The notes beneath the pieces are model-generated. The model saw only the letters and a program-made list of their open reading frames with translations. It was not told where the DNA came from and searched no databases. DNA of 64,000 bases from Atopsyche davidsoni (taxonomy: Eukaryota > Arthropoda > Insecta > Trichoptera > Hydrobiosidae): positions 5,412,501 to 5,476,500 of the forward strand of contig JAILWY010000005.1 in assembly GCA_022113835.1 (NCBI GenBank), written 5' to 3'. The position numbers and the translations under genes were made by a program. Positions 1 to 64,000 of the stretch are shown here, piece by piece; positions within the stretch are counted from its first letter, which is position 1; every line of letters starts with the position of its first letter.

Positions 1-544
1 GTGATATTTTGCGTAAAATTTTAAATATAAACAAGCAGTATAACAATGGATTTTCCAGATGAAGCGTTGTTACGTTAAATTAGTATGAAAAATATACGAA
101 TAAGTAGAAAGTAAAAATAATTGCCGCTGTAATAGTAAGTATTTGTTGTTTGCAGTTATAAATTGTATTAACTAAATAATATCAATGATTGCCATGCAAA
201 ACACAGAATCGATTAAATTGGAGAAACCGAGAGCGTAGATTAAGTCATTGTTAATATATGTAGTATTGTTTTTTAAATAAAATATTATACTATTTTCAGC
301 ATTTGTTTTGTCATCAAAAAATATATATATACCTAAAGAAACACACAAACTCTTTATCCATTTATATTAACGATGAGCAATTTTTTTATAATTGATTGAT
401 ATAATCATTTATTTTCAGCTCGGTAAGTTTTTTAATGAGTACTCTTTAAAGTATCTTAAGGGAATTAAAACAATTTACAAAGCGTTCATAGAAAACATCT
501 CGATTTTACGTTTTTCGTCCCGAGTGCGCTGATAGTCTTTTTTA
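1..544. other. AT-rich non-coding DNA
   Basis: No open frame of note, no repeat family member and no RNA-like fold was seen. A plus-strand acceptor-like TTATTTTCAG (about 409-418) is followed four bases later by GGTAAGT (422-428). This is considered under rejected items. Confidence 0.6.
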
Positions 545-730
545 ACATCGATGTTAAGTCCTCGCCATCGGTCTCCATCTGCGAGGTCAGGGGTGGCACA
601 CAAGTTAATGGGCGTCGATTAGGACACTTACTGGGCTATTAGGAAGGACGGCGATGCCAGCCCTGCACGATGGAGACCACGACGAATTACGACAATTTGT
701 AGTGATGGGACAATCACGCGATCGTTAACC
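545..730. other. GC-richer island with imperfect inverted repeat
   Basis: This patch is clearly richer in G+C than its AT-rich flanks. It holds two related segments in opposite orientation: GGTCTCCATC near 570 and GATGGAGACC near 670, each embedded in partly matching sequence. No convincing reading frame was found. It could be a fragment of an old mobile element (3' untranslated part) or a regulatory island; the sequence does not decide between them. Confidence 0.35.
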
Positions 731-3662
731 CTTTTACCATCAAGTATTTCAGAAAAAAAAATATCGATTTATTTATAAAAAATATATGTGGGTATTTTAT
801 CGAAACGCCGCCTTAGATAGGTGGACCCAAATTATTTATAACCTCCATTATAGTTGCAGCCCTTTGATGAATCAAATGCTTTAAATATATTATGAGGCAT
901 TCATATCGTTGCAGAAATCATTAATTGTTAATTTTTTAGCATGGACAAGTATAACTGCATGACATGAAATTCGATTCAGTGTGACTAAAGTATGAATTCG
1001 AAGATTCTCGTAAAACAATAATACAGTCATGGAATTTGAAAAATGTATTTAGAAACTCATCATTACGAATAGATAGTCAAGAATCAACGTCAATCTTCTG
1101 CTAGTAAATCTTATACAAAATAAAGACTTTACAATTAATCTCAACGCAATGGCAAAAACAACCATTTAATATGAACCAAAAAGCTACCCGAAATCGTAAA
1201 ATCTTAGAGCAATCGTAAATTCTTAGCTTCAAAAATAAGCCGATAAAAATGACTCCGTCGAAATTTTATAATATATTAACATAACTTATTTTACAAATAG
1301 TCATGGAGTTTGTACAGTACCGATGCTTAGAATTACCATCTTTATTTTCGATACTACCCCATCACTTATAAATATTGTCGACTATACACGAGTAATTGAC
1401 ATTCAATGAATCCGTCGCTTTGATGTGATTATAAGTGACAGGACGATCAAAGAATGTTAGCCCTAAGGAATTCAATGTGACTTCTTGATCTTGAGATACA
1501 AGGTTTTTATGGCGACTCGTTAGGACTTATCAAGATTCGTAACATCATTAAGTCAAAACTAACATGTTAATAAGATTATATAATCATATACAAGCAAATT
1601 AATATTGAATATAACTAGGCACTCCATTTTCATTTCCAAGGAAGAGTATCTTTCAGTTGCCCGATCTGTTGTTACCATCTCAAGATTCAACATAAGAACC
1701 ACACAAAAGATCAAATATTCAAATACATCGTTTTCTCCGGAGAAAGCATTCAAAGGGACTTTCACGTGTTATCAAAGCTTTTGATTCAGTAATGCAACAC
1801 CCTCTGAACAGCTTGCATTTACGAAGCATCTAAATTAATTATGAAACTCAAGCAGATGATTATAACTGGAACAAATAACATCACAGACATGAATACTAAG
1901 AAAATATCTTCCAGGGTTATTCCTGCTCATTCCCGAGAGAAGAGTCATTGTATTACATGTTTATGCAAATAAAAGCTCTGGAACTCTGTTATTTCCTCGA
2001 TTCGGGAGCTTCAGAGAATACGAGATTCCCTTAGCGCCTTTATTCCATCGGCAAGTAGATGGATTCAAATGGCGGTATAAGCTCTGTTTCCATACATTCA
2101 TATAATTATGCGCCACCGGTAATTTTGAAGAGGAAATTGTTCAGGCAGAGGCAAGACATCAAAGGTTAATGTAAGTAAGATTACAACACGCTCGGTATGA
2201 CGTCTGCGAAGAAAACGCTGCATAGATTGTGATGAATAAAAATCTCAGCACAGCGTCTTTCAAGTCAGAGCGTTTTTAATCAACCTTGTTATAAAAAAAT
2301 CAGAAAAAATATCCTGCATATTTTTACTTCAAAACCATTTTTTATTCCTACATATATCATTATTTGTGTGAATTATATTTTTCAGAAAAAAAAAATTTGG
2401 CATCTATAAAAATAAACTGACATTTGTTTACTACCTAAGTGTTTATCTGCAAGTTATTTTAAAAATTGAAAATGTCATAAAAAAGAATAAACCAACAATT
2501 AAACCTTGCAATAAAAGGAAGAGATAAGGTTGTATATATGCCTGATAATCAATATTTTTTTCTTACTATATTAAAAAAAAAAACCAGTGGCTCATCTTAT
2601 TAAAAACTCATTCCATTAATAAAAGAATCCAGGCTTTTCTATTGACAAAACAAATATTCTTCATAACCACGAGGTTATTTGATAATGATTAATTAAAAAC
2701 CTATAATTTAAAGATTAAATTTTGCTCTGACGAATACTCGAATCATTTTTTGCGACACCCGTAAGATTTTTTTGTCTTTTCAGAAGCAAATCCATAAAAA
2801 AATAAAATAATTTATAGACCTGGGAAAAAAAATCTAAAATTCATTGTTTTGTTTATTATAGTTTAACGGCGTATAATTTTAAGGAATTTAAATGTTAAAA
2901 ATAATAGTACGTATAGTTAATGGCATTATATTATACAACAATACAATTATTCGGCTAATGACAGTGGCGTGCCTGTATTAATTATGGAAGCTCCTGGCGG
3001 GCGTTACATCAACGCTGCAATAAAAAAATACTTAAATAGCTTTAATGTCCGCCTCGTGACTTCTGCGCTCTGGTTTTCGTCCACAAATATAATTTACATT
3101 GTTTTATTTACACCACGACTGCAATAAAACGTGAAGTTACACATAGAAAGCACAAGCGATACGCCGCGCAGCCTTGTATTCCCCATGCAATTAAAATACT
3201 TCCAAATTATTATAACTATAGTTAATGCATAGCATGCAACGTTATTCTTCAACGTAAAGGAATCGTGAAATAATTGTTATACTTAGAAAACATTTCAAAT
3301 ACTAATAAGCATATTTTATTTTCTGCATGCTCATTGTTAATCATATTTTATTAAACAAAAATATTTTTATTTATAAGATTATTGAAATATATTTAATTTA
3401 GATTATATTAATAAGATTGTTGAAATCGACGTTTCCTCTCTGGTACCGGAGTCTTTTACAAGGAAAAAAAAATATGAAAAATTCTTTAGTACCTCAAAAG
3501 TGAAGTTTTTCAACGGAAGTATTATGCAATGGTCAAATTTAAAATAAAAAATTATTTTGATATTTAATTTTATCAAAAATATTTGAAAAACTCAAACTAT
3601 TGAAATGCAAATCTTCATGATTATCAGTAATTTCTCAATTATTTAAAAAACTAAGGATATAC
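731..3662. other. AT-rich non-coding DNA
   Basis: Long AT-rich stretch with scattered A/T homopolymers. Short open frames, such as one of 68 codons on the minus strand near 1559-1765, look like chance. A mild GC rise around 2960-3200 holds no recognisable motif set. Nothing else can be supported. Confidence 0.6.
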
Positions 3663-3995
3663 GGTCTATCGCAGAAATTACCATAATCCTGAATCAAAGT
3701 TAACTTTGTCAGCAAATTCGAAATCACTCAATAAGCCAAGTGAGAGACGAGATCTTAAAGAGATATTGGCAGATTTTTTGTATCATCAGAAATTGGATTA
3801 TTCAATGAGCTACGTTAAGACCAAAATTCGTGGTCTATCGGAAAAATCTGCAGATAAAGGATGAAAATTGACATTAACAAAAAACATTAAACCACTCAAA
3901 AAGCCAAATCTTAGATCTTAAGAAGAGATGGGTAGTTTTTATTATTATAAGCAAATATTGAAATATTCAATGAACTCAGTCGGAGAAATTTATAG
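3663..3995. repeat. Diverged tandem duplication, period about 168 bp
   Basis: Two units can be aligned by eye. GGTCTATCG occurs at 3663 and 3832, CACTCAA at 3725 and 3893, and 'gatcttaa-agagat' plus 'attcaatga' follow at matching distances. Many substitutions separate the units, so the duplication is old. No coding content and no third unit is evident. The period is near nucleosome repeat length, which may be coincidence. Confidence 0.6.
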
Positions 3996-6286
3996 GTTTG
4001 CCAAGGTAGATGTGGAATAAACGATATATCAATTAAATTGCTAATAGTTAAGATGCTTTACCTGAAGAATGGATGAGTTTTGGAAGAGGAAGGTTATGGA
4101 GTACATTAATCCTCTGCTCAATGAAAGGATTATATACATAATATATATATAGCTGTAGGAAACAGTATAAGGGCACAGAAAGGGACAATAGCGGCAATTA
4201 GTGGAGGATTACAACCAACAATGACGAAACGATTTGATGATGATGAATACTGTATTGCAGTGGCGTGCACTAAGCCGAGAAATGTAGTTTAAATTAGTGC
4301 TACCTCACTGTGCATAAAAACTAAAAACAATCATAATTGAAGCATTTTTTATGTAAAAACTCAGTTTTGAAAGCATCAAAAATAGTTGAATTAAATACTA
4401 TAATTACGTTACAAATAATATAGATAAAAAGCTCTTATTTTATTTCATATTCATTTTTTATTTATTTTATCAACTGTATGACATTTCATTGTTTCCATCA
4501 ATAAATAAAATCGAAATATTTTTTTATTATTTGCATTAAGTAATTATCTACATTATTCGTAATTGTACAAAATATAAAGCATAGTTCTCCCTTCTAGGGT
4601 TTGTTATAGTACGTGCCATGTAATTAACAGGCCATGGTGTACGTAAGAGCTAAAAAGGTACTGGCGAGCAGATTGCACCGAGAAGACGGATGGAATTATT
4701 ATTGTTGCCTTGCGTGCACTGCCAGCGCTGTAGGACAGGTTGGCACCTAGACTGGTGCACAATAATAATACTAATTGAATCTGTATTTAATTATTTAAGT
4801 TCATTTTATTTTAGTGTATACAGGAAGAAGTAGGCGACTGGAAAATACGCACCAAAAGACGTACGCATCTAATATAGACGATTTTATTTTTTTAAAAATT
4901 CGAGCATGACTAAGCCCTGAAGATGTGTATGTTTAAAACATTAAAATAATATTCGGTTATGTGCTTAAAAATAATCAATTACGATTTCGAAAGATTTTAT
5001 GGAATATGTAGGTGGTTGGGTAAATATACTTATCTCATACTAGATTTCATACCTCCTTAAAAAAAACACTCTAAACATCGTTAATCTTGTAATATTACAA
5101 CGTATTTATTTCAGTAGTTTAACCATATTAATAATACTTTTATACTAAACATTTGATACATAAATGAATTTTTAATGCAAAACTAACCGTGCATTGTGTG
5201 TATGAAGTCAGAGTATGTATGTACTGTCTTTATAATATGATTAATTACACTCAAAATAGCTTAAATATATTTTTTGTTAATTATTAAATAAAACTCTGGT
5301 TTATTGTACGTTTATCGCAAAAGTAAACTATATCACAACTAAAAAGTAAATTATATCAAAAATTATTTTAGAGCTGATTTTGATCCCGCGCTGTAATAAT
5401 GCTGCCTCGCCGCGCAGCGAGCCGCGCGACTCGCACTGAGTGTTTTGTTTCTCTATGGAAGGGGTTGCGAGCAAGGAGGCTGCACCGCGAGGGGCGCAAC
5501 AGGACTCGCGAGCACTCACATCTCTCAACTACAAAAGCCTACAGTACATTTCCATCAATCACCTATTGTACTTGTTTACATTCATAGAACTCGTCAACTG
5601 CTATCAACTCTTAATATGTATTGTATTATTATATAAATATATTGGTTAATGGGGTTACTCTCCGAGCACGCGTTGAGTTGGAGACCAAGCAGACGATAAG
5701 CTCAGACCGTCGTCTTAAGTGTGACCTGTGTCCATAAAGTGCTTGAATACCACAAAGCTTGAACATACAAGCCTGCTTGCATTTAAGTATTTTCTCGTAG
5801 ATGTTCCTAGAAATTTATATACATATGGAAAATGTATTTCTTCAGATCAATAACCAAATTTGACGCAGCTAAGTACCAATTGAAAAGGTTTTGTTTCACC
5901 TGCATGCTTGATTGGTAGAAAGGCTTTCAGGGCTCCGGATGTAGGGGTTGCGAAACATGATCACTAATTACGCCCTCACGCCCGTTTCTCTTCGATACAG
6001 TATTGATCAAAAGTCATTTATATTGTTGCTTGGTCGTTGTACTTTTTGTGAAAGAATTGAACTATTCATTCGGTCACCCCGTACAAGTATAAAAACACTA
6101 CATACTCTTAAATATTTTTATAAAAATACATTTTCTGTTGTTGTTGCAAACATAAAGACAAATTTAAAATAGAAGATTACTAAATCGAACCTATTCGTGT
6201 TTATTGCTTCGAAAATAATATGTAATGTAAGTTCCGGTAAATTATGTATCTTCTTATATATATATATCAAAATATTAAAATCTTAC
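3996..6286. other. AT-rich non-coding DNA with one GC patch
   Basis: Mostly AT-rich. A CpG-rich patch at about 5390-5530 gives three overlapping 60-70-codon frames on both strands, none protein-like. From about 5580 to 5750 follows a more ordinary-composition stretch that could be an old mobile-element fragment, but I could not define ends. Confidence 0.5.
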
Positions 6287-6340
6287 CGATACCAGCATTA
6301 TCAGTTTAAGTAGAAATATTGTAAAAGACTGGAACTTACC
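6287..6340 (-). other. Recursive splice (ratchet) site 3 with candidate RS-exon
   Basis: Read on the minus strand, a pyrimidine-rich run (TTCTTCTCTTTTTTTACAG) is joined directly to GTAAGTT, placing a 3' splice site and a 5' splice site back to back at 6340/6339. A second donor, CG|GTAAGA, lies 53 nt downstream (exon 6287-6339), so a short recursive-splicing exon can be defined. TTAAT/ATTAAA sequences upstream could serve as branch points. Such sites are known to split very long introns in Drosophila and vertebrates; splicing regenerates a donor so the intron leaves in steps. In frame 0 the candidate exon contains a stop (TGA), so retention would probably disrupt a reading frame. Function here is inferred from sequence only. 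Confidence 0.72.
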
Positions 6341-7436
6341 TGTAAAAAAAGAGAAGAAATATTTTAATATGAAGGAAAATAATGATATTAATTTATATTA
6401 ATTTCCAATTTTTGTCCATAAATGGAAACTCCCATAGTATTAGAGGAATTGAAATTATGCTAACCACACATTCTAGGTAAAAAATGATACAGTAACAATT
6501 GAATGGAAATCGACGATGAGAAAACACTCTGTGATTGTCTATATACAACAAGGGCATACAGAACTGGACACGTTGATTGATTTGATGACTCTTTGTATCA
6601 TTCTTTCAGCTTTTCATTATTGCTGACCAATGCAGTTATAAACTCTTCATACAGATTATTCGACCTCGCATGACGACCACATGTAGAATAAAATATAACA
6701 AAAATAATATCATTACAAAACCATTATTTTACATCTTTGTATCTTTACACAAGTACTTATTTTTTTACTGTAGGTAACTTTATGGGTCTTCTACTCCAGA
6801 GATGTGACGATTTTAAAAGTAATGCACGTTTTATGCGGACCATATTTTTTATTCGAAAATTTTATTAGCTCTATTTTGAAGTATAAATTTTGCAGGATAT
6901 ATCGTCTTAATGCTTTGCTTCCGCCCAGTTAGCTGTGGAGGTTGATAAAAATGTTCTTGAATATCGACTGGCACCTGCATAAGTATCGAGTACCTCCAGT
7001 TAACGTTTCGTGAGACAACACTAGTAAATTACGCCTAACGTCAAGTAAGAAACATATCTGCAGGAAGTGCAAAATATACCCGAGAAAACGTCAGTATTTT
7101 TAGTTGCGACACTTTGTCGTTACAGATATAATTATAACGCAACAACCGCCGTAAATATAACTATTGCAAATTAAAACTGTTGATGAAATGACCTGCGGGT
7201 ACTGTTAAATACGACCATATACAGTTATAGCAAATATTGATTTCAATACTATGAGAAAATAATAGTCATCAAAATTCAACTATAATTCATAGCAGAGTCT
7301 CCAATTTGAATAATGTCGAGACATGGTAATTATTTTTGTCATGGTTAAATGGCAAAGTTGGGTAATTGTTCTAACGCTTGTTATATATAGTAACGTCTAT
7401 GAAAATTTGCATTTCGTTTGTCGGCACAATTATATA

Positions 7437-7480
7437 AAAATATATATATATATATATTTGAGTGTGTGTGTGTGTGTGTA
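7437..7480. repeat. Compound (TA)n-(TG)n microsatellite
   Basis: An uninterrupted run of alternating T and A (about 20 bases) is followed within ten bases by about nine GT dinucleotides. The compound arrangement is typical of eukaryotic introns and likely to vary in length between individuals. Confidence 0.9.
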
Positions 7481-7604
7481 AATGACAAAAAGTCTCGTAT
7501 TAAATGCATGTTTCTTTTCATACTTTCATGATTAAGTGGATTGTTGGTTTCTTCTGATTTCCAGTTCCGTTTGCTGGTACATCTCAAGGCTGACGTTGCA
7601 AAAA

Positions 7605-7720
7605 AATCGCTCCTTGTAGGGGGCCAGAGGTGCGGGCGACCCGTTATCCGCCCCCCGTTATTTCGAAACCGCTCTGAAAGCCTGACCGCTGCAGGCCGCT
7701 ACCCGAGGCCAGTCACATAA
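7605..7720. other. GC-rich island
   Basis: A sharply GC-richer patch in AT-rich surroundings, with C and G runs near 7620-7660. No splice-site-bounded frame was seen. It is one of a recurring set of short GC islands in this window that are candidates for conserved non-coding elements. Confidence 0.35.
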
Positions 7721-8284
7721 TACAGATATCGTATTGATTATCATTAAAAACCAATCAAAACATAAACAAACCATAGCAAAGACCACACTATTCGGACAAA
7801 TATAAGCCAATTTTATACTGACGGCTTTACAACAGATACCAATCATTTTTGACATCATTGTTATGATGTCATCATGTGGAATAACTTTTTGTAGGTTGTG
7901 GACCTATTTGCCATGCACAAAGTGCAAAGTAATCAAAAAAATAATGACAAGTTTAACTGATATATATGGAGCTTTGTTAATATTTTTTCCGTGGTAAATC
8001 GTTACATGATGCTATAACTGTTAATAAATGTGTTTAAATATTAAAGAAAGATAGAAAGTTCATTAATTGAATTTAGTTCCTACTTCGTGAAACGCAATTA
8101 TCTTCTTATACTTTGAATATTTATGTAAACACGTCTTTTTCTGTTGCTTTTTGAAGCTGCAAGCAAAATTGTAACACTCATCTACGAGGGGAAATTCGCT
8201 CATATCCTTTCTGTCTATAAACAGAGCTCTCCTTGTCAAAGATGTGTTCGTCCTACACTCATATAGCACAGGCAGCTGGTGTGG

Positions 8285-8292
8285 TGACGTCA
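8285..8292. promoter_or_regulatory. CRE palindrome TGACGTCA
   Basis: Exact full-site cAMP-response-element palindrome, the consensus bound by CREB/ATF bZIP dimers. It lies in moderately GC-richer DNA. It is one of six exact copies in the window; see the finding on enrichment. Activity is not shown by sequence alone. Confidence 0.4.
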
Positions 8293-10539
8293 CAAGTGCA
8301 TTACTGAAATGAGGTTTACTTTATGAGAAAACATATATATTTCATTCTGTAAATTTATAAAATTTGTAGGTTATTCTCAAAAAAGTTTATTAAATAACGT
8401 TGCGTTATAACTACTGTACTACATTTCAGTATTTTTAAATTAAGACTGTATTTATATCGACATTATTCATTATATGTACTTATGATGTTTGTACTCTTAA
8501 ATCAATAAATTATCTAATAGTAAGCATAGATACTTGTGAAGGAGCCTTGGTATTGAATTGCAAGTAAAGAGAAGAATAAAGTTTTTTATATATAAATAAT
8601 GGCCCTCAAAATCCAAAATAGATCCTTCGCAGAATAATCATGTTATTCAACTTGTAACAGCTAGGTTCTCATTAATACATACCAACAGTCGTACCTTATT
8701 CCAAGTATAAACGCTTGTCTAAACATAAGCTTTACAGCGTTATTCACAAAAATAAATTAAGTGAAATAGCGAAAACATTTAAAGCGCTTTTCAATCAATA
8801 ATTTCAGCGGAATCGACAATCCAATGATACCTGAATGTTTCAGCTTGAAGAAACCTTTATACACCGCCTAATTACCTGACTGGCTCACTGTGGAAACAGC
8901 TTAATCCGACACGGTTAATTTAACAGAAAAGTTAAAGCCGATATAGACGATTCTAGTGAGAAACTTTTGGGCATAGTTCAGAAGTGCGTGTCATCCATTA
9001 AGATGTAACGAGATAGACTCGCTCCCGAGTTCGGTAGAACACCAGCTGAAAATAAATAAAGACTACTTCACACTGCAATCTTCATTTACAAATTTATTTA
9101 ACCAAAGTTAAACAAAAAAAGCAACTTAAAAATTTATTAACAGAGATTGACATGTCTAATACATTTTTTTCAAATGTTTTCTTTATGTTACTAGCTTTTA
9201 ACATAAACGATATGTTTTATTATACAGTATGTATGTTTTATACACGGGGTCCTACCACGAACAGACAAATATTCAGTGAAATGTTCACCAACCTCCTCTG
9301 AATAAAGACACTTAGATAAGAAGAATGTAAGATACCGTTACTATTCAAAAATAAGAGAAATTTATTATGTCATTGTTACACAATTATGGTATAAAGATTC
9401 ATATCATTAATCTGTGCTAAATTATAAATCTTCTTTTTTAATATTTAAATTCTCTTCCGATCAATTACTCTAATCTAAAAATCTCGCCTTGGAGTCTTTT
9501 TTAAATGGTCGTTAGATAATTCAAGTTGGCAATATAAACTGAATTTATTTTTTTAAAATCCTGCATACCCGTACGTATTTGAATAGTCATTATAGTGGAA
9601 TTGAGAAACTTCCTTCTTATCTCGAGTAGTTTGTTTAAACGATTCATGGAATTCGATTGAAGAGTGCTCACATCTTATAATGGAATCGAATTTAATATCG
9701 CGGTTTACTCAACACCATTATCGGAAACTAAACACATTAAACTTACAACGAAGACTTTAAAATTTCATATAACTTGCATCAAAGTTTACTTTGGAATTAT
9801 CCTGTGATGAGAATTCATGTTTTCACTTCCGTTTCACATCACGTTTGATGCTACAATGGGTGGTAAGATTAAGATTTTTTTACAGCGAAGGATTATCGAC
9901 TCCTGAAATTTGATTCCATTATCACAGAGCAGTCTTCTTAGCGGCATCAAGACTTTTCATTGCCACTCTTTTGGACTATAATATATCGTTCATGTAATTA
10001 TTTCTCATCCAGCTTCTTTCTAAAGTATTATATAGTAAGACACAGAAATCAGGTACGAATGGAATCTGGTATCAATGTTAGACTAGTGTGATGATAGCAT
10101 TGAGTATTTGTGTTTTAAAAAATATATACTAAGCAAAATTACCATTGGGTATGAGCTCATCGTGCTCCAATGTGCGTCCAGCTGTAATAACACTGGATCA
10201 CCACGTTTTTACTTTGTTTACCAAAAGACAAAGAATAAATAAAAAACAGTTTATTTTTACAAAACAGTTAAACAAATATACCATATTTCTACTCTCAAAA
10301 TTTAAGCAATAACTGATACTGAAATTGAAATATACTTTTATCTCTAACAATTCTCCGGTACATCTATTTTCCGCACTCACCGTAACACAGTAGTGGTGGG
10401 TTAGAGAAACGAAAGCAGTTTTTAACAAAAGCTGCTTCTTTTGTAGGTAAAAAGCAGCTATTTCAACGTTGTATATTTACAAGCATCTACATTTTCAAAA
10501 TAAATTAAATATTTAATGATTTTCTATAGGCTTTCTAAC
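8293..10539. other. AT-rich non-coding DNA
   Basis: No gene. It contains the short family B repeat fragment listed separately. The remainder shows only short AT tracts and chance frames. Confidence 0.55.
9275..9332 (-). repeat. Fragment of dispersed repeat family B
   Basis: On the minus strand this reads as the family B core: a short CTTCTTAT... lead, a CTC...GAGGAGGTTGGTGA-type segment and a CACTGAA-type follow-on. The same core recurs near 19764, 19899, 39470, 46200, 46450, 55830, 56157, 56484, 59330 and 60900. This copy is heavily diverged and truncated. Confidence 0.55.
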
Positions 10540-10800
10540 AGGCCCACCGCGTGGCACTAGCAATCAGCGTCCATTTCACTTAACAGGCCGTTTTATTTGC
10601 GTGTAATCCATACAAGATGAGCACTAAACACAGAGCTTTTAATATAAAAGCAATGGCGCATTTTTTCTGCGCTCTTTTATGCGAAACCACGAAACTGTCC
10701 CCCGCCGCTGTCCGGCAATATTAGTTTTCGTCCTTATGAACTGGAGTCATAAAGAGGTTTTTTGCCGGCCGCCCTTCCGGGCCCATTGTCTTTATTCTCG
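10540..10800. promoter_or_regulatory. Candidate intronic enhancer island
   Basis: A GC-richer island with sharp edges holding motif-like words: GTAATCC (Otx/Bicoid-class homeodomain), TTTTATG twice and TCATAAAG (posterior Hox-like), and two GGCCG/GCCGG clusters. There is no good reading frame. The motif density and composition resemble conserved developmental enhancers in long insect introns, but the individual matches are short and could be chance. Conservation would decide. Confidence 0.35.
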
Positions 10801-11365
10801 TTTAAGTGCTATATTAAAATTGCTTCGTGGAACACAACAAGCCTAAGTCCAGAGTTTACTGAGCTTTCGGAGCCACGCTGTATAATGAGTATTTACATGA
10901 ACTGTATTCTGCGAGTTTGAATGTGGCTGTGTACAATGAAGAGAGACATATTAGCGATATAATTTTACCGCAAGTGCGGCACATTTACTTTTTATGTATT
11001 CTTTATTAATGACCTTTTTAAAAAAAAATTAAATTACTGTGTTATATTGTATTTTTAATAAATACTTATCAAACAATTACTAATATAGCAATTATGTACT
11101 TAAACTACTCTGGTACGCTTGTATATTTCCAATACAATTATTAAAAAAACTTTTTTTTTTAAATATACTGCATTATTATGGCAATTAACTTCTCGTGTTT
11201 TTTTAATTAAAAATAAGCAATATCACTTTCTTTTAATATATCAAAATAAAATTATTTTAATATAATAATCCAATAAATAAAATATATTACGTATTACACA
11301 AATATCGAATATTTATATAATTATAAATATTTCTGTACCTAATTATATAATAAGCTTAATCTTAC
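10801..11365. other. AT-rich non-coding DNA
   Basis: Strongly AT-rich from about 10980 on. No feature recognised. Confidence 0.55.
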
Positions 11366-11680
11366 CACGCACTGCTATTTTTCCACAAAACGGACAGCAT
11401 CAGTAAATGTAAAAACCGGTTTAGCAGATAGAGATATCCAAGAGGCGGAGACAGCGTCGGGTACAGCCATCGTCGCAATGATGACCAGGTCGCTGCCAAA
11501 CCTGGAGAATACCAGTCCGGCCTTCGCGATCGCTGGAAACTAACTCTACTGCTGGATGAACGGCATTTCTCGGCCGATCCCTCCTGGTTCGCGGAACCCT
11601 CCTGACCTCGTGGCAAAAAAGATTAGGAAGAACTGGCCTGCCGGGCGGAAATGATGTGTTGGATTTCTTTTTATGAAATT
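11366..11680. other. GC-richer island with overlapping minus-strand open frames
   Basis: Two overlapping minus-strand frames of 84 and 88 codons run through this island. Neither looks like a known protein. The minus-strand sequence ends in a donor-like GTGCGTG|GTAAGA at about 11365, and a weak acceptor-like CCCGGCAG lies near 11640, so an exon in the inferred minus-strand host gene is conceivable. Open frames are expected by chance in a short GC-rich patch, so I do not call a CDS. Confidence 0.25.
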
Positions 11681-13099
11681 CTCTCAAACAAATTTAATTA
11701 AGAAGACGTTATGGATTTTTTTACAAAAAGGATAGCTTGAATGTGAAATTTCAGATTGCTTAAATAAATAATTAAAAATGATCTTCTTAAATATTTTTAA
11801 TTATTTTTTTAATATACACATTAAACATAGGCCACTTTGTGGTCTATATAAGCACATAATTGTTCTTGGACTCGAAGGTTGATACCAGATTCATACTTGA
11901 TACCATGTATCAAAGGGTCAATTACGGTACAAAAAATTAAAAATCACTTTCTAGCTACAACATAATAACATATTGTAAAACATTTGTTCTCTTACATGAG
12001 TACTTTATGTTTCATACATTGTCATCGCCAATGAATGCTTTATATGAAACCATTAAATTAATTCAAAAATAAATAACGGTTGCTCTAATTTGATAAATTA
12101 GGGCAAATGGTTTGATTTATATCGATCCTATTTTTAAAATGTATACAAGGAGAAAATCTATAAGGAATTTGAAAAAAAATACAAAAAACATTTTTCAATA
12201 ATTCCGATTGAAGGGGGAACACATTTTTAATAACAACAGCCCAGAGCTCGGCGATGAAAAATAATGCCTACGGTTTTAATCTATACACCCAGAAAATGAA
12301 TGAGAAATGCCAAAATTTGCAGAATGAAATAAAAAAACAAATTTTAGCACGCAACTGTCAAAATTGGCGCAAGAAACGTAAAAATTTTGCATTTCTCACA
12401 ATTTTAATCAAATATATAAATTACATTTTTCACTTGAACTGCTCACTGCATTATTTGTAAAAAAATATTTTTAAAAAAACATTTGAAATAATAGCTTCAC
12501 ATAATTGCTTTTACTAGATTTTTGATTCGATTCCCACCCGACAAAGAAATCTAAACTAAAAATAAAAATAAAAATAAAATGTCATAAACCTCATCATATT
12601 TATTATCATTGTTTTATAAAACATTAAATTATTTTATTGTTATTTGTAATATCACCAATACCAATAGTGCTACTAGTTCCACTACAACCTATTATTTTTT
12701 CGGTGATTTTTATTCTTTGTGTTATGCTTCATTAATTTTTTTGTACTCCGACGTTTTGGTCCCTGTGCTGAGATAATTTTCAAAAAAGGTTGAAGATTCC
12801 CGAAATGTCGGAGGTCAGAAAACTACAAGCAGCTTGACACTAAAGTACAAAAATACTAAAATAACGACGGTTGCAAAAACCTACAAACATACTCACATTG
12901 TTTTGTTATAAGAAAAATGTATAAATACGACATTTTTAAAAATATTAATAGAAAAGTTACCATAAAAGAGCACTACAGAGTACGACCCACAGGACTGATT
13001 GATATACGTGACAATTCCAAAAACTGGACAGTCAGGGCTAAACGTTGAGAAGGACCTATGTTTTTGAGGGTGGCTCAAATTTTGGCACGTAAATCCCGG
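11681..13099. other. AT-rich non-coding DNA
   Basis: No gene. It includes an (AAAAT)n stretch near 12557-12580 and the fold-back listed at 12746. Confidence 0.55.
12746..12813. repeat. Fold-back sequence, possibly a Penelope-like terminal remnant
   Basis: Arms CTCCGACGTTTTGG and CCGAAATGTCGGAG pair over 14 positions with two mismatches around a 40-base spacer. A 'GACGTTTCGG ... CCGAAA' fold-back is reminiscent of the terminal repeats of Penelope-like retroelements, which often carry hammerhead motifs, but no intact ribozyme core (CTGATGA) is present. A looser relative lies at 24655-24775. Confidence 0.35.
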
Positions 13100-14010
13100 C
13101 ATGAGTCGTGGCTGTACCGCGTCGTGCAGGCTGGAGTGGAGAGCGAGGCCGGCAACGTGATCGGGTTATAGAGGAAAACATTTGAATAGTCCACCCTCCC
13201 CCACCCACCCTACCTGAAAGTTCAATGTTTATTTTTGTCGTTTCTAGTAGTTGTGATTCCGCGTCATACCTGAATTATGAATACGAAATGGGATACGCAA
13301 ACAGGATCGCTGAAATGTGCCTCCTGAAAAAAAATCATTTTTATATTACGTGAAAAATGTTGTTTTTAGATATCTGCTATTATTTAAATAAATATTTAAA
13401 ACTGAAAGCGATTTTTCTTGAAATCACAAAAAGGGTGTATATTGTATAAAAAAAAACTTCTTAATTCTTATGGCTACAGATCTCGGTCTACATTCTCCTT
13501 TTGTCAAATTTCTCGTTCCTCGTTTGTCCAGCGGCGATGTTGGGTTGTGTGTAAAAGATTTCAACTCTCACCAACGTCTACTGTTCTCAAGAATGCGATC
13601 AAATCGACGGATGACGAAATGCACAATAAGCGTTAAACGAACAATGCGGCTAAAGTATCTGAGAAATATCTGAGGTAAGTCCCAAACAGTTTTGAAGCAA
13701 TTTCTTGTGATTGTAAACTATTATTTGTGTGCTTGGAGATTTGGGACATGGAGGAAAAAAAATTGTCAGAATACCCAAAAACACGGTGTAGAAGCAGTGC
13801 ACCTAAAAAAATTAGCATGGTAAAAATACTTTAAGAATTTAAATTATGGTCATCGCTTCAAGCCTGAAGACCTGCAACGATGCGGTGATGATGGTCAGGT
13901 TGATGATGTGACGTCACTGGATCCATCCGGCTGGTATGGTATGTGATAGGTCGGCGGCCCGGTGGTGAGCCTGCGGTGCTGCATACAAATTAGGCTACAA
14001 GTCGACAACC
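13100..14010. other. Non-coding DNA with two GC patches
   Basis: GC patches lie at about 13100-13220 (ending in a C-rich run) and 13880-14010. A CRE palindrome at 13909-13916 is in the second. A plus-strand CTGAG|GTAAGT at about 13670-13678 has a good donor but no pyrimidine tract, so it is not a ratchet site. No coding call is supported. Confidence 0.4.
13909..13916. promoter_or_regulatory. CRE palindrome TGACGTCA
   Basis: Exact CREB/ATF full site inside a GC-richer patch, one of six in the window. Confidence 0.4.
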
Positions 14011-14161
14011 ACGCAATGCGTAGTGTCCGTTGTGAGTCAATGCCGGTTAACCCCATTTCAATAAAATATAAAGTAGAATAGAGACTGCAACTATTTATAA
14101 AAAATATAGATTTTTAATCCACAATAATGCAGGTCTATTGACAGGTGATAATCATCTGTAA

Positions 14162-14383
14162 TGTTATGTGCCCTTCTCGGAACGCCACTAGCTTGACATG
14201 TGACTCCGCGGATGCACAATACTAGATGGACTCTCGTTCAACGTTTAAATAATAACAACTTTCAATACTTTATATTATGAAGTTTATTACACAGACAGAC
14301 GGCGTCTCGTCGGTGGTCAGGCAAGTTATGATCTGAACTCCAAAAAAAAAAATTACATTGGTATATATGGATATATTATAACA
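14162..14383 (-). mobile_element. Truncated LTR, same family as the solo LTR at 18833
   Basis: Reverse-complemented, this segment aligns with the 3' half of the LTR at 18833-19256. It shares a GACCACCGACGAGAC word, a TAATAAA polyadenylation-like signal, GAACGAGAGTCC, TGCATCCGCGG, and the terminal GCACATAACA. The end at 14162 (TGTTATGTG) is intact. The other side loses similarity after about 14330 and becomes A-rich. No target duplication was found, so it is probably a truncated relic. The right limit is approximate. Confidence 0.7.
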
Positions 14384-17289
14384 AAGGATCGTAGTCCTGC
14401 ACCTGAACAAACATATGGACATACAATAATGGACGTAGTACATAAGAAATTAAATGCACAAAAATGTTATTAAAGACTAATATGGTTGTGATTACTTAAT
14501 AATATAAGTGTAATAACGGACATTTTTAGTCCGTTAGAATATAAATTACACATAGTTAAATTAATGCATAAACGCATTTAGCAATGGTTAATTGATATTG
14601 AGAGGCGGAGTAAAGTCCATTCCTCAGTACAATGTTTATGTGTAAGCAAACAAGGACTCTTAACTAAATGATTACTAAGTGATTAGGTGGTCACATAACA
14701 GTAACATATAGTTTGCATTTTCGCAAAAATAAAACAGACTTTAAAACGTTTATATGCCCCAACGTGAAAAATGTTGCATTTATACGAAAATAAAGTCAGG
14801 GATGTCTGCAAGGGACGAATTTATATTTTTAATGGTTTTAAATCTTTACTCAATTATAAAACCATGGTGGTTGAACCGGATACGGTGCCTGGTCATGAAA
14901 GCCGAGAGAGTGTAAGTGACCTGCTTAAAATATATTGTGAGCATTATAAGCATGTATGACGATAATACGGATTGATTTAATTTTCAATAATTGAACCAAT
15001 CGTGCATGTGGTAAAATAAATAAAATCCGACATTTAAATCTTGTTTGTAAATAAATAACAATTGCCATAAAATATTTGCTTAAAACCATAGTAATGAGTG
15101 TGTATAATCATAATGTCTTTTTATAATCTCACGTAATAATAACTATAAGAATTGGGGTTTTTCCTTAAAATTGGGCATAAAATAAGATTCTTTAACATAC
15201 TTTGCAAACCCAGCCTTTTATAAAAGTTTTATCACAAGTGTGATTTTTTTAACATTCTTTGAAAATATTTAGACTCTTAAATTCTTAACAGTTAAATGCG
15301 ATTAAAAAAAGCTTTTAATAAAATTTTCTGGTATCTACCGACTCGAGTAACTTTTAGTAACTATTTGAGCAATGAAGAAACTCGTTCCTCTCAGTAAGTT
15401 TAAATATATTAAAATATTTTTGCATAAATAGAAAGGTACAAGCCCAAAAGAAGATATAACCAAAGTTATACTAACTCAAAGTACATATAACTGAATCCAT
15501 CGTAAAAAAAATCCAATTTCTCTGAAGGGTGGAAGGACTGCAAATAAAATGTTTATATTTATTTATACCTCACCCAAAAATAAATCATTTTGAGATGTGT
15601 CATCTCATTCTGGCGTCCTCATAAGTAGGGAAACATATTTATACCAATATAGTATGGATACATATAAATGTGAGACGAGCTGGGTGATAAAGAAGAAGCA
15701 GGAGAAAGAGGCTTCAAAAAACCACCCCGTATTGAAAATCTGAGTCTGTTGCAAAAAGACGAGTGGAGATCTTAGCGAGAAAAAAAAAATATATAAGATT
15801 GTAATATTCAATGACAACGTTATAATTGTTAAAAGTAAGCCAAGGTAGATAGAACTCGTCAATTTAAGATACCAACAAATATGGCGGGTCTCAATAGATT
15901 ATATTCGGTCAAGACACAAAGTACCGAGATGTACTAGAAATGACACATCGTCTATATAAACTGAAAAGATCGTTGACTCAAAATTCTGAAACACGAAATA
16001 TCATTGAGCTTATTTAATGAATGAAAAAAAAAATCTGAAACATAATTGTAAGTAATTTGAAACACAGTTTCATTCATTCACTCGTGTTTTGATATTTATA
16101 TGCATATTTATTTATAAATCTTTCACAGAACGATGAAAGTATAACTGGTTTAAAAAAAATTAATAAATTAACTTGCAAAATGTTCTAAACAAACAAGTTT
16201 CATTTTGTTTATATGAGTAAGGCTTACATATATTTTTATTTTTTTGTTATGACAAGAAATTATAAACAGGTTCTATAGTACATAAAATAATATCAGAGAG
16301 TTAAAAATAAATCAAGCAATTTAAGAAAGCGAACAAAATAAACGATGCACTTATTAAGTATTTCGATTAAACATTTTGTTTGATAAAACGCATTATTTTT
16401 CAAGCGGCGATAATTAACAAAGTTTGTTTTTTTGTATTTTCCAATCGTTTAAACTTTCAAGTGGGTCCGAGACCGAGTAGCTTCACGACTTTTTTACATT
16501 TTTTTTTACACAAAAGTTTTCTTGTTTAAAAAGCGACTAGCGTCGGCATGTTTTATATTAATGATGATCAAGTTTTATTGGACAAATAACCGCGGCGGGC
16601 GAGGGACGCTTCAAATTATAATTTGCTTTATAAGTGGGGATATAAATTCACATTACGTTTTTAATTTATTTATTACTATCTCGCTGCAACTTTGAGTTTT
16701 TTCACGTATTTTTATGGCAATTGTTTAAATTAATACAATGCTGGTGTCGTATAAATTAACACCAAAGTCAAAAGTATTTTTTTTAACAAACATTGAATTA
16801 AACAAAGATTCAAATATTCCATGCTAGAGATTATTAATAAATTAAAAAGCCATCACTTGTTTACAGGTGGCATTACAATAAAGACGAGCATCATAATGTC
16901 ACCCCTTAACTTTCACTACTTTAATTCCAAAACGCCATTTTTTTACTAAATATTTATAAAACAGTATTTAAATTTTCGACTGCTGCTATATCATTTTTAT
17001 TTCAACTTGAGCTCTTCCCTTCATTCGTTCATATTTTTTTCAATAATTTTAGAACAGCCTTAAGATTCCTTAAACTGCTTCCATCTCAAGTTAATTATAT
17101 AAACCAAAAAAAATCTAATTGTTTTTACATAATATTGTACCTAATCCAATAACTCCTCAAAAAACCAAAATATCGGAAAAAATCACGCAAACATAATAAA
17201 TAAGTCCCTAAGCCTACAAAACCGACACCGCAGTCTTAAAAATTGATACATTGGTACTTAGTTCTTTTCACTGACAATAAAGCCTCCGA
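14384..17289. other. AT-rich non-coding DNA
   Basis: Long AT-rich stretch with short chance frames, for example 85 codons on the minus strand near 15605-15862 that is rich in Leu/Ile/Phe as AT-rich DNA tends to give. No repeat family member was recognised. Confidence 0.55.
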
Positions 17290-17480
17290 ACTCCAACCCC
17301 TAAACGCGAAAGCTCCATAGAAAGCGTCCGACCCCCGGGGAGGTAGTAGGTTCTATTCAATTGCGTCTCGGCTAAGTTGCCCGCCTATAAGGGAGGAAGC
17401 TCTCAATCAGGCTGTATTTTCTACGACTTATTTGATTGGTTACTTTCGCGGAAGGCTGCGAGGGTCGGCGGTCGCCCTTA
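17290..17480. other. GC-rich island, candidate regulatory element
   Basis: A GC-rich patch with C/G runs around 17330-17345 and two more GC-rich words near 17440-17475. It has no frame bounded by splice sites and no known repeat. Probably one of the recurrent islands of this intron-like region. Confidence 0.35.
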
Positions 17481-18357
17481 AAGGCTAAAAAATAGCCCTC
17501 GTTATGTATGAGAATGTCGAATAGAATGAGAAATGGCGCTGCGGTAGGGACATTAGGGCGAACTGTCGCGGGGATATTTTATTTACGCATTTTTTATATT
17601 TTTGTACGCACAGCAGATGTACGCTAAGTGAGTGTTTACATTCCACTCGGGGGCTAAATAGCAGCTTCTTCCTAAGTGTAAGATATCTCTTAATGTGATA
17701 ATGTACAAACAGCAATTTATTTTACTAAATCGCAGTTAGTTCTGAGAGGCCTAAAATACTTTGCGTGTTAGTCTATCAGTCTATTTTAGTATTTTAAATG
17801 TTATCGAAGCAAACATCCGTAAAATTGTTCCTTTTTATTAATAAAAAATATAACATATTTCAATGTAGGTTAGCAAGATAGTTTTATTAGAAAGCCCGAT
17901 ATTTATTTTAAGATTATTCATGTATTTCAGCTTATAAATAAAATAACGTTAAGGCGTCGTCAGATTATTCTAAGATCTTTTACGGTAAAAAAAGGTTTGA
18001 ATAAGATTGATTGAAATTGTCTGTTTAATACATATTAAATCTTTCAATATGCTTTATATAAATAAACATTAGGTGTTAACAAATAATATAATTTTTCTTA
18101 TTAAATAATGCAATAAAAGTTAAAAATGACAAATTTGTTTATTTATTTCTAAATTTGTTGTTTAATGTATCTCTTTAGTGTATTAATAGTAAAAATTATT
18201 TTATTTGCGTTATGATATTGGCTATTGAAATAACGATCTTATGTAAAATCGAAAAACTGGTTGAAGCATCTCTGATATCATTGTAAGAATGATATATGAA
18301 TTTCAATGTGAATCTTCAGGGCATGAGTCCAAGAATGATTCCGTACGAAGACATGGC
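17481..18357. other. AT-rich non-coding DNA
   Basis: Nothing recognisable beyond A/T runs. Confidence 0.55.
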
Positions 18358-18386
18358 ATTATCAAACTGAGACTCAGTTTGATAAT
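18358..18386. repeat. Perfect 14-bp inverted repeat
   Basis: ATTATCAAACTGAG, a single A, then its exact reverse complement CTCAGTTTGATAAT. Intact complementarity over 14 bp with a one-base centre marks either the fold-back end of a small element or a recent inversion/duplication. TTTGATAATGCC also occurs at the right arm of the inverted-repeat element near 37504. Confidence 0.85.
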
Positions 18387-18415
18387 ATGGAATTCCACCA
18401 AGTACTCTCTGTCAT
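18383..18415 (+). repeat. Dispersed repeat E, copy 1
   Basis: A block beginning TAATATGGAATTCCACC and running through AAGTACTCTCTGTCA. The same block occurs reverse-complemented at 37264-37302, and its 3' part (GTACTCTCTGTCA) at 37838-37850. Three copies in 64 kb show it is a repeat; its class is unknown. Confidence 0.7.
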
Positions 18416-18524
18416 AAATATATAGATTGGTGATAAAGTGGTCGAAATAATTTTCAGTAAAACCGAAAATTACCAATTTCCAGGTAGTGATCTCATTTCT
18501 CTCGATAATTTTTAATCGGCGTCT

Positions 18525-18720
18525 TATAAGGGAGCCGGCACGCAGTGCGAAGTGGGCGACACTCGGCCTGGGCGAGGCAGGCATGCGCGCCGATAACGGT
18601 CGGTCCCCGGAACAATGCCTGCCAGTTGGCATTCCGCGCCGTGCGCCCGTACGTGGCCGCGCATACGTCGCCTCAACCCACTTCCCCAAAGCCTCTGCGA
18701 CTCCGTGGCATATTTAAGGC
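18525..18720. promoter_or_regulatory. CpG-rich island with 9-bp hairpin
   Basis: One of the most CpG-rich patches in the window. GGCAGGCAT at 18576-18584 pairs with ATGCCTGCC at 18615-18623. Frames of 73-128 codons run through it on both strands simultaneously, the signature of GC composition rather than coding. It could be a regulatory island or an old mobile-element piece; it abuts repeat E and the AT microsatellite. Confidence 0.4.
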
Positions 18721-18767
18721 TGCGAGTGATTGGTGCCGCATCACTGATTGGATCTTAAAAAATTAAA

Positions 18768-18809
18768 CATATACATATATATATATATATATATATTTTT
18801 TTTTTTTTC
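18768..18809. repeat. (AT)n microsatellite with poly-T
   Basis: An alternating AT run of about 28 bases, then 13-14 T residues, immediately left of the piggyBac-like element. Confidence 0.85.
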
Positions 18810-18832
18810 ACGGTAGAAAGTGTTAACACACT

Positions 18833-19256
18833 TGTTATATGACGACCTCCCAACCAGTAGATTACCTTTTCAAAGGACGAATGCCGCCATTGTTCTTGTA
18901 TCCTGTGCCTTCTAAGTAAACACTGCCATTTAGTTTTAATAACATTTGTGCATCTAGTTTTATTATGGCTGTGTCCGGTGTTCTATCTTTATGTTTATTG
19001 TAGGGACCGACCCTTAGTAGGAGGTCTTGTCTTGAGGTACCTGTGTATTAGAAAGCTAACCATCATTGCTCGCCTGAGAGCATAACTGACTTGACCACCG
19101 ACGAGACTAGACGCTGTCTCTCTGTGTAATAAACGACATAATTAAAGAATTGAAAGCTGTTATCATTTATCAACGTTGAACGAGAGTCCTTCAAGTATTG
19201 TGCATCCGCGGGAGTCACATGTCAAGCTAGTGACGTTCCGAGAGAGGCACATAACA
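18833..19256 (+). mobile_element. Solo LTR with 4-bp target duplication
   Basis: 424 bp, from TGTTATATG to CACATAACA (inverted termini starting TG and ending CA), flanked on both sides by CACT (18829-18832 and 19257-19260). A TAATAAA polyadenylation-like signal near 19126 sets the orientation as plus. No internal retroelement sequence is attached, so the element was lost by LTR-LTR recombination. Four-base duplications suit Ty3/gypsy-type elements of insects. The insertion point lies six bases inside the piggyBac-like element, so the LTR is the younger insertion. Confidence 0.85.
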
Positions 19257-19333
19257 CACTTTAGACGGGTACCAAATTTACTAAACTGATGTGCGTAGCG
19301 GGCAAAATTCGCGTAAAATTGCGCGTGTGAAAT

Positions 19334-19570
19334 CTAGTCTAAACACTCTTTGATTTGCAAGTAGTCAAATAAATCGTTTCCTATAAAAAGTTGAACCACT
19401 TCATACAAACTTTGCGGATTACTTGGCATCACAACAACACCACTTTGTCCTAAAAATTGTTCAATAATTGGAGGATTATCATGCTCTGACCACTCCACTT
19501 CTTCATTGTCGCATTGCTCAGAATCACTGGACAAGTATTGGTAGAAGTAACGTTGACGAGTCCTAAACAA
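19334..19570 (-). pseudogene. piggyBac-type transposase, N-terminal fragment
   Basis: A 78-codon minus-strand frame. An acidic Ser/Glu/Asp stretch (about residues 15-32) leads into FLGQSGVVVMPSNPQS and then EVVQLFIGNDLFDYL. This is the order seen before the DDE domain of piggyBac-family transposases: acidic N-terminus, a 'F-x-G-x-x-G' start, and a 'P...LFF...L.D.I/Y' helix. The frame ends a few residues later (IKECLD), where similarity stops and the element's 3' terminal sequence begins, so the whole catalytic domain is deleted. It lies inside the TTAA-flanked element in the expected orientation. Non-functional. The assignment is by pattern recognition only. Confidence 0.6.
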
Positions 19571-19748
19571 ACATTTCGAGCTGTAAACCTAAAGAATAAA
19601 ATGACCTTTTGCCGCTTTTAGAGTAAACACATTCAAAAACGTATTAATATGCGCCCCGCCTTCAGGCAGTAATCCGCGGAACGGGTACCAGTACCCGCCC
19701 CATCTTTAGTGTGTTTTAATAGTGCAACACCTTTCATTCCACATAACA

Positions 19749-20000
19749 TCCTTTTTTTTCAGGTGCCTTTTCTCACGTGACCACCTCACTGAACATATAT
19801 TTATGCTTAGCCTTACTTTCGTGGTTTTTTTTCAAAGAAGAATGCTGTTGTATCAGTGTCATACAATCCAAATAAAACTTTTTTTTTTTTTTTTCTTCTA
19901 GTGCCTCTTCTCGTGTGAGGTTGGTGACCTTTTCATCGAATATATTTCTATCCTGGGCCAGTCTCACTAATTCGGCCGTACTCTCGACTTCCACGTTAGT
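19749..20000 (+). repeat. Two adjacent copies of dispersed repeat family B
   Basis: The first copy (about 19757-19800) reads GTGCC..TTCTC..ACCACCTCACTGAACATAT and lacks part of the core. The second (about 19885-19998) is fuller: CTTCTAGTGCCTCTTCTC, GAGGTTGGTGACC, then TCTCACTAATTCGGCCGTACT and CGACTTCCA. Each is preceded by a T-run. Both match the 3' order of the copy at 56484-56640. The open frame across them is a shadow. Confidence 0.65.
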
Positions 20001-20361
20001 TTCATTTTTTTTATTATTCCACGGACAATCAGCTGTAAGATGCTAATTCTTTGCATTGTAGCTCTCAATGTGACCAGGCTTCAGCTCCATAAAAAAAACT
20101 GAGACGACATAACATTTGGTGAATCTCCAGTGGGTTTTTAATTGTATGTCTGTTGCACATAATACTTTTCTCAGTTTGTTAAATGTACTACGTGCTATCT
20201 CGAATCTCACTTTAATTTCAATATATAATATTTCATTGCATGCTTTTTGATATTGCTCATTGTTACAATAACTTATTTTTTATGAACAAAATAAAATGTA
20301 TGCGTAACGAGTGATAAAATAATAGTATTAAAAAAGTCAAATTTCTGAATTTTTAATTCAG
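20001..20361. other. AT-rich non-coding DNA
   Basis: No feature recognised between the family B copies and the palindromic MITE. Confidence 0.5.
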
Positions 20362-20483
20362 AATAGCATGTAAAAAAGACATATTCCGGCAAGCAATTAT
20401 ATTGCATTGCCTCGTAGATTCCACGAAAATAGCATACAATGCAATATAATTGCTTGTTGGGATATATTTTTTAACATGCCATT
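20362..20483. mobile_element. Palindromic MITE-like element
   Basis: About 122 bp forming a near-complete hairpin. The left arm AATAGCATGT...CAAGCAATTATATTGCATTG is mirrored by the right arm, whose reverse complement begins AATGGCATGT and contains the same CAAGCAATTATATTGCATTG core without change. Arms are about 48 bp with a loop under 30 bp. No obvious target duplication. Transcribed on either strand it would give a long stem resembling a small-RNA precursor. Confidence 0.75.
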
Positions 20484-20654
20484 GCCTTGTGAACCAAATA
20501 TATTATCAATAAAATAGTTTTTTAAAAGTATTTGGGAATATAGCACAAAATAATGGTACGATTAATAATTCACATCAACACTGAAAAATAGGCAAAACAA
20601 TGAATTTTAAATATTCTGATTCTGATTTTTTTTAATTTTGGTCAAGTAGGTTAC

Positions 20655-20671
20655 AGGTTAGGTTAGGTTAG
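20655..20671. repeat. Short TTAGG-type tract
   Basis: AGGTTAGGTTAGGTTAG, about three repeats of the canonical arthropod telomere unit TTAGG. Shorter TTAGGTTAGG words occur near 23203 and 50382. Interstitial tracts of this size are common in insect genomes and do not imply a telomere. Confidence 0.7.
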
Positions 20672-23600
20672 TCATGAATAGCTAAATCATAACCAAAACG
20701 TACGTATTACGGTAGTGTCCAAACAAAGCTTATAATATAACACTTAAAATTTAGGCTAAAGATAAACGCAGTCGTACGTGTGGCCCGCTTTTCGTCGCCC
20801 AGTCCTCCTTTCAATTTTTGATTCACTGATCCGTTTTATTCAAATCTAGGAGACGTAAAGAATCCTTTGAAATTCTTGTTTTTTTCATTCCTGCAAAACA
20901 TGTTTTTCGAGAAATAGCTACGGAATCGCGTGCTCCTGCATTAATTCATTGTTTTGTCGACATTCCATCACAAATAATACATCTAAATATTTATGAAAAC
21001 CGTTGGAAATATTTCAAATTTATAAATGCCTGAGTTTTAATAAAGTCTACGTCTAAGGATACGAAGAGATTTCCGAAAAATTTTAATGATTTTTTTATTA
21101 CAATTAGGACAAACAGTACTTACATATTTTGTAATTAAACTGCATATTATGCATGAAAATTTCAAAAGAAATATCAAATGTAAAAAAGCTTTGTATCTCA
21201 AAATAATAGATTTAAACGATTTTATGCACAAAACATCTTTTTGAATAGTATACAAACTTGATAACTTAATTACTATATATTTTTTTTAACCCATATTTTT
21301 TTCCATCAGAATCTTTTCGAAATGTTTTCAGGCCTTTATACGTTATTAAATAGAATTCATGAAGTATCACAGTACATAAATGTTTAAAAATGTTTAAGAA
21401 AGTTTAATATTCAAAGTATATGGTTAAATAAATATTAGTTAAATAAACAACTTGCAATACTAAAGAGCGCAGAATTAAAATATAAAGAAGAACTTCCTTC
21501 AGCCGGTTTGTATATTTTTTCTTGCAACGTCGCGTGTTCTAGGCATATATATCATACGAATGTTAACATATTACAGTTTAATTTATTATTCATTTGATAA
21601 TAAAATAATTCACGATTCACATTAAATAAGGGAGGTTTTATAAAGTGGCATGAATGTGGGATCATCATAATGAACCGGGAGTAGTTCTGAGCACGACTGG
21701 CCTCAATGGGGTATAAAAATGATAATAGGGGGTGAAAATATTCAGGAGAGAACGTAAATACACGACGATTTTGGTCTTACAGAAATATATTCGTATGTAT
21801 TTTTTTTACTTCGATTACTGAATAAAATATAAGATAGGATATCATATAACAAATGGCTGATAATACTGATGAATAATTTTTTTTAAAAAGTAATCACTAT
21901 CGTAAATGTGAAATAAAAATAATCAATAATACATCAAATTTTATATAATGGCCTTCAAGTACCTTTAGATATATGCATGATGGTAATAAATAATCATGAT
22001 ACACATGTGGATACGCAAATGGGTTAAATTTTTAATATGTTTTCTTGTAAATATTTAAAATGAAATAGATTCATACTAAGCAACTCCACAAATTTTATTT
22101 ATAGCTATACATACAAGCGTAAAAAGACGACGAAATGTTCATAGTAATTTACTTTGCTAGAACAACTATTAGATTGCAAGAAATTTTACTAAGATGGAAT
22201 CACAGATCATATACACGAAACCAATTTTCTCAAGCCACTTAAACTTACAAAACAGTGATTATAACAATATTTGAACCTATAATTTTTATTTGAACTAAAA
22301 ATATACCTACATTAACAAGACGATACTTAATATATTAAAAATGATTGTCATACTTAAGTAGTTTACTAGTTATTTTTTTAATTTCATCTTTAATGTACAC
22401 ATTCATCAATATAATTTAAACACCTAACAAATGACATCTTGTCTAACCATTAAAAATGTCTGCCAAATTTAAATGTCTATTAAGCAATTCAACACCATAG
22501 AAACATAATCTCTAATACAATACGCACACAAACAATAAACTAAGTGTAAAACATCTGAAAGGTTATAATTTAATGAAACAACACATGACAAAGTAATTAC
22601 AATATAGCGAAAAAGCTCGTAACTAAGCCTACTGAATATTAAAACGTGCAGTGAAACATCTCTCGTTCAAAAGTGCATATAAACATAAAATAGGCTCGAA
22701 GCTCTGCGCATTTTTTGGTATTGTTATTTTCGGAATAATTCAAAGGAAAAAAACCGAGATCAGGTCATTAGGCATTCATGCCAGAACTGCTGTGCCATTT
22801 GTACCATTTTCTATGGTATCTGCCTCGCTTTTTAGGGGAGGGGTTGCAAAGAGTTTTGAAGCCGATATATATTCATTTCAAAAATAAAATAGATTATTAA
22901 TCATCACCCTTAGTATCTTTATCAGTAAGGAATGTTATATAATTCATAATAAATATTAAAATCACAAATAAGATACATATATATATCTAAGATTAATATT
23001 TCCATACTTGCAATTTGCATCAAAAAAATTATTTCAAAATATTCATAAATATCGGAATAGTAAGTAGTAAGCATTTTAAAAGATGATTTCATTAATTTCA
23101 TAAACTTCAAAAATTTAGCACATAAAAAATTATACTAAAAAAATAGAAAAATTCGAGATATAATTGTATTTTTTAATTCCATCCATACAAAAAATCAAGC
23201 AATTTAGGTTAGGTTTAATAACATAGATTTTTTAATAATTTACAATCAAACCATTTATTGTGATATGTGACGCAAATGTAAAAAGTCAACATACAAAAAA
23301 ATATCAAATAGCTCACATTTATAAATAATAATAAAAATTGATGCATAGGAAATACAAAGTCAATAAATGTTTGAATTGAGGGATAAAATTTAATCATTAT
23401 ACTGTGTGTAGCTTAATGTTTTACCAAAAAAACGGTTTGTGTGATTCAATTTTTATTTTAAACTGGCTCATAAGTACATGTAGAAAAACAATGATTCCGT
23501 GTGGCCCAAATACAGCATTGCTTGAGCTTCCCTGCTTGTAGGCCGAACAATGTCGCAGAGCTTGCGGCCACGCACGTCGCATACATCACACGACCTGCAC

Positions 23601-23784
23601 CATGTACAAAGATACATACATATTTATGGCATGATATGAATATATCTTGATACTCATTGCATCCAACCGCATAACCTCCATGCACTCTACCATATGATAA
23701 TCAACCTTTATCACAGACCACCGCATGAGCGAGCTATGAATGATAAAGTAATCGGTTCATAGATGTAACAATCATGATTTTTTT

Positions 23785-23850
23785 TCAGTCACTAGAAATT
23801 TGAACCCTAACCTTTCAACCATTGAGTCTAACTCCTAAGTTAAATATCAT
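23785..23850 (-). repeat. tRNA-like fragment, possible degraded SINE head
   Basis: On the minus strand GGTTAGGGTTCAAATTTC resembles a polymerase III B box (GGTTCAAAT), and about 30 bases upstream TTAGACTCAATGG resembles an A box. The spacing is short and no cloverleaf can be drawn, so a functional tRNA is unlikely. Confidence 0.3.
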
Positions 23851-24131
23851 GCAAGAAAAATATTTATTATTATTTAAAAGTGTAGCATCGTCATTTAATA
23901 AATGAAACTCTACGTATAAAACTGTCATTGAAATACAGAGTTTGTAAAAAATTAGTAGCGAAAATCACGTAACAAAAGAATGCAGAGAATTTTTTTCTCG
24001 AATGAAAAACACATTTATCTCTCTACTTTGTCTATGATGTAACAAAAGTGTAATAAATGGTGAAATAACAATCCATCCGCGGCTTTAGTTTCAGGGGTGT
24101 ATGCGACGTGGCAAAAACTGAAAAATTGCGA

Positions 24132-24139
24132 TGACGTCA
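24132..24139. promoter_or_regulatory. CRE palindrome TGACGTCA
   Basis: Exact CREB/ATF full site in a slightly GC-richer stretch (24060-24180). One of six in the window. Confidence 0.35.
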
Positions 24140-24654
24140 CATGCGGGATTTCAAACTACATGCTCTAAATACCGTGGCCTAAAAATCAATTGAAGCTTTT
24201 GAGTGGTTTTACTGTCGTAGCGAGCTTTTTTTTACGTGCACTTTAAACTATTGGTTAATTTGAATAATTGGTGGGATGATGTAAACGTGTCTCATTTATT
24301 ATTCAGTAAAAATTTATTTTATTATTTATAAAATTTAGTATTTATATACATACATTAAGAATTTTTTTAGTCTCCGTACTAAATAAAAGTTAAAAACTGT
24401 GTTTATATACATCAAAAGCAATAAGCTGTTATGCTTGATTACTACTTGAATACGCAATATTAATAACTTCATCACAATCTCTGTTTGCTGTCATATATTT
24501 TTATCATTTTTTTTAAGCTTGTGTTATTCAAACTTATTTTGTAATAAATTTGATGTATTAATATTTTACGCATAGTTTTTTTTACAGATGAATCGAAAGT
24601 TCACTGGTTTATTAATAATGCATTGTTTTGTGATGAGAAGATTGCTTCGTTCTC

Positions 24655-24775
24655 GGTTTTGGGGTCTCTGACGTTTCGGTTCTGGTACTAAGGCCATATT
24701 CTATAATTTAAACAAACCCAAAGAAAATCTTTTAAGATGGCTCAAGTGACGAAACTCAAACGTTAAAATTTTTAA
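24655..24775. repeat. Fold-back region with GACGTTTCGG and GACGAAACTC
   Basis: TGACGTTTCGG near 24670 and GTGACGAAACTC near 24750 face each other, with AAGGCCAT and AGATGGCTC nested between them. Nested GGCCAT/ATGGC and CGTTTCGG/CGAAAC pairs recall Penelope-like element terminal repeats. The match is by eye and the arms are imperfect. Confidence 0.3.
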
Positions 24776-25899
24776 CTTCAAACGAAAACCCGAGAACAAA
24801 GCAATTCAAATAACAACAGCAGCCTACAAACACATTAATCTTATTAAATTATCGTTTTCAATAAAATTTTATAGATTATTTAAACAACAAATTTATATTT
24901 AATTTTCCTGAACATCCGCTAAATAAAGCGTTATTTAAGCGGTACATTTTAAAACAAAAATAGTCGAATAAATCGCTCTACCGCTAATCTCCCCGCGCCA
25001 TGTGCTGCCAGGCCGATAACTTTTTAAAAAAATATAACTAAAATATACAGCGAGTGCTTTATTTTGATGTGGCAACACCGGGAGAGAAGAAGAGGAAGAC
25101 CAGGGAGCTGATTTATTTGAAGGGTGGAAGAAGAAATATGATAACCCTGCCACCCCGCCATGCATCACATTGAAATTACTCATTTATTCTGAGAATTTAG
25201 CACTGTCTCTTGTCCAGCCCTTGAAATTGTATAACGGGTATCCATATTTTATATAATAACTCGTGGAAACCTATCAATGAACCTATGGAATGAAATGAGA
25301 TGTCTGGTTTAATTTGTAATACTCTATATTTATCATTTGATTACAAATATTTTTTCACTTGCAAAACGGTATAGCAAGTACTGTTTTACTTAATACTCTG
25401 AGCTGATTTTTTTACTTACAACGGTAAGTTTCAATAGTTTTTAATGATCCAAATAACATTTTGTTTAATTTTGTTTATTTCAACATTATTTAAAACTATG
25501 AAATAACGATATTGAACATTTGTGTTTTAAAACACGGTGTTAAATAAATGTAGAATTTCTCTAGAACAACAAGACTATATATAAAAGACATTTATAAATG
25601 TTCAACGTTATATATTTTTTACAATATAATATTATAAATAAAGATAGAAATTTATTATGTTTAAACCAATCAATCATTGTAACAATAAAATTTTCAAGAA
25701 ATATTCATTTTATAGAGTGAGTTATATTTGATATCCATATTAAAATATTCACATAAAAAAGTCCATGGCCCTGTCAATAATTTTAAAAATACATTGTTTT
25801 TAGATTGCTTTTTTTTTCTCGCATAAAAAAACACTCGCCTCTGCAACATCAATCACCCGGACAAGTCTGACAAATTCTGGAGTACTTCCGTCAAATCAA

Positions 25900-26110
25900 A
25901 ATCTACAGTTTTACGCCGGAAGCGACTAGCCGGACGCCGGCGCTCGGTTCCGGCTCCTGGGTAGACGCTTCAGGATTTCGCAAAGAGAGGCACAAGGACG
26001 TCGCGACGGCGGCGCCGGTCCCAAGTCTGCTGCAGATCAAACGAAAGCGTCCCGACGCCTGTGGGGATTACGGGAAATCTGTAGAAAGCTCCCGCAAATA
26101 CCTGCTATAC
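25900..26110. promoter_or_regulatory. CpG-rich island
   Basis: A strongly CpG-rich stretch (for example GCCGGACGCCGGCGC near 25932 and GACGGCGGCGCCGGTC near 26005). Its right edge is part of a duplicated segment (see 26035). There is no splice-bounded frame. Candidate regulatory island. Confidence 0.35.
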
Positions 26111-26154
26111 CTTAACTTCTACGCGGTTTACTTTAATATATTTTATATCTTCTT

Positions 26155-26345
26155 TGGTATTAGATATTTCGATTGAGTACATTTTTTCAAATATTGAAAA
26201 TTGATTAGAGACTCTCAGAAAAATATCATCGTGTATTGCGTGGGATTTGAAAACCCACATCCCCAAGCTAACATGGCCGGTGCATTACCAATTAATTATA
26301 CCAACAAATATCTGGTACTTAGCAAGAATTTTTAACAATCATATC
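26155..26345 (-). mobile_element. tRNA-derived SINE, copy 1
   Basis: Minus strand. The tRNA-like head contains a B box in the form GGGTTTTCAAATCCC, with two extra T residues relative to GGTTCAAATCC. It is followed by the family's central word (CACGATGATATTTTTCTGAGAG) in slightly altered form and an A/T-rich tail. The A-box side includes a TGCACCGGCCATGTTAGC word. The 3' tail is shorter than in copies near 34.6 and 37.6 kb. Confidence 0.75.
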
Positions 26346-26371
26346 CTTTAAGTGAATACAGAATATTTTAT

Positions 26372-26540
26372 GTCAAATGTTGAAAATTGATTAAAGAAAC
26401 TCTGAGTAAAATATCATTGTGATTTGCGTGGGATTTGAAAACCCACATCCCCAAGCTAACATGGCCGGTGCATTACCAATTATACCAACGAATCACTGGT
26501 ACTTAGCAATAATTTTTAACAATCATATCCTATAAGTGAA
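26372..26540 (-). mobile_element. tRNA-derived SINE, copy 2
   Basis: Same orientation and same TT insertion in the B box as copy 1, so the two share a recent ancestor. The central word is slightly changed (TCAGAGTTTC-type). It ends just before the second half of the 510-bp duplication. Confidence 0.75.
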
Positions 26541-26689
26541 TACAGATCAAACGAAAGCGTCGCGACGCCTGTGGGGATTACGGGAAATCTGTAGAAAGCT
26601 CCCGCAAATACCTGCTATACCTTAACTTCTACGCGGTTTACTTTAATATTTTATATCTTATTTGGTATTAGATATTTCGATTGATAATG

Positions 26690-26875
26690 ATTGAGTACAT
26701 TTTTTTCAAATATTGAAAATTGATTCTGAAAGAAACTCTCAGAAAAATATCATCGTGATTTGCGTGGGATTTGAGAACCCACATCCCCAAGCTAACATGG
26801 CCGGCGCATTACCAATTATACCAACGAATCGCTGATACTTAGCAAGAATTTTTAACAATCATATCCTATAAATGA
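26690..26875 (-). mobile_element. tRNA-derived SINE, copy 3
   Basis: Minus strand. The B-box region reads GGGTTCTCAAATCCC, close to copies 1 and 2. It is the SINE at the end of the second duplication unit. Confidence 0.75.
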
Positions 26876-26904
26876 AACAACGTACTTATTATGCCAATTA
26901 AATA

Positions 26905-27055
26905 TTGTATTCCATACAAATCACGATGATAATTTTCTGAGAGTTTCTTTAATCAATTTTCAATATTTTGAAAAATGTACTTAATCGTTATCAATAAATA
27001 ATACCTGTATAGGCAAAATCGTACTTCCTGTGAGACGGTCTTCACAAAAATCAAT
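26905..27055 (+). mobile_element. tRNA-derived SINE, copy 4 (5'-truncated)
   Basis: Plus strand. Begins within the central region (AATCACGATGATAATTTTCTG) and runs through the conserved tail CCTGTATAGGCAAAATCG and GTGAGACGGTCTTCAC. The tRNA-like head is absent. Its tail faces the tail of copy 5. Confidence 0.7.
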
Positions 27056-27119
27056 AATATATTAAAAATTTCATTTCAAATTTCAAAAAAATCAACTAAC
27101 GTACATATTTTTTAATATA

Positions 27120-27360
27120 TATTTGATTTTTGTGTAGATCGTCTCACAGTCGGTGCGATTTTACCTATACAGGTTTTATTTGTATTAATATGATTAAGTA
27201 CATGTTTTTCACACATTAAAACGATTATAGAGACTCTCAGAAAAATATCATCGTGACTTGCGTGGGATTCAAAACCCACATCCCCACGGCTTACTTGGCC
27301 GTTGCATTACCAACTATGCTAGCGAGCCATTTCCATTTATCAAGAATTTTAAAGTCTTAA
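27120..27360 (-). mobile_element. tRNA-derived SINE, copy 5
   Basis: Minus strand. The tail (27123-27178) is the inverted match of copy 4's tail over about 55 bp. The body then runs right to the head, with GGGTTTTGAATCCC at the B box and the GGCCAAGTAAGC region near 27290. With copy 4 it forms a tail-to-tail pair about 450 bp across. Confidence 0.75.
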
Positions 27361-29322
27361 CTGTCAGCTTATCAGTATACATGAATAAATAAATTTAAAA
27401 AAATAATTATAAATCTAATTCATATTTTTGCATTATACAATATTTATACGTATCTACATTAAATAAATAAAAAGTGGTAGTAACCAAACATTATTTCAGA
27501 AAATAGATAAGTGTGCTTGTGTATAACTATTAAAAAGTACTGAGACATTTCATGATAAATTAAGTTGCTGCGTTGTTACGATCCAATGAATTTATACGAT
27601 ATTATCGAGTTTATATTTGTCAAATATAAAAATTATGGGTTTTCACTATATATAACACGTAATATAGTTTATTACGCCCAATTGCTTTGAATTGGACAAA
27701 CTAAAAAAATATAAATAATATCCTTGTTAATTTTATTGTTCTTATTTATGACGACAAAACTTCCATCTGGTCCTTCTCAGCAAAAGCTAGGAGGATGAAA
27801 GTTATTCTCTACTCAAACATCCCCGTCAGGTTTTCCAACCATGAAATTTTCTCGGTAATACACTTATATTTCAGGTTGTCACAAACTCGTCCGAGGATAT
27901 TCAACTTTAGTTGCCTGAAAACATTTACGAGTTTGATTTACTTTAAACATTAAGATATGATATCTAGTCAACCCAAGATATCTAGATAATTTCAGAAAAT
28001 ACGCTGTGTAATTATAAGCTTGATAGCTTTTCTCAACGTTTTGAATTAACTGCCTTCACTTAAAGATTCAATTCATATATTATATTATAACCTTCCTGAA
28101 ATCTTATGCTATTGAAAGAACAGCCGCGCTTTCAAAAAGTATAATATGTAAATATATATCCGAGCAATAAAATACGTCTGTATCAAAATCACACTAAATT
28201 TCAACTTTATTCTATTTTAATATATTACGTATATATACGTAACCTTGCGACAAATTAAATATATATTTTACGCCAAAATATCATACATTGTAATATTTTT
28301 CGTATAATACGCAGTAACATGACACATAAAACACTACCAAATTATAATTTTGTTTATCTATCAATGCGTTAAAACGTGAGAAACTCCAACCGAGAGAGTA
28401 ATATCCGAGAGACGTCATTTTTATTGCGAAGGTAGGGTGATAAAAAATTAATAGTGAATTGACAATATCCTGGCTGGAAGCGACGCGAAGCCCTTCGATC
28501 CTCTCCGTTTGAGAAACGCTGGAGAAGAGACAACAAAAAGACGACGATACTCCGTCTAATACATTTGATGCATCTGCCCGTTTGTGCTTTCTAAAAGTAC
28601 TTGTGTAACACAGAAACGTCTTTCTAGAAAGTGTTGAGCACTACTGAATTTACTAAAGTAACGTATAATGATTTTTAAATAATAAAAATTACATAATCGA
28701 TTCACACAAAATACGATGGAGATTTGAATATCTCAGTCGGGTGCTGTGTCCAATTCCACCACAGTGGCTTTATTACTAAGCGAGAATTTAAGCCTTTAAA
28801 ACTGGTTTACGCAGTGTGAAGTCTAAGTCGTTTTGACCATAAAATACTAAGGAGATAGATGGTAATTCGAATCTAACCAGTGTCTCAGCAAATAAATTCA
28901 AGAACTTTTATCATCGCCGCATGTGCTGATTAATTACCTTAAGACTTTTTTTTTCAGAATGAATACAAATCAACGCATAGTTATATATTCAACTTTCATA
29001 GAATTTTCCATACATGTTGATTGCTTGTCCCTATCGACTTAACATTATATATTTATATTTTCGGTCTATCTTGGTGTTTTTTGCTCTTGAATGTAATAAT
29101 ATTCTAACCACTGTTTACTAAACCTCAATAAATTATAATAAGTTTATTTTATTATAAAACGTACACAGCGAGATTGTAATTTTTGATCAATATTGTACGC
29201 ACATTCCAGAACTATTAATGTCCATATCTCAGAACGCCAAGGTGATCGGGATTCCTTGTGAGGACTTGGCTTTCTTTTTCAACCTCTCGTTTTCTATATA
29301 AATGAACAATAGGTTTACTTAC
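27361..29322. other. AT-rich non-coding DNA
   Basis: A modest GC patch at about 28470-28560. At 28720-28890 a SINE-like minus-strand stretch may be a very old relative of the SINE family (TTCAAATCTCCATCG), too diverged to call. Otherwise nothing. Confidence 0.5.
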
Positions 29323-29364
29323 AATTTGACGGGAAACGAGGTCAAACGAAGAAGTACACTTACC
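29323..29364 (-). other. Recursive splice (ratchet) site 2 with candidate RS-exon
   Basis: Minus strand: CTAATTC (a CTAAT branch-point match) lies some 20 nt upstream of TTTTTCTTTTTTTCCAG, joined directly to GTAAGTG at 29364/29363. A second donor, ATT|GTAAGT, lies 41 nt downstream, defining exon 29323-29363. This is the closest of the three to the textbook ratchet consensus. It sits 25.9 kb downstream (in minus-strand transcription) of site 1 and 23.0 kb upstream of site 3. Frame 0 of the short exon is open. Confidence 0.78.
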
Positions 29365-31254
29365 TGGAAAAAAAGAAAAATGAATTAGTTCAGTCAAAGA
29401 AATTGCGTTGTTTCGAGCAATCGAATGACATTAACAATGAACTTACTTAAAGCATTTGGAAAAGAACTTACTGTTTCCTTGTTTACAATGTGCGGAGTTC
29501 ACAATGTAAAATAAAGTTATTTTTATTGACTTAAAATAAACATTTAATATAAAACAACATGTAAGCAATTTTAATTAAGATGAAATAAAAACAATATGTT
29601 GATATAGTAGCAACATTTTTTTGTTTACAATTTCGGACTTAATCTTAAAGCACGATTGAGTAAAAAATTCGTGATTAACATTTAAATTATTTTATAATAA
29701 ATATTGGTTAAATAAGTACAAACTACGCAAAGGATGTAGCCATCAATAGTAAAACAATGTTATTTCAACACTATGAAATAAATATGAATATTTTATGTGT
29801 TTTACGGGGCGTTTCGTATTAGGAGTCGACAATCGCCATTTCCTTGGCGCGGTCGACACACTTTGCATTATTTATAAACGTTTTCTTAAATAGATAACTT
29901 TCATTGAAAAATAAGCAACATTCATTAAGACTATACAGTTATTAAAATAAAACCATTACTGATGGTATACATAAAATGAATAATATCAAGAGCTATCTTT
30001 GGAAAGTATTGCTTTCCCATAACCATCATTATTCACCAAGTGTATCTCTGTGCACTAAACTATTATTCATTTGATAAATACTGAGTAATATATCAAATAA
30101 ATGACAATTTCCGTTTCAGGTATGGAGCACATCACAGCTGAATGACAAGTCTGAAAGCGAATAACGAAGGGCGAGCTGAAGCACACTTGAATGAGAATGC
30201 AGCGGAAAAAGAAGCAAACCCATCCAGACCGCACTAACCCAGTCAAAGACTTATCTGAGGCAGGATGTGTGACTCGAGGCTTCACAGCCAAGCCAGAGAC
30301 CATGAACGATGATGATGAGAAACAAGACAGATTATTTTTTTAAAAATTGATAAACGATGTTTTTTTTCTGAGCTGTTCTAGAATGGTGAATAATTGTTTC
30401 TCTTAAAATAAGCGATATTTTGGGACAAGCAATTTTTCATCGACGATATAAGGCTGATATATTATAATACATGTAAGAATTTGAGAAGAGTTAGGTCTCA
30501 GCAGCGAGTCATTAAAGTTATGTCTACAGCCTCATATCAAAATATTATAAAGATCTCATGCATAGAACTACAGATAATTTAATGAAAAAAAATGTATTTC
30601 TCATTTCAATTGAAAAGTCGTGAGATTAAAATTATATACATAAAATATTTTAAAATATTTTGACGACTTAACATAACGTAACATACCAAATATCGTAATT
30701 AATAAAAACATTAAAAATCGAGACGGCCACTTACGACTATTAAATAATAAAATATATACAAAAAGTTAGAATATTATCAAGCCTAAGATATTCTTAACTG
30801 TATACGTAATAAAAACAAGGCATAACGAATGATTAAGTGTATAGTTGTAATAACATATTTAACATTTTAATAAAAAATAAGTATGTATATATTTTAAGGT
30901 ATTTATAAACTTTGAAAAATAATTGACTATATACTTCAAAAAACAGAATCCTTACTAAAAAATTGCATGCCATGTATTGAAAAGATTTTTAATAATGTAT
31001 TCCCAAAGTACTTTCAAACTTTTTATCTTTACATAAAAAAAATAATTTTAAGATACAAAGCATGATTTCAGGTTAAATTGAAAAATACAATGTTCAAATA
31101 CAAATTTAATAATATACATTTTATGCATTTATTTCAAAAATATTATAAACGAATATTAAAATGTTTATTAAGAAACGTGAAAATTTAATACATAAATACT
31201 CGATAAAGGCATATTTAATATCTGCAGCTGTTGTACTGAATTATTGCCTTGCAG
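29365..31254. other. AT-rich non-coding DNA
   Basis: A slightly GC-richer patch at 30110-30310 has a 78-codon minus-strand frame that looks like chance. No repeats recognised. Confidence 0.55.
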
Positions 31255-31476
31255 GGCATCACGGTGTCTCCGAGCAGACCGGCGTGCCCATATGAGGAGC
31301 AGGAGACGGTCTGCAGCGCTGGTGGAGGTACTGCATCCGCCAGCCTTCCATATACAGGCAGAAATATGCCTTGGGAACATCTCCGACCGGCCACATGGCC
31401 ACTTTCTGAACGTGTTCCGATCTCTCCGTACACTCCTCGTCGCAAAAAACTGCCGAATCGACTTGATTGTCAATAA
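31255..31476 (+). other. GC island with candidate terminal exon (weak)
   Basis: A good acceptor-like sequence, ATTATTGCCTTGCAG, ends at 31254. From there one plus-strand frame stays open for 73 codons and ends with RKKLPNRLDCQ and a stop. The peptide is Pro/Ser/Arg-rich with no domain I recognise. Against coding, another plus frame (90 codons) and a minus frame (101 codons) are also open over the same island, and the strand disagrees with the ratchet sites. It could be a C-terminal exon of an overlapping gene, a pseudo-exon, or a regulatory island. Confidence 0.22.
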
Positions 31477-32989
31477 CGCCGAAGGTTGTAATTATTTCGA
31501 TACGCCTGAGTTTTAGTGTATAAAATTATTGCGTGCTGTCTTCGGAATCGCGGGTTACCAATAATAATGTGGAGAGAGGGATTAACAAGCGGTCTCTACG
31601 TCTCAAATATATTGACGTATTTATCACGTGATAAACGTGAACGTATTCTTATATAAAAATGCTGATTACATTACAGAAAATATCGAGTTTTGTTTAATAT
31701 ACACGTTTTGCATGAATATTTATATAACGATTCTATAAACCATAATACTTTTAAGGAGTAGTTCAGTAATCAAGAAGGCAAGTACAATTGTGTCCAGGTT
31801 CCTACATCTGCGGCACTTGCCTTGTGTACAGGGATATAAAAAACCTGTTTCGTGTAGTGTTTTTCAGGGAGGACTTTATTTCAATGTGAAACTGGGTACA
31901 ATTCGAACAACTTGTCGGAAAATTTTGTGACATTGTAGACACTTTAACGATAAAAACACTATAAACTATAAATCAATGCATAAAAAAAACCTAATTTTAG
32001 ACTTAGATAGTAAGTAATATATATACTGTGCACTTCCTTTTTATCGCATAATAAAAAAGTGGAATAAATTTATTGATTCTTATTATAGCAAATAAAATAT
32101 GTAAGTATATACGTATAGTATAAATATAAAATAAGTATATACCATTTTAAGGTATTTAAAAAAAATAAGTTACATCAAAAAATATTACAGTTCGAAAGTA
32201 AATTGTCTTACGTTTAATTCAAGAAGCAGTCGAATTTTGAAAGACTAGAGCAGAATATAAAAACAGTTTTACAAAAAGATATAGCATTCAACTGGGAATG
32301 TCTGCGCTGCTGAAAAAAAAATACCGATACATCGTAAAATAATAATAAAAAAACCGAAGTCACCCTTGAAAACGTGAAATCCCTTATCTTATACAGAATG
32401 CCTGCACATGAAAGATATACGAAAAAAATATTAAGTTAGTTTCAATGAAACAATCTAACGGAAGCAAATAAAAAGATTCATCGTATTTTGAATAGAAACG
32501 AAATTCTCGTAAAGGTTCTATTTATTGATATACTTACAATAAAAAATTTACTGAAAATTCTCTCAAGAATATCAAAGTAAAATAGTATTATCTGAAACTA
32601 TTGAATCTTAGTACAAAAAATAGTACATATACTTTTTTATTGTCAAATGACGATAAGGACTAAAGTGATAAATATGTATTAATAATTTTAAATCAAGGAA
32701 TTACAAAATTAAGTTTATAGGAAACTGGAATTTCGATTAGTGAATAATCGATATGGAAAATTATTCACCAAACAAGTTGAAAATCAGGATAACTGCGAAT
32801 AATTTATGCCTTGTTTATTGAGATTTTTTTAAAAACAAAAAATCTATGTAACCGTCGGTGGTTATTTCACTATAAGATCAAATCATAGTGCAATGATTAT
32901 TTTTTTTATATAATGTAAACTTTATGTATTTTTAGTATAAACAAACGCATAGATAGATCATACGAATAAAATAAAGTTTTAAAAAAATC
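31477..32989. other. AT-rich non-coding DNA
   Basis: No feature recognised. Confidence 0.55.
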
Positions 32990-33210
32990 AGCGTCGACCC
33001 TCGCTCAGAGTAGGCAGGTGTCTGGGGCGGGTTTGTCTTTCCACCCCAGATCACCGCGGCTCCGCTCGAGGGCGCAATATTTCGATTGAAAGCAAACATC
33101 CCCGACGACTCACCCCTCTTAAGCCCGACAGACCCTCGGATAGGAGCGGCCCGCGCCCCTTGACCGCCCGCCCCTTCTCGCTGCTGAAGGCACGAAGGTA
33201 AATCGCGGAG
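32990..33210. other. GC-rich island
   Basis: A GC-rich patch with several C/G runs (GGCCCGCGCCCC near 33145). A minus-strand frame of 112 codons passes through it, with a 63-codon frame overlapping in another phase. Neither resembles a known protein. Candidate regulatory island. Confidence 0.35.
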
Positions 33211-34199
33211 AAGCCGCTTCTGCATTTGAATACACGCTTCATATTTGCACACCTTGAATTTCACCTTCAAAAAATTGCAGCTGACGAGTATCGAACCTGA
33301 AGCTTTGTGTATTAAAAAAATATGAATAACTAAATGTCTAAGAGATCACATTCATTTTTGTTTGTGATCGCTTTCTCATTGCAAGATCTACGTCTGGACC
33401 ACACTGTCATGTACAAACAATATGTATCTAGAGCTAAAAGGCATAAAAAATATCCATTTATAATCGTCGGCTTATTATAAAAGATATCTAAAGTAACCTA
33501 ACTATATAGTAACTATATAGTATGTCAGTAAAATTATGTATTTATTGAAATGATTACTATAACACATCTTTACAGAGACGTAGTTGTAAAAAAACACTAA
33601 AATCCAATAATAAAATTTGTTAACGCAAGATGTTAAGCAAACGTTATTACAATAAATGCATAGATAAAAAAAAGCTGAAAAATATATAACCGTTAAATCT
33701 AGTTTTTAAATATTTGAATTAGCTATTCGGGTGTTGTTTGATACTTATGCTTATTGCCTGAAGCTTAAAAGTAATGTTTTCTCAAAAAAAATTAAAAAAG
33801 CACCATAGAAAATAGATTAGAAATTTATTTATAGACATAAGTAAATTTGGAATCTATTTCCACTAATGCTTCTTGGAAATATTTGGCACAAATAATCAAT
33901 TATCAATAATGAAATAAAAATACCCATTCTTCTAGAAGACTCGATATTATATTTATAACCGTCCTTGGAATTGGGCGTACAGTGTGTTTTATATTTATTG
34001 TAGTTTTCGGGAAGTCCTTTCAGTGAAGGTGTTTTTCAAATATTAACTTTGACTTTACACTTGATTTATATACATAAAAATATTTTTGAATAAAAAAATA
34101 TATATATTTCAAAGTATAATAAAGTTATAACGTAACACAATTAAAAATAACAACTCCTTGGAAAGCTTTCAAATAATCAATAACAAAAGGCCACAAAAT
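33211..34199. other. AT-rich non-coding DNA
   Basis: No feature recognised. Confidence 0.55.
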
Positions 34200-34410
34200 T
34201 CGATTTTTGGGGAAAAAATGTAACCGGCATTTCTCACAGCCTTCAGGCAGCTTCCCTTTCCGGCAAGATTCTAAAATCGGCTCAAAAGCCGGAATTTTTG
34301 GCAACAATTTCCCCCCGAACGGTCGATTTCCATAAAGCAGCCCGACCGCCCCGCCCGACCGAGCGTTCAGCGAGCAAATGCGATTTGCTTCGATTCGTGT
34401 AACGACTTTG
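34200..34410. promoter_or_regulatory. GC-richer island with Sp/KLF-like and Hox-like words
   Basis: Contains CCGCCCCGCCC near 34350 (Sp1/KLF-type GC box) and CCATAAAG near 34331 (Hox-like), in a patch clearly GC-richer than its flanks. No plausible frame. Candidate enhancer; motif calls are short. Confidence 0.35.
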
Positions 34411-34596
34411 TCTCTAATTTAAGGACCCACCCGACCAACTATACACTGATGTATAAATTAGTATAGACACTGAAAAAATAAATGTTTCATGTTTAAATTT
34501 AAGTACGCAAAGACTTTTCTTGCAGTCTCTCAATCGTGAGGATCAATAAGAAATAAGTTTTGACTCATACATGTTCGTGTTGGCACATTGGTTCGT

Positions 34597-34831
34597 GATT
34601 GTTAAAAATTATCGATTAACAGAGGTGACTCGTTAGTACAAGGGTCAGTACACCGGCCATGTAAGCTTGGAGATGTAGGTTCAAATCCTACACAAGTCAC
34701 GATGATATTTTTCTGAGAGTTTCTTTGAATAATTTTCAATGTGTGAAAAAATATGCCTAATCATATTAGTAAGTAATGTAAGCCTGTAAAGGTAATCAAA
34801 ACGCACTTGATTGACGTTCAATCCACAAAAT
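34597..34831 (+). mobile_element. tRNA-derived SINE, copy 6 (near full length)
   Basis: Begins at a GATTGTTAAAAATT word shared as the head boundary by other copies. The A-box region is TAGTACAAGGGTCAGTA. The B box, GGTTCAAATCC, at 34678-34688 is intact. The central CACGATGATATTTTTCTGAG block follows, then a tail containing GCCTAATCATATTAGTAA and CTTGATTGACGTTCAATCC. The intact polymerase III B box and the order head-centre-tail identify a tRNA-derived SINE. At about 235 bp this is one of the two most complete copies. Confidence 0.85.
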
Positions 34832-35439
34832 AGTCATACATGTCTCATCACTTCATTGCTTAGGAAGCATAGCAAGGTTTTGTTGCTTTTACACGCGCAC
34901 AGTTTTTAAATTGGTTACAAGTTCAAGGAAAAAGATAACTACTGGAAAAAAAAGCCTTTGATGAAGTAATCTATATTTTTTTCTTTGTGAACACCAATTA
35001 CACAAAAGTATGGCATAAAAATCGGTATTTCAGATTTTTTTTATGTCAATGTCAAACATATCATGAACAACGTAAGAGATTATGGTGAGGTTTATCAACT
35101 AAACATTGTAAAAATGTAAGTGTATATAATCAAAATGTAGACCTAACATAAGAAGTGAAGAAATAAATATGAAGAGCAGCGGATCCCCAATAGTATGTAT
35201 TTAAATTATTTCCTACTATTTCATGACTGATATTGAAGGATACAAGTGCTACTATTGTATAAATATCTTATTTTGAAACTGATAAATATTTTTCATATTT
35301 TACACAACGTTAAAAGGTATGTGAACCATGACAGTGTATTTTCCGATATTTTTATATTTTCGCATTCACATTTCAAGTATAAGTGCTTTTTCAAGATTTA
35401 AAAATATTCAAAAACGTTTCAATCAATACGAGTCCAAAT
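34832..35439. other. AT-rich non-coding DNA
   Basis: No feature recognised. Confidence 0.5.
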
Positions 35440-35800
35440 ACACCCAGGCTCAACTAATGGCACTCGCGAGAACTTTCCGAAAATAACAGGATCGCCGTGT
35501 TTCTCTCTCCTCAAAAGCAGGAAGTCGATAATCACCGACCACCTTATTAATACAACGAGCGTACGGCGGGTGTTTAGCCTTTGAAAACTAAACGAAAAAA
35601 AACCTTCTGGCGACGAAACGAAAAATATCCCCGACGCGACGGAGTCTAGCGGCGCGGCTATTCCGGGCCGCCGGTGGGAGACGCATTGGGTCAAATAAAG
35701 ACCAGAAAGGAACGAAGAGGAACAAATAGGTGCAGCAGACGCGGTGAGGTTACCCACTAACAGAGATACGCGCTCAACTAAATCTGAACATGCCGAGTGT
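35440..35800. promoter_or_regulatory. Large GC-richer island with 145-codon minus-strand frame
   Basis: The largest island in the window. The longest open frame of all (145 codons, minus strand, 35419-35856) spans it, but its first residues come from the neighbouring SINE tail. The translation has no recognisable domain and it lacks clear splice boundaries. Absence of stops over this length in a GC-richer patch is only mildly unusual. More likely a regulatory island than a gene. Confidence 0.35.
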
Positions 35801-35829
35801 TCAATAGCCGTCGAATTTAAAGATAAAGA

Positions 35830-35945
35830 TATAATTACTAATATGATTAGGCACATGGCGTCCCAGGCTTACATGGCCGGTGTACTGACCATTGTACTAA
35901 CGAACCACATCCATTAATCGAGACTTTCTAACAATCATACTCTAC
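35830..35945 (-). mobile_element. tRNA-derived SINE, copy 7 (internally deleted)
   Basis: Minus strand. The tail word ATTACTAATATGATTAGGCACAT is joined directly to the head (CCAGGCTTACATGGCCGG, then the A-box complement and GAGACTTTCTAACAATCATAC). The whole B box and centre, about 80 bp relative to copy 9, are missing. Confidence 0.7.
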
Positions 35946-35965
35946 ATATAAACCAATGTGCCTAG

Positions 35966-36136
35966 GTCATGTATGACTGGGGATGTTGGTTCAAATCCCA
36001 CACTAATCACGATTATATTTTTCTGAGAATTTCTTTAATCATCTTCTATGTGTGAACTAATGTGCCTAAACATATTAGTAATAATACAATAAACCCGTAA
36101 TGGGTAATAAATACGCACGTGATTGACGTTCAATCC
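35966..36136 (+). mobile_element. tRNA-derived SINE, copy 8 (5'-truncated)
   Basis: Plus strand. Starts just upstream of an intact B box (GGTTCAAATCC) and runs through the central block to the tail, including GTAATGGGTAATAAATACGCA and GATTGACGTTCAATCC. It lies head to head with copy 7. Confidence 0.8.
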
Positions 36137-36934
36137 AAAATATAAACATACATAAAGATATAAAAAAATATTTCCTGTGATGCTTTGGCTTAAATCTTAT
36201 TTGCTACTTGATAATGCTTGATAAATAATTTATGCGTAAAATTTTATGAGCATGTCAATACATTAATATGACGTTCGTGTAAATAAAACAAAACGGTGAG
36301 TGTGGCAAAAATTAATTACCCTCATATTTCAATTAATATTCACTGCTGTTTACGAATTCTGTTTAAAAAATATTGAATTTTAAATATGATAAATTTGACA
36401 ATAGTAGTCACAATAAAATAATATCTGATTTTATCATAATATATATATATTTGCTTTTATTATTGTGGTAACAATCAACCTTATATATCATAATTATAAT
36501 GATAACAGTACCTTTGTGTTTTGTCTTCACTTTGAGTTTATTAAAATTATTTGCATTCTAGTTTCGACCCAATACACCGGGTCATCATCACATGCATCAC
36601 TAAACGTTAAGTGATGAATCTGATGATGTTATCATTATAATAATGGATCTTCGCGAAGCAAACGCCTTGTCCCTCAACAAGGCTTATATATCATTATACA
36701 AAATTATAATTTTTTTTTGAATTACGTTATGAGATAAAACACTTGAAATTTCGTAAGTGTGCAAAAAAAAGTATGTATTCAAATGTAAATAAGTAAAAAA
36801 ATCTATTGTTTTCATTCATAAAATAATAAACGCCAAATTTGTGTACAAATCGAACATCATGCTGATGCAACATTAGAAAAAAACACTGCAGTAAGCACCG
36901 ATAGACACGCGTCATAACAAAATATTAGGGAAGG
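36137..36934. other. AT-rich non-coding DNA
   Basis: Holds repeat C and its hairpin (listed). Otherwise no feature. Confidence 0.5.
36497..36640 (+). repeat. Dispersed repeat C, copy 1, with hairpin
   Basis: ATAATGATAACAGTACCTTTGTG, then TCTTCACTTTGAGTTTATTA and CTAGTTTCGACCC...GGGTCATCATCA, recur on the minus strand at 46835-46925. In this copy a fold-back follows (36581-36627): CATCATCACATGCATCACT against AGTGATGAATCTGATGATG. A 'GTTTCGACCC...GGGTCATCATC' end suggests a retroelement 3' terminus, class undetermined. Confidence 0.65.
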
Positions 36935-37140
36935 CGCTGGGCGGAGTGCGCTGGGCGTGCGTGGCGTGACGCGCAGGCAACGCCGCGGCGAGACGGTTCT
37001 AATTCCGTCACGTGACAAGATGGGGGCCAAAACGAGCCGCGGCCTCTGACAGCTGATGCAGCGCAGGCCGCGCGGGGGGCCGCTATATCCGTCCTGCTCC
37101 TCCGCTCCTCTGCACCTCTGCTCGGGGACTCCGCACAAAG
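36935..37140. promoter_or_regulatory. CpG island with palindromic E-box
   Basis: The most GC- and CpG-dense patch in the window. Contains the perfect palindrome GTCACGTGAC (37007-37016), a canonical bHLH-Zip E-box, followed directly by AAGATGGGGGCC, a relative of the YY1/Pho-type AAGATGGCGGC word seen at 55612. Minus-strand frames of 93 and 95 codons overlap in different phases, which argues against coding. It could be an intronic promoter or enhancer. Confidence 0.4.
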
Positions 37141-37183
37141 TATTCGACCGAACCGACTTAACATTTTAAATAACATACTCGAT

Positions 37184-37555
37184 TGATTTTTATTGGTGAC
37201 CGGTTTTGCCAACCTTTCACTTTGGCATTAATAACGAATTCCACTATAAGAAATTCAATATTTTTGACAGAGAGTACTTGGTGGAATTCCATAATAATAT
37301 TTTTGAGTAACACAGGATAACTACTTTAGATAATTACCCCATTAATATAAAAACATTGCAATTATATAGAATCCTCCACTTGTCAGGTACATTAAAATCA
37401 CATTAGCCCTTACCACCTGACAATCACTCTCTCTCTTTCCAACAACCTCTCTCTCTAACAATTGTTTACATAATTGCTTATTATTATATAAAATCTAACT
37501 CTGTTTGATAATGCCAACGTGAAAGGTTGGCGAAACCGGTCACAAATAAAAACGA
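37184..37555. mobile_element. Inverted-repeat element, arms about 48 bp
   Basis: The left arm (37184-37231) contains TTGGTGACCGGTTTTGCC and AACCTTTCACTTTGGCATTA. The right arm (37507-37555) is its reverse complement with a handful of mismatches (ATAATGCCAACGTGAAAGG, TTGGCGAAACCGGTCAC). About 275 bp separates them, including repeat E copy 2. It could be a non-autonomous TIR transposon or a pair of inverted 3' ends. No target duplication recognised. Confidence 0.65.
37264..37302 (-). repeat. Dispersed repeat E, copy 2
   Basis: Reverse complement of the block at 18383-18415: TGACAGAGAGTACTTGGTGG and AATTCCATAATAATA. It lies inside the inverted-repeat element. Confidence 0.7.
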
Positions 37556-37587
37556 ACATGTGGAAAACATATGTCTATTTTTAGATT

Positions 37588-37825
37588 TAACGTCAATCAG
37601 ATGCGTATTTATTACCCATTACGGGTTTATTATATTATTACTAATATGGTTGATTAGGCACATTAGTTCATACACAGAAGATGATTTAAAGAAACTCTCA
37701 GAAAAATATAATCGTGATTTATGTGGGATTTGAACCCACATCCCCTGGCTTACATGGCCGGTGTACTAACCCTTGTACTAACGAACCACTTCCGTTTATC
37801 GAGAATTTTGAACAATCATACTCTC
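37588..37825 (-). mobile_element. tRNA-derived SINE, copy 9 (near full length)
   Basis: Minus strand. The tail begins at about 37588 (AACGTCAATCAG; GTAATGGGTAATAAATACGC in minus reading). The B box at 37727-37737 (GGTTCAAATCC) is intact inside a paired T arm, GTGGGTTCAAATCCCAC. The head includes ACGAACC/AGTACAAGGGTTAGTAC. About 238 bp. The least altered head in the window, so this is the best reference copy. Repeat E sequence (GTACTCTCTGTCA) follows at 37838. Confidence 0.85.
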
Positions 37826-37837
37826 ATAAAAATATAT

Positions 37838-37860
37838 GTACTCTCTGTCAAAAATATTGA
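37838..37860 (+). repeat. Dispersed repeat E, fragment copy 3
   Basis: GTACTCTCTGTCAAAAATATTGA matches the end of copy 2 read in the opposite direction. It lies 12 bases beyond the head of SINE copy 9. Confidence 0.55.
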
Positions 37861-39169
37861 TTACTCAAACCAGCTTAATTATTATGGCATATTTCAAATA
37901 GTGCGTTTTACAGTTTTAACACGTACTTTTAATACGATAATGAACTGAAAATCATCAACAAATTACATATTAAAAATGTTTTCAGTTTACAATGACATAT
38001 CATCCTCTAGTCGTCTGCGAATTCCCTTACAATACAATACGATCACACACAAAAATTTGTTTATCAATCCCGTACGAACATCAATTGTAATTTTTTTTAA
38101 AATCATTATTTAAATACAAAATATTTGATTTATTAAAAAGATAATTTTTAATAAAAAAAAATTCCCAAAGGTACTCGGTAAAGTTTAATTTCAGACACGG
38201 AGACTTTTTATCATACTTGCTTGACATCAATGAACAGTATTTAACTCGTCAGTGCCAGAAAACTGGTAACTGTTTAAAAAAATTACATTATCACTGATTT
38301 CAAAGAACGCTTAATCATCATAATATTATGAAATCGTTTGAAGTAACTTCTTTGAAATAACTACATTGAGTCCGTATATAGATATATATTATAGCTGCCC
38401 CTGCCTGTACTTACTGCGGTTATAATGGGGATTTCCAAGAGATTCTACACCGCCTTGTGCGATCCTTCATTTGGAAAGTGTAGACAGCTTTAATGCACTC
38501 ACGATTACACTTCACTCATGTCAACGTCACGATAAAACATTACATACTTTATCCATGTCCATAAACACGATACAAACCATGCTCTGTCTATCAGCTTAAA
38601 GACGAACGAAGTTTAAGAAACCTTACGTCGCATGATAAAATTTAAAACATTTTTGAATTATAGAGGCTGCGAATATTCTACCCTGACGGTGAATATCAAA
38701 TACTGGCATTGGAAAAGTTGAAAACGATTGTAATTTCAAGGATATGTATACATTACATATAATTGAATCGCCCGATGCTGTAAGTGTACTTATTGAAAAC
38801 TACCCCCAACAGTATCATAAGAAAGAACAACAAGTATCATAAAAGTATTATTAACGTTATATCATTGTAGATTAATGAGTTCGCGTATATGCTATCGTCA
38901 TAATAAAAAATAAAAAAAAAAAACTATATATTAACTCTTAACACCGGTTTGTTATTTGCTTGTCAAAACTCTAGGTTAAACGACCCCTACAACTAGACGA
39001 CAATATGCAACGTTTCATCACTTTTGGAAATCTGCCAATAAAGAAAAATCCTAATTAAAAATTTTAAATATAAACTCGACAGCGCGAGTGATTTGCTTCC
39101 GATTCGATTCATTTCCGTTTTGAACAAGCCGTGAAAACTTTTATATTAAAAATAAAATATACACGAGAC
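37861..39169. other. AT-rich non-coding DNA
   Basis: No feature recognised. Ordinary AT-rich sequence. Confidence 0.55.
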
Positions 39170-39360
39170 ACCAGCTCCAGACCATCTGGGAGCGTCCTGG
39201 AGCTGCGCACCTTTGAATCTAGGCGGTTAATAGAAAATCCTCGCTACTAGATGTAATTACTGCACTGGAGTCGTCCTGAGGCGCCGAGTAAACAAGCCGC
39301 TTGTGATAAAGCCCCGTATCCTGAAGCCATCTCCACCACCTCCTAAAGAGTTACATTTCA
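39170..39360. promoter_or_regulatory. Candidate enhancer island
   Basis: A GC-richer patch holding a partial inverted repeat (CCAGCTCCAGACC and GGTC-type words around CAGCTCCAG / CTGGAGCTG at 39170-39205), plus TGTAATTACTG near 39250 (homeodomain TAATTA) and GTAAACAA near 39288 (forkhead). No frame. Short matches, moderate support. Confidence 0.35.
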
Positions 39361-39464
39361 AAAAGTCTACTTTAAATCGAAAGCTGTGGTGCTATTTACT
39401 GCTTTGTGCCTGCATGACTTAACACTATTTGCGTTGTTGTATTTTTATATGTTAATATAATATA

Positions 39465-39641
39465 ATGTTCTTCTTCAAATGCCTCTACTCAGAGGAGGTT
39501 AGGGACCATCTCATTGTACATATCTCTATGCCTGTTCGTGATTTTCTAAGGGAGAATAATGTAGTGGGTCCCCAAGTACTTCTAAACCGCAGTTTTATAT
39601 TCAAAGGAAAGATCTGCGAATTGCTGTTGCCCAATAGCATA
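39465..39641 (+). repeat. Dispersed repeat family B (B' variant), copy flanking the mariner
   Basis: Starts TTCTTCTTCAAATGCCTC, with the core TCAGAGGAGGTTAGGGACCA. It continues into a second block (GTAGTGGGTCCCCAAGT, CCGCAGTTTTATATTCAAAG, AATTGCTGTTGCCCAATAG) that is shared with 48994-49100 (minus) and, in part, 60893-61020. It ends exactly where the mariner begins. The 78-codon frame across it is a shadow of the repeat. Confidence 0.7.
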
Positions 39642-40653
39642 CGAGGGAGATCCGATAAGTACTTAGCCTACAAAAGAAAAACGAAAATTTTGGAAAAGTA
39701 GCGATTTAATCTCCTTTTAGCTCGATACTCTTGATCCAGCGATGCTCCAACTTCTTTAACCCATCTGAAAAATACGTTTTCTCGAGGTCTGCAAAGTAGG
39801 CCTCCGTGGCGATGATGACCTCCTCATTCGATTTAAATTTCTGCCCGGCGAATGACTTTTTCAAGTTTGGAAACAACAAAAAAATCGCACGGGGCCCAAT
39901 CTGGAGAATATGGTGGATGGAAGAGCAGGTCGTAGTGCAATTCGTCCGCCGGGTGAAGTCCACTGTTTCGACTGTTCCTTGGTCTCTGGTGTGTATCAGT
40001 GGATCCATGATTCATTAATTCATTGTCACGAAACGACGCAAAAACTCCTTCGGATTGCGCTTAAGCAGCGTCAAACACTGCTCCGAAGTGGTCTCACGGT
40101 TGCGCTTGTTGTCCGGAGTGAGCAAACGCAGCACCCATAGCGCCGACAGCTTTCTCATGCCATAAAATTTCATGCAGGATATGACCCACGCGGTCTTTTG
40201 AAATGCCTACTGTTTCAGCTATCTCGCGCACCTTTAATCGGCGGTCTGCAAGTTATCAAGTTATCCTCCGTGGTAGATATTTTCGGGCCACCTGGGCGTG
40301 GCTCATCAAAAACCGACGTGCGACCACGTTGAAACTCGTTAAACCTATTTTCGACGGTCGCCATCGAAAGATAAGAGTCACCGTACACAGCATTCATGCG
40401 CTCTTTAATTTCGCTGCGCGATTTCCCTTCCAAAGACAAGAATCGAATCACCGACCGATATTGCTCTTTTTCCATTTTTCTAAAATACGCGTACACGTCC
40501 GCTTCCATACGCGGTCAAAACAAAACTACGAGTCCGATTCAGCTGAAATTTTAATAGTAGCCGTCTACAAGAATGTACTACGCGATAGTAAATCTCTCTT
40601 GCGATACTAGCACCATCGGGCGGTGAGGCTAAGTACTTATCGGACCGCCCTCG
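39642..40653 (-). mobile_element. mariner element, defective
   Basis: 27-bp terminal repeats at 39642-39668 and 40627-40653, 25 of 27 positions matching (CGAGGG, then TCCGATAAGTACTTAGCC common to both). TA precedes the left end; the right flank reads AT, so the TA duplication is not intact. Total 1012 bp against about 1.3 kb for full mariners, matching an internal deletion in the transposase. Transposase orientation is minus. The intact ends mean it could in principle be mobilised by a transposase from elsewhere; its own is dead. Confidence 0.93.
39706..40508 (-). pseudogene. mariner transposase, broken
   Basis: Starts MEADVYAYFRKMEKEQYRSV (HTH domain), with GRTSVFDEPRPGGP near residue 70. 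At about 40255 an eight-base repeat (AAGTTATC twice) and loss of several codons shift the frame; DRRLKV/REIAETVGISKDRV continues in another phase. Around 40005-40030 the first catalytic region appears as N-E-S-W-I-H, with Asp replaced by Asn, and is followed by a stop. After KEQSKQWTSPG the sequence jumps to LHYDLLFHPPYSPDWAPCDFF, so the segment with the second catalytic Asp is deleted. The third motif and the C-terminus (ADLEKTYFSDGLKKLEHRW, ELKGD, stop) are present but frameshifted. Non-functional by several independent lesions. It resembles the insect mellifera/vertumnana-type mariners by memory. Confidence 0.9.
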
Positions 40654-42015
40654 ATGTAATAAGAGCATTTTACTTTATACATCACGTATGTACAAATCAA
40701 TGCTGACTCGTGGATATTAAGGTTTGTATATGGATGCTTAACACTGTATTAGTATATTACAATGTTCTACTTTTCCGAGTTGGTATTGAATAGAGACATT
40801 ATAGTGAAGCACTTATTAAATCAGTACGTCATTGTTTCAAATTTTTTCAACGGCAATTTTGGGCGTTTATTTCGGCTATAAAAAGTACTTTTGTTTTCGC
40901 ACAACCTGCAATCAAACTCTTGAAACTTACAATCAAATTTGTCTTATAAAAAAAGTCGTACGAGATCGCGATTTCCTTTTACTTTCATTCCCATATTACT
41001 GCCTTCTAAATATATTGAGTAATTTCATAGGTCAATCCAACCTTACGAAATTGTGATTACCAACTCCTACCCCAATATCGGATATTCAACAAAACCAACA
41101 TCTTTGATTTTTCAAATTGTATGACTATTTTAAGGCAGTTCAATTATTTTTCTTATATTGACTTGAGATTTTAATTTAAACCTGAACAACTCTTAATCCT
41201 GGCTCTATTTTTTGTACTTATCATATGGTTAAATGATTAAAATAGTTGCTTAATAACCATGAAAATCTGGACTCAAATTCAGACGGATAACCTCAAATTT
41301 TAACTCAATTAAAATCACGTGACATTGAAAGATTTTCAAAAATACATGTGATTTTTTAAATACATTTTTACAAATAAAACCGAGTTAGCATTTAATTAGA
41401 CAAGATTTTTTTCAATTTTAATAAATCTGTGCTTAAATATATTCTCAAGAAAATTCATCATTAAAATAAAATGGTAAGTAAAAAAATTTGAGCTCCTTGT
41501 AAATATATAGAAAAAAACAGTTATCCAGCTATAAAAATAAAATATAAATGATTGAATTAACGTTTGTATATGACATTGTTCCGTAAATTCAAACAAAAAC
41601 ACATTTTAGGACATGACGTATGAACTCATTACACTACAGCAAAGATTTTTAACAAAAACCCAATTAATCTCTGTAAATAAAACCTGCTGTAAACTAACAC
41701 GTGTGCTTAATTAGTATCGCGCACCTCGACACAGGCTTTTAATAAATAACGTCATTTATCCTGACCGTACGCTTTTACATAGTTGGGTTACATTGCAAAA
41801 AAAGACTTCATATACAGGGGATACCAAACATGCTACAAGTCTTTCAAACTGGTAGTTTTATCACTATATTGAGTTAAAAAAATTATTTAAAATCGTCATC
41901 ATATACCCAAAACCCCTCGAATCCATAGTTACCCTAGCATATGAAAAATATGTTCTTTGCGTATAGTCTTAACACTCAACGCTAGTAGCCATGTACCGGG
42001 TACGTTACAAAATGA

Positions 42016-42023
42016 TGACGTCA
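42016..42023. promoter_or_regulatory. CRE palindrome TGACGTCA
   Basis: Extended symmetric site ATGATGACGTCATCG (12-bp perfect palindrome GATGACGTCATC). One of six in the window. Confidence 0.4.
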
Positions 42024-42196
42024 TCGTATTGATGAATCGTGGCATGACAACGCGAAGCACATATTATTAAATGTATTATTAAAAATTCAGCTGTTTCAGG
42101 GAGTCGCCATATTTATTCCACAGCAATATTTTTTTACTCTTTTTGTACATACTTACAGGTTTATATGTCTGTAACAAGCTTGAAATCATCCTGTAT

Positions 42197-42220
42197 ATAT
42201 ATATATATATATATATATAG
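42197..42220. repeat. (AT)n microsatellite
   Basis: About 12 uninterrupted AT units. Confidence 0.85.
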
Positions 42221-42651
42221 CAGTACTAAAAATTATTTTCACGTTTGGATTTTAAAATGAATAAAAGTTTGTTACAGAATAACACCTGCCACGAATTTTA
42301 AATTCAAGTTGTTTATGTCTAAGATTCATCCACCTGAGGGCACAGATTTCATTTTTTTTTTTTTTTTTTTTGATTCTTCTTGGATTTAAGCTATTTGATA
42401 TTACAACCCACTTTTTTGTCTACATAGTTAAATACACATAATCGTATTACTCGACTATTCTTTGAGACATTTGAGGTAATTTGGGAGTAATTAATCTAGC
42501 TACACCACACTGTTAAGGAGAAGGCCGTAAAGAGAGAAGAAAAAGGCAAATAATTTTAGGCATCCTAAAGTAACTGTGACTGTTTTTGATTTGATACGAG
42601 TCAGTGTTTCTTGAAAGTTTGTCTATATAAAATTAACTTCCTTCTTCAATT

Positions 42652-42715
42652 AAATTCGAACCCTGTACCTCGTGGTAAGCAAACGAGCGTACTGGCAACT
42701 AAACTAAGATAGGGA
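42652..42715 (-). repeat. tRNA-like sequence (tRNA pseudogene or SINE head)
   Basis: Minus strand: TTAGTTTAGTTGCC (D-arm/A-box-like), a CTCGT...ACGAG five-base stem with a nine-base loop at the anticodon-arm position, then GGGTTCGAAT (B box). The T-arm stem and acceptor pairing are poor, so not a functional tRNA. Confidence 0.45.
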
Positions 42716-45368
42716 ATAAATATTTCTGTATATTATACAATCGAGCCTTACTACCTACGATAAAAAGTATGAGATCACGTCTCAAAAGAAATAATATTAC
42801 ATCGTTTATATCTTATAATGTTATATAGTAATTACTCCTCGACGAGTCATTCCAGTCCCGTTTTTAGAGCAAGCCGAATAATAATTACTACCCTCTCCTG
42901 AAAGTAATGTACCGATGTTGGGCGATAACTTGGTTCGTTCATCCCTCCTCGCAGGGTCGCCACAGTGAAAAAGTTATTTCAAAGCTGTTAAAACTATTAT
43001 ATCTCTTCATTGTCGTATTTCAGAGACTTACTTCAGAATTGAGATTGTTTCCAGATTGATATTTGAATATTTCAGGAGTGATGCTTGCAAAGAAGGGCAG
43101 AAGACTTCATAATAAAAAAAGCTACTCCACAGACACAGTGGAAAAGTTTCAGTTGTATTGATCACAGATAAATAATGCCTATATAATAATAAGAATGATG
43201 ATGATACCAAAATAAGTTGTTAGTACTCTCAGAGTTCCAATCTAAAATCTATGCTTTGGAAACGGTTGTTATTTACGTCAAAACAACGCAAATCTAAATT
43301 TATGGCAGCGATGTAAACTAGAATAACTAAAGCAGAAACATGATATTATTAAAGAGAGGTATGCTTAATGGTAACAGGTATTCCCATTTATTATCAAAAC
43401 TAATCCAATCTGTCGAACAAGTTAGAAATAGAGTCGAGCCCACTCAGTACGTGTGCTTGCTCGCCGCCAGCCTCGTATCGGTAGATCGGGCGAAATTGGT
43501 TTTGGGGAGATAGATTATAAATCATGCATCCGTTTTGAAACTTAGTAAACGATAGCATTTATATTTCTATAATTACTTGATTTAATGTTAAAAATCGCTG
43601 CATGGATGTTACATTTAAATTAAATAAAATAAGCAACTAATATATAATTGCGATCAATGAAAACATCAATCGTACATCGTACGCGTTGATTTGAGCAAGT
43701 TATATATTGTGTAAGTATTTCAAGTATAAAAAAAATAACAACAGTTCTATTTTGAGTACGTTTTTTTTTTAATCGCAGGTTATCTCGACACCACACGAGT
43801 ATGTTCGGCTTTGTATTGTGAAATTATTTTTTTATATGAAGCATTATTACCATTTTAGGTGCAACCACACACGATCAATGACTCAGCTTGACATAGTATC
43901 ATTTTGATTTATAAAATGCAGCTAGATTCAGTTTATCTAACGATTTTATTAAATAAAAACAATTTGTATCAGCATATATAAATAAATACTCGATCAAGAA
44001 TCAACGGTTTAACCACTGACCCAGTAAGCCAAACATCAATATAATTACTTAATCTTTTTAAGACAGATTAAATTATTATGTTATTTGCTTTATAATTTAG
44101 AGTAAACAATCGTGGACTTGCTCTTCCACTAAAGTCAAGAAACTCTATTGGTTTTTATTTACACACCGAGAATTTCAGATATGTTTCATTAGTACTGCTT
44201 TATATATCAGTAAACAATCTCAATAACCTAATTTCTATTTATTGATAATAAAGTTCTAGAACGCATGACAAAAATACATATGTTGTTAATATTAACAAAG
44301 AAAACTGTATACTTAAACCTTAAAAAAAACTTTTTACAACTCATAGTCAAAGAATAAAATAAAGCAAGGCAGTACATAGACTAAAGAAATTCAATCAAAG
44401 AATCCCTTATTTCTGCTTATAAAGAATAAATAAAAAGGTTTGAAAGAATAATATTTAATAAATGTGAAATATCTGCAAGTTTTCTGTACTATACATTCTA
44501 TAAAATCTTGTAATCGGATTTTTATTAATATTTACAGTTTAATTAAATATATTCAAAAAATTAAAACGGAATTGTAGCGAATAAAATCTGTAATTCACAT
44601 AACGATTTAAGATTGATTGAATATAACTTATAATTTATCATTTAAAAAAAGTGTACCACAGGGTCACCACAGATGCACCGACGATTATGATAACTTCAGT
44701 AACGATAAATAATTTACTATCTAGATCTATTACACGAAAAGCCAATGTACTGTAATGAATGTTAACTTTAATTTACTAGCACACGTCAGCGAGGTTCAAG
44801 TCAGCCAATTATGAATTATAACACCTTCATCAAATTACAATACTCATTGATGTTTCAACACAATTTAAACACAGCCAACAAGTAGACAGAGACTATACTT
44901 AAATCAATGAAATCGAGTGCTTGGCCAATTACCCCCAAGTCCCTATCCAATACAATACGTGACAAATCCAAGGCGTGCGGTTTGATATGCATACATGATC
45001 ATAAGCAGTTATCATCCACTCATACAGCATTTAAATATTCTACTAACTAATTTACTGTGGAGGTACTCAGACAGAACCACGATCGAAAGTGAATTGATAT
45101 CGGGGAATAACCAACGACGAAAGCCGAGCTGTCGGGAGCCCAGCTGGCTGAGATATGAAGCCTCGATGTAGATTGACGTTAACAACATTTAGCGTATAGA
45201 TCGAATGATTGAGATTGTGCTTGTGCTAAAATGTTCATACTATTAATAGATCTATTCAAAATGTAGTTCATAACATAGCTTCTGTTCTGTATATACTGTG
45301 CGACTTTATAGAATAAACATAGTTTTACGTATACGTATTGAGGTATCACTGCTTGAATATAATTGTTA
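42716..45368. other. AT-rich non-coding DNA
   Basis: A small GC rise near 43430-43500. No feature recognised. Confidence 0.55.
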
Positions 45369-45432
45369 GCTAGCAGCTCAGTGGAAAGGCTGTTGACTTT
45401 TGGTTAAGAATTTCCACATTTGATCCCTGTTC
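45369..45432 (+). repeat. tRNA-like sequence (tRNA pseudogene or SINE head)
   Basis: CAGCTCAGTGGAAAGGC is a near-exact tRNA D-arm/A-box. GACTTTTGGTTAAG follows at the anticodon-arm position, then CATTTGATCCCTG as a degraded B box 30 bases on. Stems do not pair well, so a relic is likely. Different from the SINE family elsewhere in the window. Confidence 0.45.
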
Positions 45433-46074
45433 TGATAGATTTACAACTCGCACAGTTGAACTCTTGAATTATGTACAAAAAAACAGACCTAAACTCTCTA
45501 AGAGCTATAAAATTTTTCAATTTTATGACTCATAATAGTACGATGAATAATCACAACTACAAAAGATGACGCACTAAAGTATGCAACTGCTTCATATTTT
45601 CTCAGTTCCCATGCTTCTTATTTACATAAAAAATATATGCATATAATCATACACAATAGCAAAAAAAAAAAAACAGCAGTTATAACCAATATTAGTACTT
45701 TTAATGTATTTTTAAGTACTATAAAATATGGAGTTTTTATTCTGTGAAAATTTAAAAAAAACTGTGTCAATGTACTAACAGGAGCGTTTGAAGCGTTTCC
45801 AATAAGCACTTTTTAAAACAAACCAAAAATATGAAAGAGTTTTGCCTCTACAATATTTTATACGTCCTACCACAAACAGGTAGAACGTAGAAACAAAAAT
45901 AATGTAGACTTGTTTTAAAAATACAACACATGGTAATTTTAACGTATTTATATCTCATCGTGCTAAAAAATATGTGTTATAATAACAGGAGTTATATTTT
46001 TAAAACAATACTACTAATCTGCCATTTTTCTAGGTATGTGTTTATTGGTAGTCTTGAAAATAGAGTCGATAATT
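45433..46074. other. AT-rich non-coding DNA
   Basis: No feature recognised. Confidence 0.5.
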
Positions 46075-46495
46075 TTTTTTTTAACCAAGCTAAATGTACT
46101 AAATAAAAAATTAAATTGGCTGAAACTCGAGAGAACAGATTAATTATTATTAGACTTATTAGTATTTTTAGACTGGAGAAATAAAACATGTTTAGTGAAA
46201 TGGTTACCAACCTCCACTGAGGAGAGGCACTTGGAGAAGAAGACGTACGTATACAGGCCCATGTTAAACATATTAAAATAATAGTTTTAAACACATGCTC
46301 AGATGCGCAAAAAGAGAACTCCTGACTTTATTAAAAAGGCATAAGGTATCGTATAAATAATAATTGTCTGAAAGTCGGGAGTACAGACTAATTCTTGTTA
46401 GAAATATCAGTCTTAATAGACTGGGGAAATTAAATATCCTCAATGAAATGGTGACCAGCCTCTTATGAAGAGAGGCACTGAACACAGTAATATCC
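46075..46495 (-). repeat. Two tandem family B copies, period 248 bp
   Basis: Minus-strand family B cores lie at about 46190-46252 and 46438-46487. GACTGG.GAAAT recurs at 46171 and 46419 and AGTGAAATGG / AATGAAATGG at 46194 and 46442, giving a 248-bp offset. The copies extend left into the family's tail (TTTCAGCCAA on the minus strand). Substitutions are many, so this duplication is older than those at 53 and 56 kb. Minus-strand frames of 100 and 70 codons are shadows of the repeat. Confidence 0.65.
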
Positions 46496-46590
46496 CGCTT
46501 TACGCGACCCCGTTATGCGCGGTTTCACTATAACGCGAATTTCACATTTTGCGTTAAAATGCTTCGCATTACGCGAATTTCTTATTTTAA
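46488..46590. mobile_element. Possible pogo/Tigger-like transposon terminus
   Basis: Starts CAGTAATATCCCGCTTTACGCG and carries four or five loosely periodic (about 16-17 bp) TTACGCG/TAACGCG/TATGCGCG words. This CAGTA..CC..CG opening is typical of terminal repeats of pogo/Tigger-class elements. No matching opposite end was found in the window, so the element is truncated or the identification is wrong. Confidence 0.4.
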
Positions 46591-46834
46591 GAATATGTAT
46601 TAACATAATGTAGTCATTGACTTCTCTTAACAATTAAAAACAGCATTGGGTGTTATGAACGTATTTTAAAAGAAACGCTACCCAAAAGACAATAGAAGTA
46701 TTTTTCAGTAAAAATAACATGTAATACTGCATAAAGTGTTCTTAGAATTAAAGTGATTGATTCAAATGATTCGTATTTTTTTTGTATTAAGTTTTGACTA
46801 TGTATGTATGTTTAATCGTAAATTCTGACGATGA
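46591..46834. other. AT-rich non-coding DNA
   Basis: No feature recognised. Confidence 0.5.
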
Positions 46835-46925
46835 CCTAGTCTATTTGGACGAAACTAGTCATACAAAAAAATATAATAAACTCAAAGTGAAGACAGAACA
46901 CAAAGTTACTTTTATCATTATAGTA
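46835..46925 (-). repeat. Dispersed repeat C, copy 2
   Basis: Minus strand: ATAATGATAAAAGTAACTTTGTG, CTGTCTTCACTTTGAGTTTATTA, then CTAGTTTCGTCC...AGGTCATCGTCAG. Matches 36497-36600 at most positions. Confidence 0.65.
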
Positions 46926-47389
46926 TAACTAGAAATGTTGCCAGTCATAGAATGACGTTTTCGGAGGCATTTTGAGTTATTAATGCTGTAATAACTAATT
47001 TCTAACGCAATTTCGATAAAAAAAATAAAATTGGTACCTTGTGTCAAGTTGACATAAATTGAAAATTTCTAAGAAGCATCAAAATTTGTTTTTTTGTAAA
47101 AGTTCTAAATTTGAAATTCTCGCGGTGAACAATAAAATCCTATAATTCGTACATGTTGAAACTCGCTAAAGCATATTTTATTAAATTAGTTTATGAATAA
47201 AAATATTATCCTATCGAAAAATTTACTAAACTTACATGCAAAAAATCAGCATTGTATCTTTTAAGATATTCTATAGAAAACCAAAAAATGAAACATACAC
47301 ACACACAATGGATATTATTTTAGTAGATAATAGTTTCAAAAACATCCTCAGGTATTACAGGCTACAAAACGCGCTTCTAGCAACAGCAC
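46926..47389. other. AT-rich non-coding DNA
   Basis: No feature recognised. Confidence 0.5.
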
Positions 47390-47610
47390 ATCGCGGGCGT
47401 GCGGTTTAGCCGGACGAAAAATCAACAATCGGTAAGATATGACAAAATGGCTACCGCGTTTTCTTCAGTCCGCTCTGGCCGGGTGTTGCCAGCTCGGAGT
47501 GTTGTCGAGCGGCTTTCCCGAGACGTCTATTCCTGGCTGCCAGCCGGCGCGGCTTTTCGCGACGCTCCGGGGCCGAGTCTTTGTTCGGCCCGATGCTAGA
47601 TAATGCGATA
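47390..47610. other. GC-rich island
   Basis: A GC-rich patch with a plus-strand 66-codon frame that starts inside the AT-rich flank. No homology recognised. Candidate regulatory island. Confidence 0.35.
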
Positions 47611-48489
47611 TTTCAAATTTCACTTCTTCACAAACGCTGGACGCGATTTCGTATTCTCAAGGTATTCAAGGGTCAGTGCTTGCGGAGCTGCTTGAGACAC
47701 TTCTGCGTGAAATCAGAGACTTCATGCACCATAAGCAAGATTACTGTAAATCTTACGATTATGAATAGTTGTGTTTATTTGCTTTTGGGTATTGGGTATC
47801 TTGTTTCAAAATCATTAACATAACTCTGGTTTTTTACTATTCAATAATAAGACGTTCTCTAAATTTTTTTTAATAAAATATTGTTTAAGCCTAATGACAA
47901 GTATCAATTAATTAAAGGCATATTATAGAAATCTATGGAATATCTACTATCCGATTTAGTGATTTTTATCCAAAACAGCTATACGTTACAATTTCTCTTC
48001 AATTTCAGTCGACGCACACGCCATATTAATGAAATTGTATTGTAGTTAAAAATCATTAAATGTAAGGTTGCAATGTTATTAGTGCACGATTAGTATTTCA
48101 ATAATATGATAGGCATCTTCGTGAAGGAGTCTTGCACAGAATGCGCATAAAAAAGAGCATTTCTTACGATCGTAAAAAAAGGTTACTGAAGCTGATCGTA
48201 CAGCGAAAATTCCTAGGAAAAATCAGACTAATAAGACTGTCAAGCCTCACAACCTACGCGCAGGATTATGAGATAACCACGCACTTTTCCATACCCTTGT
48301 AAATTTAATTAATGAAAAAATTTAAAAAATTGAAATTTATTTTTTTTATATAGAGATATGTTCAGTGAGAATGAGTCACCTCAAGCCGGAAACGGCTCGT
48401 GACGAATGCAGTCACTGTGACTTCTTTTAAATTCCGGAGGATCAAAACGCAAGATATTATCGCACAAGAGTCAGCGCACTCGCAGAGAA
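47611..48489. other. AT-rich non-coding DNA
   Basis: Contains a possible minus-strand family B fragment at 48352-48386 (GTGACTCATTCTCACTGAACATAT on the minus strand). Otherwise nothing. Confidence 0.45.
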
Positions 48490-48700
48490 AGCAAGAAGCA
48501 TAAATAATTGCAAAACCGAAAACGCTCTCGTCGCCGGCAGCGGGTCGTCTTCATTACGGAGAGCCGAGATATTAATCACGAATTACGCAACTCCTCAGTG
48601 AGATTGATGGATGAATGGTCGTTGGCCGGAACAAAGGGGGACAAAAACACGAGACACTGCCGGGCGGCGGGGGAGGACGCGCGGCTAATGATAACGCGAT
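48490..48700. other. GC-richer island
   Basis: A GC-richer patch including GGGCGGCGGGGGAGG near 48661. An 86-codon plus-strand frame covers it without recognisable domain. Candidate regulatory island. Confidence 0.35.
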
Positions 48701-48993
48701 ATTTTTTAATTGATTGTTATTTTCAGATTCGATTTAATTCAATTAAAACAAAAAAGCTTTGGCGATAAAATTATTTTTAATATTTATCTGTTTGCGTTTT
48801 TTTTTGTATTGATTATACTTGATGATACTTACTCCCCACTCTCCCTATTCTGATACTCGTGCCTGGCTGCTATTCTGTACCCTGAGCGTGTGTAAAAGAT
48901 CGGTAATGCAGTAGTGGACTTGGAATGATTGTGGAGAGATGTGCTTCAACTATTGTTTTTGTAGAAACAAATAGGAAATAATTATATAATTAT
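48701..48993. other. AT-rich non-coding DNA
   Basis: No feature recognised. Confidence 0.5.
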
Positions 48994-49100
48994 ACTATTG
49001 AGCAGCAGCAATACGCAGACTTTTCCTTCCAATATAAAACTGCGGTGTAATAGGACCCGGGGACCCACTACACTGTGTTTCCTTTAGAAAACCATGCTTG
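48994..49100 (-). repeat. Dispersed repeat B' block, minus strand
   Basis: Minus strand: CATGGTTTTCTAAAGG, GTGTAGTGGGTCCCC, CCGCAGTTTTATATTGGAAGG and TATTGCTGCTGCTCAATAG. These blocks occur in the same order at 39540-39640, and the first two at 60965-61010. The family B head is missing here. Confidence 0.7.
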
Positions 49101-52100
49101 ATTAAGAAGAATACTTAGCGCAAGATTTTTAAAATGTACAGTTCACAACAAAGCATTGATGTTTCAAGGATATTAAAATTAATATTAAATAAAATACTCA
49201 CTCGTAAAAATGTTTTATATTATTTTGGCTAGCCGCATTTTAAAATATCAATATATAAATAACATATTTTACTATTGAAAAAATAAATGACTGTCCGTTT
49301 ATTTGTAATATCTCTTTTGTCTTTACGTCAGCTATTCATATTTTTTTTTATTATCTCCGTGTATTTTGCCCCTATATACTCAATATCTAGACACCATCAC
49401 CACAAAGAAGTACAAGCTCATGAGAAGAAAGCCGCCGCTTAAATGGCAACACTCTTCAATGTGGTTAAAATATTAGTGGTTTTCAATTACCGATTGAGAC
49501 AGAGAAAACTGATAGTGTGATGTATTCGTCTCTTTTTATGGCCTCTTTTAGATGTTTTACACGAACATGGAGATACCAAAAAAAACCACGTAACAAAAAA
49601 ATACTGGTCTCGCTCTCTAATGGGCCAATTTTAAGAGTTATAAAATGCTTCGAAAGACATTTGTTATGGAATAATTTATGTTAAGAAGTATTAATTTGCT
49701 ATGCTGTAATTCTTAAGTAAATTATTTTGAATATAGGCGATGATGCTTTGGCGATGTTGATGATGGAGGAGAGCTTCACTTGACGTTTGTTTATATGGTT
49801 GATTGGGAATCATGACTGATATTTACATTATATGTGTGTGTGTAATAGTTTACACATATTGCTCAACTTGAATAGAAATAAATCCCAAAATAAATTTAAT
49901 ATTCATTAGAGTTAAAATGAACATTCACTTTTATTGGTTATTTTGCAAACAAGTATAGACTTAAACCAATTTATGTTTGAGTACTGGAGAAGCAAAAAGC
50001 ATTTTAAATATTACCTAAATAAAAAAATCAAATAACATATCGAGAATGTGACTCCCTTTTAAAATATTATATTATATAAAAATAAATTTATATACTCAAA
50101 TTTTAACTGCTGAAATCTCAGCTTCAAATTTAATCATTGAAAACGTTTGCCTGTTAAACTCTTTCACAGTTAAATTTTTCATTTTGAATTATCGAGGTTC
50201 ACACAATATCCACTCACTACGACCCATATATCTAAAAAATACAATGCATTAAATAATATTACTGCATGTATTTAACAATCGATCCGTGATCTAAATTGTA
50301 CACACTTATTATTTGAGAATTGTTATGTATAAAAATGCCTTCAAGAAAAGATTATTCAATTTATTGATTCATTGCTTTAATAGGTTAGGTTTTGTTGTTT
50401 CTAAAATGACACAATATGGTTTGTAAAACAATAAAAAATACATTTTCCCACATACTTTGCTTGATGATTGCTTAACAACTACTTAATCACAATAACTTTA
50501 AAATGAAAATTGGCAAACCCCATATTTTGTAAAAATAATTTGATGAAGCCAATTTAATACAATGAGTTGAAACCGTGAATCGAATTGCATTAAGACATAA
50601 TTAAATAATGCCTTATGCAAAATACAGCACTTTAAAAAATCATAGCTATTTTAAAAAAATATTTTATTCGCACAAAAACTAATTTAATCCCAAGTAGCCT
50701 TTAGGAATAAAGTGGGGTTTTCAAAGGATCTTTTAAATTGAGTCATTCACTTTAACGCGTATGCTTATTTTTGTATCATATAAAACTTTATGAGTTTGTC
50801 TGATGATATCCGTTGTAAAAAGGAAACTAAACATAGTAAGTCAATTATTAATAAATATTTTATAATTTTAAAACATTAAATGCACATATAAAACCGCGAG
50901 AAATGTATTTACAAAGTAAATGGGGACATCATTCAGAAGCTTGTACATATATAATTATCAGTTAGAAAGCCGTAATAGCTAGTTCTCAAAAAAAATCTCA
51001 AGGAGTTGTCCTCAAAAATAATTAAAACCTAGAATCATCATATTATGTATGTTTACGCTTCATTAAACTACAATCATTACTCAAGAGAAACCAGTAAAAT
51101 ATAGCAGTATGTAATGAAAAAAAAAAACGTTGCAATATAAAACTAATATAGCTACGTTGCAAGTACCAGCTTCCAAAAGATTAATTCACCGCTACCTTCA
51201 ACATCCAATCAAAAGTTCCCAACTAACTGCACTCCCTATCATCCCCAATCTACCCCTGAAGAAGAAGTCTTCCTTTCGAGAAAATATATTCAATCTTCCT
51301 TCTAGCGAAGTTTTGTACCGCGCCGGCACAGACACTCTACACAGAGATAACGCGGTAAACACACGCGCAATAAGCAATATACGAAGTTGCCAAGTTTTCC
51401 CATTCAAGCTCTAGAGGGATAATAATGGTTGTTTTAAGGTATTGTAATTTTCATCAAAGCTATTTTACATAAAGGGGTCAACAAGAATATCGCAAATATT
51501 CAGAATAATTATATTACAAACGCAGCATAAATACCTACTTGCTTTTGGATGTTTACAGTTAAACTGAAATTTAAAATATATTATTAAAAACTGATTTATC
51601 AATCAGATTATATTTTACGGTTTAAAAGTATTTACTTCTAAATAAACTATGCGCTAGTTTATATCGAAATAGTGCTCTCATTCGTTAATAATTAATTCAT
51701 ATTTCTGATCTAATTCTCAAATATTTACTAAATGACCATGTATCAGTTTGAAAAGTAATGGCAAGATTTTTTTAAGAAAATTATATACCTTTATATTATA
51801 TTCAATTACATAATTTGAAGGTAAAATACTAAAAAAACTGCTTAACGCAGTCATAGTAGAAGGATTTAATGTCATCATAAATAGATAATTTTGTTTCACA
51901 GGATTTTTTCTAAAGAAACGGTAAAATCATGAAATTAGAGGCAGCAAATGCGCATAAAGCGTGGACTTACTTTAGCGAAATAATAATTGTTACCCATGAA
52001 TGAATGTAGTGCCCATTGGGATCCTAAATCACAAAGTCACAATTCTAAAAACTTTATTATTAAATATTATCTTAAAACACAGTTAGTTCAAAATGAAAAA

Positions 52101-53049
52101 AACGTCCGCGACAAGTGTTTTATCGGCTCAAATAAATCGTCTTATTGGGATCCATATTTGCGTAGTAAGTAGTCCGCGATAAAAACCAAACAGCAAGTGA
52201 GCTACAAAGAAAGCTTAACAGACGCAAGTTACAGATAGTTCTTGTGAGGTTGCCCCGCGCAAACAATGATAACTCACTCTGTCAATGGCGACGACCGCCA
52301 TGGCGGTGACGTGTGACAGTGAAGGATCTACTTTTAATTGGTGCAGTTTTTACGCACCTGTGGATTCATTGGGGTAGTATATTTGAAAAAAATAGTTAAC
52401 TACTTAAAAACACAGATTGATAACAAAAAAATAATTCGTAGTGACTCTTGTAATATTTTTCGTTTTTTTTATAATTTTATTATTCTTATAAGTAAATTTT
52501 TCTCACCACGTCATAAAATGAACATTAATAATTTATTTTATATTATTTGGTATCTTAAATATAATGCGAATTGAAAATAAATAATTAAATTCCTCAAACA
52601 CGCGAGATTGAATCTTCAATGATTACAGCATACATACACGTGTTTTTTTTTACAGATATTTTTCCCTACACACTCAATAGAAAAATCCATGTACGCTACC
52701 ACCTAAACCACATTTTGTAATATCAGGGGATAGACACATACATTGTATATAAACATAAAAATAAAACAAAGAATATTGATTTTTTAACCGTCTGCTTTCC
52801 CATAGTTTTCGGCGAATTAAATCGCATATTTAAAATATAATTTCAAATTAAACGGATAATTTTTTGTACAAAGAATTTTATTCAAACGTTTTAGCAAGTA
52901 ATCCAAAAAAAAAGAAACATGCAAGCATTACGGATAATGTGAAACAAAGTGTTTGAATAATCTAAAAATAAAGAGTACCCGCGACCTGGATTTTTGGATG
53001 CTGTAACAGCATTATGCGGAGATTTAAAATATCCATATTTAGCAAAAAT
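49101..53049. other. AT-rich non-coding DNA
   Basis: Nearly 4 kb with no gene. A 94-codon plus-strand frame at 51130-51414 lies in a slightly GC-richer patch and resembles nothing known. A 14-bp perfect palindrome, ACCGCCATGGCGGT (52294-52307), sits in a small GC patch followed by TGACGTGTGAC. Confidence 0.5.
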
Positions 53050-53250
53050 TGAGGGCGATATTTCGGGTTGACAGCAAACATAAAAACCGCAAACGGGCGG
53101 CTGTCCGCGCTTCCACCGCAGTGCGTGTCCGGCAGATACAGCCTTAAAGCTCAGCGGCCGTCGGGGATCGGAAACAGATCAGGCTTTATTTGTCATCCTG
53201 TACCAGATGTTATTTACACTTCAGCGGCGTGCTGACTTTAAAACCGATTT
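53050..53250. promoter_or_regulatory. GC-rich island, candidate enhancer
   Basis: A GC-rich patch (GGGCGGCTGTCCGCGC near 53095, CTCAGCGGCCGTCGGGG near 53151). Words such as ACCGCAGTG (Runt-like) and CTTTATTTGTC are present. No frame with splice sites. Confidence 0.35.
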
Positions 53251-53301
53251 GCAATCAGGCAATAGCGTCTCTTTATTTTGAGTGTTTTTCAGGGTTTTTG
53301 T

Positions 53302-53345
53302 TTGATGGCCTCTACACACGTAGCGACACAATTTGCTACAGATTT
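53302..53345. repeat. Half-copy related to the 53.5-kb MITE
   Basis: GGCCTCTACACACGTAGC followed by ATTTGC...CAGCCAATCG resembles the reverse-complemented MITE end (GACCTCTACACACTTAGC) and its interior. A second end was not found. Confidence 0.45.
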
Positions 53346-53530
53346 GCAATCAGCCAATCGTGAGTGAACAACGCAAGACAAAATAACGCATTGGGCTTTA
53401 GTCGCGATATATAAAATAAATATGAATATCGACCTGTGATGCAGATGTTTTTTTTAAACTATACAATCATTAGTATGTCATGCATTCCTTCTAGAGTGAT
53501 TTTATGTAAAAAAACAGTTATATTATTAAA

Positions 53531-53623
53531 GGCTTCTAGACACATAGCAACAAATCGTACCACCAACTTGCAGCTAGCCAATAGCAAATATTGGGACGAT
53601 TTGCTGCTAAGTGTGTAGAGGTC
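53531..53623. mobile_element. MITE, unit-1 copy
   Basis: 93 bp with imperfect terminal repeats of about 28 bp. GGCTTCTAGACACATAGCAAC at the left pairs with the right end, which reverse-complements to GACCTCTACACACTTAGCAGC; both then read AAATCGT. TTA flanks both sides. The second copy is at about 53871-53963. Superfamily not determined. Confidence 0.65.
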
Positions 53624-53870
53624 TTATATCTAGTAACGTAGATTACAATGTGTTTATAAAAAATATAAATTTATATTATCATTTTTTTTAATTACGGAGT
53701 AGTTCAAAATAAGCATAAAAACTGTTTTCGTTAATTATTTGATGAATCGCTTACATTTATTGATAAAAATATTTTTTTTTTTTGGGTTATTCGTGTCATC
53801 CTATGACATTTATTAGTATGCTATCCATCCTTCTAGAATGATTTTATGTAAAAACAGTTATATTATTAAA

Positions 53871-53963
53871 GGCTTCTAGACACATAGCAACAAATCGTAC
53901 CACCAACTTGCAGCTAGCCAATAGCAAATATTGGGACGATTTCCTGCTAATGTGTAAGATACC
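53871..53963. mobile_element. MITE, unit-2 copy
   Basis: Same element carried along in the 342-bp duplication. Its right end has degraded (AATGTGTAAGATACC in place of AAGTGTGTAGAGGTC). Confidence 0.6.
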
Positions 53964-54130
53964 TTATATCTAGTAACATAGATTACAGTGTGTTTATAAA
54001 AAAAATTATAATTTGTATTATAATTTTTTTTTAAATACGGAGTAGTTCAAAATAAGCATAAAAACTGTTATCGTTAATTATTTGATAAATCGATAAAACA
54101 TTTTTTTTTTTTTGGGTTTTTCATGTCATC

Positions 54131-54239
54131 CCAGGAAGGATTTCTTCGGAAATTTTATAAAAAATATTATCACTCGTGATGACGTAATCCAAGAGTTCAT
54201 CTCCACTCTGGCTTATTACCTGAAGTACAGTGTGCGAAA
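54131..54239. other. AT-rich non-coding DNA
   Basis: Short stretch with GTGATGACGTAATCC near 54177 (ATF/C-EBP-like). No other feature. Confidence 0.4.
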
Positions 54240-54460
54240 AATATCTAGTCTTAATTACTCGGAGCCGTCGGTTGCATCAGGAGGCGTTGCGTTCAATCGG
54301 GTCACCCAGTAGCGGAGCCCCGACGCAGTGGCGGCGCGGTGGGAACAAATTATCTCTCCTCGTGACGTCACTCACTTTCTCCGCCAGGCAGGCGGTGATC
54401 AGTCATCATAGGAAGCGTCCGCACCGAGGCCGAGTGGCATAATGCCATGCGCCGCTAATG
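54240..54460. promoter_or_regulatory. GC-rich island with CRE, candidate enhancer/promoter
   Basis: CpG-rich patch with the full CRE CGTGACGTCACTC (palindrome 54363-54370), a GATCAGTCATCATAGG stretch and a small palindromic ATGCCAT/ATGGCAT pair near 54437-54450. Overlapping frames of 66 and 70 codons do not look like protein. Confidence 0.4.
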
Positions 54461-55189
54461 AATACTCGAAAATTTTAATGAGATGAAAGATTGTCAGAAA
54501 TTGTGAAAATATGACGTTTTAAATGAGACAAACGACTCTCAAATGATCGCCTGTGATTTGTCGCCTGCGGACAAGGCGCTTTGGAATGCAATGAAGATAT
54601 TCTGTTTGTGTGTTTTGATCCTGCTTAAGAATAAGCATTTTATGTTTTACCTAACAAGCGAACGCCTCGTAAAATTGATTTATTGTTTTTTGTCCTACTA
54701 TTGTATAACCCAAATATCAAATATAAAGTATATAAAGCCAAAAATAAAAAATCTTGCCCCCAATGCAATTTATAATGAGATGTGACAAATTAGCTCGAAT
54801 ATTTTTTTATAAAATATGTTTTAATTAGACAAATTATTCACTTCATTAACGTCAATTTAAACATCGCAACAGCGGTGCTGTAAATTGAGCAATTGATAAT
54901 GTGCACAAAGGCAGTGTTCCGACTTGCGTACATTTCTGATATCCATAGTGACGTAATTACGGGGTTTGTGTTTTATATTCGAAGCTGTATCCAATGAGGA
55001 TAGTTTTCGATATAAAGTTTGTCTTTAGTCAGAGTATCGATGCACGCAGATTGACATTTGAAGCATGCATGATCCATGTAGAGCTCAACGTCAAGTTTAT
55101 CAGATTGTTGAATAGGAATAGGATGCTTCTAAAGTTCTAAACTATTTACATTATATTAACCATCTATATTTTAAATTTATATTACTTAC
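54461..55189. other. AT-rich non-coding DNA
   Basis: No feature recognised. Confidence 0.5.
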
Positions 55190-55224
55190 GTCCATGTCTG
55201 TACAGCAAAGAGAAAACACTTACC
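55190..55224 (-). other. Recursive splice (ratchet) site 1 with candidate RS-exon
   Basis: Minus strand: TTTTATTTTTTCAG fused to GTAAGTG at 55224/55223, with a TTAAT-containing candidate branch point upstream. A second donor, GGAC|GTAAGT, lies 34 nt downstream (exon 55190-55223). Within the exon, TTTCTCTTTGCTGTACAG forms another acceptor-like sequence, so an even shorter 8-nt microexon (ACATGGAC) is possible. It is the most upstream of the three sites in minus-strand transcription. Confidence 0.72.
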
Positions 55225-55589
55225 TGAAAAAATAAAACGTATATTTTGAAAAAACTTTCTATAATTAACACAAAATAATTAGGTTCTGCTTAGTTCATAC
55301 TATTGAAGCCGAGATAAACTTTCTTAATAATATTTTTTTATATATAAAACAAAATAATTAACGCTTCATTATAGCATTTTAGTTAAATAATAAAACAGTG
55401 CAAAAAAAACCCATCGCCAAGTATTTTTTGCACCTCTTTACAAACTTAATTACAATAATATTTGTATCAAATTTTAGGAAAAACCATTAAAGCCAAAATT
55501 TTCATCATCAATACTCGGAATGTTTTCGTTTCCAGTGCTCGCTGGCCAAAAACAAACAATCCAACTTGAACTCGCTTCCAATGAAGCGT
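55225..55589. other. AT-rich non-coding DNA
   Basis: No feature recognised. Confidence 0.5.
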
Positions 55590-55710
55590 GTAACGAATCA
55601 CAACACAATCACAAGATGGCGGCCAATGGAGATCGGTGACGTCACGGCGCGGTGAAAGGAGCAGAGGCAGGGCCGGGACCGGTGAGCGCCGGCCCCTCGA
55701 TTTCACAGCT
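55590..55710. promoter_or_regulatory. Candidate promoter/enhancer: YY1/Pho-like, CCAAT and CRE sites
   Basis: Within 35 bp lie CAAGATGGCGGC (55612-55623; reverse complement GCCGCCATCTTG is the YY1/Pleiohomeotic consensus), GGCCAATGG (CCAAT box) and TGACGTCA (55637-55644), in a CpG-rich patch. GGACCG|GTGAGC at about 55681 is a plus-strand donor-like sequence. This is the architecture of a housekeeping-type promoter or Polycomb/CREB-bound element. The ATG in the YY1 word opens only a seven-codon frame. It sits 400 bp upstream (minus sense) of ratchet site 1. Confidence 0.5.
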
Positions 55711-55750
55711 GATAGCGACTATAGTTTTAATTTGAAAAGCCAACGCGCTT

Positions 55751-56670
55751 CATTATTTTGACTCGCCTGTACTAACGAGCATAACCTTAAACCCTTTTCT
55801 TTGTTTTCACATAATAAAACCACGGTTCTTCTTCGAGTGCTCTCCTCAAAGGAGGTTGGTGACTATTTCACTTAACACATTTATACTGAGCTAGTCGGCT
55901 GTAGTGCCGACTTCCAGGTTATGGCACAAATTCCCCATGCCTCTCTTTTCTTTGATATTTCAATTTGACAATAAACTGTAGTAAGCTATATTTATTCCCA
56001 AATCACATATAGAAAAAGCTTTAAGACAAACCAATTTTTCATAAAATTTTATGTATAATAAATATTACATATTTTTTCATTATTTTGATTCGGCTGTACT
56101 AACGAGCATAACCTTAAACCCTATGCTTTGTTTTCACATAGTAAAACCACGATTCTTCTTCGAGTGCTCTCCTCAGAGGAGGTTGGTGACTATTTCACTT
56201 AACACATTTATACTGAGCTAGTCGGCTGTAGTGCCGACTTCCAGGTTATGGCACAAATTCCCCATGCCTCTCTTTTCTTTGATATTTCAATTTGACAATA
56301 AACTGTAGTAAGCTATATTTATTCCCAAATCACATATAGAAAAAGCTTTAAGACAAACCAATTTTTCATAAAATTTTATGTATAATAAATATTACATATT
56401 TTTTCATTATTTTGATTCGGCTGTACTAACGAGCATAACCTTAAACCCTATGCTTTGTTTTCACATAGTAAAACCACGATTCTTCTTCGAGTGCCTCTCC
56501 TCAGAAGAGGTTGGTGACTATTTCACCGAACACATTTATCCTGACCTGGTCTTACTAATTCGACTGTAGTCCCGACTTTCAGCCAATGGAGCAAATTCCC
56601 ATTGCCTCTCTTTCCTTTGATATTTCAATTGGACAATAAGCTGTAGTATGCTATATTTATTCCCAAAACA
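55751..56670 (+). repeat. Tandem repeat, period 327 bp, carrying family B
   Basis: CATTATTTTGA.TCG.CTGTACTAACGAGC starts units at 55751, 56078 and 56405, exactly 327 bp apart. Units 1 and 2 are almost identical throughout. Unit 3 is fully alike only to about 56510; from there it carries a more ancestral-looking family B body (ACCTGGTCTTACTAATTCGAC) and stops near 56670. Each unit contains a family B core (CGAGTGC(C)TCTCCTCA, GAGGTTGGTGACTATTTCAC). Recent local amplification. Confidence 0.92.
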
Positions 56671-57819
56671 CGACAGACGATTTTTTCTTAAAATATTATA
56701 CTAATATGTTGTACTAAAAGTTTCAATGAGTATCCATTATATATTTAAATACTTTTGTACTTGTTTTTAAAATATGTTCATTCAGAGATAAATTAGGATC
56801 ACAGTTTTATGATTATATGGCTTCATTTACATGTTGTGTTACCACTGATATTGTATCCAATATAATGCAACGTGTTTGTGCCAATGTTTGCAACGCAGTG
56901 ACCATGCTTCATGGGAATATACTGCCTAAATCTGAGGAGGCAACTAAAAAGCAAACAAGTTACTTTGTTTTTTTATGGTATACCGATGGCTGTATTATTA
57001 AATATCATAAACAAGTTTTGAACCAATAAACTGAGTGCGCTCAGAGCGATCTTGCCACAGATGGCAATACTGATAGTTATTTGAAAAGCAAACGCGTTTC
57101 ATTTTTTTTATCTTGCCACGGTTTTGAATGTCCGTGACAAATTGGTAATGGAGATTTCTAGACGCTGTCTCGGATCTTTTACTCCATTTTAGATTTATTG
57201 TTAAAGAACTGAGTGACTGTAACGACGATTCCTTAATGACTATAATAATTCCAAAACTATTGCAATATAGCTTAACGGCAAATACAAATCTAATTGGCAT
57301 GTATTACATATGCGATGTTTTGTATTTTTATTTTTAACAAGGGCTTTTTACTCATGCGTTGTAATTATAAAAATTACCATACTGATTGCTTCAATCAAAA
57401 TTATCTCAATAAAAATTAAGAGACTGAGAAATTGTATGTTGTAATGTTGATAAATAGTAGTGAAAGTATAAATATAGTATTGAATCAAAGTATAAAAGCT
57501 CTTAGCTAAGCATTATTTGTAAAAAATAAAACCACAATCCGTGGAAGCTTTAGGGTGTGTATGACAAGTATTAAATTTAAAGTATATAGCGAGTAAATAG
57601 GTTATAAATCCACATAATATATATTTTCTACTACTAAAAAAAATCTTAGGATTTCCTTTCTAATTCTTTTGCACTCTGGTAACAATAAATTATAAGATTT
57701 AATACAAGAAAAAAGAGATAAACGCTATCGTTATTACAGAGGCGTAAGTAATTACTATATCCTTCCCATTACAGTCAATTAAATCCTATGAGTTTATTGA
57801 AAAAACCTTGGCTTAGTTC
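56671..57819. other. AT-rich non-coding DNA
   Basis: Plus-strand 70- and minus-strand 100-codon frames at about 56817-57300 resemble no known protein. No repeats recognised. Confidence 0.5.
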
Positions 57820-57925
57820 GGGGCTTCCCGGCGGAGTGTGAAGTCCGCGTATTTCCGTCCCGAGTATTTTTGGTGCCGCGGCCCGCGAGGCTCGCCGTCC
57901 CTCACCTCCGACTCGAGTTATGAAA
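57820..57925. other. GC-rich island
   Basis: A short sharply GC-rich patch (GGTGCCGCGGCCCGCGAGG near 57871). Candidate regulatory island. Confidence 0.35.
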
Positions 57926-58978
57926 GATCACGTGAAGGAAAAATTATAGTCTACATTCCGAATAAGAAATATAACTTGTGAATCATATGCGTTATTTAAT
58001 AAATTTTCGATGGTTGAAAACCTGAAAAAATCAGCGAAATTGGGGTATCAAAACTGTGACGTCTTGCCAAACGCATCGCAGAAAAAATCACACAATTATC
58101 AAAGTATTATTACTTGTGTGATGTTTCTGCTTAGACATAACGATTTCAGTACTATTCTTTATTGATTTTTTCAGGTCAATAGCATCGATTAACTGTTGTA
58201 AACCGTTGTACAAAAATATATGCCCGAAGACATGGATATTACAAACAATCAACACTAAGTAATAAGAAAACATTTTTTTTGGACTCAAATTAGACTATTT
58301 AAAATTGTTCAATTGCACGGCCCTGAAATGCAACAATCGAAATATTTCAATCTAATGAATATTAATTTTTGCAAAAAATATAGACATGATTTAAAGTCGT
58401 ATTTTTGTGTGTTCAATTTTTTTTTTATTTTTGCTTAATTCATTAGTCCATAGTTAAATCATTATTATTATAGCTGGGAATCCCTTTAAATTACTGTGTG
58501 TAGCGTTTATGTTTTATTATATATTTATTTTAATTACATTCAAAATCAAATAGACGACAGGAAACGTATGGATGGTAAATTATTATTTTTTGATTCTAAT
58601 CACTATCGTAAAATACAAGGTTTTTGCTAGCAATAAAACAAATTTTAAGATAATTTTATGACGCTTTAAACATAACGTGGTTTTTTCACAATTATACTAA
58701 ATTACGTATATCATAAAATACACAATAAAAATACACGATGACTAACTCACAACGATACGTATAAAAACATAAATTAATCTAATACGAAATTCTTAATTCA
58801 TTGTGAATATAACTTTTAGCCAAAGTGAGAACAATTCATTAGGCATAAACATCGCAGCTCTGAGAGTGCTTGCTCACAATAATATTTACAAAAAGACATT
58901 ACAATTATAAAATTATCACAATTGTGTTCTGCTTGCGTTTCTTGAATAAGAAAAGTGTAGATGTCAGAGCTATGAAAA
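57926..58978. other. AT-rich non-coding DNA
   Basis: No feature recognised. Confidence 0.55.
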
Positions 58979-59640
58979 ATCGATAAATTTTACTTTAACA
59001 GTCGCTTAAAATAAACAAAGCATTGATTTGTTTGAACCTGGAGCCGTTCATAGTAGAGAATGCGCGACTAACATTTCATGCATACCAGGCTTGAAAACGA
59101 AACGCACAGTAGTTCGAACCGTTCAGTCTCACGACACGGCGGGTACCGACAAAACCATTGAAATCATTAGTGTATTAAATAAAAAAATTGATACAATTAC
59201 TTTCTGTTTGCATTTCGAAAACTAAAAAAGTGAAGATGTCTTGTTTTAGTACTCACTCGCGGCAATACACTTGTAACAGATTTCCAATTAGCGTTCTTTA
59301 ATTTTGTGTATTTTTTATGGTTTCTTCTTCTTCGTGTGCCTCTTCTTAGAGGCGGTTTGTGACTAATTCATTGAACGCATATTTATCGCTAGGTTGGTCT
59401 TATTTATTTGGGTGTACTCCCGACTCCCACTGGGGGAAGTTCCTCATCCACGTGAGATGACGCTATTGGCTAGTTACCTCTCGGTCGCTATGCTATGAAA
59501 CATCGATAAATAAGACATTTACAACCACTTAACAAATCAAAGCATGGATTTGTTAAAACTGTTCATAGTGGAGCATTTCACGCATTCCGGGCTTGAAAAC
59601 GAGTCGGCACCGTGGTCGGGTCTCACGGCGGCGGGCGCGT
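58979..59640. repeat. Diverged direct duplication around a family B insertion
   Basis: CGATAAAT...AAAGCATTGATTTGTT, GTTCATAGTAGAG, TTTCA.GCAT.CC.GGCTTGAAAACGA and GTCTCACG.C..CGGCGGG occur in order at about 58979-59155 and again at about 59504-59640. The copies differ at many positions and by small indels. A family B copy lies between them, so the duplication may have involved that repeat. Confidence 0.65.
59320..59465 (+). repeat. Dispersed repeat family B, plus strand
   Basis: TTCTTCTTCTTCGTGTGCC, TCTTAGAGGCGG, CATTGAACGCATATTTATC, then GTACTCCCGACTCCCAC and GGGGGAAGTTCC. Matches the order of the 56484-56640 copy. One of the most complete copies of this family. Confidence 0.7.
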
Positions 59641-59850
59641 TGCCTCACGCCATTGTTCCGGGCACTCTCGCTATCGTCCCGGCACATCGTGTCTCGTGGG
59701 AATTATTGCCAGACTCAATTGTATAATTATCGTTACGGGCAACACTCGCTTCTTAGTGAGGACTCCGCCGCCTACGTGTTGCTCCATGCCGCCATCTCCG
59801 GCGCACTGCTCAAGGTGGATTATCCCTTTACAGGCCGAGGCTTCTTCGTA
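59590..59850. other. GC-rich island
   Basis: A GC-rich patch with frames of 60-88 codons open in both directions and several phases, hence not informative for coding. Includes GGCGGCGGGCGCGTTGCC near 59628. Candidate regulatory island overlapping the right copy of the duplication. Confidence 0.35.
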
Positions 59851-60892
59851 GAAAAATAATTTCACAGGACACAAACAAAAGTTACGTACAATATCGCACA
59901 TTGGTTTGTCTTTAATTTTTTTTTAACAATTTTTTGCTATAAGCTTAGGGGAACATTTAATTGAAAATAAAATTGCATGAATTGCATTTAAATAGTTAAA
60001 ATTCAAATATAAAACCAAACAGCCTAAATAAATCATGAACACAAAATATTTTGTTATTACATATTCATAAACATTCTTCTTTTGAAGGGCATTTTATCAT
60101 TAAAACAGGAAACTCACATAAACCATTGAAAAGTTAAAGCTCTTTTCTCAATTAAAATATATGTGCTAAATTCTGGAGTTACAAATAAGTGCTGCTCATT
60201 TTACTAATGCCTCGTGTTCTGCAAAGGTTTTGTAATTTTAAAACTAACTATTAATTAAACTGATGACCTCAAACGACACTTAATCGACTAATTAAGTCAT
60301 TACATTCCCTGTTATTCTTTATTAAGAGAAATCATTAGCCATCAATCGTATCACCTGACATGAAATATTGCCGAATCCAACCTCAAGGCGAGTGCTGTTG
60401 CAGAGCTAACAGACAGTTTTGGTAAAAGACAAAAAATATATATAAGATATTTTTATTAAATGTTGATATAAAAACACTATGCACTATCAGAATTTGGCTT
60501 GAGATACACATCTGAAATTAACGCTCAGAAAACTAAACCTCGAAGTACACTCCGCAAAGAAAAACTACGTAACTATATTTGAGAATGGTGCGTATGAATT
60601 TTGACTCAAATGTTGACTTATTGAATAAATCTCCAGTTTCAGATCTGAAACATCTAAAATCTATGGGTATTAGCATTCATAAAAACTATTCACTAACGAT
60701 TACCGACTGAACATGCAAACATTTCATTATCTCGTTTATTTCCAATACCTTTCATACATGCTCAAACTTTACTGTATAAACGTATAATTACTAGGAAATG
60801 GATTAAAGCAAACGGATTGTTACCACATTGAATCCTTGCGGTTAGGCGTTGACATTCTTTTCATTAATAAATTATTAAACTTACTTTATATT
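59851..60892. other. AT-rich non-coding DNA
   Basis: No feature recognised. Confidence 0.55.
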
Positions 60893-61020
60893 ATTCTTCA
60901 TCGGTGTCTCTCCTCAGAGGAGGTTGTTAACCATCTCACTGAGCTATACTCATGCTGAATTAGTGCTCATGGTTTTCTAGGGGGGAAATAGTGTAGTGGG
61001 TCCCCAAGTCCTTAACGGTG
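60893..61020 (+). repeat. Dispersed repeat family B (B' variant)
   Basis: TTCTTCATCGGTGTCTCTCC, TCAGAGGAGGTTG, ACCATCTCACTGAGC, then CATGGTTTTCTAGGGGGG and GTAGTGGGTCCCCAAGTCC. It carries both the family B head and the first B' blocks, like 39465-39641, and shows that the two parts belong to one element. Confidence 0.7.
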
Positions 61021-61490
61021 TTTAATTATTTAAACATGCAGGTGTTATTGTTTTGATCGAAATAGAAAATAGTTGATGTATAATGATATCCACGGATATT
61101 TTCCATGTTCATGGAAATGGGCGCGTCACGCACGCATTGGCTGTGCTTTGTTTTGCCATTTTCTGTATCCAACCTGTGCACTAAGCATGTAAATTAAACA
61201 GACAATTCTTATCTCGGGGAGCATTGTAATCAGAATAACGTTTTATGTATAAATTTGACGTGAAGTCACGTTATGTAATGTTTAAATATAACGCAATCTT
61301 TTTATATGTCAACTGTGAGCATAAAGTTACACGGCGGAAAATTAGGGACGCAAAAATAAATGTGTAACTAAACGTTTTTGTAGTATACATAAATAAGCAT
61401 ATTTATGTATTTGGAAAAGATCTGTTATTGTGGTTCCCAAACTATTTGACTCGTCGTCTACTTTTCAAGGTATTAAGAGTGTATCTATTT
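61021..61490. other. Non-coding DNA
   Basis: No feature recognised. Confidence 0.5.
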
Positions 61491-61556
61491 ACGGATTGGT
61501 CAATCAGATGCGTATTTATTAGCCATTACGGGTTTATTATATTATTACTAATATGA
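61491..61556 (-). mobile_element. tRNA-derived SINE, tail fragment (copy 10)
   Basis: TCAATCAGATGCGTATTTAT, GCCATTACGGGTTTATTATA and TTACTAATATGAT match the tail of copy 9 (37590-37660) almost exactly; head and centre are absent. Confidence 0.75.
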
Positions 61557-64000
61557 TAGTATTAAGAGTGCTTTATATCTTAGTTCGTTAATTATTTTTT
61601 GAGAGCAGACATCTAGAAAACAGATATTGTGTATTTTTAAAATTTTTCGTAATGATTCTTCACATATTCTTTTTGTTGTTATATAATAAAAAAAATGTTG
61701 GGGTTGCAATTATTTAAGCATTTTTAAGCTAGGGGTGCTTTATTGCTTGAATAAACTGCATGCTGCTAATATAATCCTCAATTTTTCATTTAATTAAAAA
61801 CTAAAAAGCACGAATCAATTAGCGATAAAATAAACATATATTTCCGATAGCACAGTTGAATAGGAAGCATTATTTTTTTTAAGTCCTTAATTGAACAGTC
61901 AAATTTTTAGCTCAACAAATAGCATGACAATACAGATTTTTCTGCCACCGCATAATACGATAAATAATATGATGTGATGAGGAAAGGCAATTGCGGATAA
62001 GTATTATTTTTAAAGTTTATGCCTCATTAGCACTTACGCACAATGTTTTAATTTTTTCAATTCACTGCCCTCTTCCTTTCCCAATTGTAGCACTCGAGTT
62101 TTTTTCAGAATAACAAATCCTTAGAACTATATTTAGCGATCATAACAGATAATTAGTCTGGATTATAAAGAATACTAAACAAACACGCTATTTGTTTTCG
62201 AAACCAACTCTTAGTATCTTATAATTTTGACATTTGTAAATTATTATTTCAAGTACAAAAAATAAAAACCAAGTTAAAATGCCAAAGATATAAAAAAATG
62301 TAATAAAGTAAAATGAGCGATCTCAAAATGTTTTTATTATCTCTGCAAACGTTAGATGCTATCAGTTAATTTCAGTAATGGAAAATTTATACAATTAAAC
62401 CTATCAATTTTCGATATCTAAATTGCAGTAAAGTATTAAAGTTCGGTCGATTTAAGCCCATTGTTGTATATTAATGCATAAATTGTTAAGAAACTAAGTG
62501 TTTTGGTCGAATGAAATGATTTTTTAAATTTATTTTGTGGTACTTTACCACAACTATTTAAAGTTATTTAATATATTTGGATTAATTTACGTGTGCTATG
62601 GTAATATTTTATCAATATAAGTACACGTATCTTAATACCATACAAACCTAAACAAATACGATTTACGATTTGAGGTAGTCTACTATATATATCACATATT
62701 TTTTCAATTATTAAGTGTGTACTGGTGTGAAAATTCAATAAAACGCATTTTGAGTTTTAACCGTTCACGCATGTAATGGTTATATACAATATGATAATAT
62801 AAATTATACCCTAAAATAATATTGAACATACGATTTCGTATATAAAAAAAACGAATAGACAATGTTATAGCTATTCCTTAAAAATAACACTCTGAAGTGT
62901 ATAAAAGTACATATATCGTTACAATGGTGTATCAACTGCTCTTAGAGTCTTATAAAACATCATTTTTCATCTGTTGAGTTGATCTAATTTTCATCAAAAT
63001 CTCTTCATCGCCCCAAAACTCGGTTTCGTTCTGATTGGTATTTCGTTTTGTTGGCACAGCGAGTCTCGGAGAATAATGGACTGCAAACACCAATTTTAGT
63101 TTCACAGGAAAGATAATTCAATCAGATCTGTCACTTTTGACGTGTAGTTCTTTGGCTGCCAGAAATGTATGAGGCCGGTAGATAAAAAGAGGAGAACTGT
63201 TATCTCCCGTTTCATACAATGAAATTGATTAATTGATGAAAATTTCCACCTCTCGTGTACGGTAGGGCTGATCAAACCTATGGAAAATTGCTACTACAGT
63301 GTTTATTTTATTAAAAAAAAATCGTTCATAAATATATAATTCTAATTTAAATCTAAGTGTTTATACAAAACTTCGAAATTTCAAAACTTTACAATCAAAC
63401 GTATAACTGACTCGTAATAACTCATCCAAAATATTATTTGTGTCAAATTAAATATGAGCATTATCTAGATGGCCTACATATATATTAAAAAATTATATTT
63501 TATCAATCAGTCGTATGCAATTTAAACAACAAGTAAAAAAACGGTGTATATTATTTATACTTTATATATTACATAACTTTTATCGTTAAAAAATAAGTCG
63601 ATATAAGTCCTCTCCGACAAAAAAGGGCTTGATCACATGTTTTGGTAAATGCAATGTATATTCGTATATGTAAAGTAATCAACTTTTTATATTTTGAGTT
63701 TATTTAACATTCAAATGATAAATTTACTAATTCATATTTAAAATACACGACGCAAATAAGTACGAGCTTATATTTTAAGCTATAAAATTTATAAAATCTT
63801 CTATGGTTCTTGGAAGAAAATGCTGCAGCGGAAAATTCTTTCCTTGGGCAAAAGCCGTACGACCGAGTAGATGCAAGCGGATTGCCTTGATAAAAAATAA
63901 TAAAGTATCCAGATGGTCCAGGAAAAATTGTGCTTAGACTAGAGCAAAAATATTTGAACCCTCTTAGCCGACATTCCTAGTGGTTAAAAATACTACCGAA
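61557..64000. other. AT-rich non-coding DNA
   Basis: To the end of the window there is no gene, repeat family member or strong signal. The last 150 bases are of slightly more even composition. Confidence 0.55.

Follow-up and report, generated by a model that had tools for sequence, protein, structure and literature searches.

In Drosophila, the very long introns of Ubx, kuz and Bx contain ratchet points, at which an acceptor is directly fused to a donor (PMC8605326; PMC6110457). According to the former paper, a ratchet point in flies covers a cryptic RS-exon of ~50 nt with a donor downstream, and this RS-exon is skipped because the rebuilt donor outcompetes its own (PMC8605326). Pai et al. 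reported strong 5' splice-site motifs downstream of recursive sites (PMC6110457), and where RS-exons take part in recursive splicing in humans and other vertebrates, exon definition via a downstream donor is likewise described (PMC6110457; PMC8605326). In introns of >50 kb from fruit fly, mosquito, bee, beetle, and sea urchin, fused sites were found to outnumber those of the complementary strand 4- to 22-fold or more, whereas the sense/antisense ratio in vertebrate introns was between 0.9 and 1.5 (Shepard et al., 2009; PMC2773006). Lepidoptera are absent from the fused-site table of that paper, and no report of ratchet points in Lepidoptera was found in the open-access literature searched, which is weak evidence of novelty. 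In the locust, piRNA-linked recursive splicing of introns of >200 kb has been described (PMC9962485).

The window analyzed here, a stretch of 64,000 nucleotides (C5:5412501-5476500), contains three fused sites on its minus strand. They are in all likelihood intronic ratchet points, at which the transcript of a gene running from right to left is spliced recursively, and the 220,559-bp intron that contains them is very probably removed stepwise, like some introns of the fruit fly (Table 1). The predicted sites share with the ratchet points of Drosophila the fused acceptor and donor, the location in a very long intron and on the transcribed strand, and the short (~50 nt) RS-exon with a downstream donor (PMC8605326; PMC6110457). 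The sense-strand excess in the host intron resembles the equally sequence-based excess of predicted RP-sites in mosquito, bee, beetle, and sea urchin, to which the present case adds the host exons, the second donors, and the spacing (PMC2773006). In size, the host intron is comparable to the locust introns mentioned above (PMC9962485). The genome is that of a lepidopteran or a near relative: among the best 120 of 797 hits for a neighboring threonine aspartase gene, 21 named ones precede the drop in identity from 65-76% to ~55%, of which 20 are from Lepidoptera and one is from the caddisfly Arctopsyche grandis.

Table 1. Coordinates of the candidate splicing features, the host exons and the matches of a related protein. 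Positions without the prefix C5 are those of the window.
Feature	Position	Strand	Remarks
Putative ratchet point 1	55218..55243	-	Pyrimidine tract and CAG (to 55224) fused to GTAAGT (55223-55218)
Putative ratchet point 2	29358..29383	-	Pyrimidine tract and CAG (to 29364) fused to GTAAGT (29363-29358)
Putative ratchet point 3	6334..6359	-	Pyrimidine tract and CAG (to 6340) fused to GTAAGT (6339-6334)
Candidate cryptic RS-exon, 34 nt	55190..55223	-	Second donor GAC/GTAAGT from 55189
Candidate cryptic RS-exon, 41 nt	29323..29363	-	Second donor ATT/GTAAGT from 29322
Candidate cryptic RS-exon, 53 nt	6287..6339	-	Second donor TCG/GTAAGA from 6286
Host intron, 220,559 bp	C5:5275139-5495697	-	Runs past both window ends; contains 1..64000 entirely
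Exon A	C5:5495698-5495937 (window +83198..+83437)	-	Ends within WW domain
Exon B	C5:5275007-5275138 (window -137493..-137362)	-	Completes WW domain (YYCNHVTRSAGWLPP)
Exon C	C5:5270160-5270361	-	Finishes second WW, begins PDZ
Matches of Pararge protein	C5:5275003-5275140, 5270148-5270366, 5246152-5246454, 5244105-5244368	-	Co-linear; last two beyond exons A-C
Array site	C5:5515087	-	Among eight best of 1506 AGGT; upstream of exon A
Array site	C5:5467724 (55224)	-	Among eight best of 1506 AGGT
Array site	C5:5441864 (29364)	-	Among eight best of 1506 AGGT
Array site	C5:5418840 (6340)	-	Among eight best of 1506 AGGT
Array site	C5:5389653	-	Among eight best of 1506 AGGT
Array site	C5:5373990	-	Among eight best of 1506 AGGT
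Array site	C5:5343144	-	Among eight best of 1506 AGGT
Array site	C5:5316345	-	Among eight best of 1506 AGGT

When the 281 AGGT sequences of the window were ranked by a composite acceptor/donor score with a generic matrix, the three sites came first, with log-odds of 23.5 for point 3 (rank 1), 23.1 for point 2 (rank 2), and 18.2 for point 1 (rank 3), and a gap separates them from rank 4. An ACTAAT sequence, which is branch-point-like, is present upstream of point 2. The first-pass annotation had located the boundaries between a pyrimidine tract with CAG and GTAAGT at 55224/55223, 29364/29363, and 6340/6339, and had seen no such site on the plus strand. All three boundaries are exact, and YAG/GTAAGT with a tract occurs three times on the minus and zero times on the plus strand of the window. 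The distances between the sites, 25,860 and 23,024 bp, agree with the 25.9 and 23.0 kb given earlier.

The same annotation had postulated an intron of >49 kb on the minus strand, transcribed from right to left. Such an intron was indeed found, and it is ~4.5 times larger than this minimum. Its flanking exons were located outside the window by amino-acid-composition screens and inspection by eye. The 3' end of exon A encodes ...GRDGRLYYC plus two bases, AA, and the WW domain that spans the junction with exon B is in frame and scores 31.6 bits by itself (cut-off 26.9). In the joined exons A-C, WW (PF00397) is found in two N-terminal stretches with 64.5 bits; there is no PDZ hit in these exons, which contain the first part of PDZ alone. 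Compared with the PDB, the joined protein matched tandem-WW chains, of which those of NEDD4-like and Itchy were best, and MAGI2 and KIBRA were found as well. The host gene resembles those of FRMPD-type scaffold proteins, which combine WW, PDZ, and FERM domains; a FERM exon was not recognized among the ORFs of C5:5252501-5270160.

A protein search, in which the 7995 candidates with most shared words were scored, yielded 32 relatives, including proteins of a sandfly, the butterfly Pararge aegeria, two Anopheles, Artemia, and the clam Solemya. Five relatives were scanned for domains; WW was found in all five and PDZ above cut-off in four, and an RA-like segment was found in the Pararge protein only, of the relatives scanned. 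The latter protein matched the genome at four co-linear places on the minus strand of C5 and, more weakly, at one on C29. All aligned relatives (6 of the 32) start at exon B, following a stretch of 2 to 49 residues that is unlike the first WW half. Gene predictors thus seem to miss exon A on the far side of the giant intron, but the search took proteins of ~98-311 residues, and full-length models were outside the candidate set.

Another earlier proposal, that an intron would explain the lack of genes, fits the data: among 30 ORFs of the window that were scanned (22 of the 29 of at least 90 aa, plus 8 shorter ones), the single Pfam pass was a fragment of a mariner transposase. Screens of the ORFs for amino-acid composition revealed no convincing exon within the window either. 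These results bear on the possibility that the ratchet points are true, but that first exons or promoters located between exons A and B use part of the array. Alternative promoters are common in long introns. The Pfam scan of the 30 ORFs, which non-coding first exons would escape, detected no coding exon in the window, and the use of part of the array by internal first exons seems unlikely, albeit well worth considering.

The 324 kb around the window were also read. The fused AG/GT acceptor-donor motif, present at all three sites in the window, is found at eight sites there. Among the 1506 AGGT sites of this region, the eight best scores are all on the minus strand, and the ninth, which is lower, is on the plus strand. 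Seven of the eight lie in the host intron; none of the plus-strand sites in the 324 kb reaches their scores. The remaining site, C5:5515087, presumably sits in the intron preceding exon A. The host intron has seven sites on the sense strand and none on the antisense strand, in contrast to the ratios of 0.9 to 1.5 given for vertebrate introns (PMC2773006). The seven ratchet-like points divide the host intron unusually evenly, in steps of 27,974, 25,860, 23,024, 29,187, 15,663, 30,846, 26,799, and 41,206 bp (mean 27.6 kb, coefficient of variation 0.245). For seven random points, the mean coefficient of variation was 0.85, and an equally even distribution was obtained in 0.03% of 200,000 simulations (P = 0.0003). 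The steps are longer than the recursive segments of Drosophila, for which a mean of 9.1 kb is given (PMC6110457).

The earlier wording, which amounts to zero-nucleotide junctions, overlooks a second donor downstream of each site, a feature that the RS-exon model of recursive splicing predicts. The motif GTAAGW is present at +20..+60 of all three sites in the window vs. 2.0% of the minus-strand positions, and a donor score of at least 5.6 in the same interval is found at 9.5% of the minus-strand positions, which gives a P of ~0.0009 for three of three; both the motif and the threshold, which is just below the weakest of the three second donors, were picked after the sites had been seen. In the 324-kb array, GTAAGW is found at +20..+80 of seven of the eight sites vs. 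a background of 2.6%, and the eighth, C5:5373990, has a strong donor at +111. The resulting 111-nt RS-exon was also considered as a coding exon, which was ruled out by stops in all three frames.

The motif is not confined to this locus. The strict pattern YYYYYYYYYYNYAGGTAAGT occurs 53 + 55 = 108 times in the assembly, whose 80 contigs add up to 370.7 Mb, and its reversed control 6 + 4 = 10 times; the fused motif is thus ~elevenfold enriched genome-wide. Further analysis covered 100 of the 108 strict sites, two of which are in the window, where 55224 is absent from the set as its tract is less strict. Neighboring sites were on the same strand in 17 of 17 cases within 50 kb, in 20 of 20 within 100 kb, in 25 of 25 pairs within 200 kb, one of which is the window's own, and in 34 of 40 within 1 Mb. 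The median gap between neighbors <100 kb apart elsewhere in the genome was 29.2 kb (n = 20, for sites that need not share an intron). GTAAGW or GTGAGT was found at +20..+80 of 65 of the 100 sites, but only at 4 of 100 in antisense and at none of 29 decoys, i.e., acceptors without GT taken from the 324 kb around the window; among the first 40 strict sites, these figures were 27 for the second donor and 2 for antisense. The first of the 65 donors is at +38 and their median is at +54. The other 35 sites have neither motif in this interval, and a second donor at +81..+140 was found for a further 10 of the 100. When any donor with a score of at least 5.6 up to +120 was added, the number rose to 91 of 100, against a high background (19% for +15..+100). 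The lengths of the RS-exons (n = 65) leave remainders of 0, 1, and 2 upon division by three in 24, 19, and 22 cases, respectively, and do not show the bias of fly cryptic RS-exons, which are said to be out of frame as a rule.

The DNA itself shows the sites and the strand they share, the second donors, the host exons with their reading frame, and the genome-wide enrichment; the use of the sites by the spliceosome, its order, and the competition between donors we infer as follows. Exon A would first be spliced to the point at 55224, which the second donor 34 nt downstream would help to mark as a 3' splice site through exon definition of the cryptic RS-exon. The join between exon A, whose last bases are CAA and which leaves a codon with two of its bases, and the ratchet point would recreate a 5' splice site, CAA/GTAAGT, that as a rule would beat the donor of the RS-exon. 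The RS-exon and the next segment would then leave together once the seam is spliced to 29364. Thereafter, the seam would move to 6340, to four more points, and finally to exon B, which makes eight steps in all. The donor rebuilt at each seam of the host intron, always CAA/GTAAGT, scores 8.98 and, with a generic matrix, exceeds the donor of the RS-exon (5.79 to 7.68) at six of the seven points. At C5:5373990, the latter scores 11.01, which is above the rebuilt donor.

The second donors also raise the question whether the sites merely begin ordinary alternative or poison exons, short exons that would enter some mRNAs by use of the downstream donor and, for example, trigger decay. A downstream donor is available at every site, and at C5:5373990 it outscores the rebuilt donor. 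Furthermore, exon A read through any of the seven seams gives AAG TAA, so that inclusion of an RS-exon would halt translation immediately. A plain alternative exon, however, has no need to start with GTAAGT, which is nevertheless enriched ~elevenfold genome-wide, and neither the higher score of the rebuilt donor at six of the seven points nor the even placement of the points along the intron is in favor of such exons, which makes this explanation highly improbable.

Chance and repeats fare worse than that. The full motif, defined as YAG/GTAAGT with pyrimidines at 11 or more of the 15 positions upstream, occurred in simulated minus strands (Markov orders 1, 2, and 3; 60 each) with means of 0, 0.033, and 0.033 and a maximum of 1, and none of the other permutations of the GTAAGT core (90 in all) occurred more than once on the minus or the plus strand. 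For the bare core AGGTRAGT without tract, ~1.0 to 1.2 occurrences per strand are expected, the simulated maxima being 3 to 5, and the observed counts, three on the minus strand and one on the plus strand (13673), are unremarkable by themselves; thus, the pyrimidine tract carries the signal. That T-rich tracts should have preceded CAGGTAAGT three times on one strand by chance is barely conceivable, even in an AT-rich sequence with roughly one bare core to be expected on each strand, given three full motifs vs. 0 to 0.033 expected, the location of the top eight sites of the 324 kb on the minus strand, the second donors downstream, and the genome-wide counts, co-orientation of neighbors, and second donors. 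Repeats and a mariner fragment are present in the window, but an origin of the sites as copies of a motif-carrying transposon or repeat can practically be dismissed, as their 1000-base flanks have only the 22-24 bases of the motif in common, apart from weak AT-rich matches of ~31 bases, and none of the three lies inside a self-similar interval of the window (a comparison that is blind to repeats that are single-copy there).

The intron would be a further case of the known recursive splicing at ratchet points, and it offers a concrete, testable example outside flies of a giant intron that would be taken out in several steps: a single 220-kb intron provides seven predicted points, their second donors can be mutated, and ~100 strict sites are present in the genome. 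The case speaks for exon-defined ratchet points as a broader feature of insects, and it suggests a way to recover first exons that may have escaped gene predictors beyond giant introns. Perhaps, with a chance slightly below even, exon-defined recursive splicing operates genome-wide in Lepidoptera-type insects in near-even steps of ~28 kb, with the kinetics of elongation or splicing as the ruler, and each RS-exon of this gene serves as a fail-safe poison exon (AAG TAA). If so, the presence of giant ratcheted introns would also account for automatic gene models that start only after them.

On the minus strand of the window, T exceeds A in 26 of 32 blocks and G exceeds C in 23 of 32. Such an excess of T and G fits transcription of the minus strand, according to a rule on strand skew that is known mostly from vertebrates.

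Outside the host intron, the strict ratchet motif, i.e., a fused acceptor and donor with a pyrimidine tract, was also encountered in co-oriented runs on two other contigs of the assembly, C1 and C15, and these runs are candidates for further giant introns or long genes (see table).

Within the window, the repeat family that includes the three tRNA-Thr calls probably represents a tRNA-derived SINE, rather than functional tRNA genes. The Mos1-type transposase fragments, which match HTH_48, are split across several frames, and a similar mariner-like end stretch is located directly upstream of the host gene's exon A. A tandem array lies ~0.5 kb upstream, in transcript direction, of ratchet point 1, where the acceptor is fused to GTAAGT, and single related copies of its unit are present at other places in the window. 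Elsewhere in the host intron, two near-identical ORFs, spaced by about 4.5 kb, are a recent duplication or repeat. The window, with 33% G+C, also holds islands of 200-400 bp with a G+C content of up to 0.67, in which no coding content was recognisable.

Features in and around the host intron and on other contigs (C5, JAILWY010000005.1)
Feature	Position	Strand
Repeat family with the three tRNA-Thr calls	window 26033-27353, 34596-34841, 35862-36153, 37509-37832	
Mariner transposase fragments	window 39700-40550	minus
Mariner-like end stretch	near C5:5495990-5496100	minus
Tandem array, 327-bp unit, 2.8 copies	window 55749-56671	
G+C-rich islands, examples	window 18451-18800, 33001-33300, 36851-37200, 47351-47700, 59501-59850	
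Near-identical ORFs	C5:5305990-5306481, C5:5310493-5310873	
Five strict ratchet motifs within 110 kb	C1:2447668-2557292	minus
Seven strict ratchet motifs within 0.89 Mb	C15:3081556-3966420	minus
Coiled-coil gene	in C5:5553387-5576500	plus
Threonine aspartase gene	in C5:5553387-5576500	minus

Other genes flank the host gene on its right: besides the coiled-coil and threonine aspartase genes, there are two more on the minus strand, which resemble the KDM3 and AUTS2 types.
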